NCBI RefSeq assembly: GCF_028609865.1
Contig: NZ_CP063194.1
Coordinates: 1,550,001 to 1,614,000, forward strand
From: Corynebacterium jeddahense
GTDB lineage: Bacteria > Actinomycetota > Actinomycetes > Mycobacteriales > Mycobacteriaceae
DNA length: 64,000 nucleotides
Direction: 5' to 3'
The notes beneath the pieces were generated by a model. The model was given only the letters and a program-made list of their open reading frames with translations, was not told where the DNA came from and searched no databases. Below are positions 1-64,000 of this stretch, in pieces. The translations under genes were made by a program, and so were the position numbers. Numbering within the stretch: the first letter of the stretch is position 1; each line of letters opens with the position of its first letter.

Positions 1-64
1 GCGAACCTCGTTGCCTAAACGGACACAATCGGACATAATTCGGGTGTAACCGGAATAGCAGGCC
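1..64 (+). promoter_or_regulatory. Promoter/operator-like sequence fused upstream of truncated ptsF
   Basis: The 64 bases before the EIIC reading frame do not encode an EIIB domain in any frame; the EIIC frame has a TAG at 56-58. A direct repeat CGGACAcaatCGGACAta lies at about 20-36, followed by a CATAAT-like -10. This resembles an operator plus promoter of a sugar-operon regulator (DeoR/FruR type is my inference). The short frame ending in TAA at 16-18 may be the tail of an upstream gene. Confidence 0.35.
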
Positions 65-1165
65 GTGATGACGGGCTTGTCCTACATGGTGCCCTTCGTG
101 GCCGCCGGCGGCCTCCTGCTCGCGCTCGGGTTCCTCTTCGGTGGCGCCGACATGGCCAACGGCTGGCAGGCGCTGGTGACGGACTACTCGCCCGCTAACC
201 TGCCCGGCCACGACGTCATGGTCGACGGCGAGCTGATCTCGTTCTCCCGGTCCGGGTGGATGCTCTACCTCGGCGCCGTACTCTTCGCCACCGGGCAGAT
301 GGCGATGGGCTTCGTCGTGCCCGCGCTGTCCGGCTACATCGGCTACGGCCTCGCCGGGCGCCCCGGCATCGCGCCCGGGTTCGTTGGCGGCGCGATTTCC
401 GTCATGGTCGGCGCCGGCTTCATCGGCGGCCTGGTCACGGGCCTGCTCGCCGGCGTGATCGCCTACTGGATCCAGACGTGGAAGGTGCCGCGCTGGCTCG
501 GCTCGCTCATGCCGGTGGTGATCATCCCGCTGCTTACCTCGCTCATCGTCGGCGTGCTCATGTACCTGCTGCTCGGCTGCCCGCTCGGCGCGATCATGGA
601 GGGCCTGACCAGCTGGCTCGAGTCCATGTCCGGCTCCTCCGCGGTGCTGCTGGGCATCATCATCGGCCTCATGATGTGCTTCGACCTCGGCGGACCGGTG
701 AATAAGGCGGCCTACCTCTTCGGCACCGCGGGCCTGTCGGCGGGCACGCAGGGCGCGTACGAGATCATGGCCGCGGTGATGATCTCCGGCATGGTGCCAC
801 CGATCGCCCTGTCCCTGGCCACGTTCCTGCGCAGCAACCTGTTCACCCCCGCGGAGCGGGAGAACGGCAAGTCCGCCTGGCTGCTCGGCCTCTCCTTCGT
901 CTCCGAGGGCGCCATCCCGTTTGCCGCGGCCGACCCGTTCCGCGTCATCCCCGCGATGATGGCCGGCGGCGCGACGGCCGGCGCGATCTCGATGGCCCTC
1001 GGCGTGCAGTCGCAGGCGCCGCACGGCGGCGTGTTCGTCATCTTCGCCTACCACCCGTGGTGGGGCATGCTCATCGCGCTCGCGGCCGGCGTGGTGGTCT
1101 CCACCGCGGCCGTCATCGCGCTGAAGCAGGTGGCGGCGTCGCCCAAGGCGGCCGTACACTCGTAA
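65..1165 (+). CDS. ptsF: PTS fructose permease, EIIC domain only (truncated ptsF)
   Basis: This is the membrane channel domain (EIIC) of the fructose phosphotransferase system, which moves fructose inward while EIIB phosphorylates it. Hallmarks are MTGLSYMVPFVAAGG at the start, DLGGPVNKAAY near residue 215, SEGAIPFAAADP near 285 and APHGGVF near 318, with about nine hydrophobic segments. Corynebacterial PtsF is normally a single EIIA-EIIB-EIIC chain of roughly 690 residues. Here only 366 residues remain, beginning exactly at the EIIC N-terminus with GTG ATG and a stop just upstream, so the phosphoryl-transfer domains are missing. ptsH follows 28 bp downstream, the usual order. The gene may be non-functional, or EIIAB may be supplied elsewhere. 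Confidence 0.85.
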   Translation: MMTGLSYMVPFVAAGGLLLALGFLFGGADMANGWQALVTDYSPANLPGHDVMVDGELISFSRSGWMLYLGAVLFATGQMAMGFVVPALSGYIGYGLAGRPGIAPGFVGGAISVMVGAGFIGGLVTGLLAGVIAYWIQTWKVPRWLGSLMPVVIIPLLTSLIVGVLMYLLLGCPLGAIMEGLTSWLESMSGSSAVLLGIIIGLMMCFDLGGPVNKAAYLFGTAGLSAGTQGAYEIMAAVMISGMVPPIALSLATFLRSNLFTPAERENGKSAWLLGLSFVSEGAIPFAAADPFRVIPAMMAGGATAGAISMALGVQSQAPHGGVFVIFAYHPWWGMLIALAAGVVVSTAAVIALKQVAASPKAAVHS

Positions 1166-1193
1166 CCGCAAACGATCGAAAGGACATCAGATT

Positions 1194-1463
1194 ATGGCTT
1201 CCAAGACTGTCAAGGTCGGCTCCACTGTCGGGCTGCACGCCCGCCCGGCAACCGTCATCGCGGACGCGGCCGGCGAGTACGACGACGAGATCCTGCTCAC
1301 CCTCGTGGGCGGCGACGATGACGACGAGACCGACGCCGCCTCCTCCCTCATGATCATGGCGATGGGCGCAGAGCACGGTGACGAGGTCACCGTCACCTCA
1401 GACAACGCGGAGGCCGTCGAGGAGATCGCCGCCCTCATTGCGAAGAACCTCGACGAGGAGTAG
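1194..1463 (+). CDS. ptsH: Phosphocarrier protein HPr
   Basis: HPr is the small cytoplasmic carrier that takes phosphate from enzyme I at a histidine and passes it to sugar-specific EIIA domains. The protein is 89 residues, the family length. The active-site motif GLHARPA places the phosphorylated histidine at residue 15. The serine region DAASSLMIMAMGAEHGDEV, typical of HPr, follows around residue 46. A GAAAGGA ribosome site precedes the ATG by a few bases. It lies directly after the ptsF remnant, as in other corynebacteria where ptsH closes the fructose PTS cluster. Confidence 0.95.
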   Translation: MASKTVKVGSTVGLHARPATVIADAAGEYDDEILLTLVGGDDDDETDAASSLMIMAMGAEHGDEVTVTSDNAEAVEEIAALIAKNLDEE

Positions 1464-1554
1464 GCAGCAGCGTTACGACGTTCACCAGCGCTCGCCCCGC
1501 ACCGGTTTCGCACCGGGCGGCGCGGGCGTTTTTCGCGCGGTTGCCCAGCAGCGC

Positions 1555-1695
1555 TTAGCGGTACTGCCCCTCGCCGACCGTGTCGTAGATCGAGCGCAGG
1601 ATCGGGTAAATCGCGATGATGCCGACCGATCCGAGCGCGATGCCCTCGAGGGCGACGCCGCCGAAGTTGAGGGTGAGGTTGACCGGGCCGGCGAA
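1555..1695 (-). pseudogene. uraA: Remnant of uracil permease C-terminus
   Basis: Forty-seven codons ending in TAA translate to a sequence containing LNFGGVALEGIALGSVG and a hydrophobic helix, the C-terminal signature of UraA/NCS2 uracil permeases. There is no start codon; the fragment begins directly after the hflX stop codon and is in the same frame as hflX. In C. glutamicum a uracil permease gene lies between ptsH and hflX, so position supports a deletion remnant. The rest of the permease (about 380 codons) is absent. It is unlikely to be translated except by read-through of hflX. Confidence 0.7.
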
Positions 1696-3231
<1,536 letters not shown>

Positions 3232-3301
3232 ATCTACCCGATTGAACGCGCGAAGGCCCGCGATTCTTCCGGTGTGGGACGTGCGTCTAGAATCTAGCCC
3301 C

Positions 3302-4054
3302 ATGAGCACAGCGATCAGCAGCGACCTCTCATCCATCGGCCTGGCCTTTGACAAGTGGCAGGACGCGGTCGAATCCGCCATTGCCACGAACCGGCTCGCG
3401 GTGACCGGCGAGGTGCGCGGCGGGCAACTCATCCAGTACGCCGACCCGTCCGGCGCGCAGCTGAACATCCTCGCGGTCGAGCCGTTCGCCACCTTCGCCG
3501 GCTTCGACGCGGTGACGCGCACGTACGCGCACATCACGCCACTCAACGACGTGGTCGCGCTCGCCGACATCGTCGACCCGCGCGGCGGCGCGATCGCCTC
3601 CGCCACCATCAACCTCGCGCAGGAGCCGTTGCTTGTCGACGAGCCCACGCTGGAATGGCAGGAACTCTCCCTGGCGGCGCTCGCGCTCTCGGTCGAGCGC
3701 TACGCCTCCACCGACGCGTACCTCGCGCTCCACCCGGGCGCGATCGTCGGCGCGGTGGCCTCCCCCGGCGCAGAGGCCGTCGCGTCCGGCGCGGCCGCCA
3801 TCCCGGACGCGCGCGCGGAGTTCTCCGGCCGCGTGCTTGAGGCGGAGTACCGCACCTCCGAGCTCACCGGCCAGCGCTTCATCCACGCCACTGTCGACGC
3901 GGCGTTCCCGTTCGACGTGTGCCTGCCCGACGGGGACCTGCCCGAGCGCGACAGCGTTATCGCCGGCACCGCGGTGCTCGCCGGCTCGATCCCGAACGCC
4001 TCCGGCGACGGGTGCGGCGGCTGCGGCGGATCCTGCGGGTGCGGCGGACACTAG
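3302..4054 (+). CDS. Conserved corynebacterial protein with Cys/Gly-rich tail, function unknown
   Basis: I do not recognise a characterised family. The 250-residue acidic protein has no membrane segment or signal peptide. It ends in a Cys/Gly-rich tail (GCGGCGGSCGCGGH) with five cysteines and a final histidine, which could bind a metal. The ATG at 3302 was chosen because it gives MSTAISSD and divergent spacing from hflX; the open frame starts earlier but would overlap the hflX promoter. Homologues at this position next to hflX and dapF are common in the genus (inference from gene order). A small membrane protein follows 17 bp downstream, so the two are probably co-transcribed. Confidence 0.75.
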   Translation: MSTAISSDLSSIGLAFDKWQDAVESAIATNRLAVTGEVRGGQLIQYADPSGAQLNILAVEPFATFAGFDAVTRTYAHITPLNDVVALADIVDPRGGAIASATINLAQEPLLVDEPTLEWQELSLAALALSVERYASTDAYLALHPGAIVGAVASPGAEAVASGAAAIPDARAEFSGRVLEAEYRTSELTGQRFIHATVDAAFPFDVCLPDGDLPERDSVIAGTAVLAGSIPNASGDGCGGCGGSCGCGGH

Positions 4055-4071
4055 CCGTGTAGGGGCACCCG

Positions 4072-4587
4072 ATGAGTACACCCGACAGAGACCTCTCCCG
4101 CGCGCTGTTCGGCGCGCTGGTGCTGGCGGCCGTCGTGCTGCTGGTGTTCACGCTGAAGTTGCCTGGGCTGCTGTTGTCGGTGCTGCTCGTCATCTGCGCG
4201 GTGCTGTTCTCCCGCCGCGTGCAGGCTGACCCGGAGATCCTGGCGATGCGCTCGTCGCTCCTCTACGCGCGCGACGACATCGCCGAGGTCCTCGACGCCT
4301 ACGAGCAGCTGCAGCACGGCCCCGCCGCGGCGGACATCGCGGACCGCACGCTGCACTACCCCGCGCTCGCCGACCCGGACGGCACGGTGCCGCAGATCAA
4401 CGAGTTCCTGCTGCGCGCCTCGTCCGCCCGCCGGTTCCTCGAGCGCATCGACAGCTACCTCGAGTCCGCGTCCACCGATAAGACGCAGCTTGAACGCCTC
4501 CTCGCCGTCGCCGACGAGCGCGCGTTCGAGCTGCAGTCCGCCTGGGACGACGCGCGCCGGGCCGCGAAGGAGATCGGCCCGGCGTAG
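4072..4587 (+). CDS. Small membrane protein, function unknown
   Basis: The 171-residue protein has two closely spaced hydrophobic helices at about residues 10-28 and 29-45 (LVLAAVVLLVFTLKLPGLLL onward), followed by a hydrophilic alpha-helical cytoplasmic part rich in Glu, Arg and Leu. The pattern resembles a membrane-anchored coiled-coil protein. No catalytic motif is visible. It follows the Cys-tailed gene by 17 bp on the same strand, suggesting an operon. No family name can be given with confidence. Confidence 0.75.
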   Translation: MSTPDRDLSRALFGALVLAAVVLLVFTLKLPGLLLSVLLVICAVLFSRRVQADPEILAMRSSLLYARDDIAEVLDAYEQLQHGPAAADIADRTLHYPALADPDGTVPQINEFLLRASSARRFLERIDSYLESASTDKTQLERLLAVADERAFELQSAWDDARRAAKEIGPA

Positions 4588-4892
4588 GTGGGTTGTGGCC
4601 TCGGTGTGTGGAATTCGGGTCTTTGAGCCTCAGGTCTAGGTTGGGGCCCGGCGCCGAGACATTTAATCAAGCCGCCGTCGCCAACTGCGATCCGCGCCTG
4701 ATCCTGAGGGATCTTTGAAGGTCTTTCAGCGGGGGTGCGCTTCCTCGAACCTCGCTCCTGAAGAATTTTTTCAAGCGGTTGTCGCCAACTGCGATCCACA
4801 CTTGGTCCTGAGGCTTTTTCAAAGATCATTCAGCGGCACAGGACAGGCGAAACCGGGCCGGCTGGCACCGACCCGGTTCGAGGAGCTACCAA
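4588..4892. repeat. Non-coding region with imperfect direct repeat
   Basis: Two copies of a 65-base unit lie at about 4667-4731 and 4771-4836, offset by 104-105 bases. Both contain GTCGCCAACTGCGATCC, then a diverged middle, then a TTTGAA/TCAAAG segment and end in TTCAGCGG. Identity is roughly 75 percent. The region lies between convergent genes and has no reading frame I can support. It may be a decayed duplicated tail of a gene or a small repeat element. Confidence 0.6.
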
Positions 4893-5915
4893 CTAGAACG
4901 GCAGCTGAATTCCGAGCTGCGGGGCGAATGCCACAACGCCAGCAGCAATCAAACCAATCGCTGCGAGAACACCCGCGACAATGCCGATGATCTTGCCGGT
5001 CTCGCTGGAGCCAGCATCATCAGTGTTAACCGGGGTGTCGTCGTTCTGATTCTTGTTGTTTTTGGTACCGGTACCCGTGCCCGTTGCGTTCGTCTTGTCG
5101 TTGTTGGTGCCAGTGCCAGTGCCAGTGTTCGGGTCCCTGTTGCTCTTGGTCTCCTCGTTCGGGTTCTGAGAACCGGTGTTTTGACCCGCCCCCGGCGTTG
5201 TCGACTTAGTAGGGAATCGAACGTCAGTTTTGCCGCCGTCGGCACAGGCCCGTTGGGCCGCGTTGTAAGTCTTCGCATACTCCTGATAATGAGTCAGCGT
5301 GGTCCGGCCAAAGTCGGAGTTTTCAATAGAGTTTCGGAATGCACGGGCCTTGTTGGCCGGGAGGCCAAGAAGATCTATGGCCAATCCGACGACGTCCACA
5401 GTCACATTGTCCCGCGATGCAGCTACCTCGGTGAGCGTGGGAAGTTCGTCTTTAATTTCACTTAAAAACTCTGATTCCGCCAGGCTGGGGTAGGCAGTGT
5501 AGCCACGTGCGTAGAGGTAAATCTCAAATGCCTCCGCCGAATCCTCTGAAACGGCCGCGAACTGAGTCTCCAGAAGAGAATCAAATTCCTCCAGAACGTT
5601 AGCCGAAGGTTCTTTATCTGCCGCGTACGCATTCGCAACTGCCTCGACAACCGGGTTGCTGAAGAACGCGTCGGCGGGGGCCTTGAACTCCGGGTAAACG
5701 GTTTCTATCGCTTCGGCTACAGCTTCGCCAGCCTTGGGGGTCGAGATGCTCTGAATGGCTTCTTCCAAAGCGCTCTGCTCCGCATCGGTGAGGCGCACTG
5801 CGCAAGTATCGTTGGCGTCCTTCGCGCCGATCTGGGCGGCGTCGGCGGAGGGTGCGGTGATCAGGGATACCGAGAGGCCGAGGGCGACGGTCGTGGCGAG
5901 GGCTTTGCGTTGCAT
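4893..5915 (-). CDS. Exported protein with Thr/Gly/Asn-rich linker and C-terminal membrane anchor
   Basis: The 340-residue protein starts with a Sec signal peptide (MQRKALATTVALGLSVSLI.., predicted cut after SADA near residue 26). A helical acidic domain of about 200 residues follows. A low-complexity linker with GTGTGT and NKNQN runs over about residues 245-305. It ends in a hydrophobic helix (IIGIVAGVLAAIGLIAAGVV) and a short tail, with no LPXTG motif. This layout is common in corynebacterial surface proteins. The ribosome site AGGAG lies 6 bases before the ATG and a TATGAT -10 lies near 5958. GC and codon use are lower than in neighbouring housekeeping genes. Function unknown. Confidence 0.82.
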   Translation of the reverse strand: MQRKALATTVALGLSVSLITAPSADAAQIGAKDANDTCAVRLTDAEQSALEEAIQSISTPKAGEAVAEAIETVYPEFKAPADAFFSNPVVEAVANAYAADKEPSANVLEEFDSLLETQFAAVSEDSAEAFEIYLYARGYTAYPSLAESEFLSEIKDELPTLTEVAASRDNVTVDVVGLAIDLLGLPANKARAFRNSIENSDFGRTTLTHYQEYAKTYNAAQRACADGGKTDVRFPTKSTTPGAGQNTGSQNPNEETKSNRDPNTGTGTGTNNDKTNATGTGTGTKNNKNQNDDTPVNTDDAGSSETGKIIGIVAGVLAAIGLIAAGVVAFAPQLGIQLPF

Positions 5916-5957
5916 GGGAAACTCCTGTCGGAAAGCTGGGGGAACAACGACAAGATG

Positions 5958-5963
5958 ATCATA
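5958..5963 (-). promoter_or_regulatory. -10 hexamer for the exported-protein gene
   Basis: On the minus strand TATGAT occurs about 43 bases before the ATG at 5915, within an AT-rich patch (TTTTATGATCATC) in otherwise GC-rich DNA. No clear -35 is seen, which is usual in corynebacteria. Confidence 0.45.
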
Positions 5964-6010
5964 AAACGCGCCCTGGCCCGCCGGGACAAAATATTCAAGT
6001 CAGCTTCAAA

Positions 6011-6808
6011 CTAGAAGTTCACGAGTTCCCCGCGGGCGACGATGGTTGACGGGCCGGTCATCGTCGCCACGCCGTCGGCAAGCTCGACCTCGATGGCGCC
6101 ACCGGGAACGTTGACCACGACGGACCCATTTTCAATGCCCGCGTCCGCAAGCGCAGCCTGCGCGGCGGCGACGGTGCCGGTGCCGCAGGAGCGGGTCTCG
6201 CCCACGCCGCGCTCCCACACGCGCATGTGGACGGCACCGTCGGCAAGTTCGGTGAGCACCTCAACGTTCACGCCCTCGGGGAAGAACTCGGTGTCGAACT
6301 CCGGGGCCTGGAAAGACATGGAAGCGAGCTCAGAAGGAGTCAACCCGGGGATCACACACGCAAGGTGCGGGTTACCCACGTCGACGCCGATGCCGGCGAA
6401 ATCGAAGGACCCCATCGACGCGGTGGACACGCCGGTGACCTCGACCTGTCCCATGCCCACGGACACGACCGCATCAGACGCATCGGCCGACAAAACAGAG
6501 ATGCGCTTCACACCCGCGCGGGTATCCACGTCGAATTCCGATGCGCTCTCCAGCCCCTCGGCCACAAGCACGTGGGCGAAGACGCGGATGCCGTTGCCGC
6601 ACATCTCGGCGATGGAGCCGTCGGCGTTGCGGTAATCCATGAACCACGTACCGCCGAGGCGCACGACCCGCAGGAGGCCGTCGCCGCCGATGCCGGCGCG
6701 GCGGTCGCACAGGAAGGCAACCTGCTCGGGCGTGATTTCCAACTGGTCGTCGACATCCACCACCACGACGAAGTCGTTTTCCGTGGCGTGGGCTTTGATG
6801 AACTTCAC
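6011..6808 (-). CDS. dapF: Diaminopimelate epimerase
   Basis: DapF converts LL-diaminopimelate to meso-diaminopimelate for peptidoglycan and lysine synthesis. The enzyme is cofactor-independent and uses two cysteines. Both are present: Cys70 in [11 protein letters not shown] and Cys208 in [13 protein letters not shown]. The 265-residue length fits the family. The start is GTG at 6808, overlapping the miaA stop in GTGA, so dapF is translationally coupled as the last gene of a three-gene operon. dapA and dapB lie elsewhere in this window. Confidence 0.95.
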
Positions 6809-7704
6809 CCGAGCGAGTCTAACGCCGCGCCAGACACGTCTGGGCCGGAGGCGTCGAGCCAGCTGATGCGGGGGTCGCGGTTGAACCAGGAGCGTTGGCG
6901 TCGCACGTAGCGGCGCGTACCCGTGATGGTCTGCTCGATTGCCTCGTCCTCGCTCAGCTCCCCGTCCAAATGCGCCAGAACCTGGGCGTAACCGATGGCG
7001 CGCCCGGCGGTAGAGTCCCTGACCAGGCCACGCTCGGACAACCCACGCACCTCACCAACAAGCCCCTGCTCGAACATCAGACGCGTGCGCAACTCGATGC
7101 GGGGGTTCAACCACTCGGCGGTCGTCCGCAGCCCGAGGATGCGCGCGCCCCAACGCGGCTCGGCGGCCTTCGGCGGCTGCGAGGCCTTGAACGGCTGACC
7201 TGTCAGCTCGATCACCTCGAGCGCGCGGACGGTGCGGCGCGGGTCTTTGTCCTCGATGATGCGCGCGGCCTCTGGGTCCACGTCGGCCAGCTCGGCATGC
7301 AGCGCATCCACGCCGATGTCTTCCAGGCGGGCCTCCCACCGAGCGCGGACTTGGGGGTCGGTGGGTGGGAACTGCCAGTCGTCGAGAAGCGATTGCGCGT
7401 ACAGCATGGAGCCGCCGACGATGACGGGAACCTTGCCGCGCGCCATGATGTCCTCGACCGTGCGCACCGCGAGTGCCTGGTATTCCGCGACGGACGCGGT
7501 CTTGGTCACCGGCCAGATGTCCAGCAGGTGGTGCGGGATGCCGCCGCGCTCGTCCGGCGCGAGCTTCGCGGTGCCGATGTCCATGCCGCGGTAGAGCTGC
7601 ATCGAGTCGACGTTGACCACTTCGCCGCCGAGTTCTTGCGCGAGCGCGATCCCGAGCGCGGACTTCCCGCTCGCCGTCGGCCCCACCACCGCGACGGGCC
7701 TCAT
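6805..7704 (-). CDS. miaA: tRNA dimethylallyltransferase
   Basis: MiaA transfers a dimethylallyl group to A37 of tRNAs reading U-starting codons; MiaB (12.3-13.8 kb) then methylthiolates the same base. The 299-residue protein begins [18 protein letters not shown], with the P-loop at residues 8-16. It contains [17 protein letters not shown] and [21 protein letters not shown], which are family signatures. The ATG at 7704 overlaps the preceding gene's stop (ATGA), and its own TGA overlaps the dapF GTG. Confidence 0.95.
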
Positions 7705-8264
7705 ACGCGCCACTCCGCCACGTAGCGCCCCACGCCGAGGGTGCCGTCGGCGTCGATGAGCCGCGCCTGCACGGGGTGCAGCGCCGCAAGTTCTTCCCAA
7801 AGTGCGGGCTCGAGCACATGCGTTGCGACGTCCTCCGGCGCCCCGCCGCCCAACCACGCCTGGATGCGCTCGTGGGCCGCCGCGTCGCCCTCGACAAGCG
7901 ATAGCGGCGCGCGCTGCGTCAGCCCCGCGGGTCCGTCGAGCACCACCACCGTGACCGCGTCCGGGTCGGGCGTGCCGATGCGCCCGCGCACCTCGCGGAT
8001 CTCCGGGTCGCCGAGCGCGAAGCGCGCCACGAGTTCGCCGAGGTGGTTGCCGCCGCGCACCGTGATCTCCGGCGCGCCCCACGCGGCGAACGAGCCCGTG
8101 TGCTCGGTGCGCCACCGGTCGTCGAGCGAGCAGACGATGTCCACCGCGCGACCGCCCGCCGTACCGGCAAGCGCGCGCGTCGCGCCGAGGAGGCGCCGCG
8201 AGGCGGGGTCGGGCGACAGGGCGAGCGCGGGCGAGCCCGGCACGATCCAGAGGTTCGATGTCAC
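7701..8264 (-). CDS. Conserved hypothetical protein upstream of miaA
   Basis: A soluble protein of about 187 residues starting [18 protein letters not shown] recognise it only by position: a protein of this kind precedes miaA in corynebacteria, and none of its motifs points to a reaction. The GTG at 8264 is preferred because AGGG lies upstream; the GTG at 8270 is an alternative. Its stop overlaps the miaA start (ATGA), so it is the first gene of the miaA-dapF operon and diverges from the DUF349 gene. Confidence 0.75.
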
Positions 8265-8399
8265 CCACACCACCCTACCCAGCGGGCTTATTGCGCCCCG
8301 CGACGGCGGGCGGGCCTGTACTATCGCACACATTGCGCTAAGGCAGCCGCGCAGCGCGGCACAGTGCGGCCACACACGGCTGCGGAAAGGACGTCCACG

Positions 8400-9803
8400 A
8401 TGACCGAGCCGAACACCCCGTCGAACTCCACCCCCGCTCCGGGCACGAACCGGCCCTCCCCCGCCGCGATGGCCGGCAAGGGCCCGAAGCCGGGCCCGCG
8501 GCCTGACGCGAAGCCCGGCCCGCGCCCGGGTGCCGCCCCCGCCTCCCCGAAGGCGACCCCGGCGCCGGTGCCGGCCCGCGAGCCGTCGGATCCGTCGAAG
8601 TTCGGGCGCGTGGACGAGGAGGGCAACGTCTTTCTCACCCGCGGCGGCGAGGAGCGCCAGATCGGCTCCTGGCAGGCCGGCACGCCGGAGGAGGGGCTCG
8701 CCCACTACGGCCAGCGCTACGACGACCTGGTTACCGAGGTCGAGCTGCTCGAGTCGCGCCTCAAGGCCCACCCGGAGGACGCGGACAGCATCCGCAAGTC
8801 CGCGGAGGCGCTCAAGGCGTCGCTCGGCGAGGCGGCCGTGATCGGCGACCTCGACGCCGTGGAGGCCCGCTTGGACAAGGCCGTCGCGGACTCCGACTCC
8901 GCACGGGAGCAGGCGAAGGAGCAGAAGGCGGAACGGCGTCGAGAAGCAATCGCCCGCAAGGAGGCCCTCGCCGCCGAAGCCGAGGATCTCGCCGAAAACT
9001 CCACGGACTGGAAGCGCGCGGGCGACCGCATCCGCGAGATCCTCGAGGAGTGGCGCGGCATCCGCGGCATCGACCGCGCGACAGACGACCAGCTGTGGAA
9101 GCGCTACTCCCGCGCCCGCGATAGCTTCAACCGCCGCCGCGGCTCGCACTTCGCGGAGCTCGACCGCGGGCGCGCGCAGGCGAAGAAGGCGAAGGAGGAC
9201 CTCGTCGAGCGGGCCGAGGCGCTCAAGGACTCCACCGACTGGGGCGAGACGGCGCGCGCCTACCGCGACCTCATGACGGAGTGGAAGGCCGCCGGCCGCG
9301 CCCCGCGCGAGGTGGACGACAAGCTGTGGGAGCGCTTCCGCGCAGCCCAGGACCACTTCTTCGAGGCCCGCAACGCCGTCAATGCCGAGCGCGACCGCGA
9401 GTTCGAGGACAACGCGAAGGCGAAGGACGCGCTCATCGCGGAGTACGCGCCGCTCATCGACCCGGAGAAGGGCCTCGGCGCCGCGAAGTCGAAGCTGCGC
9501 GAGCTGCAGGACAAGTGGGACGAGATCGGCTACGTCCCCCGCGGGCGCGTGCGCGAGTACGAGGACAAGATCGGCGACCTCGAGCAGCGCGTCGCCGACG
9601 CCGAGGAACGCCAGTGGCGCAAGTCCAACCCGGTCGCGCAGGAGAAGGTGAACCAGTTCCAGGTCAAGGCGGACGACTTCGTGCGCCAGGCCGAGGCCGC
9701 CGAGGCGAAGGGCGACGCAGCCAAGGCCGCGTCGCTGCGCGAGCAGGCGCAGCAGTGGCAGGAGTTCGCCGACGTCGCCGCCAAGGCCGTCAACGACCAG
9801 TAG
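8400..9803 (+). CDS. DUF349 coiled-coil protein
   Basis: The 467-residue protein carries a Pro/Ala/Lys-rich disordered N-terminus (residues 1-60) and then several DUF349 repeats. Each repeat is a helix pair with W-x-x-A/R and LW-x-R/F motifs (DQLWKRYSRARDSF, DKLWERFRAAQDHF, DKWDEIGYVPR). The protein is almost entirely helical and highly charged. The role of DUF349 proteins is poorly defined. The start ATG at 8400 follows GAAAGGA by about nine bases. A GTG-initiated GNAT gene begins on the last base of its stop codon, so the two are coupled. Confidence 0.88.
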   Translation: MTEPNTPSNSTPAPGTNRPSPAAMAGKGPKPGPRPDAKPGPRPGAAPASPKATPAPVPAREPSDPSKFGRVDEEGNVFLTRGGEERQIGSWQAGTPEEGLAHYGQRYDDLVTEVELLESRLKAHPEDADSIRKSAEALKASLGEAAVIGDLDAVEARLDKAVADSDSAREQAKEQKAERRREAIARKEALAAEAEDLAENSTDWKRAGDRIREILEEWRGIRGIDRATDDQLWKRYSRARDSFNRRRGSHFAELDRGRAQAKKAKEDLVERAEALKDSTDWGETARAYRDLMTEWKAAGRAPREVDDKLWERFRAAQDHFFEARNAVNAERDREFEDNAKAKDALIAEYAPLIDPEKGLGAAKSKLRELQDKWDEIGYVPRGRVREYEDKIGDLEQRVADAEERQWRKSNPVAQEKVNQFQVKADDFVRQAEAAEAKGDAAKAASLREQAQQWQEFADVAAKAVNDQ

Positions 9804-10876
9804 TGCTCCACCCGCAGCAGTTCGTCCCCCGCCCCGGCGCCCCCGACGCTACGGAGGCCGTGGTCGGGGGTTACGCGTTTTCCGCCACGCTGGCCATCCA
9901 GGACATCACCGGCCTTGCCACCTCGGGCGTGACCGCCTCGCACATCGCGAAGCGCCTCGAGCCCTCCGCCGAGTCGGAGGCGATCCTTTTCGGCCTCTCG
10001 TCGGCGCAGGCGCCGCGTCCCGTGACGGACCTCGGCTACCCCGAGCTCTTCCCCGGCGACCCCGTCGACGCCTGGCTCTTCGTCTCCCTGCCGCTCCTCG
10101 AGGATCTCGGCGTCGTCGAGGCCAACCTCACCCTCGACGCCGAGATCGCGCCCCTACCGGGAGAGCCGCTGCCCGAGGCGCCCTGGCACAGCGCGCTTTC
10201 GCTTCTCGACGACCTCTCGGCCCGCCTCGAGCGCCCCGCCCGCCAGCTGTGGGTCACCCACGCCTGCGGCGCCCCGGAGCCACCGTACGTGCGGGCGTTC
10301 GGCTACCGCCCGGCGTTCCGGGAGGACCAGGCGACGTTTTCCGTGGACGCCGTGTCGGCGCTGCCTCGCACCGGCGCCGCCGCGTTCGACGTCGTCTCCG
10401 GGCCCGGATTCGCCGCCCCGCGCACCGCGCCGCCCGGAGAGCTCGCGCAGTTCTCCCGCCTGCTCACCGCGGCGTCCGCGGACTACCCGCGCGGGGAGCT
10501 AGTCATGGACACCATCGAGTGGGACCTCGAGCGCATCGTCGACGCCGGCGAGCGCCTTAACGACCGCGGCGGCGCGCAACTGACCGGGCTCGCCTACGCG
10601 GGCGGGGAGATCGTCGGCCTATGCGAGGCGGTGCACTACTCCTCCGACGACCCAGCGGTGTGCGAGCTCGGGCTCGTCTACGTGCTGCCGGCGTTCCGGG
10701 GCCGGGGCATCGGCGCCGGCCTGCTGCGCGCGACGCTCGAGCGGGCGCGCGAGGTGTGGGACGACCTAGAGACGGTGTATTGCTCCTCCCCCGCCGATTC
10801 CTCCGCCGCGGCGGCGCTGCTCACCGCGCTCGGCGCCGAGGTGGTGTCCTCGACGACGGCGTGGCAGCGGGTTTAG
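9803..10876 (+). CDS. GNAT family N-acetyltransferase
   Basis: The C-terminal 100 residues hold the acetyl-CoA-binding signature: VCELGLVYVLPAFRGRGIGA (motif A, Q/RxxGxG/A as RGRGIGAGLL) near residue 290, followed by a helix and the final strand. The N-terminal 180 residues resemble a degenerate second GNAT fold. Substrate unknown. The start is GTG at 9803, overlapping the TAG of the DUF349 gene by one base (TAGTG). The stop overlaps the convergent exported-protein gene by four bases. Length 357 residues. Confidence 0.85.
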   Translation: MLHPQQFVPRPGAPDATEAVVGGYAFSATLAIQDITGLATSGVTASHIAKRLEPSAESEAILFGLSSAQAPRPVTDLGYPELFPGDPVDAWLFVSLPLLEDLGVVEANLTLDAEIAPLPGEPLPEAPWHSALSLLDDLSARLERPARQLWVTHACGAPEPPYVRAFGYRPAFREDQATFSVDAVSALPRTGAAAFDVVSGPGFAAPRTAPPGELAQFSRLLTAASADYPRGELVMDTIEWDLERIVDAGERLNDRGGAQLTGLAYAGGEIVGLCEAVHYSSDDPAVCELGLVYVLPAFRGRGIGAGLLRATLERAREVWDDLETVYCSSPADSSAAAALLTALGAEVVSSTTAWQRV

Positions 10877-11661
10877 TTGGCGTTGCGGAGGCAGCTCGAG
10901 TCTGAGCTGGAGCACCACTTCAGTGGCTTGACGTTCTGCGGCAGACCGCCGGTGGCCGGCACTTCTTGGCGCGCGGTCTCCTCCAGATTGCCGTTGCCCA
11001 GCTTCAGCGTGCGCAGTGTGTGCATTGCCTCCCCAGCGGACCTGGTGAGCTGGTACAGCCCAGTGCCGTCCACCGACCCGAACACCGTAGCGCGGAATCC
11101 CCCGCCGCTCGACGCGCCGTCATCGAGCGGCGTCTTCATGGAAACGATCGTGTAGTCCCGAACGGTGAACACCGTGACGGGATTGATCTCGGTACCATTC
11201 TGGCGCAGCAGCAACTCCGGCTTTCGGTCGCCCGTGGCATCAACGAGCGCGTAGCTGTAGGTGCCGTCCGGCACGAAATTAGAACTGCCACCGACGACTG
11301 CGTATTGAGCGGGGTGAGCGATGACCCGTTGGTACAGCTCTGCCTCTAGTTCCAACGTTCCGCACCACGATCCTGCCCCTTCCTTGGGGCTTTCCTCGTC
11401 GATTCTCCACTTCACTGCTTCGACCGCAAGGGCGATCGCCGCGATGCCAACGCCCGACGCCGCGATAACGCCCGCGATCTGGCCCAGGGTCGCCTGGAGC
11501 GGGCCGACCGCGACGCGGCGGTTCGCCAGTTCGTTGAGCTGCTCGACCGCGGCGTTCGGCGGGGCGATCTCAATGGCGTGGGCGTGGACGGGGGCGATCG
11601 CGGCGGACGCGATCGTGGCGGTTGTGGCGACCGCTATTGTCGCCTTCAAAGGGGAGCGCAT
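10873..11661 (-). CDS. Exported protein, function unknown
   Basis: The 262-residue protein has a signal peptide (MRSPLKATIAVATTATIASA.., cut near AHA at residue 29). A second hydrophobic stretch (IAGVIAASGVGIAAIALAVE) lies around residues 62-82 and may anchor it. A beta-rich outer domain follows with one Cys near residue 98 and two near the C-terminus (WCSSSDSSCLRNAN), possibly disulphide-bonded. No known family recognised. It converges with the GNAT gene, with which it shares four bases. Confidence 0.78.
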   Translation of the reverse strand: MRSPLKATIAVATTATIASAAIAPVHAHAIEIAPPNAAVEQLNELANRRVAVGPLQATLGQIAGVIAASGVGIAAIALAVEAVKWRIDEESPKEGAGSWCGTLELEAELYQRVIAHPAQYAVVGGSSNFVPDGTYSYALVDATGDRKPELLLRQNGTEINPVTVFTVRDYTIVSMKTPLDDGASSGGGFRATVFGSVDGTGLYQLTRSAGEAMHTLRTLKLGNGNLEETARQEVPATGGLPQNVKPLKWCSSSDSSCLRNAN

Positions 11662-11672
11662 GTTTTGACATT

Positions 11673-12281
11673 TTAACTGCGCCGGTGGCGCTCCGCTGCG
11701 CGAGCCCTTCGGTCGTCGATAAGCAGCGGGTTCTCGTGCTGCGGAACCATTGGCGCGTACGCCGCCTCGTCGCGCTGCTGGGCCTCCGCGCGCTCGCGCG
11801 CGATGTCAACCTGCGCGTCGCTGCGCGACCAGATGAGCGGGAACAGCGTGAACACGGCGACGGCGACCGCAAGCATGGCGAGGTAGTAACCCGCCCCGCG
11901 GCCGATGCCGGTGCCGCCGGAGTTGCGCAGCCAGATGCCGAGGACGGAGAACACGAGCGAGACGGTGGTCAGCGCCCACCCGGCGACGGTGAGCGAGAAG
12001 CGGCGCACGGCGACCGCGAGCGAGGTGAGCACGCCGAGGCCGAGCAGCGAAAACCACGCGAAGAGGTACTCGGTGATGGCGGTGTGCGCGTCCTTCGCGG
12101 CGCCCGACGCGCCGAGAACCTGCCAGCCGGAGGCGTCGCCCGCGAACGGCAGGCACAGCGCGACAAGATAGGCCGCCGCGCAGCCGACGAGCACCCACCG
12201 CCGCTGCCCCATGTCCAACTGGGAGGCCGCGTCCTTCTCCGCGCGGGCGAGCGACTGGCTATCGGTGCTGGGCTGCGTCAT
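11673..12281 (-). CDS. Four-helix membrane protein of the Rv2732c type
   Basis: About 202 residues with four hydrophobic segments (WVLVGCAAAYLVALCLPF, YLFAWFSLLGLGVLTSLAV, VAGWALTTVSLVFSVLGIWL, YYLAMLAVAVAVFTLFPLIW) and a charged C-terminal tail. In mycobacteria and corynebacteria a membrane protein of this kind follows miaB, which supports the assignment; the function is unknown. The ATG at 12281 is preferred over a TTG nine bases upstream. It starts 17 bases after the miaB stop and is probably in the same transcript. Confidence 0.82.
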   Translation of the reverse strand: MTQPSTDSQSLARAEKDAASQLDMGQRRWVLVGCAAAYLVALCLPFAGDASGWQVLGASGAAKDAHTAITEYLFAWFSLLGLGVLTSLAVAVRRFSLTVAGWALTTVSLVFSVLGIWLRNSGGTGIGRGAGYYLAMLAVAVAVFTLFPLIWSRSDAQVDIARERAEAQQRDEAAYAPMVPQHENPLLIDDRRARAAERHRRS

Positions 12282-12298
12282 GTCGCCCAACTGTAGAC

Positions 12299-13849
12299 CT
12301 AGCCGCCACAGCAGGCGGAATCGGCAGGCGCGGCCGCGGGACGACCGATCGTCGGCAAGCCGAGCCCCACGCCGACCGGCGCCGTCGTGGGCACCTCGCC
12401 CGCGGCCGAGTTGTCGCCCGCTTTCGTGCGACGGTGCTCCTGGATCCCGGAATCGGCGATGAGGTAGTGCGGCTTCGCGTCCGTGATGGTGACGGTGACG
12501 TAGTCGCCCGGGCGAATCTCCTCACATGCTTCTCCTTCGGGGCCGAAGGCTCCGAAGTGCACGAGGCGCCCGTCGCGCGCGCGGCCGGACATGCGCTGGG
12601 TGCGGTCGTTCTTGCGCCCGCCGTCGGCTTGGACGAGGAGCTCCTGCTGCGTACCGACGAGCTTCGCATTCTCCTCGCCACTAATCCGCTCCTGCAGCGC
12701 GAGGAGCCGCTCGAAGCGCTCTTGCACGACCGCTTTGGGGATCTGGTTATCCATCTCGGCTGCCGGCGTGCCCGGGCGTGGCGAGTACTGGAACGTGAAC
12801 GCAGAGGTGAACCGGGCCCGTTCCACGACGTCGAGCGTCGCCTGGAAGTCCTCCTCCGTCTCGCCGGGGAAGCCGACGATGATGTCGGTGGTGATCGCGG
12901 CGTGCGGGAGCTTTTCGCGCACCTCGTCGAGGATGGCGAGAAACTTCTTCGAGCGGTAGGACCGGCGCATCTCTTTGAGCACCTTGTCCGAACCGGACTG
13001 CAGCGGCATGTGCAGCTGCGGGCAGGCATTCGGGGTCTCCGCCATCGCGTCGATGACGTCGGAAGTGAACTCCGCCGGGTGCGGCGAGGTGAAGCGCACG
13101 CGCTCGAGGCCCTCGATGCCGCCGCACGCGCGCAGCAGCTTCGAAAACGCCGAGCGGTCGCGCTCCGCATCCTCGTCGACGAAGTTCACGCCGTACGCGT
13201 TGACGTTCTGGCCGAGCAGCGTCACTTCGGACACGCCCTGGTCCACGAGCGCCTGGACCTCGGCGAGGATGTCGCCAGGGCGTCGGTCGATCTCCTTGCC
13301 ACGCAGGCTGGGCACGATGCAGAACGTGCACGTGTTGTTGCAGCCGACGGAGACGGAAACCCACCCGGCGTACGAGGACTCGCGCTTGGCGGGCAAGACG
13401 GAGGGGAAGACCTCGAGCGACTCGACGATCTCCACCTGCGCCTCGTCCTCCACGCGGGCGCGGTCGAGTAGCGCGGGCAGCGCGGAGATGTTGTGGGTAC
13501 CGAAGACGGCGTCCACCCACGGCGCCTTCTCAATGACCGTGTCGCGGTCTTTCTGCGCCAGGCAGCCACCGACGGCGATCTGCATGCCCGGGTGGTTGTC
13601 CTTCGTGTGCTTGAGCTGGCCGAGCGAGCCGTACAGGCGCTGGTCCGCGTTGTCTCGCACCGCGCAGGTGTTGAAGACGACGAGGTCCGGTTCCTCACCC
13701 TGGTCCGCGGCGACGTAGCCGGCGTCCTCGAGCATGCCGGACAGGCGCTCCGAGTCGTGCACGTTCATCTGGCAGCCGAACGTGCGCACCTCGTAGGTGC
13801 GCGGGGTGTCCTCTGCTGATTTGGGGGTGGGGGTGCTCGCCGTAGTCAC
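12299..13849 (-). CDS. miaB: tRNA-2-methylthio-N6-dimethylallyladenosine synthase
   Basis: MiaB is a radical-SAM enzyme with two 4Fe-4S clusters that adds a methylthio group to the A37 base first modified by MiaA. The N-terminal UPF0004 domain shows [14 protein letters not shown] (Cys at about residue 25) and further conserved Cys residues. The radical-SAM motif is CNNTCTFC near residue 172, and a TRAM domain follows around residues 395-465. Length 516 residues. The C-terminus ends in ACCGG, an extra Cys pair. recX lies upstream with a 71-base gap. Confidence 0.95.
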
Positions 13850-13920
13850 GGGGGGTGATCATAACGGCGCAGCTCGCCTACGCATAACCGATCCGCGCCC
13901 TGAGCCCGCGCAGGTTCCGC

Positions 13921-14508
13921 CTAGCTACACTCCCCCAGCCCCGCGACCCGCTCGTCGAGCGCCTCGCGCCCGATGCGCAGCGCCATGGACTGGTTGAAGC
14001 CGCGCCTCGCCAGCGCCCCGACGATGCGACGCAGCTGCTTGTCGTACTCCGCGCGGTCCGACGGGGCGGCCTTGACTTTCCGCGCAGCTTTCTCCGCGAC
14101 GTCGCGGGCTGTGCGTTCCTCGTCGTCCTCCGAGATCTGCTCGAGCGCCGCCGCCCTGTCCGCCCCACCGACGCCCTTGTCGCGCAGCTCCATGTCCAGG
14201 GCGCGAGCCGATTTGCCGCGACGCGCGGCGCGCTGGCGCACCCACTCGGAGGCGAACTGCGCGTCGTTGAGCAGGCCCGAAGCGGCGAGGTCGTCGAGCA
14301 CCTCGTCGACGAGCTTCGGCTCGAACTCCGCCTTCACCAGCCGCGAACGCAGCTCTTCGCGCGAGCGGGCCCGCTGATCGAGCAGCCCGAGCGCGCGCTT
14401 GCGCACCGGGGCGAGCGCATCCTCGTGGGCGTGGTCGATGAACCCGCTGCCCGGCTCGTACGCGTCGAGCGCGGCCTGGAGCCGGGCGATCTTCTCGGGG
14501 TCCGGCAC
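13921..14508 (-). CDS. recX: Regulatory protein RecX
   Basis: RecX binds RecA filaments and restrains recombinase and coprotease activity. The 195-residue protein is helical and carries the three-helix repeats of the family, with RSREELRSRLVKAEF and VDEVLDDLAASGLLNDAQFA in the first repeat and LARRGFNQSMALRI at the end. The start is GTG at 14508, three bases after the recA stop codon, the usual recA-recX coupling. Confidence 0.93.
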   Translation of the reverse strand: MPDPEKIARLQAALDAYEPGSGFIDHAHEDALAPVRKRALGLLDQRARSREELRSRLVKAEFEPKLVDEVLDDLAASGLLNDAQFASEWVRQRAARRGKSARALDMELRDKGVGGADRAAALEQISEDDEERTARDVAEKAARKVKAAPSDRAEYDKQLRRIVGALARRGFNQSMALRIGREALDERVAGLGECS

Positions 14509-14511
14509 CCG

Positions 14512-15654
14512 CTACTCCGCCTTGGCGGGCTCCGGCGCGGAGGCCGCGTCCAGCTCGTCGTCCTCGTCGTCGAAGTCGACGTTGGGCACCATGTCGACCG
14601 GGTCGTCCGTGAGCTCGTCGTTCGCATTGCCCGCGTACTTGCCCACGTGGAGGGCCTGGAAGATCTTGTCCTCGATCTCGTCCGCCAGGTCCGGGTTTTC
14701 CTTGAGGAAGAGGCGGGCCTTTTCCTTGCCCTGCCCGAGCTGGTCACCCTCGTAGGTGAACCAGGAGCCGGACTTCTTCACAATGCCGTTTTCAACGCCC
14801 ATGTCGATGATCGAGCTTTCGCGCGAGATGCCTTCGCCGTACATGATGTCGAACTCGGCGATCTTGAACGGCGGCGACACCTTGTTCTTCACCACCTTCA
14901 TCTTCGTGCGGTTGCCGATCGAGTCCTGGCCGTCTTTGAGCGTTTGGATCCTGCGGACGTCGCAACGCACGGATGCGTAGAACTTGAGCGCCTTGCCGCC
15001 GGTGGTGGTCTCCGGGGAGCCGAACATCACGCCGATCTTCTCGCGCAGCTGGTTGATGAAGATGGCGGTGGTGCCGGAGTTGTACAGCGCGCCGGTCATC
15101 TTGCGCAGCGCCTGGGACATGAGGCGCGCCTGCAGGCCGACGTGGCTGTCGCCCATCTCGCCCTCGATCTCCGCCTTCGGGGTCAGCGCGGCCACCGAGT
15201 CGATGACGATGATGTCGATCGCGCCGGAGCGCACGAGCATGTCCGCGATCTCGAGCGCCTGCTCGCCGGTGTCCGGCTGGGAGACGAGCAGGTTGTCGGT
15301 GTCCACGCCGAGCTTCTTCGCGTACTCGGGGTCGAGGGCGTGCTCCGCATCAATGAACGCCGCGATGCCGCCGGCCTTCTGGGCCTCCGCGATCGCGTGA
15401 AGCGCCACCGTGGTCTTGCCCGACGACTCGGGGCCGTAGATCTCTACAATGCGCCCCCGCGGCCAGCCGCCGATGCCGAGCGCGACGTCGATCGCGGTGT
15501 TGCCGGAGGAGATGGACTGGATCGGCGGGCGGTTCTCGTCGCCCAGGCGCATGACGGCGCCCTTGCCAAAATCCTTTTCAATCATCGCCAGCGCGGCATC
15601 GAGCGCATTTTGGCGGTCGTTGCCGGCGGTCGCGGCCTTCTTCTTCGTTGCCAT
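14512..15654 (-). CDS. recA: Recombinase RecA
   Basis: RecA forms filaments on single-stranded DNA, drives strand exchange and triggers LexA self-cleavage. The 380-residue protein has Walker [10 protein letters not shown] near residues 68-76, [20 protein letters not shown] and the DNA-binding loop region [20 protein letters not shown]. The acidic C-terminus ([10 protein letters not shown]) is typical. The ATG at 15654 was chosen because it gives MATKKKA and follows GGAGGGATT; an upstream in-frame ATG would add an unsupported leader. recX is co-transcribed downstream. Confidence 0.97.
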
Positions 15655-15835
15655 GTGGTGAATCCCTCCAAGAGTCTCGGCGGCGCGCAAGCGCGTCGCG
15701 TGCAGTTTTCCTATTTAGACGTATCGCACACCCGCTTCGGTTCCCTCCCGCCGCAAATTTGTTGGCGGGGCGTCCCGGTAGCGGAAACGTGGATCACTGT
15801 AGAACGCGACGGCGACACCGCAGACCCTACACGCA

Positions 15836-15853
15836 AACATGTTCGAACAAAAG
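15836..15853 (-). promoter_or_regulatory. Possible LexA-type site overlapping recA promoter
   Basis: On the minus strand TTGTTCGAACATGTTTGCGTGTAGGGT holds a partial actinobacterial SOS box (TCGAACA with a weak second half) over a possible extended -10 (TGTAGGGT). It lies about 180 bases before recA. The second half-site matches poorly, so this is tentative. Confidence 0.35.
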
Positions 15854-15930
15854 CGCGACACGCCCGCAGTGCGACGCCATCCCCCAACCTTCCTAGGCTC
15901 GGCGGCGCCGGAGCGCCCTGAAACCTCGCG

Positions 15931-16146
15931 CTAGCGCCCCGGCCTGTCGACGCCGAGCCGCCGCTCCTCCGGGACGTCGAAAGCTTCGCACAGCCCGCGC
16001 CAGGCCTCGCGCGGGTCAACACCGCTGTCAATGAGCTCGGCGGACGTCTTTTCATAGCGCGACAGCACCTGGGTCTCCACAATCCACTGGGCGCGGTCCG
16101 CGCCAAACTCGTCCTGCACAAGCTGGTGGAATTCCGTCAAACGCAT
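15931..16146 (-). CDS. DUF3046 family protein
   Basis: The 71-residue protein MRLTEFHQLVQDEFG... matches the actinobacterial DUF3046 family, typically found beside recA. Conserved features include the N-terminal RLTEFHQLV, the SLSR-like VLSRYEKTSAELIDSGVDPREAW and the VP-E-R end. Function is unknown. It is transcribed toward recA, 276 bases away, and diverges from bioY. Confidence 0.85.
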   Translation of the reverse strand: MRLTEFHQLVQDEFGADRAQWIVETQVLSRYEKTSAELIDSGVDPREAWRGLCEAFDVPEERRLGVDRPGR

Positions 16147-16176
16147 GGCTCACCACCTTACCCGACAGCCCACAGT

Positions 16177-16189
16177 TGAACGGTGTTCA
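16177..16189. promoter_or_regulatory. BioQ-type operator upstream of bioY
   Basis: The perfect palindrome TGAAC-GGT-GTTCA matches the 13-bp BioQ (TetR-type biotin regulator) site of corynebacteria, described as TGAAC-N3-GTTAC. It abuts a TACACT -10 hexamer at 16192-16197. The bioY ATG at 16205 is seven bases past the -10, so the transcript is probably leaderless. Repression by BioQ when biotin is present is inferred. Confidence 0.75.
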
Positions 16190-16204
16190 GGTACACTTCC
16201 CGCC

Positions 16205-16825
16205 ATGACAACTGCACAGCCCCAGCGCGCCACGAACAGCGCCGCCCGCGCCGCCAAGAGCAGCGGCAACAGCACCGCGCAAGACATCGCCCTTATCGCC
16301 GTCTTCGCCGCGATCATCATCGTCCTCGGCTTCGTCTCCATCCCGGTGGGCGCGGCCGGCGTGCCCATCGTTCTGCAGAACGCGGCCGTCATCCTCGCCG
16401 GCCTCGTTTTGGGCTCGCGCCGCGGCTTCTACACCGCCGGCATCTTCCTCCTCGTCGGCCTCGCGCTCCCGGTCCTCGCCGGCGGCCGCACCGTTATCTC
16501 CGCCCTCGGTGGTCCGACGGTCGGCTACCTCGTGGGCTACCTCGTCTCCGCGCCGGTCGCTGGGGCGATCGCCTACCGCGCCCCGTTCCGCTCGAACAAG
16601 GGCGCGACTATCGGCATCCTCGCCGTTGCAGGCTTCGTCGCCCTGTTCTTCCAGTACCTCTGCGGCGTCTTCGGCCTCATGTGGCGCACCGACATGAGCT
16701 TCGGCGGGGCGTGGGCGGCCCAGGTGCCGTTCCTGCTCCCAGACGCCGGCAAGACCGTACTTATGATCGCCATCGCGTTCGCGGTGCACCAGGCGTTCCC
16801 TGATTTGCGCGGGGCTCGTCGATAA
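16205..16825 (+). CDS. bioY: Biotin transporter S component BioY
   Basis: BioY is the substrate-binding membrane subunit of the biotin ECF transporter. The 206-residue protein has six hydrophobic segments. It carries the family signature in VPIVLQNAAVILAGLVLGSRRGF and the GGPTVGYLVGYL motif. The start follows the BioQ-type palindrome. bioM begins five bases after the stop and bioN follows, giving the complete BioMNY transporter. This suggests reliance on external biotin. Confidence 0.94.
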   Translation: MTTAQPQRATNSAARAAKSSGNSTAQDIALIAVFAAIIIVLGFVSIPVGAAGVPIVLQNAAVILAGLVLGSRRGFYTAGIFLLVGLALPVLAGGRTVISALGGPTVGYLVGYLVSAPVAGAIAYRAPFRSNKGATIGILAVAGFVALFFQYLCGVFGLMWRTDMSFGGAWAAQVPFLLPDAGKTVLMIAIAFAVHQAFPDLRGARR

Positions 16826-16829
16826 GCAA
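16817..16829 (+). repeat. Dispersed motif copy CGTCGATAAGCAA at bioY stop
   Basis: An exact copy of the dispersed 13-mer spans the last bioY codons and stop (CGT CGA TAA) and ends one base before the bioM ATG at 16831. Confidence 0.7.
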
Positions 16830-16830
16830 T

Positions 16831-17520
16831 ATGCCCCTCATCGAGTTCCAGGGCGCGTCCGTCACCTACGACGACGAGACCGTCCTCGCGCCGCTCACTG
16901 TGAGCTTGAGCGAGCAGCGCATCGGCATCATCGGGTCGAACGGCTCGGGCAAGTCCACGACCGTGCGCCTCATCAACGGGCTCATCGAGCCCACCACAGG
17001 GCAGGTGCTTTACGACGGGCTGTCGCCCCAACGCCACGGCAAGGACATCCGCAAGCGCGTCGGGTTCGTCTTCTCCGACGCCGAGTCTCAGATCGTCATG
17101 CCCCGCGTCGCCGACGACGTCGCGTTCTCCCTGCGCCGCTTCAAGCTGCCACGCGATGAGGTGCGCCGGCGCGTAGACGAGGCACTAGCCCGCTTCGACC
17201 TCGCCGACCGCGCCGAAAACTCGCCGCACACCCTTTCCGGCGGTGAAAAGCAGATGCTCGCGCTTGCGTCCGTGCTGGTCATCGAGCCGGACACGATCAT
17301 CGCCGACGAGCCGACGACGCTGCTCGACTTGCGTAACCGCCGCCGCATCGTCCGCGAGCTGATGTCGCTGGAGCAGCAGCTGCTCGTGGTCACGCACGAC
17401 CTGGACATGCTCCGCGACTTCGACCGCGTGCTGGTCATTGACGACAGCGAGCTCGTCTACGACGGCGCACCCGCCGACGCCGTCGCCTTCTACACCGACC
17501 TCATGGACGCGAAACCGTGA
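16831..17520 (+). CDS. bioM: Biotin ECF transporter ATPase BioM
   Basis: BioM is the ATP-hydrolysing subunit of the biotin transporter. The 229-residue ABC protein has Walker A GSNGSGKST at about residues 35-43, Q-loop region FSDAESQIV, the signature LSGGEKQ near 133 and Walker B IIADEPTTLLD (the usual hydrophobic stretch before DEP). The switch histidine is in VVTHDLDML. The ATG at 16831 follows bioY by five bases, and the stop overlaps the bioN GTG. Confidence 0.94.
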   Translation: MPLIEFQGASVTYDDETVLAPLTVSLSEQRIGIIGSNGSGKSTTVRLINGLIEPTTGQVLYDGLSPQRHGKDIRKRVGFVFSDAESQIVMPRVADDVAFSLRRFKLPRDEVRRRVDEALARFDLADRAENSPHTLSGGEKQMLALASVLVIEPDTIIADEPTTLLDLRNRRRIVRELMSLEQQLLVVTHDLDMLRDFDRVLVIDDSELVYDGAPADAVAFYTDLMDAKP

Positions 17521-18122
17521 TCCGCGAACTCCCCCTCGGCGTTTACGTCCCGGGCACGACCCTGCTGCACCGCCTGGATCCCGCGCTCAAGTTCGTGCTG
17601 CTCGTGGCGTTCATCGTCGTGGTCACGGCCCTGCCCACGCAGCCCTGGCACGCGGCGGCGGCGTTGGTGTTCGTGCTCGTGCTCTACGCTTGGGCGCGCA
17701 TCCCCGCGGGGCTGGCGTGGCGCCAACTCGTGCCGCTCCTGCCCGTCCTGGTGTTCCTTGGCGCGTTCATGGCCTGGCAGAACGGCGTGGTGCGTGCGTC
17801 GACGCTGCTCATCGGCCTGCTTGCGACCATCGCGGCGGCGAACCTGCTCACCTTGACCACTCCTGTCGAAGAGCTGCTCGCCGCCCTCGACCGCGCGCTC
17901 GCCCCCTTCGGGCGCACCGGCGAGCTCATCTCGCTCACCATCGCGCTCACGATCCGCCTCATCCCCCTCACGCTCGCCACCGCGAACGAGGTCCTCGACG
18001 CGCGCAAGGCCCGCGGCGTCGGGTTCTCCTTTGCCGCGTTCGTCATCCCGCTCGTCATCCGCTCGGTCCGCCGCGCGAAGATGATGGGTGAGGCGTTGAT
18101 GGCCCGTGGTGCCGTCGATTAG
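17517..18122 (+). CDS. bioN: Biotin ECF transporter T component BioN
   Basis: BioN is the energy-coupling transmembrane subunit linking BioY to BioM. The 201-residue CbiQ-family protein has about five hydrophobic segments. It shows the two coupling motifs near the C-terminus: EVLDARKARG and RSVRRAKMMGEALMARG (the Ala-Arg-Gly signatures). The GTG start overlaps the bioM stop in GTGA. A hairpin follows the stop codon directly. Confidence 0.92.
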   Translation: MIRELPLGVYVPGTTLLHRLDPALKFVLLVAFIVVVTALPTQPWHAAAALVFVLVLYAWARIPAGLAWRQLVPLLPVLVFLGAFMAWQNGVVRASTLLIGLLATIAAANLLTLTTPVEELLAALDRALAPFGRTGELISLTIALTIRLIPLTLATANEVLDARKARGVGFSFAAFVIPLVIRSVRRAKMMGEALMARGAVD

Positions 18123-18143
18123 CAATTGCTTCTCGACGGCACC
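18108..18143. terminator. Hairpin between convergent bioN and surface-protein gene
   Basis: Arms GGTGCCGTCGA (18108-18118) and TCGACGGCACC (18133-18143) are perfectly complementary and enclose the palindrome AGCAATTGCT. The right half contains an exact copy of the dispersed motif (TTGCTTCTCGACG, 18126-18138). There is no T-run, but its place in the 31-base gap between two convergent genes suggests a terminator for one or both. Confidence 0.55.
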
Positions 18144-18153
18144 CGCCACGCGG

Positions 18154-21100
18154 TTACTTGCTGCTGCCCACCGAGCTGCCCTCGCCGCCGGTGCAGGCGT
18201 TGAGGATGGACGCGATCGCCACGATGCCGAGCGCAGCCGCGGCGAGCCCACCGGCTGCCATCTGCACCTGCGGGTCAACCTGCGGGAAGAGCTGGGCGGC
18301 CTGCTCCTGGAGCGGGCGGATCGCCTCGGTCAGCTCCGGCGGTAGCGGCAGCTCGATCTGGGTGGCCAAGCCGAGCGGGACCAGCGCCGCGAGCGGGATG
18401 AGCCAGCCGGCGATCGCGGCGACGCACTTGCCGTCGAGCGAAGAGCCCGCGGCCTGCGGCACCGTGGTCACGGACGTCACCGTCGCGGGGCTTGCCGCGG
18501 TGGTGACCGTCGTGGTGGCGCCCGGGGCCGCGTTGTTGGACCCCGTCGACGGTGCGGCCACGATCTTGAGCTGCTCCACGGTGGTCGCGCCATCGAGCGT
18601 GGTGACGATGGTCGCCTCGTACACGCCCGGCTTCTCCACCTTGCCCGCGAGCAGGTGCTTCTCCGCATCGAACTGCAGGCCCGCAGGAAGGTCCTTGACC
18701 TCGATGACGGCACCCTCCGCCGCGGGGACCCGGTAGATCACGCGGGTCTCCCCCGCGACAATGCCGGTGAGCGCCGGGGCGACGCGCTCAGTCGTGGACT
18801 TCGGCGTGACGGTGTTGATAACCGCCGGGGCCGTCGCGGTCTCCGTGACCGGCTTGCCGACCGTGGTCAGCGTCGGGGTGGTGGTCACCGTCTCGGTGCC
18901 GCCCGCAACCGTCTCCGTGACCGGCTCCGCCGTCTTCGTGACAGGCTGGGCGGTCTTGATCTCGGTGATCGTCACCGGCGCAGCGGTGTGCGTCGGCGTC
19001 GTGGTGGCCTTCTCGGTCACCGTCGGCGTCGTGGTGACCTTTTCGGTCACCGTCGCCGTCTCCGTGACCGGCTCCGCCGTCTTCGTGACTGGCAGGGCGG
19101 TCATGGTCTCGGTGATCGTCACCGGCGCAGCGGTGTGCGTCGGCGTCGTGGTGACCTTCTCGGTCACAGTCGGAACTACAGTGACCGTCTTGGCGGTCGC
19201 CGTCTCTGTCACCGTGCTGGCGTCTGCGGTTGCAGTCGGCACCGTCGTCTGCGTCGTCGTCACCGTCGGAGTAGTCGTAACAGCCTTCGCCGTCTCCGTC
19301 GTCACCTCAGTCTTCGCCGCCGCCGTAGACGTCGGCACCGTCGTCTGCGTCGCCGTCACCGTCGGAGTAGTCGTAACAGCCTCCGCCGTCTCCGTCGCCA
19401 CCTCAGTCTTCGCCGCCGCCGTAGACGTCGGCACCGTCGTCTGCGTCGCCGTCACCGTCGGAGTAGTCGTGACAGCCTTCGCCGTCTCCGTCGCCACCGT
19501 CGTCTGCGTCGTCGTCACCGTCGGAGTAGTCGTAACAACCTGCGCCGTCTCCGTCGCCACCTCAGTCTTCGCCACCGCCGTGGTCGTCGGCACCGTCGTC
19601 TGCGTCGCCGTCACCGTCGGAGTAGTCGTGAAGGTCGTGGGCGTCGTAGTGATGGTCAGCGTCTTCGCGGGATCCGTCACCGTGGCTGTCGGTGTGGTCG
19701 TCACAGTCGTCGCCGGAACGACCACGGTCGTAGCCGGAGCAGTGGCGATAGTAGACCCCGAAGTCGTGGTTGCCGGGACGGTTGTCGGCGGCTTGCAGGT
19801 CTGCGTGGTTTCGAACGACGCCGCGCGCATCGACGTCTTTCCATCGCTGAACCCATCGTCCGACCACAGGAAGCGCGTAGCTACTGTCTGCTTACCCGCA
19901 TCGGAGCATTCGCCAAGTTTGGTGTAGGACGCAAACCCTTCGTTCGCGAAGTTCTGCTTCATCCCCTGCGGTCGCTTCTCTGCCCCGCTTACCTCGACAA
20001 ATTTCGACCCGTCGTATTTGAGCGCGATCGATGCACCCTCACACTTTTCGTCGCACACAACCCTGAGCTCTTTGCTCTCGTTGTTGTAGTCGAGCGCCAT
20101 CACCTGTTCGAACGGCGCCTTATAACGATCATGTACCTCGACAAAGGATTCGTCAGAATTCAGTTTCACGAAGAGGACTTCACCCGTAGTTTCAACGCCG
20201 ACCGCGTATGCGTCCAGCTCTGGAATATACGAGATTGCTTCGAGCCCACCGTTGTAGCCGATCAACTGTGTAAACGCGGAAGCCAGATTCCATTCGTGAG
20301 TCGCCTTAATGTCACCACTGGATTTGGTCGGGCGGTCGTACCCAAGCACCGAGGGACGGGAGACCCTCGGCTCGTCGCCGTCGCGCTCGGTGGCCACGTA
20401 GAGCGCACCACCGGGACCGACGGTCACACCCTCCGCATCGGGCGCACCGTTACCGTCCTTGTAGCGCAGCTGCCACTTCCCGTCAACCGAGTATGTTCGA
20501 GAGGCGTCATCGTAGACCAGCTTGTACAACGTGCCCGTCGTGTTGTTCACCACCCAGGCGTTTCCGTCCTCATCGAAGTCGATACCGGAGGTGTCCTCCG
20601 CCCGGAAGTCCGCACCAAGGTCAAGGTCGACGATCTCCTGGGGGTCGAACGGCCACTCTTTTTCCGCCCACACAACCTTTTCAATGTTTGGCCCCCCCGG
20701 AGTCGGCTTTCCGGTGCCGCGGAATTCACCCGTTCCGTCCGGAATGCGTCCAAGCGATTGGATTTGGTGGGACTTCCAATCCGTGTGATCAACTTCGTTT
20801 CCTTTAGCGTCGAAGAGGTGCACCTCGTCCGCGGCACCGAGGCCAAATCCCTTGCCGCCATCGACAGCTAAAGCGTCGACGTAGAACTGTTTGAACTCAC
20901 CGGGTTGAAGCGTGGTGCCTTTCGGGATGACCACCTGGTGCTTGCTTAGCCCGTCGGAGTCGGTGAGCTTCCACCCAGAGATGTCAACGGGCGTATCGCC
21001 CATGTTGTAGAGCTCCACCCAGTCGTCGATGACGTCTTTCGTCGCCACCTCGTTGATAACGACGTTTCCGCTCTTCGACGAGGGCTGCGTGGTGGCGGGT

Positions 21101-22071
21101 CCGGAGGTGTTTGGCTTTGCGACGTTGTACTCGCCGCGGGAGGACTTGGTGAGCGTACCGAATTCACCCGTGCCATCGGGATTTCTCCCCCAGGGATCGG
21201 CGTGCGTTCCAGCAGGCCACGAGGTGATGTCTACAAGGAGACCGTTTGAGTTGAACAGTCTGACCGAGTCTCCCTTGCCAAGCCCGAACCCCTTGCCGCC
21301 TCCCGGGACGTTCGTCCCCTGAGTCTCAAAGGTGAATATGCCGCCGGGTTCGATGGTGGTTCCGGCGGGGAACTCGATCACCTCGCTCGTGTCGTCGTTG
21401 TCAAGAACGCGCCAGCCTGAAATGTCCACGGCTTTGTCGCTCGTATTGATGAGCTCCACCCAGTCTTGGGGTTTACCCTGAGAATTAACCTCGTTGATCT
21501 TGACCACCGAGTCAGCGGCGACCTTGGTGCCTTTCTTCAGCTCGCCGTAATTCGAACCACCGAGTGTTGTCCGAGGTGCAGCGACCATCTCGCCTGTCAT
21601 GTCCGGGATGCGCGACCATGATGTATCCACATTGCCGTACACGGGGTCCGACGTCCAACTCTGGAAGTCAATGCGCTTCCCCGACGCATTCTTCAACTCG
21701 AGACTGTCGTTGCCATCGAGACCGAACCCTGCACTGCCGTCCGGCGCGATGCCGCCCTCTTTGGAGTCCGGGTAAAACACGAAGTATCCGCCGGCCGGAA
21801 TGATCGTCCCCGCCGGAAACACGATCGGCTTATTGCCCTTGCCGTCGTCACTGTCGAAAATCGTCCAGCCGGCGATGTCGATGTCCTGCGCCCCTTTATT
21901 GGCGAGTTCGATCGCATCGCGGCCCTGCGTGGTGACCTCGTTAATGACAATGTCACTGTCAGCTGCAAAAGTGGCCGGCGCACACGCAAACCCCATACCG
22001 AGACTGGTAACAGCGAGTGTCGCCAGCACTACCCCGCGTCGGCGCGAAAACCCTGAGTTCATACTCAACAC
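18154..22071 (-). CDS. Large surface protein with three lamin-tail domains and Thr-rich repeat stalk
   Basis: The protein has about 1305 residues. A signal peptide (cut near FAADSD, residue 37) is followed by three lamin-tail domains at about 40-165, 185-305 and 325-450. Each has IVINEV / VVKINEV / VVINEV, a GWxxxDxD core and a GFGLGxxDSV strand. A beta-propeller-like domain (SGIDFDEDGNAWVVNN, EGVTVGPGGALYVATERDGD) spans about 470-760. A Thr/Val-rich stalk runs over 765-1120 with 32-residue repeats, then an Ig-like module and a C-terminal hydrophobic helix (LGIVAIASILNAC). No LPXTG motif. Secreted, wall- or membrane-anchored; an extracellular phosphatase/nuclease or adhesin role is possible. 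GTG 22071, TTG 22068 and ATG 22062 are all possible starts; AAGGA lies at about 22076. Confidence 0.85.
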   Translation of the reverse strand: MLSMNSGFSRRRGVVLATLAVTSLGMGFACAPATFAADSDIVINEVTTQGRDAIELANKGAQDIDIAGWTIFDSDDGKGNKPIVFPAGTIIPAGGYFVFYPDSKEGGIAPDGSAGFGLDGNDSLELKNASGKRIDFQSWTSDPVYGNVDTSWSRIPDMTGEMVAAPRTTLGGSNYGELKKGTKVAADSVVKINEVNSQGKPQDWVELINTSDKAVDISGWRVLDNDDTSEVIEFPAGTTIEPGGIFTFETQGTNVPGGGKGFGLGKGDSVRLFNSNGLLVDITSWPAGTHADPWGRNPDGTGEFGTLTKSSRGEYNVAKPNTSGPATTQPSSKSGNVVINEVATKDVIDDWVELYNMGDTPVDISGWKLTDSDGLSKHQVVIPKGTTLQPGEFKQFYVDALAVDGGKGFGLGAADEVHLFDAKGNEVDHTDWKSHQIQSLGRIPDGTGEFRGTGKPTPGGPNIEKVVWAEKEWPFDPQEIVDLDLGADFRAEDTSGIDFDEDGNAWVVNNTTGTLYKLVYDDASRTYSVDGKWQLRYKDGNGAPDAEGVTVGPGGALYVATERDGDEPRVSRPSVLGYDRPTKSSGDIKATHEWNLASAFTQLIGYNGGLEAISYIPELDAYAVGVETTGEVLFVKLNSDESFVEVHDRYKAPFEQVMALDYNNESKELRVVCDEKCEGASIALKYDGSKFVEVSGAEKRPQGMKQNFANEGFASYTKLGECSDAGKQTVATRFLWSDDGFSDGKTSMRAASFETTQTCKPPTTVPATTTSGSTIATAPATTVVVPATTVTTTPTATVTDPAKTLTITTTPTTFTTTPTVTATQTTVPTTTAVAKTEVATETAQVVTTTPTVTTTQTTVATETAKAVTTTPTVTATQTTVPTSTAAAKTEVATETAEAVTTTPTVTATQTTVPTSTAAAKTEVTTETAKAVTTTPTVTTTQTTVPTATADASTVTETATAKTVTVVPTVTEKVTTTPTHTAAPVTITETMTALPVTKTAEPVTETATVTEKVTTTPTVTEKATTTPTHTAAPVTITEIKTAQPVTKTAEPVTETVAGGTETVTTTPTLTTVGKPVTETATAPAVINTVTPKSTTERVAPALTGIVAGETRVIYRVPAAEGAVIEVKDLPAGLQFDAEKHLLAGKVEKPGVYEATIVTTLDGATTVEQLKIVAAPSTGSNNAAPGATTTVTTAASPATVTSVTTVPQAAGSSLDGKCVAAIAGWLIPLAALVPLGLATQIELPLPPELTEAIRPLQEQAAQLFPQVDPQVQMAAGGLAAAALGIVAIASILNACTGGEGSSVGSSK
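18905..19175 (-). repeat. Duplicated stalk segment in the surface-protein gene
   Basis: Two near-identical stretches (about 18914-19015 and 19067-19165) encode VTETATVTEKVTTTPT and TKTAEPVTET modules. Both contain GTGACCGGCTCCGCCGTC and GCGGTGTGCGTCGGCG. They appear to be a recent in-frame duplication. Confidence 0.7.
19235..19640 (-). repeat. 96-bp tandem repeat encoding Thr-rich stalk
   Basis: The sequence GTCGGCACCGTCGTCTGCGTC recurs at 19235, 19331, 19427 and 19586. The first three steps are 96 bases (32 codons); the last step is 159 bases because one unit is shortened to 63 bases. Encoded units read TTTPTVTATQTTVPT followed by an Ala/Lys/Glu part. All changes keep the frame. Confidence 0.85.
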
Positions 22072-22174
22072 AAATCCTTACAAGATCGGAACTTGAACGA
22101 ACTCATAGAAAGTACGATCTACAGATTTCCCCAAGAAAAACCACAGGTGAAATCTAGGTTAAAAATTGCATGAA

Positions 22175-22202
22175 AAACGCCCCAGATTTCACTGGGGCGT
22201 TT
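22175..22202 (-). terminator. Rho-independent terminator after pspA
   Basis: Arms AAACGCCCCAG and CTGGGGCGTTT flank the loop ATTTCA. On the minus strand the hairpin is followed by TTTTT, 13 bases after the pspA stop codon. Confidence 0.85.
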
Positions 22203-22215
22203 ATGAAGAGGCGCC

Positions 22216-23076
22216 TTACTCCCCGCGCAACTCGCGCATGCGCTGTGCGACGGCGTCGTCGTTCACCTCGCCGCCGACCGGGCGGGACGCCCCGCCCTGC
22301 TCGAAGCCACCCTGAGCAGCGCCACCCTGCTCAATCGCCGGCTTCTGGCCGGAGGTCAGCTCGCCCGCCATCTCGGCGCGAAGTTGCTCGAGGCGACCGT
22401 GGCCGGCCATTTGGATGCCCGCCTGCTCGACCTCGGCCATGCGGCCTTGGATGGAGTTTTCCGTCAGCTCGGCGGCGCCGAGTGCGTTGGCGTAGCGGCG
22501 CTCGATCTTGTCGCGCACCTGATCCAGGTTCGGGCCCTGGGAGGTGATGGCGTTCATCGACTGCATGGTCTCGTTGACCTTTTCCTGCATCTTGGCCTGC
22601 TCCAGCTGGGACAGCAGCTTGGAGCGCTCCGCCACCTGCTGCTGCAGGTGCGCCGCGTTGCGCTCGACGGCCTGCTTGGCCTGCGCGGCCTGCTGCAGCG
22701 CCTGGTCGTGCAGCTGCTTCGTGTCCTCGACGCCCTGCTCGGCGGTGACCAGCTGCGCGGCAAACGCCTCGGCGGCGTTCTCGTACTCCTGCGCCTTCTG
22801 TGCGTTGCCCTCCGCGCGGGCCTTGTCGGCGAGCTGGAGCGCCTGCTTCGCGTTCGCCTGCAGCTTCTCCACTTCCTCCAGACGGCGGTTCAGCTGCATC
22901 TCCAGCTGGCGCTGGTTGCCAATCACGGCCGCAGCCTGCTGGGACAGGGCCTGGTGCTGACGCTGCGCGTCGTTAATCGCCTGCTCAATCTGGACCTTGG
23001 GGTCGGCGTTCTCCTCGATCTTGTTGTCGAAGAGGGCCATGAGGTAGTCCCAGAACTTCTTGAACGGATTCGCCAT
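22216..23076 (-). CDS. pspA: PspA/IM30 family envelope-stress protein
   Basis: PspA-family proteins coat stressed cytoplasmic membranes as ESCRT-III-like assemblies. The 286-residue protein is almost entirely coiled coil from residue 25 to 220, starting [26 protein letters not shown], the usual amphipathic N-terminal helix. A Gly/Gln-rich tail ([17 protein letters not shown]) follows. It lies downstream of clgR with 69 bases between, as in mycobacteria where ClgR activates pspA. A strong terminator follows. Confidence 0.92.
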
Positions 23077-23145
23077 GGTTACAACCGTGACCTTTCATCT
23101 AAGCGGTTTTGTCAAACGACAACCACTGTAGTCACGAACCGCGCG

Positions 23146-23532
23146 CTACGCTTCCGCCGCGGCCGGGGTGGTGCGGGCGAGCTCTTCCGTGAAGGAGTGC
23201 ATCGACATGTTCGCCACAGCTTCCAGCAACACCTCCGAGACGGTGGTGTCCAGCGCCTCGCACAGCGACGCCAGCAGCTCCGAGGAGACCTCTTTGCGGC
23301 CGCGCTCGAGTTCGGAGATGTAGCCGGAAGAGACTCGCGCCTCCTTCGCCAGCTCGCGCAGCGTCACGCCCTTATCGGCGCGGAAGGCGCGCAGCGACAT
23401 GCCGAGTGCCTCGCGGAACAGCGGCTCGCGCGACGGCGCAGCGGGCGCAGCGGGCGCAGCGGGCGCAGGCTGAGCGGCAGGCGCGGCGGGTAGGTCTACC
23501 GGGGTCTGGTACAGCAGTGTCGTTGTGGTCAT
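23146..23532 (-). CDS. clgR: ClgR-type transcriptional activator with Pro/Ala-rich N-terminus
   Basis: ClgR activates clp protease, pspA and other proteostasis genes in actinobacteria. The 128-residue protein has a Cro/CI helix-turn-helix at about 42-100 (VTLRELAKEARVSSGYISEL, ERGRKEVSSELLASLCEALD) closely matching ClgR. Residues 15-34 are a Pro/Ala-rich run absent from shorter ClgR proteins. The ATG at 23532 has GGAGA upstream. ClgR is normally degraded by ClpP through C-terminal Ala residues, and this one ends AAAEA, compatible with that. Confidence 0.87.
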   Translation of the reverse strand: MTTTTLLYQTPVDLPAAPAAQPAPAAPAAPAAPSREPLFREALGMSLRAFRADKGVTLRELAKEARVSSGYISELERGRKEVSSELLASLCEALDTTVSEVLLEAVANMSMHSFTEELARTTPAAAEA

Positions 23533-23555
23533 CAGAGTCTCCAACGAGTAAACGC

Positions 23556-24095
23556 CTAGTTTTGTTCCCGCACGCCGGAAAGTGCTCCGCGCAGGGCGGC
23601 CTCGACGGCGAGTCGGCGCACTTCGTTGCGCTCCCCCGCGAGTACGCGCACCGGCACGGCGGCACCCTCGCGCAGCGCGAAGCGGCTGCAGGAGGCGTCG
23701 AGCAGCTCGGCCGCCTGCGAGGACGCTGTCCACTTCGGCCCGGCGAGCCCGATCCACACCGTGCCGGCCGGCACGCCGTCCTGCGCGTCAGGCCCGGCGA
23801 CGCCGGTGAGCGAGACCGCCCAGTCCGACCCGCACGCACGACGCGCCCCGCGCGCCATCTCGCGAGCCACCGCGGCGGAGACCACCGTCTCGCGCTCAAT
23901 GGTCTCCGCCGGGACGCCGGCCAGCGCGGTCTTGAGCTCCGGCGAGTACGTCACCAGCCCGCCGACGAGCACATCGGACGCGCCCGGCACCTCCGCGAGC
24001 GTCGCCGCGGCGAGGCCGGCGGTGAGGGACTCGCAGAAGGCGATGGTTTGGCGGCGGACACGGAGCTCGTCAATAAGCAACTGCGCTGTGGTCAC
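23556..24095 (-). CDS. cinA: CinA C-terminal domain protein, nicotinamide-nucleotide amidase
   Basis: The 179-residue protein is the stand-alone CinA C-terminal (PncC) domain, which deamidates nicotinamide mononucleotide to nicotinate mononucleotide in NAD recycling. Signatures are FCESLTAGLAAATLAEVPGAS, GGLVTYSPELK and the SLTGVAGPDAQDGVPAGTVWIG loop. The GTG start at 24095 overlaps the pgsA stop in GTGA. clgR follows 23 bases downstream, the conserved pgsA-cinA-clgR order. Confidence 0.93.
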   Translation of the reverse strand: MTTAQLLIDELRVRRQTIAFCESLTAGLAAATLAEVPGASDVLVGGLVTYSPELKTALAGVPAETIERETVVSAAVAREMARGARRACGSDWAVSLTGVAGPDAQDGVPAGTVWIGLAGPKWTASSQAAELLDASCSRFALREGAAVPVRVLAGERNEVRRLAVEAALRGALSGVREQN

Positions 24096-24646
24096 TGATT
24101 CACCTTCCTCGCGTCGATGAGGTACTGCACGCCCGTGACCACGGTGACCGCGGCCGCGACGAGCATGACTACGTACGTCGGCGTGTCCATCCAGCCGGGC
24201 AGCGGGCAGAGGTACAGCCCCACCGCGAGGGTCTGCAGCGCGGTCTTGAGCTTGCCGCCTTTCGACGCCGGAACGACCTGCCCGCGGCGCAGCATGGCGA
24301 AGCGCCACACGGTGATGCCGAGCTCGCGGATGACGATGACCACCGTCACCCACACCGGCAGCGTGCTCGCGATGTTCAGCGTCACCAGCGCGGTGATCAT
24401 GAGCGCCTTGTCGGCGATCGGGTCGGCGATTTTGCCGAAGTCGGTGACCAGGCCGCGTGCCCGGGCGATGTCGCCGTCGAGCTTGTCCGTGATCATGAGG
24501 GCGACGAAGAGGCCGAACGCCCACCACCAGCGCTGCGAGAGCACCAACCACGCGAAGACGGGGATGAACAGAATCCGCAGCGACGTTAAGACGTTCGGCA
24601 GATTCCAATTCGACGGTGCTTGGGCGTTGGTCACGCGCTCCACCAT
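24092..24646 (-). CDS. pgsA: CDP-diacylglycerol-glycerol-3-phosphate phosphatidyltransferase
   Basis: PgsA makes phosphatidylglycerophosphate, the precursor of phosphatidylglycerol and cardiolipin. The CDP-alcohol phosphatidyltransferase motif D-x2-DG-x2-AR-x8-G-x3-D-x3-D is present in DKLDGDIARARG followed by DFGKIADPIADK. The 184-residue protein has about five membrane helices. The ATG at 24646 follows GGAGGG; upstream in-frame residues belong to the divergent promoter region. Confidence 0.93.
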   Translation of the reverse strand: MVERVTNAQAPSNWNLPNVLTSLRILFIPVFAWLVLSQRWWWAFGLFVALMITDKLDGDIARARGLVTDFGKIADPIADKALMITALVTLNIASTLPVWVTVVIVIRELGITVWRFAMLRRGQVVPASKGGKLKTALQTLAVGLYLCPLPGWMDTPTYVVMLVAAAVTVVTGVQYLIDARKVNQ

Positions 24647-24680
24647 ACCCACCCTCCCGCTTCCTCTTAGACTGCCCACC

Positions 24681-24965
24681 ATGAAGTATTTCGCAGCCAC
24701 GTATACGTACGGGGAGCCTTCGCTTGTCGACGCGACCCGCCCCGCCCACCGCGAATTCATCGCCGGCCAGCTGGCCCTGGGGCGCATCGTCGGGTCCGGC
24801 CCGTACGTCGGCACAGAGCAGGCGCTGATTATCCTGCAGCTGCCCGACACCGCCACCGAGGCCGACGCCGCGGACGTGCTCGACCAGGACCCCTACTCCG
24901 TGGCCGGGGCGCTCGCCGCGCGGGACATCCGCGAGTGGAACCCGGTGTCCAACATCTTCAGCTAG
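24681..24965 (+). CDS. YciI-like protein
   Basis: A 94-residue ferredoxin-fold-like protein of the YciI family, with AATYTYG at the N-terminus, RPAHREFIAGQLALGRIVGSGPY and the D-P-Y-x-x-A motif (DQDPYSVAGAL) containing the conserved His-Asp type residues. Biochemical role unclear in the family. It is divergent from pgsA (34-base gap) and convergent with terC, ending 15 bases from its stop. Confidence 0.88.
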   Translation: MKYFAATYTYGEPSLVDATRPAHREFIAGQLALGRIVGSGPYVGTEQALIILQLPDTATEADAADVLDQDPYSVAGALAARDIREWNPVSNIFS

Positions 24966-24980
24966 GCGCTGTTTTAGGCG

Positions 24981-26156
24981 CTACGCCTTTCGCCCGCCGC
25001 GCGGCACGTCGAGGTGCGTCGTGCCGCGCGAGCCGTCCGCCGTGTGGTCACCCTTGCCGGACGTGGCCGGGTCGTCGATCCACTCGATGTGGTGGCCGTG
25101 GCGGTCCACCTTGCGACGGTTGCCGTGGTCGTCGTAGTCCACGTGGTACTTCTTCTCGTCGGCTTCTTTCCGCCCCGCGTTCACGTCCGCGCGGTCCTTT
25201 GCCAGGGACGCGAGCGCGGTCACCGCGAGCACACCAACGATCACGAGCAGGGACGTCACGGTGCCCACCTCCGGGACGTCGAAACCCTCGCCACCGTTGA
25301 TGAACGGGAGGCTGTTTTCGTGCAGCGCGTGGAGCAGCAGCTTCACGCCGATGAAGCCGAGGACGACCGCGAGACCGTACGGCAGGTACACAAGCCGGTC
25401 GAGCAGCCCGTTGAGCAGGAAGAAGAGCTGGCGCAGGCCGAGCAGCGCGAACGCGTTCGCGGTGAACACGAGGAACGATTCCTGCGTGATGCCGTAGATG
25501 GCCGGGATGGAGTCGAACGCGAACATCACGTCGATGAAGCCGATGGACAGCAGCGCCACGAACAGCGGGGTGACCGCCTTCTTGCCACCCTCCGTTGTCG
25601 AGACCAGGCTGTCGCCGTGGTACGACTTCGTCACCGGGATGACCCGGCGCAGCGTCTTCACCACAAACATGTCGTTCGGGTCGTCCGCCTCCGCGTCGGT
25701 CACCTCGTCGACCACCAGCTTGATCGCGGTGTAGATGAGGAACGCGGCGAAGAGGTAGAACACGTCCGACCACGCCTCGATGATCACCGCGCCGAGCAAG
25801 ATGAACACCAGACGGCAGATCAGCGCGATGACGATGCCGATGAGCAGCACCTTCTGCTGGTACGCCCGGGGGATCTTGAACGCCCCCATGATCAGCGCGA
25901 ACACGAAGAGGTTGTCAACGCTCAGCGACAGCTCGGTGATGTAGCCGGTGAAGAACTGCACGGCGTGGTCGCCGTCCCACAGCGCCCATACGACGCCGCC
26001 GAACAGCGCCGCCATCGCCGCGTAGAACAGCGCCCACCCGCCGGCCTCCTTCATCGTCGGCTCGTGCGGCGTGCGCACGTGCGAGACGAAGTCGAAGACG
26101 AAGAATCCCAGGATCACCACCGAGGTGATCAGCCATACGTACAGGGGCACATGCAT
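24981..26156 (-). CDS. TerC family membrane protein, probable Mn2+ exporter
   Basis: The 391-residue protein has about nine hydrophobic segments and the TerC signature residues: ELSLSVDNLFVFALI and FIDVMFAFDSIPAIYGITQE, with acidic residues inside membranes. TerC relatives export Mn2+ or load exported metalloenzymes. The C-terminal tail after about residue 325 is hydrophilic and His/Asp/Lys-rich (HVDYDDHGNRRKVDRHGHH), a possible metal-binding tail. A yybP-ykoY riboswitch directly precedes the ATG, matching a manganese role. Confidence 0.93.
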   Translation of the reverse strand: MHVPLYVWLITSVVILGFFVFDFVSHVRTPHEPTMKEAGGWALFYAAMAALFGGVVWALWDGDHAVQFFTGYITELSLSVDNLFVFALIMGAFKIPRAYQQKVLLIGIVIALICRLVFILLGAVIIEAWSDVFYLFAAFLIYTAIKLVVDEVTDAEADDPNDMFVVKTLRRVIPVTKSYHGDSLVSTTEGGKKAVTPLFVALLSIGFIDVMFAFDSIPAIYGITQESFLVFTANAFALLGLRQLFFLLNGLLDRLVYLPYGLAVVLGFIGVKLLLHALHENSLPFINGGEGFDVPEVGTVTSLLVIVGVLAVTALASLAKDRADVNAGRKEADEKKYHVDYDDHGNRRKVDRHGHHIEWIDDPATSGKGDHTADGSRGTTHLDVPRGGRKA

Positions 26157-26160
26157 ATGT

Positions 26161-26300
26161 AAAACCTCCGGTCAGAGTTACAGAGACGACCGGAGGTCTC
26201 CCCCACCGCGTGGGCTGTCCGGACCGGGGCCATTGCGTATCGACGGCTCCGTGCTGACGGTCCTGGACACTTCCGGGGTACTCCCCTCCAAGCGTGTTTC
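26161..26300 (-). ncRNA. yybP-ykoY manganese riboswitch upstream of terC
   Basis: Read on the minus strand, the leader holds the aptamer landmarks: GGGGAGUA in loop L1 (about 26279-26288) and GGGAGACC in loop L3 (about 26196-26206), with GC-rich stems between. The 3' end (CCTCCGGTC ... GACCGGAGG, 26164-26204) can form a competing hairpin just before the start codon, a plausible expression platform. yybP-ykoY elements bind Mn2+ and commonly precede TerC genes. Edges are approximate. Confidence 0.85.
26233..26245 (-). repeat. Dispersed motif copy TTGCGTATCGACG inside riboswitch
   Basis: An exact copy of the dispersed 13-mer (TTGCGTATCGACG variant) lies in the middle of the terC leader. Confidence 0.6.
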
Positions 26301-26340
26301 ACCCTACACGATTCGGGCGGCCCCGCCCCGCCGACGCCCC

Positions 26341-29300
26341 CTAGAACGCGCCGCCGGTCGGGTTATACGTGGCGGTGACAGTCTTGGTGTCGCCCCCGCC
26401 GGCGCCACCCGCAGCGCCGCCCTCCGCGCCAGCATCCGAGGCGATGTCGCTGGGGTCGCCGAAGGAGGCGTCGTCAAGCGAAGGCTCCTTGGGCGCCTCC
26501 GCGGGGTCCGCGCCCTTGATCATCCAGATGATGGTGTCCAGCTCCTCGGGTTTGACCAGCACCTCGCGCGCTTTCGAGCCCTCGGACGGGCCGACGACGC
26601 CGCGCGACTCCATGAGGTCCATGAGGCGGCCGGCCTTGGCGAAGCCGATGCGCAGCTTGCGCTGGAGCATCGACGTCGAGCCGAGCTGCGAGGTGACCAC
26701 GAGCTCGACGGCCTCGAGGAGGTCGTCCATGTCCTTGCCGATGTCGTCGTCGATGACCTTGGCCTCGGCCTGCTTGTCCTCCGTGACGCCCTCAACGTAG
26801 TCCGGCTCATCCTGCGACTTCGCTGCCTCGACGACGGCCTGGATCTCCTCGTCGGTGACGAACGCGCCTTGGAGGCGCTGCGGCTTTCCGGCGCCCTGGG
26901 GGATGAACAGGCCGTCGCCCATGCCGATGAGCTTTTCGGCGCCGCCCTGGTCGAGGATGACGCGCGAGTCCGTCAGCGACGACGTCGCGAAGGCCAAACG
27001 GGATGGCACGTTCGTCTTGATCAAGCCGGTGACCACGTCGACGGACGGGCGCTGCGTCGCCAGTACGAGGTGGATGCCGGCCGCGCGCGCCTTTTGGGTG
27101 ATGCGGACAATGGATTCCTCGATCTCCTTCGGCGCCGTCATCATGAGGTCGGCGAGCTCGTCGACGACGCATACGATGAACGGATACGGGCGCATCTCGC
27201 GCTCGGAGCCCGGCGGGGCCACCAGCTCGCCGGAGCGGACCTTGCGGTTGAAGTCCTTGATGTGGCGCACGCGCGCGGACTTCATGTCCATGTAGCGCTG
27301 CTCCATCTCCTCGACGAGCCACTGCAGCGCGGCCGCCGCCTTCTTCGGCTGGGTGATAATCGGCGTGATCAGGTGCGGAATGCCCTCGTACGGGGTGAGC
27401 TCCACCATCTTCGGGTCGACGAGGATGAGGCGGACCTCCTCCGGCGTCGCGCGGGTGAGCAGCGAGACGAGCATCGAGTTCACGAACGCCGACTTACCGG
27501 AGCCGGTCGAGCCGGCCACGAGCAGGTGCGGCATCTTCTGGATCGAGCTGGCGATGAACTCGCCCTCGATATCCTTGCCCAGCCCGATGAGCATCGGGTC
27601 GTCCTGCGCCGCCACCTTCGGCGCGTCGAGTACGTCGCGAAGGCGCACCATCTCGCGGTCGGCGTTGGGCACCTCGATGCCCACGGCCGACTTGCCAGGG
27701 ATCGGGGTAAGCAGGCGCACGTTGTCCGTCGCCACGGCGTACGCGAGGTTCGATTGCAGGTTCGTGATCTTCGAGACCTTCACGCCCGGGCCGAGCTCGA
27801 CCTCGTAGCGCGTCACTGTCGGCCCGCGCGAGAACCCGGTGACCTGCGCGTTGACGTTGAACTCCTCGAAGACGTCCGTGATCGCCTCGATCATCCGGTC
27901 GTTCGCCTCGGTGCGCGTCTTCGGCGCGGCGCCGGGGATGAGCAGGTCCGTCGACGGCAGCGTATAGTCGCCCTGCGGGATCTTGCGCACCTTTTGCGCC
28001 GGCTTCTCCAGCTCGGACTTCGGCGTCGTCGCCGGGATCTTCGACGCGTCGATGCCCGAGCGCGCCGCGATCGCCTTCGCCATCTGCTCGCGGGAGCTGG
28101 CCACGGCGTCGGGGGCAGTTGCTTCTCGACGTTCACCCTCCGGCTCGCGTTCTCCCCGCTCGATGACGCGCGTCTCGTTGTCCCGCACGGGGCGGCGCTT
28201 CGCCGGGGCCGGACGCGAAACCGCCGTGGTCGGCGCCTCGGGGGCGGCGGCGGGCTGGGCCGGCGCGGCGTCGTCGAGGTCGGCGTCCAGGTCGGTGGCG
28301 CCGCCGAGGTCAATGTCGCCGTCGAGGTCGACCTCGTCGGCGAAGTCGAACAGCTCGTCATCGCCGCGGTCGGTCTCGTTCGTGGGGTAGCTCTCCATCG
28401 GCGTCGGGCGGCGGCGCGGCGGACGGGCCGGGCGCTCGGCCCGGAAGTTGCGCGCGGGGCGCGGCGCCGGTGCAGTCGCAGTTGCCGTGGCGGAGCGTCG
28501 CTCGCGGCCGTCCGCGATGTCGTCGAGGTCGTCCGATACGTGTGCGTAGGGGTCCGAGTCCTCGTCCGCGTCCGCCGCGCCCCCGGACCGGAACCCGGCG
28601 AACATCCCGATCGCGAGGCCCTTGACGTAGTCGTACGCCTCGCGCACCGTGATGCCCGTGGCCTTGAGGGCGCCGTAGACGATGATGAGGCTAAGCAGCG
28701 GCACCGCGATGTACGCGGAGAACCCGGCGGCGAGCAGACCGCCGGTGAACGCACCGATCACGCCGCCGGCGGTCTTGCGCTCCGACCACGCCGAGGGGTT
28801 TCCGGCGAAGACGTGAACGAGCCCGAGCATGCCGAGCGCGATGATGCTAAATCCGAGCGTGACGCGGGCGCGCACCTCGTCGCTCGCGCGCACGTTGAGC
28901 ATGAGCGCAAGCGCCACGCCCACAAGGACGACGGGCAGGATGAGCGCGCCCGCGCCGATGAGCCAGTGCGTCCCCGTGGAGATGAGGTCGCCGACCGGCC
29001 CCGCCACGTCGAACCACACGGAGCCGCCGATCACGGCGGCGAGGCCGATGAGGATGAGGCCCCACGCGTCGGCGTGGGTCTCGAACGTGCTCGGGCCCCC
29101 GTTGCCAAACCGGGGCTCGCGGGGTGCGCGCTCCTCGGCCTCCTCCTCGCGGGGTGCACGGCGGCCGCGGCGCTCGCGCGGGGCGTCGTCGTCACGCTCG
29201 GGCTCGAAGAAATCCTCGTGTTCCTCGGGTTCGTGGTCGCGGCGGAAGAACGCGCCGACGCCGCGCGCTGCGGCGCCGAGCGAGCTGCCCACGGCCTTGT

Positions 29301-29454
29301 AGGCGGAGCCGACGCGCTCGTCGGCGGTGTCGGCGGCGACGTTGGAGGATGTCGGCGGGTGCGTCATCGACACCGGACCGCCGTAGCGGGTGCCGTCCGC
29401 CGGGCGGCGGGAGGGAGACCGAGACGAGCGCGGTGCGGTGTTTTTGACAGACAT
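26341..29454 (-). CDS. ftsK: DNA translocase FtsK
   Basis: FtsK pumps chromosome termini across the division septum. The 1037-residue protein has a charged N-terminus, four to five membrane helices (about 140-290), a disordered Pro/Ala/Asp-rich linker (about 300-480) and the motor. The motor has the FtsK alpha/beta domain, Walker A GSTGSGKS near residue 648 and Walker [12 protein letters not shown]. The gamma winged helix (ASVLQRK-like [20 protein letters not shown]) follows, then an extra Gly/Ala-rich tail. ATG at 29454. terC and its riboswitch are downstream on the same strand. Confidence 0.95.
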
Positions 29455-29521
29455 GGGTGTAACTCTAACGCCTTAAGTCACATTTTCCCCATACGCCACA
29501 CCGGCGCGCGCCGGTCAAGCG

Positions 29522-30148
29522 CTACATCTTGACAGTGAAGTCTTTGCACGCGTCTACCGCGCCGGACTTCTCCACCTCGACGGCGTCGCGCCCCGACACC
29601 CAGAGCAGCAGCTCCCCCGGCTCACCGGCGACGCGCAGTACGTTGTCCCCACGCTCGGCCACACCGGCCTTGTCCCCCAGCGTGGCCGGCGGCATGTCCG
29701 GCGGGGTGAGGATCACGGGCACGGGCGCCTTGCGCAGCGTCATTCGCCCGAAGCGCTTCGCCAGCGCGAAAAGCTCCTCGTTCACCGCCCGGGAAAATTC
29801 GCGCGGCGCCACCACTCCCCCGCCGCGACGCACGTCCTCGTGGTGGATGAAGTGCTCGGAGGTGTTCATCGCAGTGTTGAGCGGCTTCAGCCACACCGGT
29901 GGGCCGGCTGCCCACTCGCGCACGACATCCTCGTACGGGCGGGCCATCTGCTTCTCGGTCTCTTTCTCCGTCACGCCCGAGAGCGCGTCGACGAAGATGC
30001 CGGGCGCCGCGGCGGGCTTGGACTCGCGGATGAGCAGGTGCACCGCGAGGTCGCGTGTCACCCAGCCCTCGTTCAGCGTCGGCGCATCCGGGCCGACCTC
30101 GAGGAAGAGCTCGGCGAGGCGTTCACGTTCTTTCTGCGCAAAAGACAT
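29522..30148 (-). CDS. TIGR03085 family protein (DinB/maleylpyruvate isomerase fold)
   Basis: The 208-residue protein matches the actinobacterial TIGR03085 family, a DinB-like four-helix metal-binding fold. It starts MSFAQKERERLAELFLEVGPDAPTLNEGW and contains TRDLAVHLLIRESKP and TSEHFIHHEDVRRG, which supply His ligands of the expected metal site. Thiol-dependent (mycothiol) activity is possible but inferred. It sits between RNase J's downstream exported gene and ftsK. Confidence 0.85.
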   Translation of the reverse strand: MSFAQKERERLAELFLEVGPDAPTLNEGWVTRDLAVHLLIRESKPAAAPGIFVDALSGVTEKETEKQMARPYEDVVREWAAGPPVWLKPLNTAMNTSEHFIHHEDVRRGGGVVAPREFSRAVNEELFALAKRFGRMTLRKAPVPVILTPPDMPPATLGDKAGVAERGDNVLRVAGEPGELLLWVSGRDAVEVEKSGAVDACKDFTVKM

Positions 30149-30209
30149 GCGCCCGAGCTTAGCCCCGCGGCACGGTGTGGTGCGGCGGGGCGGGGTGGTG
30201 AACTGCGTG

Positions 30210-30668
30210 CTACATCGACGCGGGCAGGATGCCCGCGTTCCACGCGACCGCGAAGATCTTGGCGTACAGGTCGTTGAGCACCCGAATCACCGGGGCGAAC
30301 GCTGCCCACACCGGGTCGGTGGTGACCACGCGGCCCGCCGGCCCGTAGCCGAGGTCGGTCACCGTCTTCCCCTCGACGTAGCACCCACCAAACCCGCCCT
30401 TGTAATGCATGCAGAGAATCTGATCAGCGTCGAAGCGCCCCAGCACCCGGATGGCGCCATCGCCTCCGTGGAAGAAGTCCTTGTCCCCCGGCCGCACCAC
30501 GTCGTAGCTCAGCCAAGAGCCGGTGTAGCCGGGATCGTAAGGCACCGTGGTTCCCGGCTGCAGCTCGTGGACCCGCTCCGCCGCGCCCGCCGCGGGTAGG
30601 ACGCCGGGGGCGGTGGCAACGGCGGTGGCGAGGGCGACAAGGGTGAGCGCTGGTTGTGAAGGTCTCAT
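30210..30668 (-). CDS. Small exported protein, function unknown
   Basis: The 152-residue protein has a signal peptide (MRPSQPALTLVALATAVATA..., cut near GAA at residue 30) and a short mature domain. That domain has one cysteine pair (LCMHYKGGFGGCYVEG) that may form a disulphide. No family recognised. The ATG at 30668 was chosen; it lies 75 bases after the RNase J stop, separated by a hairpin. Confidence 0.75.
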   Translation of the reverse strand: MRPSQPALTLVALATAVATAPGVLPAAGAAERVHELQPGTTVPYDPGYTGSWLSYDVVRPGDKDFFHGGDGAIRVLGRFDADQILCMHYKGGFGGCYVEGKTVTDLGYGPAGRVVTTDPVWAAFAPVIRVLNDLYAKIFAVAWNAGILPASM

Positions 30669-30717
30669 ATCCCTTACATCACGAAAGGCAGGGCCGCCGT
30701 TACGGTGGCCCTGCCGA

Positions 30718-30744
30718 AGGAGCGTCGAGAAGCGAACTGCTCCT
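30718..30744. terminator. Hairpin with dispersed motif at RNase J 3' end
   Basis: AGGAGC (30718-30723) and GCTCCT (30739-30744) pair around CGTCGAGAAGCGAA (30723-30736), an exact GCGAA-type copy of the dispersed motif. It overlaps the first base pair of the RNase J stop codon. No T-run is present, so terminator function is uncertain. Confidence 0.4.
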
Positions 30745-32926
30745 AGCGCGACTCGCGCGTCGCCGCGATCTCGTCGTCGGAGGCGGCGTGGTTGTCCGAG
30801 GACATCGGCACCACCGTCGGGAGGATCACCGGCTGGCGCTTGTAGTTCTGCTCGATCGCGCGCGAGACCTTGCGGCGGATCTGCTGCACCATGCGGAACG
30901 GGTCGTTCTCGCCCTCGGCGGCGAGGTCGCCCATGACGGCCTCGACGCCCTCGACGACCTTCTTGTTGAAGTCGCGGTCGTCGTCGGAGTAACCCGTGGT
31001 GGACACCTGCGGGGCTTCGAGCAGGCGGCCCGTGCGGTCGTCGATAACGCAGGTGATGGACACGACACCGCCGGAGGCGAGCGAGGTGCGGTCGGCGAGC
31101 ACGTCCGGGTCGACATCGCCCATGGTCGTGCCGTCGACGTAGAGCTGGCCCACCTGGTACTGGCCCGCGACCTTGATCTGGCCCTTGTGCATGTCCACGA
31201 CCACGCCGTTCTGGGCGAGCGCGGTGTTCGACGGCTTCACGCCGGTGGAGATCGCGAGCTCCTTGTTCGCGCGCATGTGGCGCCACTCGCCGTGCACCGG
31301 CATCGCGTTGCGCGGGCGCGCCGCGTTGTAGAGCGCGAGCAGCTCGCCCGCGTAGCCGTGGCCGGACGCGTGGACGTGCGCCTCGGAGTTCGTGATCACG
31401 TTCGCGCCGATCTGGGCGAGGTTGTTGATCACGGCGAAGACGGCCTCCTCGTTACCCGGGATGAGCGAGGACGACAGGATGATCGTGTCGCCGTCGTGGA
31501 TGGTGATCTGGCGGTGCTCGCGGCGCGACATGCGCGACAGCGCCGCCATCGGCTCACCCTGGGTGCCGGTGGTGATGAGCACCGTCTTGTGCGGCGCCAT
31601 CTTCGCGGCCTCCTCGATCGGGATAATCGTGCCCTTCGGCGCCTTGAGCAGGTTCATCTTCTCGGCGATCTCCATGTTGCGCAGCATGGAGCGGCCGTTG
31701 AACGCCACCTTGCGGTTGTTGGCCACGGCGGCGTTGACCGCCATCTGCACGCGCGAGACATTCGAGGCAAACGACGCGATGACCACGCGCTGGCGCGCGC
31801 CCGCGACTAGCCGGGTGAGCGTCTCCTCGATGCCGGCCTCTGAGGCGGAGATGCCCGGGATGGTGGCGTTCGTGGAGTCGCACATGAACAGGTCGATGCC
31901 CTCGTCGCCGTAGCGGGCCAGGGCCGGGATGTCCGTCGGCTTGCCGTCGTACGGGGTCTGGTCCACCTTGATGTCGCCGGTCATCACCACGTGGCCAGCG
32001 CCCGTCTTAATCGAGAGGCCGAGGCACTCGGGGATGGAGTGGCCGACGTGCCAGAAGCGCAGGCGGAACGGGCCGACAGTGACCTCGGAGTCCTTGTTCA
32101 CGTCGTGCAGCTTCGGGCGCTGGCGGTGCTCCTGCGTCTTCGCGGCGATGAGCGCGTTGGTGAACTTCGAGGAGTAGATCGGGATGTCGTTGCGCAGCTT
32201 GAGCAGCCACGGGATCGCGCCGATGTGGTCCTCGTGGCCGTGGGTGACCACGAGCGCGTCGACCTTGTCCAGCTTGTTCTCGATCGGCCCGAAGTCCGGC
32301 AGCACGAGGTCCACGCCCGGCTCGTCCGAGTTCGGGAACAGCACGCCACAGTCCACGATGAGCAGGCGCCCGTTGTACTCGAAGACCGTCATGTTGCGGC
32401 CGATCTCCGAGATGCCGCCGAGCGCGTAGATGCGCAGCGTGTCCTTGGCCAGCTTCGCCGGGGCGGGCAGGCGCTTCGTCAGGTCCGCGCCCTGCATGGA
32501 CTTCACCGGGTTGCGGCGCCCGCCGCCGTTGCCGCCGCGGCCGTGGCCGCCGTTGCCGTTACCGCGGCCCTCGCCGCCGTGGCCGCCGTTGCCGTTACCG
32601 CGGCCACCGTTGCCCCGGCCGCGACCGCGGCGCCGGCTGCGGCCACCCCCGTTGCCGCTGTCGTTGCCGTTGTCGCGGCCGTTGCCGTTGTCGTTGCCGC
32701 CGTTGTCTCGGCCGCCGTTGTCGTTGCCGCCGTTGTCGGCGCGGACCTCGGCGGCGCCAGCACCGGCACCGGCACCGGCACCGGCGCCAGCGTCGCCGCC
32801 GTCACCGGCGCCCGGGCGCTCGATCGGCGCTGCCTCCGGTGCCTGGAACACGGGCTGCTGGTCGGACGCCTCCGGCGGTCCAGCCTTTCGCGTCACCTTG
32901 CGTGCGCGATTGCGGGGTTCGTTCAT
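30743..32926 (-). CDS. rnj: Ribonuclease J
   Basis: RNase J is a metallo-beta-lactamase-fold endo- and 5'-exoribonuclease in mRNA decay and rRNA maturation. The 727-residue protein has the metal motif HGHEDHIG, further ligands in HSIPECLG, MTGDIKVDQTP and HASGHG, and the beta-CASP domain. The ATG at 32926 gives MNEPRNRARKVTRKAG. The first about 165 residues are a disordered extension rich in Gly, Asn, Asp and Arg (NGGNDNGGRDNGG, RSRRRGRGRG), longer than in many RNase J proteins. dapA lies two bases upstream. Confidence 0.95.
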   Translation of the reverse strand: MNEPRNRARKVTRKAGPPEASDQQPVFQAPEAAPIERPGAGDGGDAGAGAGAGAGAGAAEVRADNGGNDNGGRDNGGNDNGNGRDNGNDSGNGGGRSRRRGRGRGNGGRGNGNGGHGGEGRGNGNGGHGRGGNGGGRRNPVKSMQGADLTKRLPAPAKLAKDTLRIYALGGISEIGRNMTVFEYNGRLLIVDCGVLFPNSDEPGVDLVLPDFGPIENKLDKVDALVVTHGHEDHIGAIPWLLKLRNDIPIYSSKFTNALIAAKTQEHRQRPKLHDVNKDSEVTVGPFRLRFWHVGHSIPECLGLSIKTGAGHVVMTGDIKVDQTPYDGKPTDIPALARYGDEGIDLFMCDSTNATIPGISASEAGIEETLTRLVAGARQRVVIASFASNVSRVQMAVNAAVANNRKVAFNGRSMLRNMEIAEKMNLLKAPKGTIIPIEEAAKMAPHKTVLITTGTQGEPMAALSRMSRREHRQITIHDGDTIILSSSLIPGNEEAVFAVINNLAQIGANVITNSEAHVHASGHGYAGELLALYNAARPRNAMPVHGEWRHMRANKELAISTGVKPSNTALAQNGVVVDMHKGQIKVAGQYQVGQLYVDGTTMGDVDPDVLADRTSLASGGVVSITCVIDDRTGRLLEAPQVSTTGYSDDDRDFNKKVVEGVEAVMGDLAAEGENDPFRMVQQIRRKVSRAIEQNYKRQPVILPTVVPMSSDNHAASDDEIAATRESR
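32515..32800 (-). repeat. Low-complexity repeats in RNase J N-terminal extension
   Basis: Short in-frame repeats of GCCGCCGTTGCCGTT(A)CCGCGGCC and CCGTTGTCGTTGCCGCC units encode Gly-Asn-Gly-Arg-type and Asp-Asn-Gly-Gly-type stretches; a run of GGCACC follows at about 32760-32790. Confidence 0.8.
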
Positions 32927-32928
32927 AT

Positions 32929-33873
<945 letters not shown>

Positions 33874-33882
<9 letters not shown>

Positions 33883-34500
33883 GCCTTCGGCGCCCAAATC
33901 GCCAAACAGCCGCGGCGCCTCGCCCCGCATGACCTTGAGTACCGCTTCCGCCACCGCGCGGGTCTCCTCGTGCTCGTACGGCCCATCGTGGTCCGCCACG
34001 AACTCCCGCCACGCGCGGTAGGACCCGGAGGCCACGGCCTGGACCGCGGCCGCGGCGGGCGCGAGCGCGCGCACCGCCTCCGCCGCGCGCTTGCGCCGCA
34101 GCAGCGCGTTCGCCTCCCCGGCGAGCTGCTCCTCCACTGCGGCGCCGAGCTCCCCCTGCACGAAGTGAATGTCTTCCACCGCGGTGCGGAACATGCGCGC
34201 GAGCTCCTCGTCCCCGGCGATAACCGCCGGCACGACGAACCCCTCGTCCGCGCGCAGGGTGACGTGCAGCCCGGGCGCGGCCTCGAGGGCGTGGGCCGCG
34301 TCGCGCGAGATCCCCCGGATGTGCAGGCTCGCCCCGGCGTGGTCGAGCAGGCCGGTGCGGTCGTCGTCGATAAGCGAATGCAACAGCCCCTCCGGCGCGA
34401 TGTCGGACAAGGCGGCGTGCGCGATGGTGGCCTCGCCGTCCGTCATGCCCTCCGGGCCGGGGATGCGCAGCGACGTCGCGGCGACGAGTTGCACCCGCAT
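33874..34500 (-). CDS. Degenerate ThyX-like protein lacking the flavin/dUMP motif
   Basis: This 208-residue protein sits where thyX lies in C. glutamicum (between dapB and dapA) and keeps several ThyX landmarks. These include GLLDHAGASLHIRGISRDAAH, EANALLRRKRAAEAVRALAP, SGSYRAWREFV and an end LFGDLG. The segment that should carry the ThyX signature RHR-x7-S and the following SxRY is replaced by EAAPGLHVTLRAD, and the C-terminal 25 residues are missing. It can therefore hardly be an active flavin-dependent thymidylate synthase. The frame is open with no stops, so it may be retained for another role. The ATG follows the dapB stop directly. Confidence 0.75.
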
Positions 34501-35286
<786 letters not shown>

Positions 35287-35300
35287 CTAGTCTGGGAGCT

Positions 35301-35978
35301 ATGAGAGGAGCCACGAGAGACGACACGACACCCCGCCACGCCACCGCCCTGCTGCTCGGCGCCGGCCTACTGCTCGCAGGCTGCAGCGCCGGTAACGGAA
35401 CCGCGACGACCACGGTGACCGAGACCGAACGCGAAACGGCGACGAGTCCGGCCGAGCGGGTGACGGAGTCGGTCGTCTCGACGGTTACCCCCACTTCGCC
35501 GGCGCAGGCCGCCGCGGCCCCCGCCCCGGCTGCCGCAGGCCCAGTCGCCCCGTTCACACTCGAGGGCACGCGGCTCGATTCCTACGCGGCCAAGCAGCGC
35601 ATCGAAGACATCCGCGCGGGCGCCCACGACGATGTCGACCGCCTCGTCATCGAGTTTTCCGGCACCGGCCGGCCGGGAGTTATCGCCGGCTACGACGACG
35701 ACCCGCGCCAGCAGGCCTCCGGCTACCCGCTCGTGCCGGCAGGGAACGCGTACTTCGGCATGATCATCCAGGGCGTGCCGCTCAGCCAGGTGTGGGACGG
35801 CCCGGAGGTGGAGAAGGCCAATTCCGACGGCGTCGCCGCGGGCAGCATCCTCCAGGTGAAAAACGGCGGGATCTTCGAGGCGGACGCCCAGTACGTCGTC
35901 GGCCTCGACGCGAAGCGCCCGTACCACCTCTACTTCCTGGACAATCCGACGCGCCTCGTCGTCGACTTCCAGAAGTAG
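35301..35978 (+). CDS. Lipoprotein with AMIN-like domain
   Basis: The 225-residue protein has a lipobox LLAGC (lipidated Cys near residue 29) after a hydrophobic signal. A Thr/Ala/Pro-rich spacer follows to about 80. The AMIN-like domain contains DRLVIEFSGTGRPG and the closing strand NPTRLVVDF. AMIN-like domains bind envelope polymers or partner proteins. It diverges from dapB with a 56-base gap, and its stop codon runs into a long perfect hairpin. Confidence 0.85.
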   Translation: MRGATRDDTTPRHATALLLGAGLLLAGCSAGNGTATTTVTETERETATSPAERVTESVVSTVTPTSPAQAAAAPAPAAAGPVAPFTLEGTRLDSYAAKQRIEDIRAGAHDDVDRLVIEFSGTGRPGVIAGYDDDPRQQASGYPLVPAGNAYFGMIIQGVPLSQVWDGPEVEKANSDGVAAGSILQVKNGGIFEADAQYVVGLDAKRPYHLYFLDNPTRLVVDFQK

Positions 35979-36039
35979 GGGGAGGGCCTCCGAGGGAATG
36001 AGGGCAAATGTGTCCTCATTCCCTCGGAGGCCCTCCCCC
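35978..36039. terminator. Long perfect hairpin between lipoprotein gene and pnp
   Basis: Arms 35978-36003 and 36014-36039 are 26 bases each and perfectly complementary (GGGGGAGGGCCTCCGAGGGA... paired with its complement), with a 10-base loop GCAAATGTGT. It lies between convergent genes, starting inside the lipoprotein stop codon. It probably works as a bidirectional terminator although neither side has a T-run. Confidence 0.75.
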
Positions 36040-36053
36040 ACCCGAAAACTGGC

Positions 36054-38339
36054 TTACTCGCCGTCCTCTACGGGCACGAGCGAGATCTTGCCGCGGTTGT
36101 CGATGTCGCGGATCTCAACCTCGACCTTGTCGCCGACGTGGATGACGTCCTCGACGTTTTCCACGCGGGTGTTGCCGCCCAGGTTGGAGATGTGGATGAG
36201 GCCGTCGGTGCCCGGCATGATGGAGACGAACGCGCCGAACGCGACGGTCTTGACCACGGTGCCCAGGTAGCGCTCGCCGACCTTCGGCAGCTGCGGGTTG
36301 GCAATCGCGTTGATCTTCTCCACCGCCGCGTCCGCGGCCTCGCCTGAGGCGGCCGAGACGAACACCGTGCCGTCGTCCTCGATGGACACTTCGGCGCCGG
36401 TATCCTCCGTGATCTGGTTGATGGTCTTGCCCTTCGGGCCGATGACCTCGCCGATCTTGGATACGGGCACCTTCACCGTGGTGATCTTCGGCGCGAGCGG
36501 GCTCATTTCGTCCGGGCCCTCGATGACCTCGGACATGGTGTCCAGGATCGCCTCGCGGGCGTCGCGCGCCTGGTTCAGGGCATCGGCAAGCACGCTCGAC
36601 GGGATGCCGTCGAGCTTCGTGTCCAGCTGCAGGGCCGTGATGAACTCGCGGGTGCCGGCGACCTTGAAGTCCATGTCACCGAACGCGTCCTCGGCGCCGA
36701 GGATATCGGTGAGCGCGACGTACTCGGTCTCGCCATCAACCTCGCCGGAGACGAGGCCCATCGCGATGCCGGCAACCGGGGCGGCCAGCGGCACGCCCGC
36801 GTTGTAGAGCGACAGCGTCGACGCGCAGACGGAGCCCATCGAGGTCGAGCCGTTCGAGCCGAGCGCCTCGGAGACCTGGCGGATGGTGTACGGGAACTCC
36901 TCGCGCGGCGGGATCACCGGCAGCAGTGCGCGCTCGGCGAGCGCGCCGTGGCCGATCTCGCGGCGCTTCGGGGAACCGACGCGGCCCGTCTCGCCGGTGG
37001 AGTACGGCGGGAAGTTGTAGTGGTGGATGTAGCGCTTCGAGTCCTCCGGGGTGAGGGAGTCGATGTGCTGCTCCATCTTCAGCATGTCCAGCGTGGTCAC
37101 ACCGAGGATCTGCGTCTCGCCGCGCTCGAACAGGGCGGAGCCGTGGGCGCGCGGAACGAGCTGGACCTCCACCTCGAGGTCGCGGATGTCGGTGAGCCCT
37201 CGGCCGTCGATACGGAAGCCCTCGGAGAGGATCTTCTCGCGCACGATCTGCTTCATCACCGCGTTGTAGGCGGCGCGGATCTCCTTCGAGGCGGCCGCGA
37301 CGGCCTCGCGGTCGTCGTCGTCGATGTCGAAGGTGTCAAGCAGCTGCTCCTCGATCTCCTCCATGTACGCGTTCGTCGCGTCGTCGCGCTCGGCCTTGCC
37401 CTTAATGGTGAGCAGCTTCGCCAGCTTCTTCGCGGACTTCTTCTCCACCGCGGTAAAGACCTTGTCGGAGTAGGCCGGGAAGAGCGGGAACTCCTTCGTA
37501 TCCTTGGCCACCTCGTCGGCGAGGGCGCGCTGCGCGCGGCACAGCGTCTCGATGAACGGCTTCGCGGCCTCGAGGCCCTCGGCGACGGTCGCCTCGGTCG
37601 GCGCCGGGTAGCCGGCCTCGACCTGCTTGACAACGTTCACGCCAGCGCCAGCCTCCACCATCATGATGGCGACGTCTTCCTCGGTCTTGCGGCCGCGCTT
37701 GCGCTCGACCATGCGGCCCGCGACCACCATCTCGAAGAGGCAGCGCTCGTGCTGCTCGTGGTTCGGAAACGCGACCCACTGGCCCTCCGGGTGCTTGTCG
37801 TCCGCGAGCAGCGCCATGCGCACGCCGCCGACGGGGCCGGAGACCGGCAGGCCGGACAGCTGCGTTGCGGCGGACGCACCGTTGATGGCCACGACGTCGT
37901 AGTACTCCTCCGGGTGCTGGGAGAGCACGGTGATGACAACCTGCACCTCGTTGCGCAGGCCCTTGACGAAGGTGGGGCGCAGCGGGCGGTCGATGAGGCG
38001 GCAGGCGAGGATCGCCTGCGTCGACGGGCGGCCCTCGCGGCGGAAGAAGGAGCCCGGGATCTTGCCCGCGGCGTACATGCGCTCCTCGACGTCCACGGTG
38101 AGCGGGAAGAAGTCGAAGCCCTCGCGCGGCTGGTTCGACGCCGTGGTGGTGGCCAGCAGCATCGTCTCCTCGTCGAGGTACGTGGTCACGGACCCGTCGG
38201 CCTGGCGGGCGAGCTGGCCGGTCTCGAACCGCACGGTGCGGGTGCCAAAGTCGCCGTTGTCCAGGGTGGCCACAGCCTCGGTGAGGCCGAAGTCCTCGTC
38301 GACGTTGACGTCGAAGCTGTTGTTCGGTGTGAAGCTCAA
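36054..38339 (-). CDS. pnp: Polynucleotide phosphorylase
   Basis: PNPase degrades RNA 3' to 5' phosphorolytically, working with RNase J here. The 761-residue protein has two RNase PH domains ([11 protein letters not shown] early; [15 protein letters not shown] and [24 protein letters not shown] in the second, catalytic one). A KH domain follows ([18 protein letters not shown]), then an S1 domain near the end ([26 protein letters not shown]). The start is TTG at 38339 giving (M)SFTPNNSFD, since AAGGAGAGA lies about 10 bases upstream; an ATG at 38375 would precede that ribosome site. Confidence 0.95.
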
Positions 38340-38426
38340 AAGGATCTCTCTCCTTCGAAGGTTGTCGGCGATCATCGGTGCCGCCGGTCGTCTGTGCTCG
38401 TGCAACGGCCAATGATCATAACAAAA

Positions 38427-38453
38427 ATCGCCCCACCATGCAGGTGGGGCGAT
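38427..38453 (-). terminator. Rho-independent terminator after rpsO
   Basis: ATCGCCCCACC and GGTGGGGCGAT pair around ATGCA. On the minus strand the stem is followed by a T-rich run (TTTTTGTT). It separates rpsO from pnp. Confidence 0.8.
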
Positions 38454-38491
38454 TGTTCGGGCGGCTGCGTATCGACGGCAGCTTCGCCCAA

Positions 38492-38761
38492 TTAGCGGCG
38501 CAGGCCGAGGCGCGCGATGAGGTCGCGGTAGCGGTCCACGTTGTTCTCGCGCAGGTACTTCAGCAGGCTGCGGCGGCGACCGACGAGCAGCAGCAGGCCA
38601 CGGCGGGAGTGGTGATCGTGCTGGTGCTCCTTCAGGTGCTCGGTAAGGTTGTTGATGCGCTCGGTGAGCAGCGCGATCTGGGCCTCCGGGGAGCCGGTGT
38701 CGGTCTCGTGCAGGCCGTAGGCCTTGAGGATCTCGGCCTTCTTCTCAGTGGTCAGAGCCAT
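38492..38761 (-). CDS. rpsO: 30S ribosomal protein S15
   Basis: S15 binds the 16S rRNA central domain early in 30S assembly. The 89-residue protein starts [16 protein letters not shown] and contains [20 protein letters not shown], the loop [19 protein letters not shown] that contacts rRNA, and ends in LGLRR. It precedes pnp, the widespread rpsO-pnp order. Its 94-base leader can fold in alternative ways. Confidence 0.97.
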
Positions 38762-38855
38762 CGAGGGTTCTCCTTTATTGCAGTCCGCACTCGTTCACGT
38801 AGTTCAGCCGCGCGCAACCACTGCGGACCGCAGTCGCGCGCAGGACAAGGTGAGG
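38762..38855 (-). promoter_or_regulatory. rpsO leader with alternative RNA pairings
   Basis: In the transcript, ACTGCGG pairs with CCGCAGT in a hairpin (around 38819-38834, extended by GCGCGC arms to 38810-38841). Nearer the ribosome site, TGCGGA (about 38784-38789) can instead pair with the UCCGCA of that hairpin. The second pairing lies close to AAAGGAG. S15 represses its own mRNA in several phyla, so this may be an autoregulatory leader; this is inference. Confidence 0.4.
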
Positions 38856-39806
38856 TTACACGACCGGGGTCTCGCGGGCCAAACCGGTGAGCCGCTGCAT
38901 GAACTCGGCGAGGAAGCGCTCCACGTCGACGTCGATGGCCACGTGGGCGGACTTCACCGGGTCGTTGAGACACATCTCGTCGCCGATGGTGCGCCCCCGC
39001 GTCGGGCCGTCCGTGTCCACCTTGAGGTTGATGGGCAGGGTGGACACGAGCGTCGGATCGGCGGCGACCGCCACGGCGAGCGGGTCGTGCAGCCCGCAGC
39101 CGCCGAGGTGGGGCGCGGTGGTCTCGTACGCCTTGATGTAGTAGTTCGTCGCCTTGGCCAGGAAGTCCCCGCCCGCGGTGTTGAGCTTTTCCCACTCCTC
39201 CGACTCCACCACGGTGAGCAGCGTCTGCAGCGTGACGTCGAGGCCGATCATCGTGATGTCTTTGCACGCGCGGAACACCCGGTCCGCCCCGTCCGGGTCC
39301 TGGTTGATGTTCGCCTCCGCGTAGGCGGTGACGTTGCCGGGCACGGTCAGGGCGCCGCCCATGCACACGATGTGGGCCCGCTCGGCGAACGCGGGGTCCT
39401 GCTCCACCGCGGCAGCGACCGTGGTGAGCGGGCCGACCGGCACGATGACAAGGTCGTCGCCGTAGTGGTGGGCGGCCCGGACCATGAAGTCGACGGCGGA
39501 GGCAGGTTCGACGGAACGTTCTGCGTCGTAAAGCGGCGCCTCCCCCACGCCGTTGACGCCGTGGATGAACTGGGAAATCTCCATGACCTCGAAGCCGTCC
39601 GGCTGCGGGCCGGCGTAGACGGGGATGTCGCGGCGGCCGAACAGCTCGAGGATGGCGAGCGAGTTGCGCACAGCCTGGTCCACCTCGACGTTGCCGTACG
39701 TGCACGTCACGCCGATGAGCTCGAGCTCCGGCGAGGCGAGCGCGTAGGCGATCGCCAGCGCGTCGTCAATGCCGGTGTCTACGTCCAAGATGAGCTTGCG
39801 GGCCAT
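38856..39806 (-). CDS. Inosine-uridine preferring nucleoside hydrolase
   Basis: IunH-type enzymes cleave ribonucleosides to base and ribose. The 316-residue protein begins MARKLILDVDTGIDDALAI, with the DTDxGxDD-type calcium site as DVDTGIDDA. It has VPVGPLTTVAAAVEQDP, MGGALTVPGNVTAYAEANINQDPDG and the C-terminal HDPLAVAVAADP aspartate. Such a gene lies beside ribF in several corynebacteria. It ends exactly one base before the ribF stop codon's complement, so the two are co-transcribed with ribF first. Confidence 0.92.
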   Translation of the reverse strand: MARKLILDVDTGIDDALAIAYALASPELELIGVTCTYGNVEVDQAVRNSLAILELFGRRDIPVYAGPQPDGFEVMEISQFIHGVNGVGEAPLYDAERSVEPASAVDFMVRAAHHYGDDLVIVPVGPLTTVAAAVEQDPAFAERAHIVCMGGALTVPGNVTAYAEANINQDPDGADRVFRACKDITMIGLDVTLQTLLTVVESEEWEKLNTAGGDFLAKATNYYIKAYETTAPHLGGCGLHDPLAVAVAADPTLVSTLPINLKVDTDGPTRGRTIGDEMCLNDPVKSAHVAIDVDVERFLAEFMQRLTGLARETPVV

Positions 39807-40784
39807 TTACACTCCTAGGATTTCGCGGGTGGTGCGCACGTCACGGGCCATGTTATCGAGCAACTCGTCGACGGAGTTGAACTTCACCATGTCGCGGACC
39901 TTGCCCACGAACTCGACGCGCGCCAGACGCCCGTACAGGTCGGCGTCCCGGTCGAGGACGAACGATTCCACGCTGCGGCGCGCGTCCCCGAACGTGGGGT
40001 TCGTGCCCACCGAGATCGCCGCCGGGTAGCGCATGCCCGGCTCCATGTCGCCGTCGATCGGCCCGGCGGTCGCGCCGTCGATGATGGTGAGCCAGCCGGC
40101 GTACACCCCGTCCGCGGGAACGGCGGAGGTTTCGGGGGCGTACTGGTTCGCCGTCGGGTACCCCAGCTCCTTGCCGCCGCGGCCGGCGCCGCGCTCGATC
40201 GGGGCGATGACGGAGAAGTGCCGCCCCATGAACTCCGTCGCGGCGTGAACGTCGCCGCCGGACAGCTGCTCGCGGATGGCCGTAGAGCAGACGCGCACGC
40301 CGCCGTCGGCAAGCAGCTGCACGACGTCGACCTCGATGCCCGCGGCGCTGCCGAGCTGCGCCATCGTCGACGCCGTTCCCGCGGCGTCGCGCCCGAACGT
40401 GAAGTTCTCCCCCACCACCACGCGCTTGGCGTGCAGCAGCCCGGCGAGTACCTCGGTGACGTAGTCTTCGGGGCTCATGCCGGCGAGCTCCTCGCGGAAG
40501 TCGATCACCAGCAGGTCGTCCACCCCGAGCTCCGCGATGTGGCGGGCGCGCTCGTCGAGCGGCATGAGCGCGGCCGGGGCGTGCTCCCGGGCGAAAATGG
40601 TCACGGGGTGCGGGTCGAACGTCATCACCACGCACGGCACGCCGAGCTCCCGCGCGGTGGCGACCGCCTGCGAAATCAGCAGCTGGTGGCCGCGGTGCAC
40701 CCCGTCGAAGACGCCGATAGTGACCACCGTGCCGGTCTCCGCGAAGGATTCCGGCACGTTTGCAAGCCCACGCAGAATGTCCAC
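39807..40784 (-). CDS. ribF: Bifunctional riboflavin kinase/FMN adenylyltransferase
   Basis: RibF converts riboflavin to FMN and FAD. The 325-residue protein has the nucleotidyltransferase GVFDGVHRGHQLL near residues 25-37, TFDPHP and the adenylyltransferase ending STAIREQLSGGDV. The kinase domain follows from about 185 with RGAGRGGKELGYPTANQ and VESFVLDRDADLYG. The start chosen is GTG at 40784 ((M)DILRGLANVP), aligned with C. glutamicum RibF; a GTG at 40793 is possible. truB diverges 30 bases away. Confidence 0.95.
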   Translation of the reverse strand: MDILRGLANVPESFAETGTVVTIGVFDGVHRGHQLLISQAVATARELGVPCVVMTFDPHPVTIFAREHAPAALMPLDERARHIAELGVDDLLVIDFREELAGMSPEDYVTEVLAGLLHAKRVVVGENFTFGRDAAGTASTMAQLGSAAGIEVDVVQLLADGGVRVCSTAIREQLSGGDVHAATEFMGRHFSVIAPIERGAGRGGKELGYPTANQYAPETSAVPADGVYAGWLTIIDGATAGPIDGDMEPGMRYPAAISVGTNPTFGDARRSVESFVLDRDADLYGRLARVEFVGKVRDMVKFNSVDELLDNMARDVRTTREILGV

Positions 40785-40814
40785 CTGGGACACACTACGG
40801 CATACTCGACACCC

Positions 40815-41708
40815 ATGAACGATCCCCTCGCAGCCTCCGGCATTGTCGTCGTTGACAAGCCGCAGGGCCTGACCAGCCACGACGTCGTGGCCCGCCTGCG
40901 CCGCATCTTCGGCACCCGCAAGGTCGGCCACGCCGGCACGCTCGACCCCATGGCCACGGGCGTCCTCGTCGCCGGCATCGAGCGGGGCACGAAGCTGCTC
41001 GCCCACCTCGTCGCGCACGACAAGGTCTACGAGACGACGATCCGCCTCGGTGCCTCGACGACGACGGACGACGCCGAAGGGGACGTCGTCGACACGCACG
41101 ACGCCTCCGCGGTCACCGACGAGGCGATCCGCGCCGAAGTCGCGCGGCTGACCGGCGAAATCATGCAGGTGCCGTCGAAGGTCTCCGCAATCAAGATCGG
41201 CGGCCGGCGCGCCCACGAGCTTGCGCGCGCGGGCGAGGAGGTAGACATCCCGGCGCGGCCGGTCACCATCCACGCCTTCGACCTCGCCGAGATGCGCCGC
41301 CACGACGGCGTCGTCGACGCCGACGCGCGGGTCCACTGCTCCTCCGGCACCTACGTCCGCTCGCTCGGGCGCGACCTCGGCGCCGCCCTCGGCGTAGGCG
41401 GGCATCTCATTGCGTTGCGACGCCTCCGGGTCGGCCCCTTCACCATCTCCGCCGCGCGCACCCTGGACCAGCTCGAGGACGCCCCGGCGCTTTCCCTCAC
41501 CCTCGACGAGGCCCTCACTCGCGCGTGGCCGGTCCTCGACGTGACGGAGGAGGAGTACGCGGCGCTGGCGATGGGCAAATGGCTCGAGCCGCGGGGGCTC
41601 AAGGGCGTGCACGCCGCGGTCGGGCCGGACGGACGTGCGGTGGCGCTGGTGAAGGAGCAGGGCAAGCGGCTGGCGACGGTGTTTGTGGCGCGGCCGTCGA
41701 CGCTGTAG
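40815..41708 (+). CDS. truB: tRNA pseudouridine(55) synthase
   Basis: TruB makes pseudouridine at position 55 in the T-arm of tRNAs. The 297-residue protein starts with SGIVVVDKPQGLTSHDVV and carries the catalytic aspartate in GHAGTLDPMATGVL (residue 43 region). KVYETTIRLGAST and the SSGTYVRSLGRDLG segment are further hallmarks, and a C-terminal PUA-like domain follows. The ATG at 40815 diverges from ribF. Confidence 0.95.
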   Translation: MNDPLAASGIVVVDKPQGLTSHDVVARLRRIFGTRKVGHAGTLDPMATGVLVAGIERGTKLLAHLVAHDKVYETTIRLGASTTTDDAEGDVVDTHDASAVTDEAIRAEVARLTGEIMQVPSKVSAIKIGGRRAHELARAGEEVDIPARPVTIHAFDLAEMRRHDGVVDADARVHCSSGTYVRSLGRDLGAALGVGGHLIALRRLRVGPFTISAARTLDQLEDAPALSLTLDEALTRAWPVLDVTEEEYAALAMGKWLEPRGLKGVHAAVGPDGRAVALVKEQGKRLATVFVARPSTL

Positions 41709-41747
41709 CGGCTGGGGGCGTGTTTCCGGGGTGTGTTGGGGTGCGTT

Positions 41748-41777
41748 GGCTGCCCCTTCTCGCCTAGGTGGGGAGCC
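41748..41777. terminator. Weak hairpin between truB and pptA
   Basis: GGCTGCCCC and GGGGAGCC can pair with one mismatch around a 13-base loop in the 73-base gap between convergent genes. No T-run, so support is modest. Confidence 0.3.
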
Positions 41778-41781
41778 GCCC

Positions 41782-42435
41782 CTACCGCACGTACGTCGAC
41801 GCGATGACGTAGCCACCGCGCACGACCCAGCGCCCCTCGAACATGGGCACCGGCGCCGGGCGGGCGAGCAGCTGGGAGATGAACGTGCCGTCGGCGCGCA
41901 GCTCGATCTCGGCCTCGTCGAAGTCGAGCCACCTGCGCGTCATCGGGTACCAGCACTTGTAGGTGGCTTCCTTGGCGCAGAACAGCAGCCTGTCCGCCCA
42001 CTCGTGGCCGGCGGCGCGCATGCGCTCGACCATGGCGATCTCGGTTTCGCTGGCGATGGAGTGGAGTACGCCCGCGGGCAGCGGCTCCGCCGGCTCAGCG
42101 TCGAGGCCCATCGAGTGCACGTGGCGGGTCGAGGCCGCCACCGCCGCGCGCAGCCCGTCGGTGTGGGTGAGCGAGCCGGTGTATCCCTCCGGCCACAGTG
42201 GCATGCCGCGCTCCCCGCGCAGGATCGCGCCGCTGGCGGCCACGCCGAGCTCGCGAAGTGCCTGGTGGGCGCACCATCGGGCGTCGCCAAACTCGCCCTT
42301 GCGCACGTCGACGGCGGCCTTGACCACGTTGCGCTCATCCGGGTGCAGGTGCTCGTAGTGGGTGAGATCGCCCGCGTCGTCGGTGAGGTGGAAAACGCAG
42401 CGCGCCTCCGGCGGAAACAGTGAGAGGTCCTGCAT
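41782..42435 (-). CDS. 4'-phosphopantetheinyl transferase
   Basis: This enzyme attaches the phosphopantetheine arm to carrier domains, needed in corynebacteria for fatty acid synthase and mycolate polyketide synthase. The 217-residue Sfp/EntD-type protein has GSLTHTDGLRAAV, the magnesium motif MGLDAEP (GxDxE variant, with Asp-Ala-Glu) and LLFCAKEATYKCWYP, the W/FSxKEAxxK motif. It is the last gene of the minus-strand cluster; its ATG overlaps the stop of the phosphoesterase gene by one base (TGATG). Confidence 0.92.
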   Translation of the reverse strand: MQDLSLFPPEARCVFHLTDDAGDLTHYEHLHPDERNVVKAAVDVRKGEFGDARWCAHQALRELGVAASGAILRGERGMPLWPEGYTGSLTHTDGLRAAVAASTRHVHSMGLDAEPAEPLPAGVLHSIASETEIAMVERMRAAGHEWADRLLFCAKEATYKCWYPMTRRWLDFDEAEIELRADGTFISQLLARPAPVPMFEGRWVVRGGYVIASTYVR

Positions 42436-43235
42436 CACAGCTGAACCTCCATCACCGGGTACGGGAACGGCTGCCCGGACGGGTGGCGCTCCCACTCGCG
42501 CGGGTAGCCGAGTGAGACCTCGATGTGCTCCACGCCGTCGACGACCGTCACGCCGGGCATGTGCAGGTGGCCGTAGATCACCTGCTGCGCGCCGTAGCGC
42601 TGCGGCCACGTGCGGGTGTGCCGGGTGCCGCACCACAGCGCGATCTCGGACCAGCGCATCTGCTGCACCGGCTCCTGCACGAGCGGCCAGTGGTTGATCA
42701 GGATCGTCGGTCCGCTGATGCGCGAGAGCCGTTTCGTCGTGTAGGCGAGGCGGTCCCAGCACCAGGCGCGGATGTCCACGAACGGGGCGATTGCGATCTC
42801 GTCCGTCATCACCACGTTCTTCTCGTGGGCGGCCGCGAGGGCGTCCTCGACGCTCAGGTCGTGGGCGCGGAACGAGTAGTCGTACAGGGTGAACAGCGGG
42901 CACACGGTGACGCCGCCGAACACCGGGTAGCGGTCCTCCGGGGTGATCACGCCGAGCGAGCGCATCGACTGCACGAGCATCGTGTACTTCTCGCGGCCCC
43001 GGTGCCGGTCCGCCGAGCGGCAGAACAGCTCGTGGTTGCCGGGCACCCAGATGACGGTGTCGAAGCGCTCGGCGAGCTCCCCCATCACCTGGGTGATCAG
43101 CTCCTGGCGCTCGGCGACGTCGCCGGCGACGATGAGCCAGTCCGACGGGTCAGCCGGCCGGATCGAGTCGATGTGGGGGCCGTTGCGCTTCACCGCCGCA
43201 TGCAGGTCGCTCACTGCCCACAAGGTTGTTGTCAT
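42435..43235 (-). CDS. Metallophosphoesterase
   Basis: The 266-residue protein has the calcineurin-like phosphoesterase motifs: VSDLHAA (DxH), VAGDVAER (GDxxxx), PGNHELF (GNHE), NHWPL and YGHLHMPG (GHxH). Substrate is unknown. It lies between the MATE transporter and pptA with overlapping stop/start codons on both sides (TAATG upstream, TGATG downstream), indicating translational coupling. Confidence 0.92.
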   Translation of the reverse strand: MTTTLWAVSDLHAAVKRNGPHIDSIRPADPSDWLIVAGDVAERQELITQVMGELAERFDTVIWVPGNHELFCRSADRHRGREKYTMLVQSMRSLGVITPEDRYPVFGGVTVCPLFTLYDYSFRAHDLSVEDALAAAHEKNVVMTDEIAIAPFVDIRAWCWDRLAYTTKRLSRISGPTILINHWPLVQEPVQQMRWSEIALWCGTRHTRTWPQRYGAQQVIYGHLHMPGVTVVDGVEHIEVSLGYPREWERHPSGQPFPYPVMEVQL

Positions 43236-44563
43236 TACTCCGTCCTTCCGTCGGACACGCCCGCGACGGCCCAGCGCATCGAGCGGAACCGCCACACCAC
43301 GCCCACGAGCCGCGCGAGCACCTGCGCGAGCTGGCCCACCCAGATCCCGGTGAGTCCCCAGCCGAACGCGCCTGATGCCAAGATAATCGGCAGCGCCACG
43401 CCGAGCAGCGAGAACAGCGTGAGGTTGCGCAGGAACGCGGCGTCGGACGCACCGAGCAGCACCCCGTCGAGGGCGAAGACGGCGCCGCCCGCCACGATCA
43501 TCGCGATGAGCAGCCACCACGGAGCCTGCAGCGTATCGACGACCTCCGGGTCGTCCGTGAACAACCCCTGAATCTGCCTGCCGAACACGGCGAACACGGC
43601 GGCGAGCCCCACCGCGAAGATCATCGAGTACCGCAGGGCCTGCGCCCCCACCGCGCGGGCTTCGTCGGCGCCGCCGCGCCCGAGGGCGGAGCCCGTGAGC
43701 GTCTGGGCAGCGATCGCCAGCGAGTCGAGCACGAGGGTGAGGAAGTTCCACAGCTGCAGCATGAGCTGGTGCGCGGCGAGCGCCGCCACGCCGAAGCGCC
43801 CCGCGACCGCCGCGGCGGTGAGCAGCGAGACCTGGAAGGACAGGGAGCGCACGATGAGGTCGCGTCCGAGCACGAGTTGGCGCCGGATGACGTCCCAGCG
43901 CGGCGCCCAGCTCCCGCCGTACTTCCCGTGTTCGCGGGTGAGCACGACGAGGAACAGCGCCGCGGTGATGCCCATGCCGAGGAGGTTGGCCACCGCCGAG
44001 CCGACGAGCCCGAAGCGCCTCACGAGCAGCGGCAGCGCCACCGCGCCGGGGACGAGCCCACACAGCGTGAGCAGGAACGGCAGCCGGGTGTTTTGCACCC
44101 CGCGCATCCAGCCGTTGCCGGCCATGATCACGAGCGTGAGCGGCACCGCGAACGCGCTCACCCGCATCCACGTCGCCGCGAGCGCGCCGGTGTCGGCGTG
44201 GCCGGATAGCGCGGTGGCGATCGGCTCGGCGAAGACGCCGACGATGAGCGCAAGCACCGTGCCGACGGCCAAGGCCACCCACGTCGCCTGCACCCCCTCC
44301 GCGACGGCGTCCTCGCGCCGGCCCGCGCCGAAGAAACGCGAGCTGCGCGCGGTCGTGCCGTACGAGAGGAACGTCAGCTGCGTGGTCACGGTGGACTGCA
44401 CTGCCGCGCCGGCGGCGAGGGCGGCCAGCTCGGCCGTGCCCAGGCGGCCCACCACCGCGGTGTCCAGCAGCAGGTAGAGCGGGTTGGCGGCGAGCACCCC
44501 GAGCGCGGGCAGAGCGAGGCGCAGGATCTCCCGGCCGACGTTTGCGGGCTGTGTGTGGGCCAT
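43235..44563 (-). CDS. MATE family (DinF-type) efflux transporter
   Basis: MATE proteins export drugs or metabolites using Na+ or H+. The 442-residue protein has twelve hydrophobic segments in two halves. The N-terminal REILRLALPALGVLAANPLYLLLDTAVVGRLG matches the DinF subgroup. The ATG at 44563 comes five bases after the nrnA stop. In corynebacteria such a dinF gene sits downstream of nrnA in the nusA-infB operon. Confidence 0.92.
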   Translation of the reverse strand: MAHTQPANVGREILRLALPALGVLAANPLYLLLDTAVVGRLGTAELAALAAGAAVQSTVTTQLTFLSYGTTARSSRFFGAGRREDAVAEGVQATWVALAVGTVLALIVGVFAEPIATALSGHADTGALAATWMRVSAFAVPLTLVIMAGNGWMRGVQNTRLPFLLTLCGLVPGAVALPLLVRRFGLVGSAVANLLGMGITAALFLVVLTREHGKYGGSWAPRWDVIRRQLVLGRDLIVRSLSFQVSLLTAAAVAGRFGVAALAAHQLMLQLWNFLTLVLDSLAIAAQTLTGSALGRGGADEARAVGAQALRYSMIFAVGLAAVFAVFGRQIQGLFTDDPEVVDTLQAPWWLLIAMIVAGGAVFALDGVLLGASDAAFLRNLTLFSLLGVALPIILASGAFGWGLTGIWVGQLAQVLARLVGVVWRFRSMRWAVAGVSDGRTE

Positions 44564-44567
44564 GCCG

Positions 44568-45563
44568 CTACGCCTGGGGCTGGGGTGCGGTGGGTTCCGG
44601 GATCGCGTCGATAAGCTCGCGCACGATCTCCTCCCTGCTGCCCGCCGCGGAGTAGCCGGCGGCAGCGCGGTGGCCCCCGCCGCCGAGGCGCGCGGCCACA
44701 CGGGAGACGTCGACGACCGTCGAGCGCAGCGAGAGCGCCCAGTACTCCGGCGCCTGCTGCTTGAGCACCACGCCAACGTCGGTGCCCTCGAGCGCGCGGG
44801 CGTAGTCGATGACGGCCTCGACCGCGGTTTGGCTCATCCGCGCGTGCAGCGGCAGCGGGATGGTGAGCACGGCGATGTCGAGCCCGTGGGCGGGGATGAT
44901 CTGGGTCTCGGCGAGCACCGCCCCCATGAGCTGGAGGTCGACGGCGCTCATCGTGTCCATAAGGTCGAGCGCGATCTGGCGCGTGTTCAGCCCGTATCCC
45001 ATGAGCTCCCCGGCGAGCGCGTGCATGCGCGGGCTGCCCCAGCGGAAGCTGCCCGTGTCCGTGACCAGGCCCGCGTAGAGGCAGTACGCGAGGTCGGTGT
45101 CCAGCTCGACGCCGAGGTAGGCGAACAGCTCGCGGATCATCGTCGTCGTGGACTCCGAATCCACGATGAGGTTGAGCCCGCCGAAGCCTGGGTTCGTCTT
45201 GTGGTGGTCGATGACCACCACCCGCGACGGGTCCGCCTCGATCGCGGGCTGGAAGGCCCCGGTGCGGTCGACGGAGGCGCAGTCCACGGTGACCACGAGC
45301 CCGTCCTTCGGCAGCGGCGTGCCGTAAGCGATCTCGTCGACGCCGGGCACGGTGCGCAGGTTCGCCGAGTGCGGCAGCGGCTGGCCGATGTGCGCGGACG
45401 CGTCCACGCCGAGCTGGCGCAGCCCGCCGACGAGCGCGCAGGCCGAGCCGACCGCGTCCGCGTCCGGCTTGACGTGCGCGACCACGCTCACCTTCTCGGC
45501 CGCGCGCAGGCGGTCAGCGACGGCCTCGAACTGCGCGGCCGCCCTGGGAAACAACGACGCCAT
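44568..45563 (-). CDS. nrnA: DHH family oligoribonuclease/pAp phosphatase
   Basis: NrnA-type enzymes degrade nano-RNA and 3'-phosphoadenosine 5'-phosphate. The 331-residue protein has VAHVKPDADAVGSACAL (DxD of the DHH domain), VTVDCAS, VIDHHKTNP (the DHH motif) and the DHHA1 end RLGGGGHRAAAGYS. The start at 45563 follows the rbfA stop by three bases. Conserved position after rbfA supports the assignment. Confidence 0.94.
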   Translation of the reverse strand: MASLFPRAAAQFEAVADRLRAAEKVSVVAHVKPDADAVGSACALVGGLRQLGVDASAHIGQPLPHSANLRTVPGVDEIAYGTPLPKDGLVVTVDCASVDRTGAFQPAIEADPSRVVVIDHHKTNPGFGGLNLIVDSESTTTMIRELFAYLGVELDTDLAYCLYAGLVTDTGSFRWGSPRMHALAGELMGYGLNTRQIALDLMDTMSAVDLQLMGAVLAETQIIPAHGLDIAVLTIPLPLHARMSQTAVEAVIDYARALEGTDVGVVLKQQAPEYWALSLRSTVVDVSRVAARLGGGGHRAAAGYSAAGSREEIVRELIDAIPEPTAPQPQA

Positions 45564-45566
45564 GTG

Positions 45567-46013
45567 CTACTCCGCGGCCGCGTCGCCGGGCCGCTTGTAC
45601 GGGTCGCTCTCCCCCGCCGGGGTCGCGTGCTCGCGCAGCTTCGCCAGCTCCTCGTCGCGCGCGCGGGCGCGGTTGAGCAGCTCCTCCATGTGCGCCGAGG
45701 ACTCCGGCACGGTGTCGCGCTCGAACGCGATCGTCGGGGTGAACCGCACGTTGAGCTGGTCGCCCACGATCTTGCGGATCTGCCCGCGGGCGCGGTGCAG
45801 CGCCTCCGCCGCCTGGTCGTAGTCCGGCTCGTCGTTGATGTCGCGGCCGCGGACGGTGTAGTACACCGTCGCGTCGTGCAGGTCGCCAGTGACGCGGGTG
45901 TCCGTGACGGTCACCAGCTCGAGGCGGGGATCTTTGATTTCGCGCTCGATGGCAGAGGCCACGATCGTCTGAATCTGCTTTGCCAAGCGCTGGGCGCGGG
46001 GGTTGTCAGCCAT
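45567..46013 (-). CDS. rbfA: Ribosome-binding factor A
   Basis: RbfA binds 30S precursors near helix 1 of 16S rRNA and is released late in assembly. The 148-residue protein has [26 protein letters not shown], a [12 protein letters not shown] strand and [20 protein letters not shown], all family features, plus an acidic tail. It follows infB after about 96 bases containing the inverted motif pair. Confidence 0.95.
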
Positions 46014-46083
46014 GTCAACTCCTTCGTCAAAACTTCCGATAGTCTAACCCCCGCCCAGCGCGGGTTCGCGCGGAGCGGGGGCT

Positions 46084-46109
46084 CGTCGATACGCAATTGC
46101 GTTGCGACG
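46084..46109. repeat. Abutting inverted pair of the dispersed motif after infB
   Basis: CGTCGATACGCAA (46084-46096) is followed with no spacer by TTGCGTTGCGACG (46097-46109), centred on GCAATTGC. It ends at the base before the infB stop-codon complement. The pair can form a hairpin and may act as a terminator or attenuator before rbfA. Confidence 0.7.
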
Positions 46110-49004
<2,895 letters not shown>

Positions 49005-49110
49005 GTGTCTCCTTGGTGTTCATGCTAGGAGCACGGCGCCGTCCGGCTACCGGCCCCTAGACGTGGTCAGTGACTTTCATCGCTGATGCTGCTTCATGGT
49101 TGCGTACTCA

Positions 49111-49443
49111 TCAGTGTTCGGTCTTTCCTTTATCGTCTGGGTCTGTTGCGCCGTCGCAGTTGCGTTGCGACGACCCAAGGTACGTACGTACATGACCTAG
49201 ATCCGCTTGCGCGGACAGACGGAGCGCCCGCCCGAAGGCGCGGCGTTGTTCCGCCAGCTCAACTGCGTCCAGCGTCGGGGTGATCCACGCGCCACGACCA
49301 GGAAGCTTCCTGGCCGGGTCCGCGAGCACTCTCCCCGGCACGTCCGGATCGGCGACGACCCGCAGCAACTGCGTATCAGGCTGCGGGACCCGGGTGGCAA
49401 TGCAGGTACGGGTGCGGATGGGCTGCTTGCGTGTTCCGCTCAT
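49111..49443 (-). CDS. ylxR: YlxR (DUF448) RNA-binding protein
   Basis: A 110-residue YlxR-family protein, encoded between nusA and infB as in most bacteria. Signatures are RTCIATR, LLRVVADP, the GRGAWITPT loop and RRAFGRALR. YlxR proteins bind RNA and have been linked to RNase P modulation. The ATG at 49443 gives MSGTRKQPIRTRTC; the frame is open farther upstream but aligned relatives start here. An inverted motif copy (49160-49172) lies within the C-terminal codons. Confidence 0.9.
   Translation of the reverse strand: MSGTRKQPIRTRTCIATRVPQPDTQLLRVVADPDVPGRVLADPARKLPGRGAWITPTLDAVELAEQRRAFGRALRLSAQADLGHVRTYLGSSQRNCDGATDPDDKGKTEH
49160..49172 (-). repeat. Dispersed motif copy TTGCGTTGCGACG in ylxR
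   Basis: Exact copy of the TTGCGTTGCGACG variant, preceded by CGTCGCAG so that GTCGC-AGTTGCGTT-GCGAC forms a short hairpin. Confidence 0.6.
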
Positions 49444-49540
49444 CCGCGTCCTTCCCGTTCCACACAGTTTCACTACCGTTTACTGCCGCCCTCGCCGCAC
49501 CGGTCGTGCGGACGTCAAGCCGTATCACACTGTACGCCAA

Positions 49541-49569
49541 AACCCGCCGGAACCATATTTCCAGCGGGT
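49541..49569 (-). terminator. Possible attenuator/terminator after nusA
   Basis: On the minus strand ACCCGCTGGAAATATGGTTCCGGCGGGTTTT folds into an ACCCGC/GCGGGT stem with inner GGAA/TTCC pairing and a TTTT tail, 23 bases after the nusA stop. Confidence 0.6.
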
Positions 49570-49591
49570 ATGGGAATCACACGGGTGAGAT

Positions 49592-50602
49592 TTACGTCTC
49601 GTTCGCGTCGGCGTCCGAGCGGATGTCAATCTTCCAGCCGGTGAGGCGCGCCGCGAGGCGGGCGTTCTGGCCCTCCTTGCCGATGGCCAACGAGAGCTGG
49701 TAGTCCGGCACCGTCACGCGCGCGGACTGGGCCTCGCGGTCGAGCACCTCGACGTTGACCACCTTCGACGGCGCGAGCGAGTTGCCCACGTACTTCGCCG
49801 GATCCTCGTCCCAGTCGATGATGTCGATCTTCTCCCCGCCGAGCTCGTCCATGATGTTGGAGACGCGCGCGCCGCGCGGGCCGATGCACGCGCCCTTCGC
49901 GTTCACGCCCTTGACCGTCGCGCGCACCGCCACCTTCGAGCGGTGGCCGGCCTCGCGCGCGATGCCGACGATCTCCACGGAGCCGTCCGCCACCTCGGGC
50001 ACCTCGAGCGCGAACAGCCCGCGCACAAGCTCGGGGTGCGTGCGCGAGAGGTTGACCTGCACGCGCTTGTCGCCCTTGTTCACGCCGACCACGTACGCCT
50101 TGATGCGGTCGCCGTGCTTGAGCACCTCGCCCGGGATCTTCTCCGCCGGCAGCAGGATGCCGTCCTGCGGGTCCGCCTCCGTGCCCAGCTGCACGATGTT
50201 GAGGCCACGCGCCTCCGCCTGCGCGTCGCGCTGCACGATGCCGGAGACGACCTTGCCCTCGAAACCCGCGTACTCGTCGTACACGCGGCCCGCCTCGGCC
50301 TGGCGCAGCCGCCCCTTGATGGCGTCGCGCACGGCCACGGCGCCGATGCGCGAGAAGTTCGCCGGCGTGTCGTCGTACTCGGACACGACCTCGTCGTCCT
50401 CGCCGAGCTCGCTCACGATGACGGCGACGTCACCCGTCTCCGTATCGATGTCCACGCGCGCCTTCGAGCGCTCGCCCCCGCTCGTCTCCTTGAACTCGCG
50501 GTACGAGTAGAGCAGCGCGTTCGCGATCGTGCCCAGCAAGTCCTCGACCGGGATCCCCTGCTGCTCCTCAATCGCCTTCAGCGCGTTCAGGTCGATATTC
50601 AC
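49592..50602 (-). CDS. nusA: Transcription termination/antitermination factor NusA
   Basis: NusA binds RNA polymerase and RNA to modulate pausing, termination and antitermination. The 336-residue protein has the N-terminal domain (MNIDLNALKAIEEQQGIP), S1 domain (FEGKVVSGIVQRDA), KH1 and KH2 (GACIGPRGARVSNIMDELGGEKIDI; LAIGKEGQNARLAARLTGWKIDI). It lacks the acidic repeats of proteobacterial NusA, as usual in actinobacteria. GTG start at 50602, immediately after the rimP stop codon. Confidence 0.96.
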   Translation of the reverse strand: MNIDLNALKAIEEQQGIPVEDLLGTIANALLYSYREFKETSGGERSKARVDIDTETGDVAVIVSELGEDDEVVSEYDDTPANFSRIGAVAVRDAIKGRLRQAEAGRVYDEYAGFEGKVVSGIVQRDAQAEARGLNIVQLGTEADPQDGILLPAEKIPGEVLKHGDRIKAYVVGVNKGDKRVQVNLSRTHPELVRGLFALEVPEVADGSVEIVGIAREAGHRSKVAVRATVKGVNAKGACIGPRGARVSNIMDELGGEKIDIIDWDEDPAKYVGNSLAPSKVVNVEVLDREAQSARVTVPDYQLSLAIGKEGQNARLAARLTGWKIDIRSDADANET

Positions 50603-51151
50603 TTATTTCCCTTCCTGTGCCGCCGCCGCGGCTTCGAGCTCTGCAAACGCCTGCTCGGTCAGCTCCGTCTCGGCCGCCGGGGGCGCGTTGAACTCAATTT
50701 CTACCACCGCACCAGCCAATTCGGAAACCGGCGAAACGCGGATCTCGGGCCCGCGTTTTCCCGCGCGCACGAGGGCAACGTGCTCCTCCGCGTCGTCGAG
50801 CGGCCCGAGGCGCCACCGCTCGTCGCCCACGGTCACCGTCCGGCCCCGGTTGCGGCGGAAGTGCCGCGGCGCGGTGAGCGGCAGGTCCACGCCCGGCGTG
50901 GTCAGTTCGAGGGTGTAGCCCGCGCCGAAGTTGACGCTGCCGCGTTCCTCGGCGTCGTCGAAACGCTGCGAGAGCTCGTTCGACACCTCCTCCAGCTCGT
51001 CGAGCGTCGGGTGCGTATCCGAGTCGAGCGCGATGACGACCTGCGACTTCTTGCCCGCCTTGACCGTCTTGATGCCCTCGATGTCCATGCCGTACGCCTG
51101 CGCGATGGGCTGCACCAGCCGCTCGAGTTCGTCGTTCGTGGGAAAAGCCAT
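50603..51151 (-). CDS. rimP: Ribosome maturation factor RimP
   Basis: RimP assists 30S assembly, working with S12. The 182-residue protein has LERLVQPIAQAYGMDIEGIK and VNFGAGYTLELTTPGVDLPLTAPRHFRRNRGRTV, matching the PGVDRPL and RFxRxxGR family motifs. It heads the rimP-nusA-ylxR-infB-rbfA-nrnA operon. The ATG at 51151 leaves a 31-base divergent gap to the lipoprotein gene, which must hold both promoters. Confidence 0.94.
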   Translation of the reverse strand: MAFPTNDELERLVQPIAQAYGMDIEGIKTVKAGKKSQVVIALDSDTHPTLDELEEVSNELSQRFDDAEERGSVNFGAGYTLELTTPGVDLPLTAPRHFRRNRGRTVTVGDERWRLGPLDDAEEHVALVRAGKRGPEIRVSPVSELAGAVVEIEFNAPPAAETELTEQAFAELEAAAAAQEGK

Positions 51152-51182
51152 GGCGTCCAACCTAGCGTGTAACGTGCAGCGG

Positions 51183-51977
51183 GTGAAGAAACTCCTCGTG
51201 CTGCCGGCCGCGCTCCTTTTGACCAGTTGCACGGTGATGGACGTCGTCGGGCCGCGCCCGAACGGCGAGATCATGGCGCTGGCGAAGCAAGCCTCCGCGG
51301 ATGCGACGGGCGGCGACCCAGACTGGCGCGCGCTGCGGCAGACCCAATCGCAGCAGCTTAACGACGAAGCCCTCCGGCTCTGCGGCGTCGACCCCAGCGG
51401 CAAGACGCCCTCGTCGTGCGACGTGGCGGGCGGCGACACGGAGCTACCCGCAGCGGCCGACGCCTCGGCGCTGCTCGAGCACACGGTCGCTGCGGCGGAC
51501 AAGGTGCCGTCCGACTCGGTGGATCTCGTCGTCGCCCAGGCCATCGACGCCCTCGCGCTGACGACGGTGGACCTCGAGCCGGTCCAGGGCCAGCTCACCT
51601 CCGACGCCGACGCTGCCGCGGCCCGCGACATGCTCGCCCGCGAGAACGCGATGTATTACGGCCTCGGTATCGCGCTCGCCTACGCGGACGACGGCCTGCA
51701 CGCCCGGATCGGCGTGCTGCGCGACGCGTCCCACGAGCGCGTCGACGCCCTCACCCGCATCCTCCCGCCCGGTGTCGGCGAGGCGCTCGTCCCTGCCGCC
51801 GGCTACGCCTTCGCCGACGGCTACGCCGAGCCGACCAGCCCGGAGGAAGCCGCGCAGCTGGTGAAGTCCATGCAGGCCGACCTCGTCAAGGAGTGGCGCT
51901 ACGCCGCCGCCCGCGCCGATGCCGCGCAGTGGCGCGAGGACGCGATCCGCCTCGCCGCCCACGCCCAGCGGGTGTAG
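51183..51977 (+). CDS. Lipoprotein, function unknown
   Basis: The 264-residue protein starts at GTG 51183 with MKKLLVLPAALLLTSCTVMD, whose TSC is a lipobox (Cys at residue 16). The mature part is alpha-helical and Ala-rich with a conserved-looking pair of cysteines (LRLCGVDPSG and SSCDVAGG). A lipoprotein gene between rimP and proS is common in corynebacteria, but no function is known to me. It converges with proS, ending eight bases from its stop. Confidence 0.8.
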   Translation: MKKLLVLPAALLLTSCTVMDVVGPRPNGEIMALAKQASADATGGDPDWRALRQTQSQQLNDEALRLCGVDPSGKTPSSCDVAGGDTELPAAADASALLEHTVAAADKVPSDSVDLVVAQAIDALALTTVDLEPVQGQLTSDADAAAARDMLARENAMYYGLGIALAYADDGLHARIGVLRDASHERVDALTRILPPGVGEALVPAAGYAFADGYAEPTSPEEAAQLVKSMQADLVKEWRYAAARADAAQWREDAIRLAAHAQRV

Positions 51978-51985
51978 CTCAGTCC

Positions 51986-53764
51986 CTAGCCGCGGACGAG
52001 CTCCTGCACCTTGGCCACCACTCCGTCGGCCGGGACCTCGAGCGTCTCGCCGCCGCGGATACGCAGCTCCACGATGCCGTCGGCGAAGGAGCGCCCGAGG
52101 ATGACGATGAACGGCATGCCCAGCAGCTCCGCGTCCTTGAACTTGACGCCGGGGGAAACCTTGGGGCGGTCGTCGTAAAGCACCTCGAGCCCGGCGTCGG
52201 AGAGCTCCGCGGCGATGCGCTCGCCGGCTTCGAGCGCCGCGGCGTCCTTGTTCGCCACCGCGACGTGCACCTGGTACGGGGCGATCTCGACGGGCCAGAC
52301 GAGGCCCTTCTCGTCGTGGCGCTGCTCGGCGATCACGGCGAGCATGCGGGAGATGCCGATGCCGTAGGAGCCCATGGTGGGCACGGCGCGCTTGCCGTTT
52401 TCGTCGAGGATCTGCACGTCCATGGCCTCGGTGTACTTGCGGCCGAGCTGGAAGATGTGGCCGAGCTCAATGCCGCGGGCGAGCTCGACGGTGCCGTTGC
52501 CGCTCGGCGAGGGGTCGCCCGCCTTGATCTCGGCAGCCTCGATGAACCCGTCGACGGTGAAGTCGCGGCCGGCAACGAGGCCGACGACGTGGCGCTGCGG
52601 GGCGTCCGCGCCGGTGATCCAGGACGAGCCTTCGACCACGCGCGGGTCCGCGAGCACGCGCACCCCGTTCGCCTGCAGCCCGCGCGGGCCGATGTAGCCG
52701 CGCACAAGGAAGGGGTGCTTGGCAAAGTCCTCGTCGGTGGCGAGCTCGAACGTCGCGGGCTCGAGCGAGGCCTCGAGGCGCTTCTCGTCCAGCTCGCGGT
52801 CGCCCGGGATGAGCACGCCGGTGAGCTGCGGGCCGACGGGCGAGCCGTCCTCGTTCAGCGCGCGCGGGTCGTTGATCTTGACCACCATGCACTTGAGGGT
52901 GTCGGAGGCTTGGGCCGGACGGCCGTCGATAAGAATGCCCTCGCCGTTAGCCCACTCGACGAGCCCGGCGATGGTCTCGGAGGCGGGCGTGTCGTGCTCG
53001 ACGGCCTCGGGCAGGCCGTCGCAGCCGCGCGGAGCGGGCGCGACAGTGGTCACGGCCTCGACGTTGGCGGCGTAGTCGCCCGCCGTGGACACGACGAAGG
53101 TGTCCTCGCCGTTGTCGGAGTACGCGAGGAACTCCTCGGACGCGGAGCCGCCCATGGCGCCGGAGGTGGCCTTGCAGATCTCGTAGCGCAGGCCCACGCG
53201 GTCGAAGATGCGCTGGTAGGTGGCCCGGTGAGCGGCGTACGAAGAAGCCAGGCCCTCGTCGGTCATGTCGAAGGAGTAGCTGTCCTTCATCACAAACTCG
53301 CGCCCGCGCAGGATGCCGGCGCGGGGGCGGGCCTCGTCGCGGTACTTCGTCTGGATCTGGTACAGCGTGACCGGGAAGTCCTTGTAGCTCGAGTACAGGT
53401 CCTTCACCGCGGTGGTGAACATCTCCTCATGCGTCGGGCCGAGCAGCATGTCCGCGCCCTTGCGGTCCTTGAGGCGGAACAGGTCGTCGCCGTACTCGGT
53501 CCAGCGGTTCGTCGCCTCGTAGGGCTCGCGCGGCAGCAGCGCCGGGAAGAGCAGCTCCTGGGCGCCCATCGCGTCCATCTCCTCGCGCACGACGCCCTCG
53601 ATCTTGCGCAGCGCGCGCAGGCCCAACGGCAGCCAGGAGTACACGCCAGGCGCGGCGCGGCGCACGTAGCCGGCGCGCACGAGCAGCTTGTGGCTGGGCA
53701 CCTCGGCGTCGGCGGGATCTTCGCGCAGCGTGCGCAGGAACAGCGTGGACAGGCGTGTAATCAT
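51986..53764 (-). CDS. proS: Prolyl-tRNA synthetase
   Basis: ProS charges tRNA-Pro. The 592-residue bacterial-type enzyme has class II motifs: motif 1 region around [23 protein letters not shown], motif 2 [19 protein letters not shown] and motif 3 [18 protein letters not shown] YbaK-type editing insertion lies between about residues 225 and 400 ([13 protein letters not shown]). ATG at 53764. yaaA diverges 31 bases away. Confidence 0.96.
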
Positions 53765-53795
53765 GGTTGGCAAGCTTACCGCTAGGGTTTGGCGC

Positions 53796-54482
53796 ATGTT
53801 GATCGTGCTCCCGCCCTCCGAGACCAAGGCGCCCGGCGGCGTCGCCGCGCCGATGGCGCTCTCGTTTCCGTCGCTCGATCCGGTGCGCACTTCGCTTATC
53901 GACGTCCTCACGGCCACCACCGTCGACACCCAGATGTCCGAGCTGAAGATCCCCGCCGGCAAGCGCGCGGATGCCGAGGAGAACCTGGTGCTGCGGTCCG
54001 CGCCGGTCATGCCAGCGATCCGGCGTTACACCGGGGTGCTTTACGACGCCCTCGACGCCGCCTCGCTGTCCGACGCCGCGCTCTCGCGCATCGTCGTCGG
54101 ATCGGCGCTGTTCGGGCTGGTGCGAGCGACGGATTGCCTGCCGCGCTACCGCGTCTCCGGCGGGTCCAAGGTGGGCGGGAGGACCATGAAGGCGTGGTGG
54201 GGTACGTCGGTTAGCGATGTGCTCGCACAGGAGGACTTCGTGGTGGACCTGCGTTCCGGCGCGTACCAGCAGCTCGGCCCGGCGCCGGGGGCGGTGACGG
54301 TGCGCGTGGAGCAGGCTGACACCGGCAAAGTGGTCAGCCACTTCAACAAGCATTACAAGGGCGAGCTGGCCCGCGCGCTTGCACTGCATGCCGCAGCGTC
54401 GGCCGAGGAAGTTGCCGAGATCGCTTCCGCCGCCGGCTTCAACATTACTGTCGACGGCACGCTGCTCACGATGCGTGTGTAG
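53796..54482 (+). CDS. yaaA: YaaA/UPF0246 peroxide-stress protein
   Basis: YaaA lowers intracellular iron damage under peroxide stress in E. coli and has DNA-binding ability. The 228-residue protein starts [14 protein letters not shown], the conserved LLSPAK-like N-terminus of actinobacterial forms. It carries [14 protein letters not shown] and the [15 protein letters not shown] motif near the end. It is divergent from proS. The TTCGCTTATCGACG motif copy at 53891-53904 lies inside it. Confidence 0.9.
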
Positions 54483-54492
54483 CTTGAGCGTT

Positions 54493-55218
54493 ATGCCCGC
54501 CCAATACCGTCGCTACGCTGCGGCCGCACTGATCTACGCCGCCGGGTTCGCCTACATCTTGCTGCGCTGGGACGCAATCCCCGACCCAGTGCCGGTGCAC
54601 ATCGGCCCCACCGGCGAGGTTGACGGGTTCGCGCCCAAGACGCTGCTCAGCACGACGCTCGCGCTGATCATTGGCGTCGTCGTCTCTGCGGTGATGCCGC
54701 TGTTGCTGCCGCCGCGGGCGCTTGCCCGACGCACCGTCGACATTCCGGCGGAGGACGCGCTGCCGTTTTCGGAGACGGTGGCCCGGCGCGTCGAAAAGCT
54801 GTGCGACGCCTCCGCAGACATCGTCTCCAAAATCATCCTCGCGCTGGCGGCGTTGCTCACGGTGATGAACATTGCCATGGTGGTACCCGACGTGAGCCTG
54901 CCATTCTGGCTAGAGGCCGCGCTGTGGGTCGGATTTCTCGTCTACGTGGTCGTGATTGCGGTGCGACTGACCTCCGCGAAGGACGGTATCGAACCGGACG
55001 CGGACGAGCAGGCCCGCAATCAGCAACTGCGCTACCAGGGCGGCATGGGTACGTATTCGGCGCCGAACGATCCGATGGTCGCGGCGGTGCTGCCGTCGAA
55101 TCCGGGAAAGATCGCGGTGAACACCGCGCACGCGCCGGGCAAGCGCTACGTACGCCGGATGATCCTCGGCGTGGTTGCGACCCCCGTCGTGTGCACCGTG
55201 CTGCCTTTCGTGATGTAG
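54493..55218 (+). CDS. DUF1648-type membrane protein
   Basis: The 241-residue protein has four hydrophobic segments (LIYAAGFAYILLRW, TTLALIIGVVVSAVMPLLL, ILALAALLTVMNIAMVV, AALWVGFLVYVVVIAV). Its first loop reads WDAIPDPVPVHIGPTGEVDGFAPKT, the DUF1648 signature (PxxVPxHxxxxGxxDxF). Function unknown; related proteins include SdpI-like factors. It starts ten bases after the yaaA stop and is probably co-transcribed. Confidence 0.85.
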   Translation: MPAQYRRYAAAALIYAAGFAYILLRWDAIPDPVPVHIGPTGEVDGFAPKTLLSTTLALIIGVVVSAVMPLLLPPRALARRTVDIPAEDALPFSETVARRVEKLCDASADIVSKIILALAALLTVMNIAMVVPDVSLPFWLEAALWVGFLVYVVVIAVRLTSAKDGIEPDADEQARNQQLRYQGGMGTYSAPNDPMVAAVLPSNPGKIAVNTAHAPGKRYVRRMILGVVATPVVCTVLPFVM

Positions 55219-55306
55219 CGGGGGCTAAGCCGTCGCGGCCCACAATTTATCGGTTTATCGGCCGAGGCGAATTTATCGGTTTATCGGTTGCACTATTCTG
55301 ACCAGT
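55219..55306 (+). promoter_or_regulatory. Promoter with four TTTATCGG repeats upstream of AAA ATPase
   Basis: AATTTATCGGTTTATCGG occurs twice as direct repeats at 55244-55261 and 55270-55287, so the octamer TTTATCGG is present four times at 8 and 26 base spacing. A TATTCT -10 lies at 55294-55299, seven bases before the ATG at 55307, suggesting a leaderless transcript. The repeats cover the -35 to -60 zone and look like an operator. Confidence 0.6.
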
Positions 55307-56428
55307 ATGAACAATCCATTCCGACCGACTTTCGGTGCCAGCCCCCTCGTCTGGGCCGGCCGCGCGACGGTGCTCGGCGATTTTGAGACAGCCATCTTAG
55401 GTTCCGTAGGCAATCCGGACCGGTCGATACTGATCTCTGGGTCTCGGGGCATTGGCAAGACGGTGCTGCTCACCGAGCTCGAAGACATTGCGGCACGCCA
55501 CGGCTGGATCGTGCTCCGCGCCTCAGCACGGGAAAGAATTGCAGAATCGCTCATTGAGTCTGCGATCCCCGAAGCGATTAATCGGCTGTCCCCTCCGCAG
55601 CGACGCCAGATAACTGGGTTTTCTGTGGCCGGCATCGGTTCCGTGCAAACAGATGTGGAATCACGCGACCCGGTCCCGAGACTATCCACCCAGCTGCGCG
55701 AGCTCATCTCCCATCTCCGCGGCACCGGAGTACTCATCACGATTGACGAGGTGCAGGACGCCTCGCCAGATGATCTCACGCAGGTCGCCGTGGCGTACCA
55801 GGATCTGGTGCGTGATGATCTCCCGGTTGCGGTAGCAATGGCTGGGCTGACCCACGGGATCAATACCCTGCTCGACCTGCCCGGCGCAACCTTTCTCCGA
55901 CGAGCGCGCCACTACGAACTCGGTCCACTCACGCTGGAGGACGCTAACGTTGCGCTCGCTGACACTGCCCGTGACGGCGGTAGAGCTTTCGACGACTCGC
56001 AGCGGGCAGCCGAGTTCAGCAAGGGCTACCCCTACCTCGTGCAGCTAGTTGGCTACTTGTCCTGGGAGGCCGCCGACGAACTGGGGCTGGAGAGCATCGA
56101 TGCCCACGCAGTGTCCGACGCGATCCCTCTCACGCTTGAACGCCTCGGCGTTCAAGTCCTCCAACCAGCGCTACGGGATCTCCCACCACGGCAGATGGAA
56201 TATCTACGTGCGATGGCCGAGATCGAGGACGAGACCGGTTTGTCTGAGATCTCGACGTCGGCACTAGCGGAGTCTCTCGGCCGCCCTGCCACTTCACTCT
56301 CCGACATTCGCGCCCGCCTGATCGAACACGACCTGATCACCTCCGCTGGCTGGGGTCTCATCGAGTTCGCTCAGCCATATCTGGGCCAGTACCTGCTCGA
56401 CCGCGGACGGCCTCAGCGAATTAGCTAA
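55307..56428 (+). CDS. AAA+ ATPase with C-terminal winged helix
   Basis: The 373-residue protein belongs to the STAND/ORC-like ATP-binding proteins (AAA_16 type). Walker A GSRGIGKTVL lies near residue 45, Walker B LITIDEVQDA near 145, sensor-like VAMAGL near 178 and FSKGYPYLVQLVGY around 240. A C-terminal winged helix follows (LGRPATSLSDIRARLIEHDLI). It lacks membrane or nuclease domains. Base composition is lower in GC than its neighbours and codon choice is less biased, hinting at horizontal transfer. The protein may regulate its own repeat-bearing promoter, or act in stress or defence; the role is unknown. Confidence 0.8.
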   Translation: MNNPFRPTFGASPLVWAGRATVLGDFETAILGSVGNPDRSILISGSRGIGKTVLLTELEDIAARHGWIVLRASARERIAESLIESAIPEAINRLSPPQRRQITGFSVAGIGSVQTDVESRDPVPRLSTQLRELISHLRGTGVLITIDEVQDASPDDLTQVAVAYQDLVRDDLPVAVAMAGLTHGINTLLDLPGATFLRRARHYELGPLTLEDANVALADTARDGGRAFDDSQRAAEFSKGYPYLVQLVGYLSWEAADELGLESIDAHAVSDAIPLTLERLGVQVLQPALRDLPPRQMEYLRAMAEIEDETGLSEISTSALAESLGRPATSLSDIRARLIEHDLITSAGWGLIEFAQPYLGQYLLDRGRPQRIS

Positions 56429-56467
56429 AACCTCAGACTCCTGTCTCACGCAGGTACCGTCACCACC

Positions 56468-57205
56468 ATGACCGCATCCTCCACCATTGACACCGCCCGC
56501 GCCCTTATCGCCGACGCCTCCCACATCGAGGTCTTCACCGGCGCAGGTATGAGCGCCGACAGCGGCATCGCCACCTACCGCGACGCGCAAACCGGCCTGT
56601 GGGAGAACGTAGACCCGCAGGACATGGCGTCCATCGACGCGTGGCACGACGACCCTGACACCATGTTCGCGTGGTACCTCTGGCGCGTCCACCTCGCGCA
56701 GCGTGCCGAGCCGAACGCCGGCCACATCGCCATCGCGCGCTCGCCAAACACGACGGTGACCACGCAGAACATCGACAACCTCCACGAGCGTGCCGGCAGC
56801 AAAGAGGTCGTCCACCTGCACGGCTCGCTGTTCGAGTTTCGCTGTTCGCTTTGCGACGAGCGCTTCGCCCAGCCCATCAACTTCCCCACAGAGCCCGTGG
56901 AGGCGATCACTCCCCCGGCCTGCCCTGTCTGCGCCGGCCCGGTGCGCCCCGGGGTGGTGTGGTTCGGCGAGGCCCTGCCGGAGGCCGAATGGAAAGAGGC
57001 GGAGCGTCGGATGCGCACCGCCGACGCCCTGGTCATCGTGGGCACCTCCGGCGTGGTCTACCCCGCGGCCGGCCTGCCGCTGCTGGCGCACGCCCGAGAA
57101 ATTCCAATCATCGAAGTCACGCCGATGCGCACCGACCTGTCGCACCTGTCCGACGTGGTCATCGAGGACACCGCCGCCAACGCCCTGCCCGCCCTCTTGG
57201 GCTAA
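56468..57205 (+). CDS. cobB: NAD-dependent protein deacylase (Sir2 family)
   Basis: Sirtuins remove acyl groups from lysines using NAD. The 245-residue protein has GAGMSADSGIATYR, TQNIDNLHERAG, the catalytic His in VHLHGSLFEFRC, four zinc cysteines (RCSLC and CPVC) and GTSGVVYPAA. A YLWR sequence at the site of the Y-x-x-R motif suggests desuccinylase/demalonylase activity, as in class III sirtuins. Its stop overlaps the convergent antitoxin gene by three bases. Confidence 0.94.
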   Translation: MTASSTIDTARALIADASHIEVFTGAGMSADSGIATYRDAQTGLWENVDPQDMASIDAWHDDPDTMFAWYLWRVHLAQRAEPNAGHIAIARSPNTTVTTQNIDNLHERAGSKEVVHLHGSLFEFRCSLCDERFAQPINFPTEPVEAITPPACPVCAGPVRPGVVWFGEALPEAEWKEAERRMRTADALVIVGTSGVVYPAAGLPLLAHAREIPIIEVTPMRTDLSHLSDVVIEDTAANALPALLG

Positions 57206-57420
57206 CGGGACACTGCTTGTTCGTAGGCTCGGAAAAACCTGCGCGCATTCGCGGGCGTGCCGAGAATGTGGGCAGTTTCCTTCCAGGATCGAAATTCGTC
57301 CGCAGAAATGAGCACCGCATCACCGATGCGTGACTGGATCTTTACGTGCTTGCCCTCTACGGTTACCTGCCGCATCAGCTTGTCGAAGTTCTCGCGTGCT
57401 TCGTCAACTGTCAGTGCCAT
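57202..57420 (-). CDS. Orphan YefM/Phd-type antitoxin
   Basis: The 72-residue protein has the YefM pattern: MALTVDEARENFDKLMRQV, VKIQSRIGDAVLISADEFRSWKETAHIL and PANARRFFRAYEQ at the end. YefM proteins bind their promoter and neutralise YoeB or related toxins encoded downstream. Here the stop codon abuts the convergent cobB gene, and no toxin gene is present on either side. It may be a remnant or may act in trans. The ATG at 57420 is preferred over an upstream in-frame start. Confidence 0.8.
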   Translation of the reverse strand: MALTVDEARENFDKLMRQVTVEGKHVKIQSRIGDAVLISADEFRSWKETAHILGTPANARRFFRAYEQAVSR

Positions 57421-57444
57421 CCTGCCTCCTTTGCGCATTTCAGC

Positions 57445-58485
57445 CTAGCGGCTGGCCCGGAGCACGGTGAAAGTTCTATCGCGAGCGACCTGCTCCACGG
57501 ACGCGAAGCGGCGCTCCACCTCGCCGCGGTAGCGCAAGTGCGAGTTGTGCACGAGGTACAGCGCCCCGCCCGGAGCCAACAACCGCGCCGAAGCGTCGAG
57601 GAGGTGCTGCGCGAGCGTGGCGTCGACGGTGGTGCCGTCGTGGAAAGGAGGGTTGAGCGCGATGGTGTCGAAAGCCGCGTCCGGCAGGCGCGAGCCGGCG
57701 TCGTCCCACGTCACCTCCAGCCCGATGGCGCGGGCGGAAAGCACCGCATCGGCGTCCACGTCCGTGGCCACGCCGCCGAGACCCCGCGTGACAGAGCCGT
57801 TTCCGCAGCCCAGATCCAACAGGCGGCCGGGCTCGGCTGGCAGGCAGGAGCGCAACAGCTCCCCGCCCCGGTCTGCCTTCGCCCCGGAGAACACGCCCCC
57901 GACGGCGACGAGCCCGTCGCCGCGCACCGGCTCGTACGACACCTCTCGCGGCCCCGCGGCGGTAAGGCAGCGGAACTTCCCGCGCCCGCGCGACGCCGCA
58001 ACCTCCGCGAAGGACTCGCCGAGCACCGCGTTCATGCTGCGCGAAAGGTGTTTGTTGTTCGCGCCGAGCACGACGCGCACATTGTCGTAGCCCGCGCCCG
58101 CGATGGAGCGCGCGAGGTAGTCGAGCCGGGCAAGCGACTTCGGCGCCTCCCCGATCGCGACCGCGGCACCGGACGCCCCGGCCAGGTACTTGTCCAGGCG
58201 CACGTCGCCGGCTACCTCTGCACCGAGTGCCAGGGCTTTCCCGCTGCGCGCGTAGTCCGGGTCGCAGAAGACCACCCGCGCACCCGTCGCTACCGCCGCG
58301 CGGGTGAGCTCAAGCGTCGGGTCGTGGCAGATGAGCACGGTCCCCTGACCGCCCTCCGACAAACCCTGGGAGGCAGAACCAGGAAACGCGTCTTTTTCGG
58401 CCGTTCCCAGGCTTTGGCTCCCAGGGTTTGCGCGCTCAGCCACGCCCAACGCGACATCCCAGATCAAGCTATCGAGCGTGCGCAA
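57445..58485 (-). CDS. RsmC/RlmG-like class I methyltransferase
   Basis: The 346-residue protein resembles RsmC/RlmG rRNA guanine-N2 methyltransferases, with a degenerate N-terminal MTS domain and a catalytic C-terminal one. SAM-binding LLDLGCGNGSV lies near residue 215 and the catalytic NPPFHDG near 270. The likely start is TTG at 58485, inside the end of cobA, with GGGGAGG nine bases upstream; a later TTG at 58467 would give a shorter form. It overlaps cobA by 17 bases. Target nucleotide unknown. Confidence 0.82.
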   Translation of the reverse strand: MRTLDSLIWDVALGVAERANPGSQSLGTAEKDAFPGSASQGLSEGGQGTVLICHDPTLELTRAAVATGARVVFCDPDYARSGKALALGAEVAGDVRLDKYLAGASGAAVAIGEAPKSLARLDYLARSIAGAGYDNVRVVLGANNKHLSRSMNAVLGESFAEVAASRGRGKFRCLTAAGPREVSYEPVRGDGLVAVGGVFSGAKADRGGELLRSCLPAEPGRLLDLGCGNGSVTRGLGGVATDVDADAVLSARAIGLEVTWDDAGSRLPDAAFDTIALNPPFHDGTTVDATLAQHLLDASARLLAPGGALYLVHNSHLRYRGEVERRFASVEQVARDRTFTVLRASR

Positions 58486-59209
58486 GGCCCGCGACCTCCC
58501 CGAAGACGTAGACGGCGGGGGACGCGACGCCCTCGGCCTCCATGACGTCGGCCAGCGTCGAGGCGGTGGCGAAGAAGGCGCGCTGTGCGTCGGTCTCGCC
58601 CTCCTGCACGACGGCGGCCGGGGTCGAGGCGTCAAGGCCGGCCTCGACGAGCGCCGCCGCGATCGCGCGCACGTTGCGCACGCCCATGACCACCACGATC
58701 GTGCCGCCGACCCGGGCGAGCGCGCCCCAGTCCACGAGCGAGCGCGGATCCTCGGGCGGCACGTGGCCGGAGACCACCGTGAACGCGTGCGTGGCCCCGC
58801 GCTGCGTCACCGGTACGCCGGCCGTCGCGGGCACCGAGATCGCCGATGTCACACCGGGCACCACATCGCAGGTGAGCCCAGCGGCCGCGCACGCCTGGAG
58901 CTCCTCAAACCCGCGCCCGAACACGTACGGGTCGCCGCCCTTGAGCCGCACGACGTGTTTGCCCTCGCGCGCGTACGCCACCAGCAGCTCGTTGATCCGC
59001 TCCTGCGCCACCTGCTTCGCGTACGGCAGCTTTGCCACGTCGACGACCTCCTTGCCGGTGAGGTCAAGAAATTCGGCGAGCTCCGCGGAGGGCCCGAGGT
59101 GGTCGGCGAGGATGACGTCCGCCGCCTCGAGCGCGCGCAGCCCGCGGATGGTCAGCAGGTCCCACGCGCCCGGGCCGCCGCCGACGAGAGTGATGTGGCC
59201 GTTTCCCAT
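58469..59209 (-). CDS. cobA: Uroporphyrinogen-III C-methyltransferase
   Basis: SUMT methylates uroporphyrinogen III at C2 and C7 to precorrin-2, for siroheme (sulfite/nitrite reductase cofactor) or cobalamin. The 246-residue protein has VGGGPGAWDLLTIRGLRAL, VRLKGGDPYVFGRGFEEL, DVVPGVTSAISVPATAGVPVTQRG and VVSGH. No other tetrapyrrole gene is nearby; siroheme supply is the likely purpose. ATG at 59209, divergent from selO. Confidence 0.94.
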   Translation of the reverse strand: MGNGHITLVGGGPGAWDLLTIRGLRALEAADVILADHLGPSAELAEFLDLTGKEVVDVAKLPYAKQVAQERINELLVAYAREGKHVVRLKGGDPYVFGRGFEELQACAAAGLTCDVVPGVTSAISVPATAGVPVTQRGATHAFTVVSGHVPPEDPRSLVDWGALARVGGTIVVVMGVRNVRAIAAALVEAGLDASTPAAVVQEGETDAQRAFFATASTLADVMEAEGVASPAVYVFGEVAGLAHAR

Positions 59210-59233
59210 AGCGCAACAGTCTAGGGTGGGGCC

Positions 59234-60439
59234 ATGACCCGACCCCAGCTCGCCCACTCGCTCGCCGACGCGCTGCCGGAGCTCGCCCACGAGGAGCCGG
59301 GCACGCGGTTTGAAAACCCCCAGCTCGTGGCGCTCAACGAGCCGCTCGCCGCAGAGCTCGGCCTCGACGTCGCGTGGTTGCGTAGCCGCGACGGCCTTCG
59401 GTTCCTCACCGGCGCCTACGGGGGCCACGCGATGGCGTACGCCGGCCACCAGTTCGGCCAGTTCGTGCCGCTGCTCGGCGACGGCCGCGCGCTACTCCTC
59501 GGCGACATCGGCGGGCGCGAGATCCAGCTCAAGGGCTCCGGGCTCACCGTGTTCTCCCGCCGCGGCACGGATGGGGTTGGCGCGGTCGGCCCGATGCTGC
59601 GCGAGCACCTCGTCTCCGCGTTCATGCACGCCGCAGGCGTGCCCACCACCCGCTCGCTGGCGGTGCTCACCACGGGCGGCACCGTCATCCGCCAGCAGGG
59701 CGCGGTGCCCGGCGGCATCGTCGTGCGCGTGGCAAGGAGCCACCTGCGCGTGGGCACCGTGCAGTACGCGGCGACGCAGTCGGAAGAGCTGACCCAGAAG
59801 GTTGTGCAGGCGGCGGGGTTCATGGACGCCGAGACGATGCTCGCCGAAGTCACCCGCCGCCAGTTCGACCTCGTCGCGCGCTGGATGCGCATCGGCTTCG
59901 TGCACGGGGTGATGAACACGGACAACGTCGCGCTCTCCGGCGAGACCATCGACTACGGGCCGTGCGCGTTCACCGAGCGTTTCGACGGCGCTGCGAGCTT
60001 CTCCTCCATCGACCGCCACGGCCGCTACGCCTTTGGCAACCAGCCCAACATCATCGCCTGGAACATGGCCCGCCTCGCCGAGGCACTCTACCCGCTGCTC
60101 GGGGCGGAGAAGGTCGACGCGTACGTCAAGACCGTCCAGGCCACCTGGGACGAGGCGTGGGCGAGGTGGATCGGCGCGGACCTCGACGGCCTCAACGCGG
60201 CGGCCGACATCACCACCTACAACCGCGAGCACGGCATTGGCGGGACACCCGGTCCGGTCTTCATCCCGCGCAACCACATGCTCCAGGAGGCGATCGACGC
60301 CGCCGAGCAGCACGGCGACTACGACAAGTACCACGCCCTGCTCGCCGCCGTGAGTGACCCGTACAACGAAAAGGCCGGGCCCGAATGGATGGCCCGGCCT
60401 GAGGGGCAGCTCCCCTACGTCACGTTCTGCGGCACATAA
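59234..60439 (+). CDS. selO: Protein adenylyltransferase SelO (YdiU), shortened
   Basis: SelO is a pseudokinase-fold enzyme that AMPylates proteins in redox stress. The protein has AYAGHQFGQFVPLLGDGRA, IQLKGSGLTVFSRRGTDGV, GFVHGVMNTDNVALSGETIDYGP and GRYAFGNQP, so the ATP-binding and metal residues are present. At 401 residues it is about 60-80 shorter than family members. The missing part lies between the DEAWARWIGAD helix and ITTYNREHGIGG, where the usual LGL...DF segment is absent. The C-terminus YVTFCGT is intact, indicating an internal in-frame deletion. Confidence 0.88.
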   Translation: MTRPQLAHSLADALPELAHEEPGTRFENPQLVALNEPLAAELGLDVAWLRSRDGLRFLTGAYGGHAMAYAGHQFGQFVPLLGDGRALLLGDIGGREIQLKGSGLTVFSRRGTDGVGAVGPMLREHLVSAFMHAAGVPTTRSLAVLTTGGTVIRQQGAVPGGIVVRVARSHLRVGTVQYAATQSEELTQKVVQAAGFMDAETMLAEVTRRQFDLVARWMRIGFVHGVMNTDNVALSGETIDYGPCAFTERFDGAASFSSIDRHGRYAFGNQPNIIAWNMARLAEALYPLLGAEKVDAYVKTVQATWDEAWARWIGADLDGLNAAADITTYNREHGIGGTPGPVFIPRNHMLQEAIDAAEQHGDYDKYHALLAAVSDPYNEKAGPEWMARPEGQLPYVTFCGT

Positions 60440-60441
60440 CG

Positions 60442-60464
60442 CGAAAAGCTTGTAAAAATCGACA
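60442..60464 (+). repeat. Outer inverted repeat, left arm, flanking the IS
   Basis: CGAAAAGCTTGTAAAAATCGACA is repeated in inverted form at 62535-62556 (one base shorter: CGAAAGCTTGTAAAAATCGACA). Both copies lie outside the IS terminal repeats. Confidence 0.8.
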
Positions 60465-60519
60465 TTCCACCCTTAGTGTCAGGGTGGTTGTGAACGACGA
60501 ACCGTAGGAGGTTTTGTTC

Positions 60520-61437
60520 ATGACCGATTCGCAGTTGCCTCAGTTGGTGCCGTCGACGTTGACGTCGCCACCGGTTGCTGAAGCCCCGGTGGTTGCCCGA
60601 AAGGTCAAGCCTAAGACGTCGCGCGAGGAGGTCGAGGAGATCTTGTCGCAGCCGCCGCGTGTGCTGGCGGCGGGGGAAGTACTCGATGAGGAGACGTTGG
60701 CGTCGCTTGAGGCTGTGGCGTTCGTGTTCTCCCCGTACCGCGTGACTGGCCTTGGAAAGTGGTTTCATCCAGCGCAGCAGCGGCAGATGATCACGATTTA
60801 CAACCTGTTGCCGCATGGCACGAAAGGCCCGTGGTGCGCCCGGCAGGGAATCGAGTATCCCCATATCGGGCGGTGGGCCCGCGCATTGCAGAAGTCGAAA
60901 ACTATTGACGACGGCGTTGACGGCGTCGAGCGCGCCAAACACATGGTTGATGCTGCCTACCTGGGCAGACCGAGTGCGGAGTACATCCGTGAGGTGGTCG
61001 TCGAGTACGGGTTAGTGCCGCATGGCCAGAAAGAAGCCTGGTTGGTGGCGCATGGACTTGCTGGTCACACCGTGCGACGCTGGACAGCAATGGTGGCTGA
61101 CGGTGACCTGCCAACACGCACAAGACCAAGGAGGATTGGAACGTTGACGATGGATGAATGCGCCGAAATTCAGCAGCTGCGCAAGGAAATTTCCGCGCTG
61201 ACGCAGGACAAACGCAAGATCGAACTCGATGCCAAACGCCGTGAAGAAGCAATGCAGCGTGCCTTAGATAAGGCGACGGAAAGGGCAGAGCGGGCTGAGC
61301 TGGCCACTGATGTGTTGGGAAAAGCTTTAGCGACCATGCCAGGAGCACCTGGCGTGGACTCAAACGCGGAGGAAAAGTCCTCACCGACGCCCAACAACGC
61401 CTCTACGAGCAAGGCCGGCAAGCAGAAGAAACGCTGA
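60520..61437 (+). CDS. IS3-type transposase, OrfA (DNA-binding part)
   Basis: The 305-residue protein contains two helix-turn-helix-like modules, HGTKGPWCARQGIEYPHIGRW near residue 110 and HGQKEAWLVAHGLAGHTVRRW near 170. A coiled coil (LRKEISALTQDKRKIELDAK onward) runs over residues 215-265. The domain is longer than the about 100 residues of classic IS3 OrfA. AGGAGG precedes the ATG at 60520 by eight bases. The slippery heptamer G-GGA-AAA at 61317-61323 would shift ribosomes to the orfB frame. Confidence 0.88.
   Translation: MTDSQLPQLVPSTLTSPPVAEAPVVARKVKPKTSREEVEEILSQPPRVLAAGEVLDEETLASLEAVAFVFSPYRVTGLGKWFHPAQQRQMITIYNLLPHGTKGPWCARQGIEYPHIGRWARALQKSKTIDDGVDGVERAKHMVDAAYLGRPSAEYIREVVVEYGLVPHGQKEAWLVAHGLAGHTVRRWTAMVADGDLPTRTRPRRIGTLTMDECAEIQQLRKEISALTQDKRKIELDAKRREEAMQRALDKATERAERAELATDVLGKALATMPGAPGVDSNAEEKSSPTPNNASTSKAGKQKKR
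61317..61323 (+). other. Predicted -1 frameshift site of the IS
   Basis: G GGA AAA fits the X-XXY-YYZ slippery rule in the orfA frame (codons TTG GGA AAA). It falls within the region where the orfB frame is already open (from 61272). Confidence 0.6.
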
Positions 61438-62453
61438 TCAACCAGCTCGTTTCCGTCGGCTACTCCAAAACGAAGGCGATGGGCATCATCGGTGCCTCGC
61501 GCAGCCGGGTCTTCTACGAAACCAATCCGCGCCCACGCACCGACAACCCGATCCCGCATCACCAACGCCGGATCAACCGGCTGTCTGATGCCACAGTCAC
61601 AGACATAGTGGAGCTGCTGGACGACAATCCGCATTGCGGGGTGGACCAGGTGTTTTACGCCGCGTTGAACAACGGGACCTACCTGGCGAGCCTGCGCAGC
61701 TTCTACCGGGTGGCTAAAGCCCACGGCAAACTGCTGCACCAACGCCACAACACCAAAGCCAGACAAGCCAAACGCCGCCGCGACGCCACACCGCCGCATG
61801 TGCACGCCACCGCCCCCGGGCAGGTACTGTGCTGGGATATCACGTTTTTGCCTGGCCAATACTACGGACAGACCTTCGCGTTGCACATGGTGATCGATCT
61901 GTACTCGCGCGCCATCGTCGGGTTCGTCGTCGCAGAACGAGAAAACAGCCAGCTTGCAGCAGCGATGTTCGCCGACATCTTCACCCGTTTTCCAAATGTG
62001 CACACTGTCCACTCCGACAACGGCGCTGCCATGACCAGCAAACGACTCGGCAAACTGTTTGCCGAACATGGTGTGGCCCGCTCATTGAACCGGCCGCACA
62101 CCAGCAACGACAACCCGCACACCGAGTCGGTGTTCCACACCCTAAAGACTAGGACCTACTACCCGAAAACCTTCACCACGCTGGGCGAAGCAAACACCTG
62201 GGTCAGCGCTTGGGTGCCGGTCTACAACGCCACCCCACACAGCGGGATCAACTACTACCCACCACAAGCAGTCCTCGACGGCACCTGGAGCGAACTGCAA
62301 CGCAAACGAGAAGAAGGGATGCGAAACGCGCTAAGCAAAGGCACCATCACACAACTACCGGACACCAAAGCTGGCACAGGCCTCCCGGCAGAAGTCAGCA
62401 TCATCCGCACCACCACCCAAACCGCCCCAACCCCACAACCCATCACGATCTAA
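61323..62453 (+). CDS. IS3-type transposase, OrfB (DDE catalytic part)
   Basis: The orfB frame is open from 61272; the first ATG is at 61479. It is probably translated as an OrfAB fusion after a -1 shift near 61317. It contains an HTH_21-like segment (LDDNPHCGVDQVFYAALNNG) and the integrase core. The catalytic acids are in CWDITFLPG (D), VHSDNGAAM (D) and NDNPHTESVFHTLK (E), a typical D-D-35-E arrangement. RPHTSNDNPHTE and HSGINYYPPQAV match IS3-family relatives. No internal stop, so the element may be active. Confidence 0.88.
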   Translation, partial: SFSDHARSTWRGLKRGGKVLTDAQQRLYEQGRQAEETLINQLVSVGYSKTKAMGIIGASRSRVFYETNPRPRTDNPIPHHQRRINRLSDATVTDIVELLDDNPHCGVDQVFYAALNNGTYLASLRSFYRVAKAHGKLLHQRHNTKARQAKRRRDATPPHVHATAPGQVLCWDITFLPGQYYGQTFALHMVIDLYSRAIVGFVVAERENSQLAAAMFADIFTRFPNVHTVHSDNGAAMTSKRLGKLFAEHGVARSLNRPHTSNDNPHTESVFHTLKTRTYYPKTFTTLGEANTWVSAWVPVYNATPHSGINYYPPQAVLDGTWSELQRKREEGMRNALSKGTITQLPDTKAGTGLPAEVSIIRTTTQTAPTPQPITI

Positions 62454-62534
62454 CACCCAAACCCGTTCACAACCACTTGACACAAAGCGCCAAGGCGACC
62501 TGGCGCCTTCCCACCTGGGAGAACGCCGAACCGC

Positions 62535-62556
62535 TGTCGATTTTTACAAGCTTTCG
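62535..62556 (-). repeat. Outer inverted repeat, right arm, flanking the IS
   Basis: Complement of CGAAAGCTTGTAAAAATCGACA; pairs with 60442-60464. It lies 11 bases before the mqo stop codon and may also serve as part of the mqo terminator. Confidence 0.8.
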
Positions 62557-62567
62557 TTCAAAGGACC

Positions 62568-64000
62568 CTATGCGTTGCCGAGGTGGTTCTCGTCGGTATC
62601 CAGGCCCAGCGTCTTCTGAGTCCACTCCCACTGCTCCTCGTAGGCCGCCTTGTCGCGCTTGAGGGCCTTGCCGTACGTCGGGAACATCTCGTGGAGCTTG
62701 TCCGACCAATCGATCATGTGCTCGCCGAAGCAGCGCTCGAGCAGCTCGATCATCGCGGCCGGGGTGATGGAGGCCCCCGGGGAGGCACCGAGGACGCCGG
62801 CGATGGTGCCGTTCTGGTCGTTGACCAGGGCGGTACCGAACTCGAGCGAGCCGAAGCGCGGGAACGCGGCCGGCTTGATCACCTGCACGCGCTGGCCGGC
62901 GACCACAACCTCCCAGTCCTTGCCGTCGGCGGCCGGGTAGTACTCGTGGAGCATGTCCACCTTGCCGTCGAAGTCACGGAAGACCTCGGAGACCAGGTAC
63001 TTCACCAGGTCGATGTTCGTCGCCGCAACGCCGAGGTAGGACGGGATGTTGTCGAAGCGGATGGACTTGAACAGGTCGAGGTAGGACCCCTGCTTGAGGA
63101 ACTTCGGGCTCCAGCCGCCGTACGGGCCGAAGAGCAGCGACTCCTCGCCGTCCACGACGCGCAGGTCGAGGTGCGGCACGGACATCGGCGGGGCGCCGAC
63201 CTTCGCCTTGCCGTACACCTTCGCCTTGTGCTGCTGCACGAGCTCCTGGTTCGTGGTCTTGAGCCACATGCCCGAGATCGGGAAGCCCGCGTAGCCGTGC
63301 ACCTCCGGCACGCCCGCCTTGCGCAGCAGGTCGAGCGCGTAGCCGCCGGCGCCGACGAAGACGAAGCGGGCGCGCACGACCTGCTTGTCGCCGGTGTGCA
63401 CGTTCTTCACCGTGACCTTCCAGAAGTTGCCCTCGCGCTTGATGTTGGTCACCTCGCGCCCGTAGCGGATCTCGGTGCCGTTGCGCTTCGCGCCGTCGAG
63501 GAACTGGCGAGTAAGCGAGCCGTAGTTGATGTCGGTGCCGGCGTCGGTCCAGGAGATGGCCACCGGCTCGGCGTCGAAGTCGCGGCCCTGGGACATGAGC
63601 GGCAGCTTCTCTGCGAACGTGTCGCGGTCGTCGGTGAACTGCATGTTCGGGAACATGTGGTTGCCCGACAGGGCGTCGTAACGCTTGCGCAGGTACTTAA
63701 TCTGGTCTTCGCCCTGGGCGAAGGACACGTGCGGGCAGGGGTTGATGAACGCGCGCGGCTCCTTGAGCACGCCGTGCTCCACCTGGTAAGACCAGAACTG
63801 GCGGGAGAGCTGGAACTTCTCGTTGATCGCCTGCGCCTTGGTCACGTCGATGCGGCCGTTCTTCTCCGGCGTGTAGTTCAGCTCGCACAGCGCGGAGTGT
63901 CCGGTACCGGCGTTGTTGAACGGGTACGAGGACTCCTCGGCCGGGCCGTCGAGGCGCTCGAAGATCATCTGGCTCCAGTCGGGCTCCAGTTCGTGGAGCA
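62568..64000 (-). CDS. mqo: Malate:quinone oxidoreductase (5' end beyond window)
   Basis: Mqo is the membrane-associated FAD enzyme that oxidises malate to oxaloacetate and passes electrons to menaquinone, the main malate oxidation route in corynebacteria. The visible part covers about 478 residues and starts mid-protein near MIFERLDGPAEESS; the N-terminal FAD dinucleotide motif lies past 64000. Signatures include NNAGTGHSALCELNYTP, GTDINYGSLTRQFL, FVGAGGYALDLLRKAG, GAPPMSVPHLDLRV and GASPGASITPAAMIELLERC. It closely follows C. glutamicum Mqo. TAG stop at 62568. Confidence 0.95.
   Translation of the reverse strand, partial: LHELEPDWSQMIFERLDGPAEESSYPFNNAGTGHSALCELNYTPEKNGRIDVTKAQAINEKFQLSRQFWSYQVEHGVLKEPRAFINPCPHVSFAQGEDQIKYLRKRYDALSGNHMFPNMQFTDDRDTFAEKLPLMSQGRDFDAEPVAISWTDAGTDINYGSLTRQFLDGAKRNGTEIRYGREVTNIKREGNFWKVTVKNVHTGDKQVVRARFVFVGAGGYALDLLRKAGVPEVHGYAGFPISGMWLKTTNQELVQQHKAKVYGKAKVGAPPMSVPHLDLRVVDGEESLLFGPYGGWSPKFLKQGSYLDLFKSIRFDNIPSYLGVAATNIDLVKYLVSEVFRDFDGKVDMLHEYYPAADGKDWEVVVAGQRVQVIKPAAFPRFGSLEFGTALVNDQNGTIAGVLGASPGASITPAAMIELLERCFGEHMIDWSDKLHEMFPTYGKALKRDKAAYEEQWEWTQKTLGLDTDENHLGNA

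Follow-up and report, generated by a model that had tools for sequence, protein, structure and literature searches.

Why does one short, degenerate word recur in both orientations along some 46 kb of a Corynebacterium chromosome? The question was raised by a 64-kb stretch of DNA (64,000 nucleotides, here called the window), for which the original prediction listed copies between 7.4 and 54 kb and considered an uptake-type signal alongside a regulatory, methylation or nucleoid-organising role. With a probability of roughly 70%, we take the repeated word to be a putative DNA uptake sequence, by which a cell would mark its own DNA for preferential recognition by a surface DNA receptor of its competence machinery.

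The Word and Its Abundance

All 19 of the listed intervals hold, at the coordinates given, the named words or one-mismatch forms of them. The GCAA and GCGAA words that had been set apart are both present, but they are not separate forms and belong to a single motif, CGTCGANAMGC(A/G)A. Its core is directional, CGTCGANA(A/C)GC(A/G)A, bordered 5' by G-rich sequence and 3' by a GCYCC-like one, and the conserved sequence around the motif ends within about 30 bp, with none further out. The strict motif (CGTCGANAMGCRA) is present 15 times in the window and is given here with its variant and relaxed forms.

1749–1759, plus strand: relaxed core CGTCGATACGC (relaxed 11-mer match)
2263–2273, minus strand: relaxed core CGTCGACACGC (relaxed 11-mer match)
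3629–3641, minus strand: strict motif CGTCGACAAGCAA, overlooked in the original prediction
7380–7392, plus strand: strict motif CGTCGAGAAGCGA within miaA, on the strand opposite to the gene
8937–8949, plus strand: strict motif within a DUF349 gene
10199–10211, minus strand: strict motif within a GNAT-domain gene, on the strand opposite to the gene
11714–11724, plus strand: relaxed core CGTCGATAAGC
16817–16829, plus strand: strict motif across the stop codon of a bioY-like gene
18113–18125, plus strand: variant CGTCGATTAGCAA, head-to-head with the copy at 18126
18126–18138, minus strand: strict motif in a convergent intergenic region, inverted pair with 18113
24068–24080, plus strand: one-mismatch copy CGTCAATAAGCAA
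24720–24732, minus strand: strict motif, intergenic
26233–26245, minus strand: strict motif, intergenic; orthologous motif form in two relatives (L004 and L041)
28119–28131, minus strand: strict motif within ftsK, identical in four relatives (L002, L003, L006 and L041)
30723–30735, plus strand: strict motif, intergenic, 8 bp beyond the 3' end of an RNase J gene
33870–33882, minus strand: strict motif across the stop of a thyX-like gene; 13-mer identical in the 6 relatives aligned through it
34365–34377, plus strand: strict motif within the thyX-like gene, on the strand opposite to the gene
34767–34779, minus strand: strict motif within dapB
35112–35122, plus strand: relaxed core CGTCGAGAAGC
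38467–38477, minus strand: relaxed core CGTCGATACGC
41087–41097, plus strand: relaxed core CGTCGACACGC
41410–41422, minus strand: variant CGTCGCAACGCAA
43531–43541, minus strand: relaxed core CGTCGATACGC
44606–44616, plus strand: relaxed core CGTCGATAAGC
46084–46096, plus strand: strict motif, intergenic, 14 bp beyond the 3' end of an IF-2 (infB-like) gene
46097–46109, minus strand: variant CGTCGCAACGCAA, head-to-head with 46084
49160–49172, minus strand: variant CGTCGCAACGCAA
50956–50966, plus strand: relaxed core CGTCGAAACGC
53892–53904, minus strand: strict motif within proS
54789–54799, plus strand: relaxed core CGTCGAAAAGC
59977–59987, minus strand: relaxed core CGTCGAAACGC

The strict copy at 3629–3641 and the relaxed 11-mer cores at 1749, 2263, 54789 and 59977 lie beyond the 7.4–54 kb to which the motif had been confined, and the 46-kb span is a portion of a genome-wide pattern. 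The large secreted-type gene at 18154–22029, described earlier as a surface protein gene free of copies, indeed lacks even the relaxed core.

The motif is genuine and extends over the whole genome. In the window, CGTCGADAMGCRA, which is near-identical to CGTCGANAMGCRA, was observed 13 times, against means of 0.2 and 0.3 in order-3 and order-5 Markov shuffles (20 each), and 400 column-shuffled versions of the motif averaged 0.035 copies with a maximum of 1. An 864-kb sample holds 139 strict copies (mean 0.5, maximum 8 for 400 column-shuffled patterns). Across the whole host genome (Corynebacterium, 2.57 Mb; 67% GC), CGTCGANAMGCRA occurs 395 times, 190 on the plus and 205 on the minus strand, and its reversed control 0 times; CGTCGANANGCNA has 448 matches vs 3 for the reversed control, and the core CGTCGANAMGC has 1,116 vs 29, which puts it at roughly 1,100 copies per genome over the two strands. 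When the 10-mers in 34% of the genome were ranked by over-representation ab initio, with no prior knowledge, the same word came first. Counts no higher than a third-order Markov expectation had been named as grounds for giving up the motif; the observed counts far exceed that expectation as well as those from reversed, column-shuffled and synonymous-shuffled controls. Nor does one repeated peptide or codon context explain the intragenic copies, with 108 genic strict copies observed vs 2.7 after synonymous-codon shuffling (maximum 4 in 10 runs). Such strong genome-wide over-representation of a short word is a feature of DUS/USS-type systems.

Spread, Orientation and Gene Context

Copies per 20 kb have a mean of 9.3 and a variance of 9.9, an approximately even spread. 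Over 34% of the genome, 200 relaxed copies lie on the leading and 199 on the lagging strand, with the origin assumed near position 1 and the terminus taken from a weak GC skew; the proposed check for orientation bias relative to origin and terminus thus found none. An oriented chromosome motif of the Chi or KOPS kind was rejected on this lack of strand bias. Both orientations, even spread and the absence of replichore bias are shared with DUS/USS-type words.

Most copies are genic and lie in tolerated frames, 52 of 57 opposite-strand genic copies sharing one frame. Intergenic DNA is about twofold denser in strict copies, with 31 in 106 kb (12 bp included on each side) vs 108 in 766 kb of genic DNA. 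When genes of at least 300 nt were divided at 60% GC, those below the cut held 0 strict and 0 relaxed copies in 43.9 kb and the remaining genes 105 strict and 345 relaxed in 698 kb, a comparison partly confounded by composition.

It had also been suggested that copies often lie within hairpins. This is true of a minority: for 9 of the 139 strict copies a degenerate inverted partner lies no more than 8 bp away (0 for the letter-reversed partner word), as in the head-to-head pairs 18113/18126 and 46084/46097. As a general rule the hairpin was rejected, since the longest stem formed by the arms beside the core averages 3.16, hardly above permuted arms (3.04, sd 0.07). With the relaxed pattern required on both sides, 3 of 358 spacings were below 20 bp, a count that misses pairs with a variant partner.

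Conservation in Relatives

Conservation at orthologous sites, another of the proposed checks, is raised. All nine fixed core positions are kept in 22 of 42 site-species pairs (only 12 sites and 7 close relatives). The corresponding figures are 69 of 403 when other CGTCG words are examined and 88 of 484 when positions are drawn at random. Nine window sites were compared with 27 relatives, and for site 34365 no alignment crossed the motif. Close relatives that do not have the word show mainly substitutions at the site and not a missing block, and distant relatives show gaps as well. Copies thus do not appear to have arisen by insertion, as REP/MITE elements would.

Dialects Across Corynebacterium

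Other species carry a second word, GCATCGGCAAGC, in up to 402 copies, or a third, GGCGTCGGANNRAG, in up to 37. Among 201 genomes, 133 pass the threshold for word 1 (D1), 12 that for word 2 (D2) and 7 that for word 3 (D3); none passes two, and 49 have none of the three above threshold. The exclusivity of D1 and D2 (Fisher p = 1.1e-6, without phylogeny correction) is threshold-based: three D2 genomes (G127, G167, G195) hold 11–16 below-threshold D1 copies, and some D1 genomes (G052, G067, G090, G215) hold 11–14 D2 copies. G012, classed as D1, has 25 copies vs 15 for the reversed control, and the word was not seen in a 100-kb k-mer scan. D3 is weak, at 11–37 copies. Scans of 100 kb each in twelve genomes (G164, G179, G012, G010, G014, G055, G144, G163, G149, G168, G064 and G171) revealed no clear fourth word. 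In three of these genomes (G010, G164 and G171) there are weak GGCGTCG-type words that may be part of D3. Mutually replacing dialects with a shared core that follow phylogeny, as in DUS/USS-type systems, are found here, phylogeny being represented by TadA alone in 18 genomes with one D1.

Competence and Pilus Genes

The host carries ssd-tadA-tadB-tadC-flp-tadE-tadF-like genes (a Flp/Tad-type pilus cluster), comEA-comEC and dprA, and so appears to encode the pilus, ComEA/ComEC and DprA machinery expected of a DUS/USS-type host. ComEC was found in all 201 genomes, and 195 of them have T2SSE/TadA above the cut-off. Genomes in which no word reaches its threshold (49 of 201) likewise carry ComEC and a TadA, so that the machinery is no predictor of the motif. 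Simple presence or absence of TadA was rejected as a cause, as wordless genomes have TadA too, only more divergent in many. Among genomes with a usable E-value, the best TadA match is weak in 27 of 47 wordless, 6 of 7 D3, 6 of 129 D1 and 0 of 12 D2 genomes. In the TadA tree (18 genomes), 4 of 5 D3 sequences split from one D1 and three D2 with support 100/100; phylogeny confounds the association of dialect with TadA type.

Weighing the Explanations

Taken together, these observations favour, as a prediction, the uptake-type reading over the alternatives first listed beside it. It is supported by the neutral replichore orientation, by words that replace each other among species, by the raised conservation in relatives, by the set of Tad, ComEA/EC and DprA genes and by the low-GC genes without copies (partly confounded by composition).

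The alternative that survives best, itself unlikely, is a chromosome-wide site for a nucleoid-associated or chromosome-organising protein (MatP-, SlmA- or Noc-like). A sequence-specific motif that includes its flanks, lies evenly on both strands throughout the genome and is conserved in relatives would suit such a protein. However, there is neither a replichore preference nor marked clustering, the copies are mostly genic, and wholesale replacement of the word in congeners would require hundreds of coordinated changes without a drive; the absence from low-GC genes, partly composition-confounded as it is, better fits a drive by self-DNA. Less probable still is a Chi-like self-recognition mark for a DNA-end-processing or defence nuclease, which would shield the cell's own DNA in repair or entry. 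The word is dense, species-specific and missing from likely foreign genes (by the same partly confounded test), but sites of the Chi type are short and favour one strand with respect to replication, whereas this motif spans 11–13 bp plus flanks and is balanced between leading and lagging strands in the sample. Remnants of a tiny REP/MITE-like mobile element inserted many times are disfavoured and very improbable. Their many copies, species-specific abundance and head-to-head pairs (9 of 139) could be accommodated, but close wordless relatives differ mainly by substitutions, with gaps in more distant ones, 108 of 139 copies are genic and in preferred frames, and conservation stops by about 30 bp. 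A codon, dipeptide or composition artefact, conceivable in a 67% GC genome where CGTCG-like words are plentiful, is refuted by the reversed control of 0 and the synonymous shuffles, and other species have 0 copies and intergenic copies exist.

The best reading is thus that of putative uptake sequences with dialects in Actinobacteria, analogous to DUS and USS, which we hold with the confidence stated at the outset. Somewhat less firmly, though still probably, Corynebacterium may possess a genus-wide sexual-isolation system with at least three uptake dialects read by a Tad/Flp-pilus-based uptake machine. A Flp/Tad pilin or ComEA would bind double-stranded DNA via the word, the DNA would be pulled in, a single strand would pass through ComEC, and the incoming strand would be guarded by DprA and recombined by RecA. 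A receptor preference for the word would let Corynebacterium take up DNA of its kin over foreign DNA; biased uptake and recombination could raise the copy number as point substitutions accumulate where they are tolerated, and a receptor that changed its specificity could turn a genome over to a new dialect.

We know of no group with uptake sequences beyond the Gram-negative families Pasteurellaceae and Neisseriaceae. If the uptake reading is correct, these would be the first in Gram-positive bacteria and in Actinobacteria, of an origin independent of DUS and USS, and this third separate appearance, now in a Gram-positive genus, would show that DNA self-marking evolves repeatedly. Many Corynebacterium species would be predicted to be naturally transformable, the dialects would predict which species swap genes with each other, and all three would serve as natural experiments for finding the receptor.

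Comparison With Known Systems

The DUS of Neisseriaceae has a copy number in the same range as the Corynebacterium word. It is likewise an over-represented word of about 10–13 bp (PMC3630211; PMC12616744) with species dialects that track phylogeny and have a common core (PMC3630211). It differs in sequence, and the present host, an actinobacterium, is Gram-positive and has a Tad/Flp pilus. In Pasteurellaceae, Hin and Apl types of USS are enriched in different subclades, with a common inner core and flanking bases that extend the motif (PMC12616744); the Corynebacterium words are similarly enriched in different groups, and flanks extend the motif of the present host. The extended USS is A+T-rich beside its core (PMC12616744), whereas the Corynebacterium flanks are G-rich 5' and C-rich 3', and the hosts differ in envelope and pilus class.

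PMC7811141 and PMC1939737 describe uptake sequences of Pasteurellaceae and Neisseriaceae. Our literature searches found no paper on uptake sequences with dialects in Actinobacteria and, in titles and the opening parts of abstracts, no report of natural transformation in Corynebacterium; the titles among the matches listed for the motif letters in paper text look unrelated. A further system close to the proposed one is that of the actinobacterium Micrococcus luteus, in whose report the term "uptake sequence" is absent from the main text (PMC4322843). According to that report, natural transformation of M. luteus depends on Flp/Tad, and the combination of Tad with ComEA/EC is common among actinobacteria (PMC4322843). 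M. luteus and the present host belong to the same phylum and share the same kinds of genes (Tad pilus, ComEA and ComEC).

Abundance and anatomy of the motif

The word carried by the host Corynebacterium genome (G000), a single contig of 2,567,696 bases of which the window covers C1:1550001-1614000, is present in large excess over chance. Its strict 13-bp form CGTCGANAMGCRA occurs 395 times genome-wide, as opposed to 0 for the control in which the motif letters are reversed, and CGTCGANANGCNA occurs 448 times vs. 3 for its control. The relaxed core CGTCGANAMGC is found 549 times on the forward and 567 times on the reverse strand, with 29 occurrences of the control. Statistics were drawn from the window and 40 stretches of 20 kb (864 kb, 34% of the genome), for which our own gene calls gave 860 genes and a coding fraction of 88.8%. 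This sample holds 139 strict copies, while 400 column shuffles average 0.5 and never exceed 8. A scan of the sample for over-represented 10-mers, made without prior knowledge of the motif, returned GTCGATACGC, GTCGATAAGC, and overlapping words at the top; the remaining strong 10-mers we take, from their letters, to be CRISPR-repeat-like, and repeated words such as TGAGCGGGGATGAGCC in the host sample resemble a CRISPR repeat of the type I-E kind. An iterated weight matrix found 593 sites compared with 58 in an order-5 Markov control, leading to an estimate of one true site in roughly 1.6 kb.

Outside the core, the 5′ flank is G-rich (CCGGAGG-like) and the 3′ flank carries GC(C/T)CC-like bases. 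The arms beside the core pair hardly better than re-dealt arms (mean longest stem 3.16 vs. 3.04, sd 0.07), which argues that the motif is mainly a directional DNA word; an inverted partner is present for 9 of the 139 strict copies. Relaxed copies in the sample are split evenly between leading (200) and lagging (199) strands, taking the origin to lie near position 1 and the terminus where a weak GC skew puts it, and copies per 20 kb have a mean of 9.3 and a variance of 9.9.

Distribution relative to genes

Most strict copies are genic (108 of 139), with 28 intergenic and three lying across stop codons. Motif density between genes is about twice that within them. Genic copies lie on the strand of the gene in 51 cases and on the opposite strand in 57. 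Codon usage does not account for these numbers: shuffling synonymous codons within genes gives a mean of 2.7 strict copies (maximum 4 in 10 runs) and shuffling codon order a mean of 0.4, vs. the 108 observed, and for the relaxed core the corresponding values are 38 and 13.8 vs. 351. The encoded peptides vary between sites. A single frame accounts for 52 of the 57 opposite-strand copies, and same-strand copies fall in frames 2, 1, and 0 in 26, 18, and 7 cases, a bias that is expected if survival is limited to tolerable frames.

Genes of at least 300 nt with GC below 60% (n = 48, 43.9 kb) contain neither strict nor relaxed copies, for which base composition is part of the explanation, compared with 105 strict and 345 relaxed copies in the other genes of at least 300 nt (n = 686, 698 kb). 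Genes with the top coding scores are also poor in copies, perhaps through codon constraint, and this runs against a simple trend. The stretch poorest in copies (L095, G000:C1:630001-650000) has 57.5% GC and one relaxed copy, while a second low-GC stretch (L113, 56.7% GC) still holds five. By our own gene calls, the 20 kb of L095 are about 68% coding, and it may be an island. Separately, one gene of the window encodes a large secreted-type protein that combines three stretches of lamin-tail domain with a phytase-like domain and whose match to the extracellular nuclease ExeM is very weak:

18154-22029, minus strand, secreted-type protein of 1291 aa as called

Conservation in relatives

All 80 FtsK relatives retained from named genomes are Corynebacterium, though one record carries a name no more precise than Actinomycetales; C. 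wankanglinii, C. haemomassiliense, and C. mucifaciens are among the close relatives. Nine strict window sites (15-41 kb) were aligned against 27 relatives. In the closest relatives most sites are aligned through and differ by substitutions only; in more distant ones gaps occur at motif sites as well. At site 33870, the 13-mer is identical in all six relatives aligned through, while its flanks vary by substitutions and short indels. For 12 relaxed sites and seven close relatives (42 site-relative pairs), an unpolarised comparison shows the nine fixed core positions fully retained in 22 pairs (52%), as opposed to 69/403 (17%) for other CGTCG words and 88/484 (18%) for random positions. Base by base, motif sites are 86.2% identical within the core and 78.6% within the flanks; the corresponding figures at other CGTCG words are 83.4 and 82.6%.

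Dialects across Corynebacterium

Among 201 Corynebacterium genomes, the copy number of word 1, the host's word, varies between 0 and 498; in 16 genomes from other families of the order it is 0-13. In 100 kb of G006, a genome almost without word 1, a k-mer scan yields word 2, GCATCGGCAAGC, which reaches 402 copies in G069, 239 in G154, and 209 in both G006 and G121, with 0-19 in all except 12 genomes. G049 gave a third word, GGCGTCGGA(A)NRAG, counted as GGCGTCGGANNRAG: 37 copies in G049, 36 in G088, 28 in G015, 27 in G151, 18 in G010, 12 in G164, and 11 in G014, with at most 8 in every other genome. Since words 1, 2, and 3 were picked from the host, G006, and G049, the counts in those genomes are not independent tests.

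With thresholds of 20, 20, and 10 copies, 133, 12, and 7 of the 201 genomes carry words 1, 2, and 3, respectively, and none exceeds two thresholds. The remaining 49 have no word at threshold, several of them holding 8-19 copies of one word. Exclusivity is not absolute, as word 2 reaches 14 copies in a word-1 genome and word 1 reaches 16 in a word-2 genome. The threshold of 20 is also noisy: the reversed control, at a few copies in most genomes, rises to 20 in G004 and 15 in G012, and it is doubtful that G012, with 25 copies, is a word-1 genome. The three words have in common C(G/A)TCG(A/G) followed by A-rich bases containing AG. Forms CGTCGACAAGC of word 1 and CATCGGCAAGC of word 2 differ at two positions, and in word 3 the A-rich part is shifted one to two bases further on. 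The 5′ flank in the word-2 genome G069 is likewise G-rich. In samples of two other genomes, CGTCGAGCA (G149, L208-L212; 24 copies, 8.4 expected) and GGCGTCGA (G171, L223-L227; 82 copies, 45 expected) may be traces of further dialects.

Putative uptake machinery

The host carries the following genes:

C1:206930-211291, ssd-, tadA-, tadB-, tadC-, flp (DUF4244)-, tadE-, and tadF-like genes
C1:1634558, dprA
about C1:1942304-1945565, comEA-like (SLBB and helix-hairpin-helix), comEC, and DNA polymerase III delta genes

The assignment of ssd, flp, tadE, and tadF is our assumption from gene order, their Pfam matches being weak, uninformative, or absent. Many competent bacteria show no uptake specificity. 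ComEC was found in 201/201 genomes and a TadA-type ATPase above cut-off in 195/201; because both are also present in genomes without a word, the machinery alone does not demand one. In excerpts of one study, transformation of M. luteus requires Tad genes, and the combination of Tad with ComEA/EC is described as frequent across the actinobacterial lineage (PMC4322843).

TadA itself forms two deeply split types in the 18 genomes compared, separated in the tree with 100/100 support. One set comprises one word-1 genome, three word-2 genomes, G014 with its weak word 3, and two genomes without a word; the other comprises the other four word-3 genomes and seven without a word. The subclade of G163, G044, G144, G046, and G193 has no word at threshold.

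Comparison with known uptake sequences

A literature search of titles and the starts of abstracts, covering few subscription papers, found no report on uptake sequences or natural transformation in Corynebacterium. From the pattern described here, we infer a role in DNA uptake. The joint features, namely the density of copies, their symmetry between strands, their permissive frames, better conservation than other words show, a possible restriction to self-DNA, and words swapped between species around a common core, match the DUS dialects of Neisseriaceae and the USS types of Pasteurellaceae as these are outlined in portions of PMC3630211 and PMC12616744, respectively.
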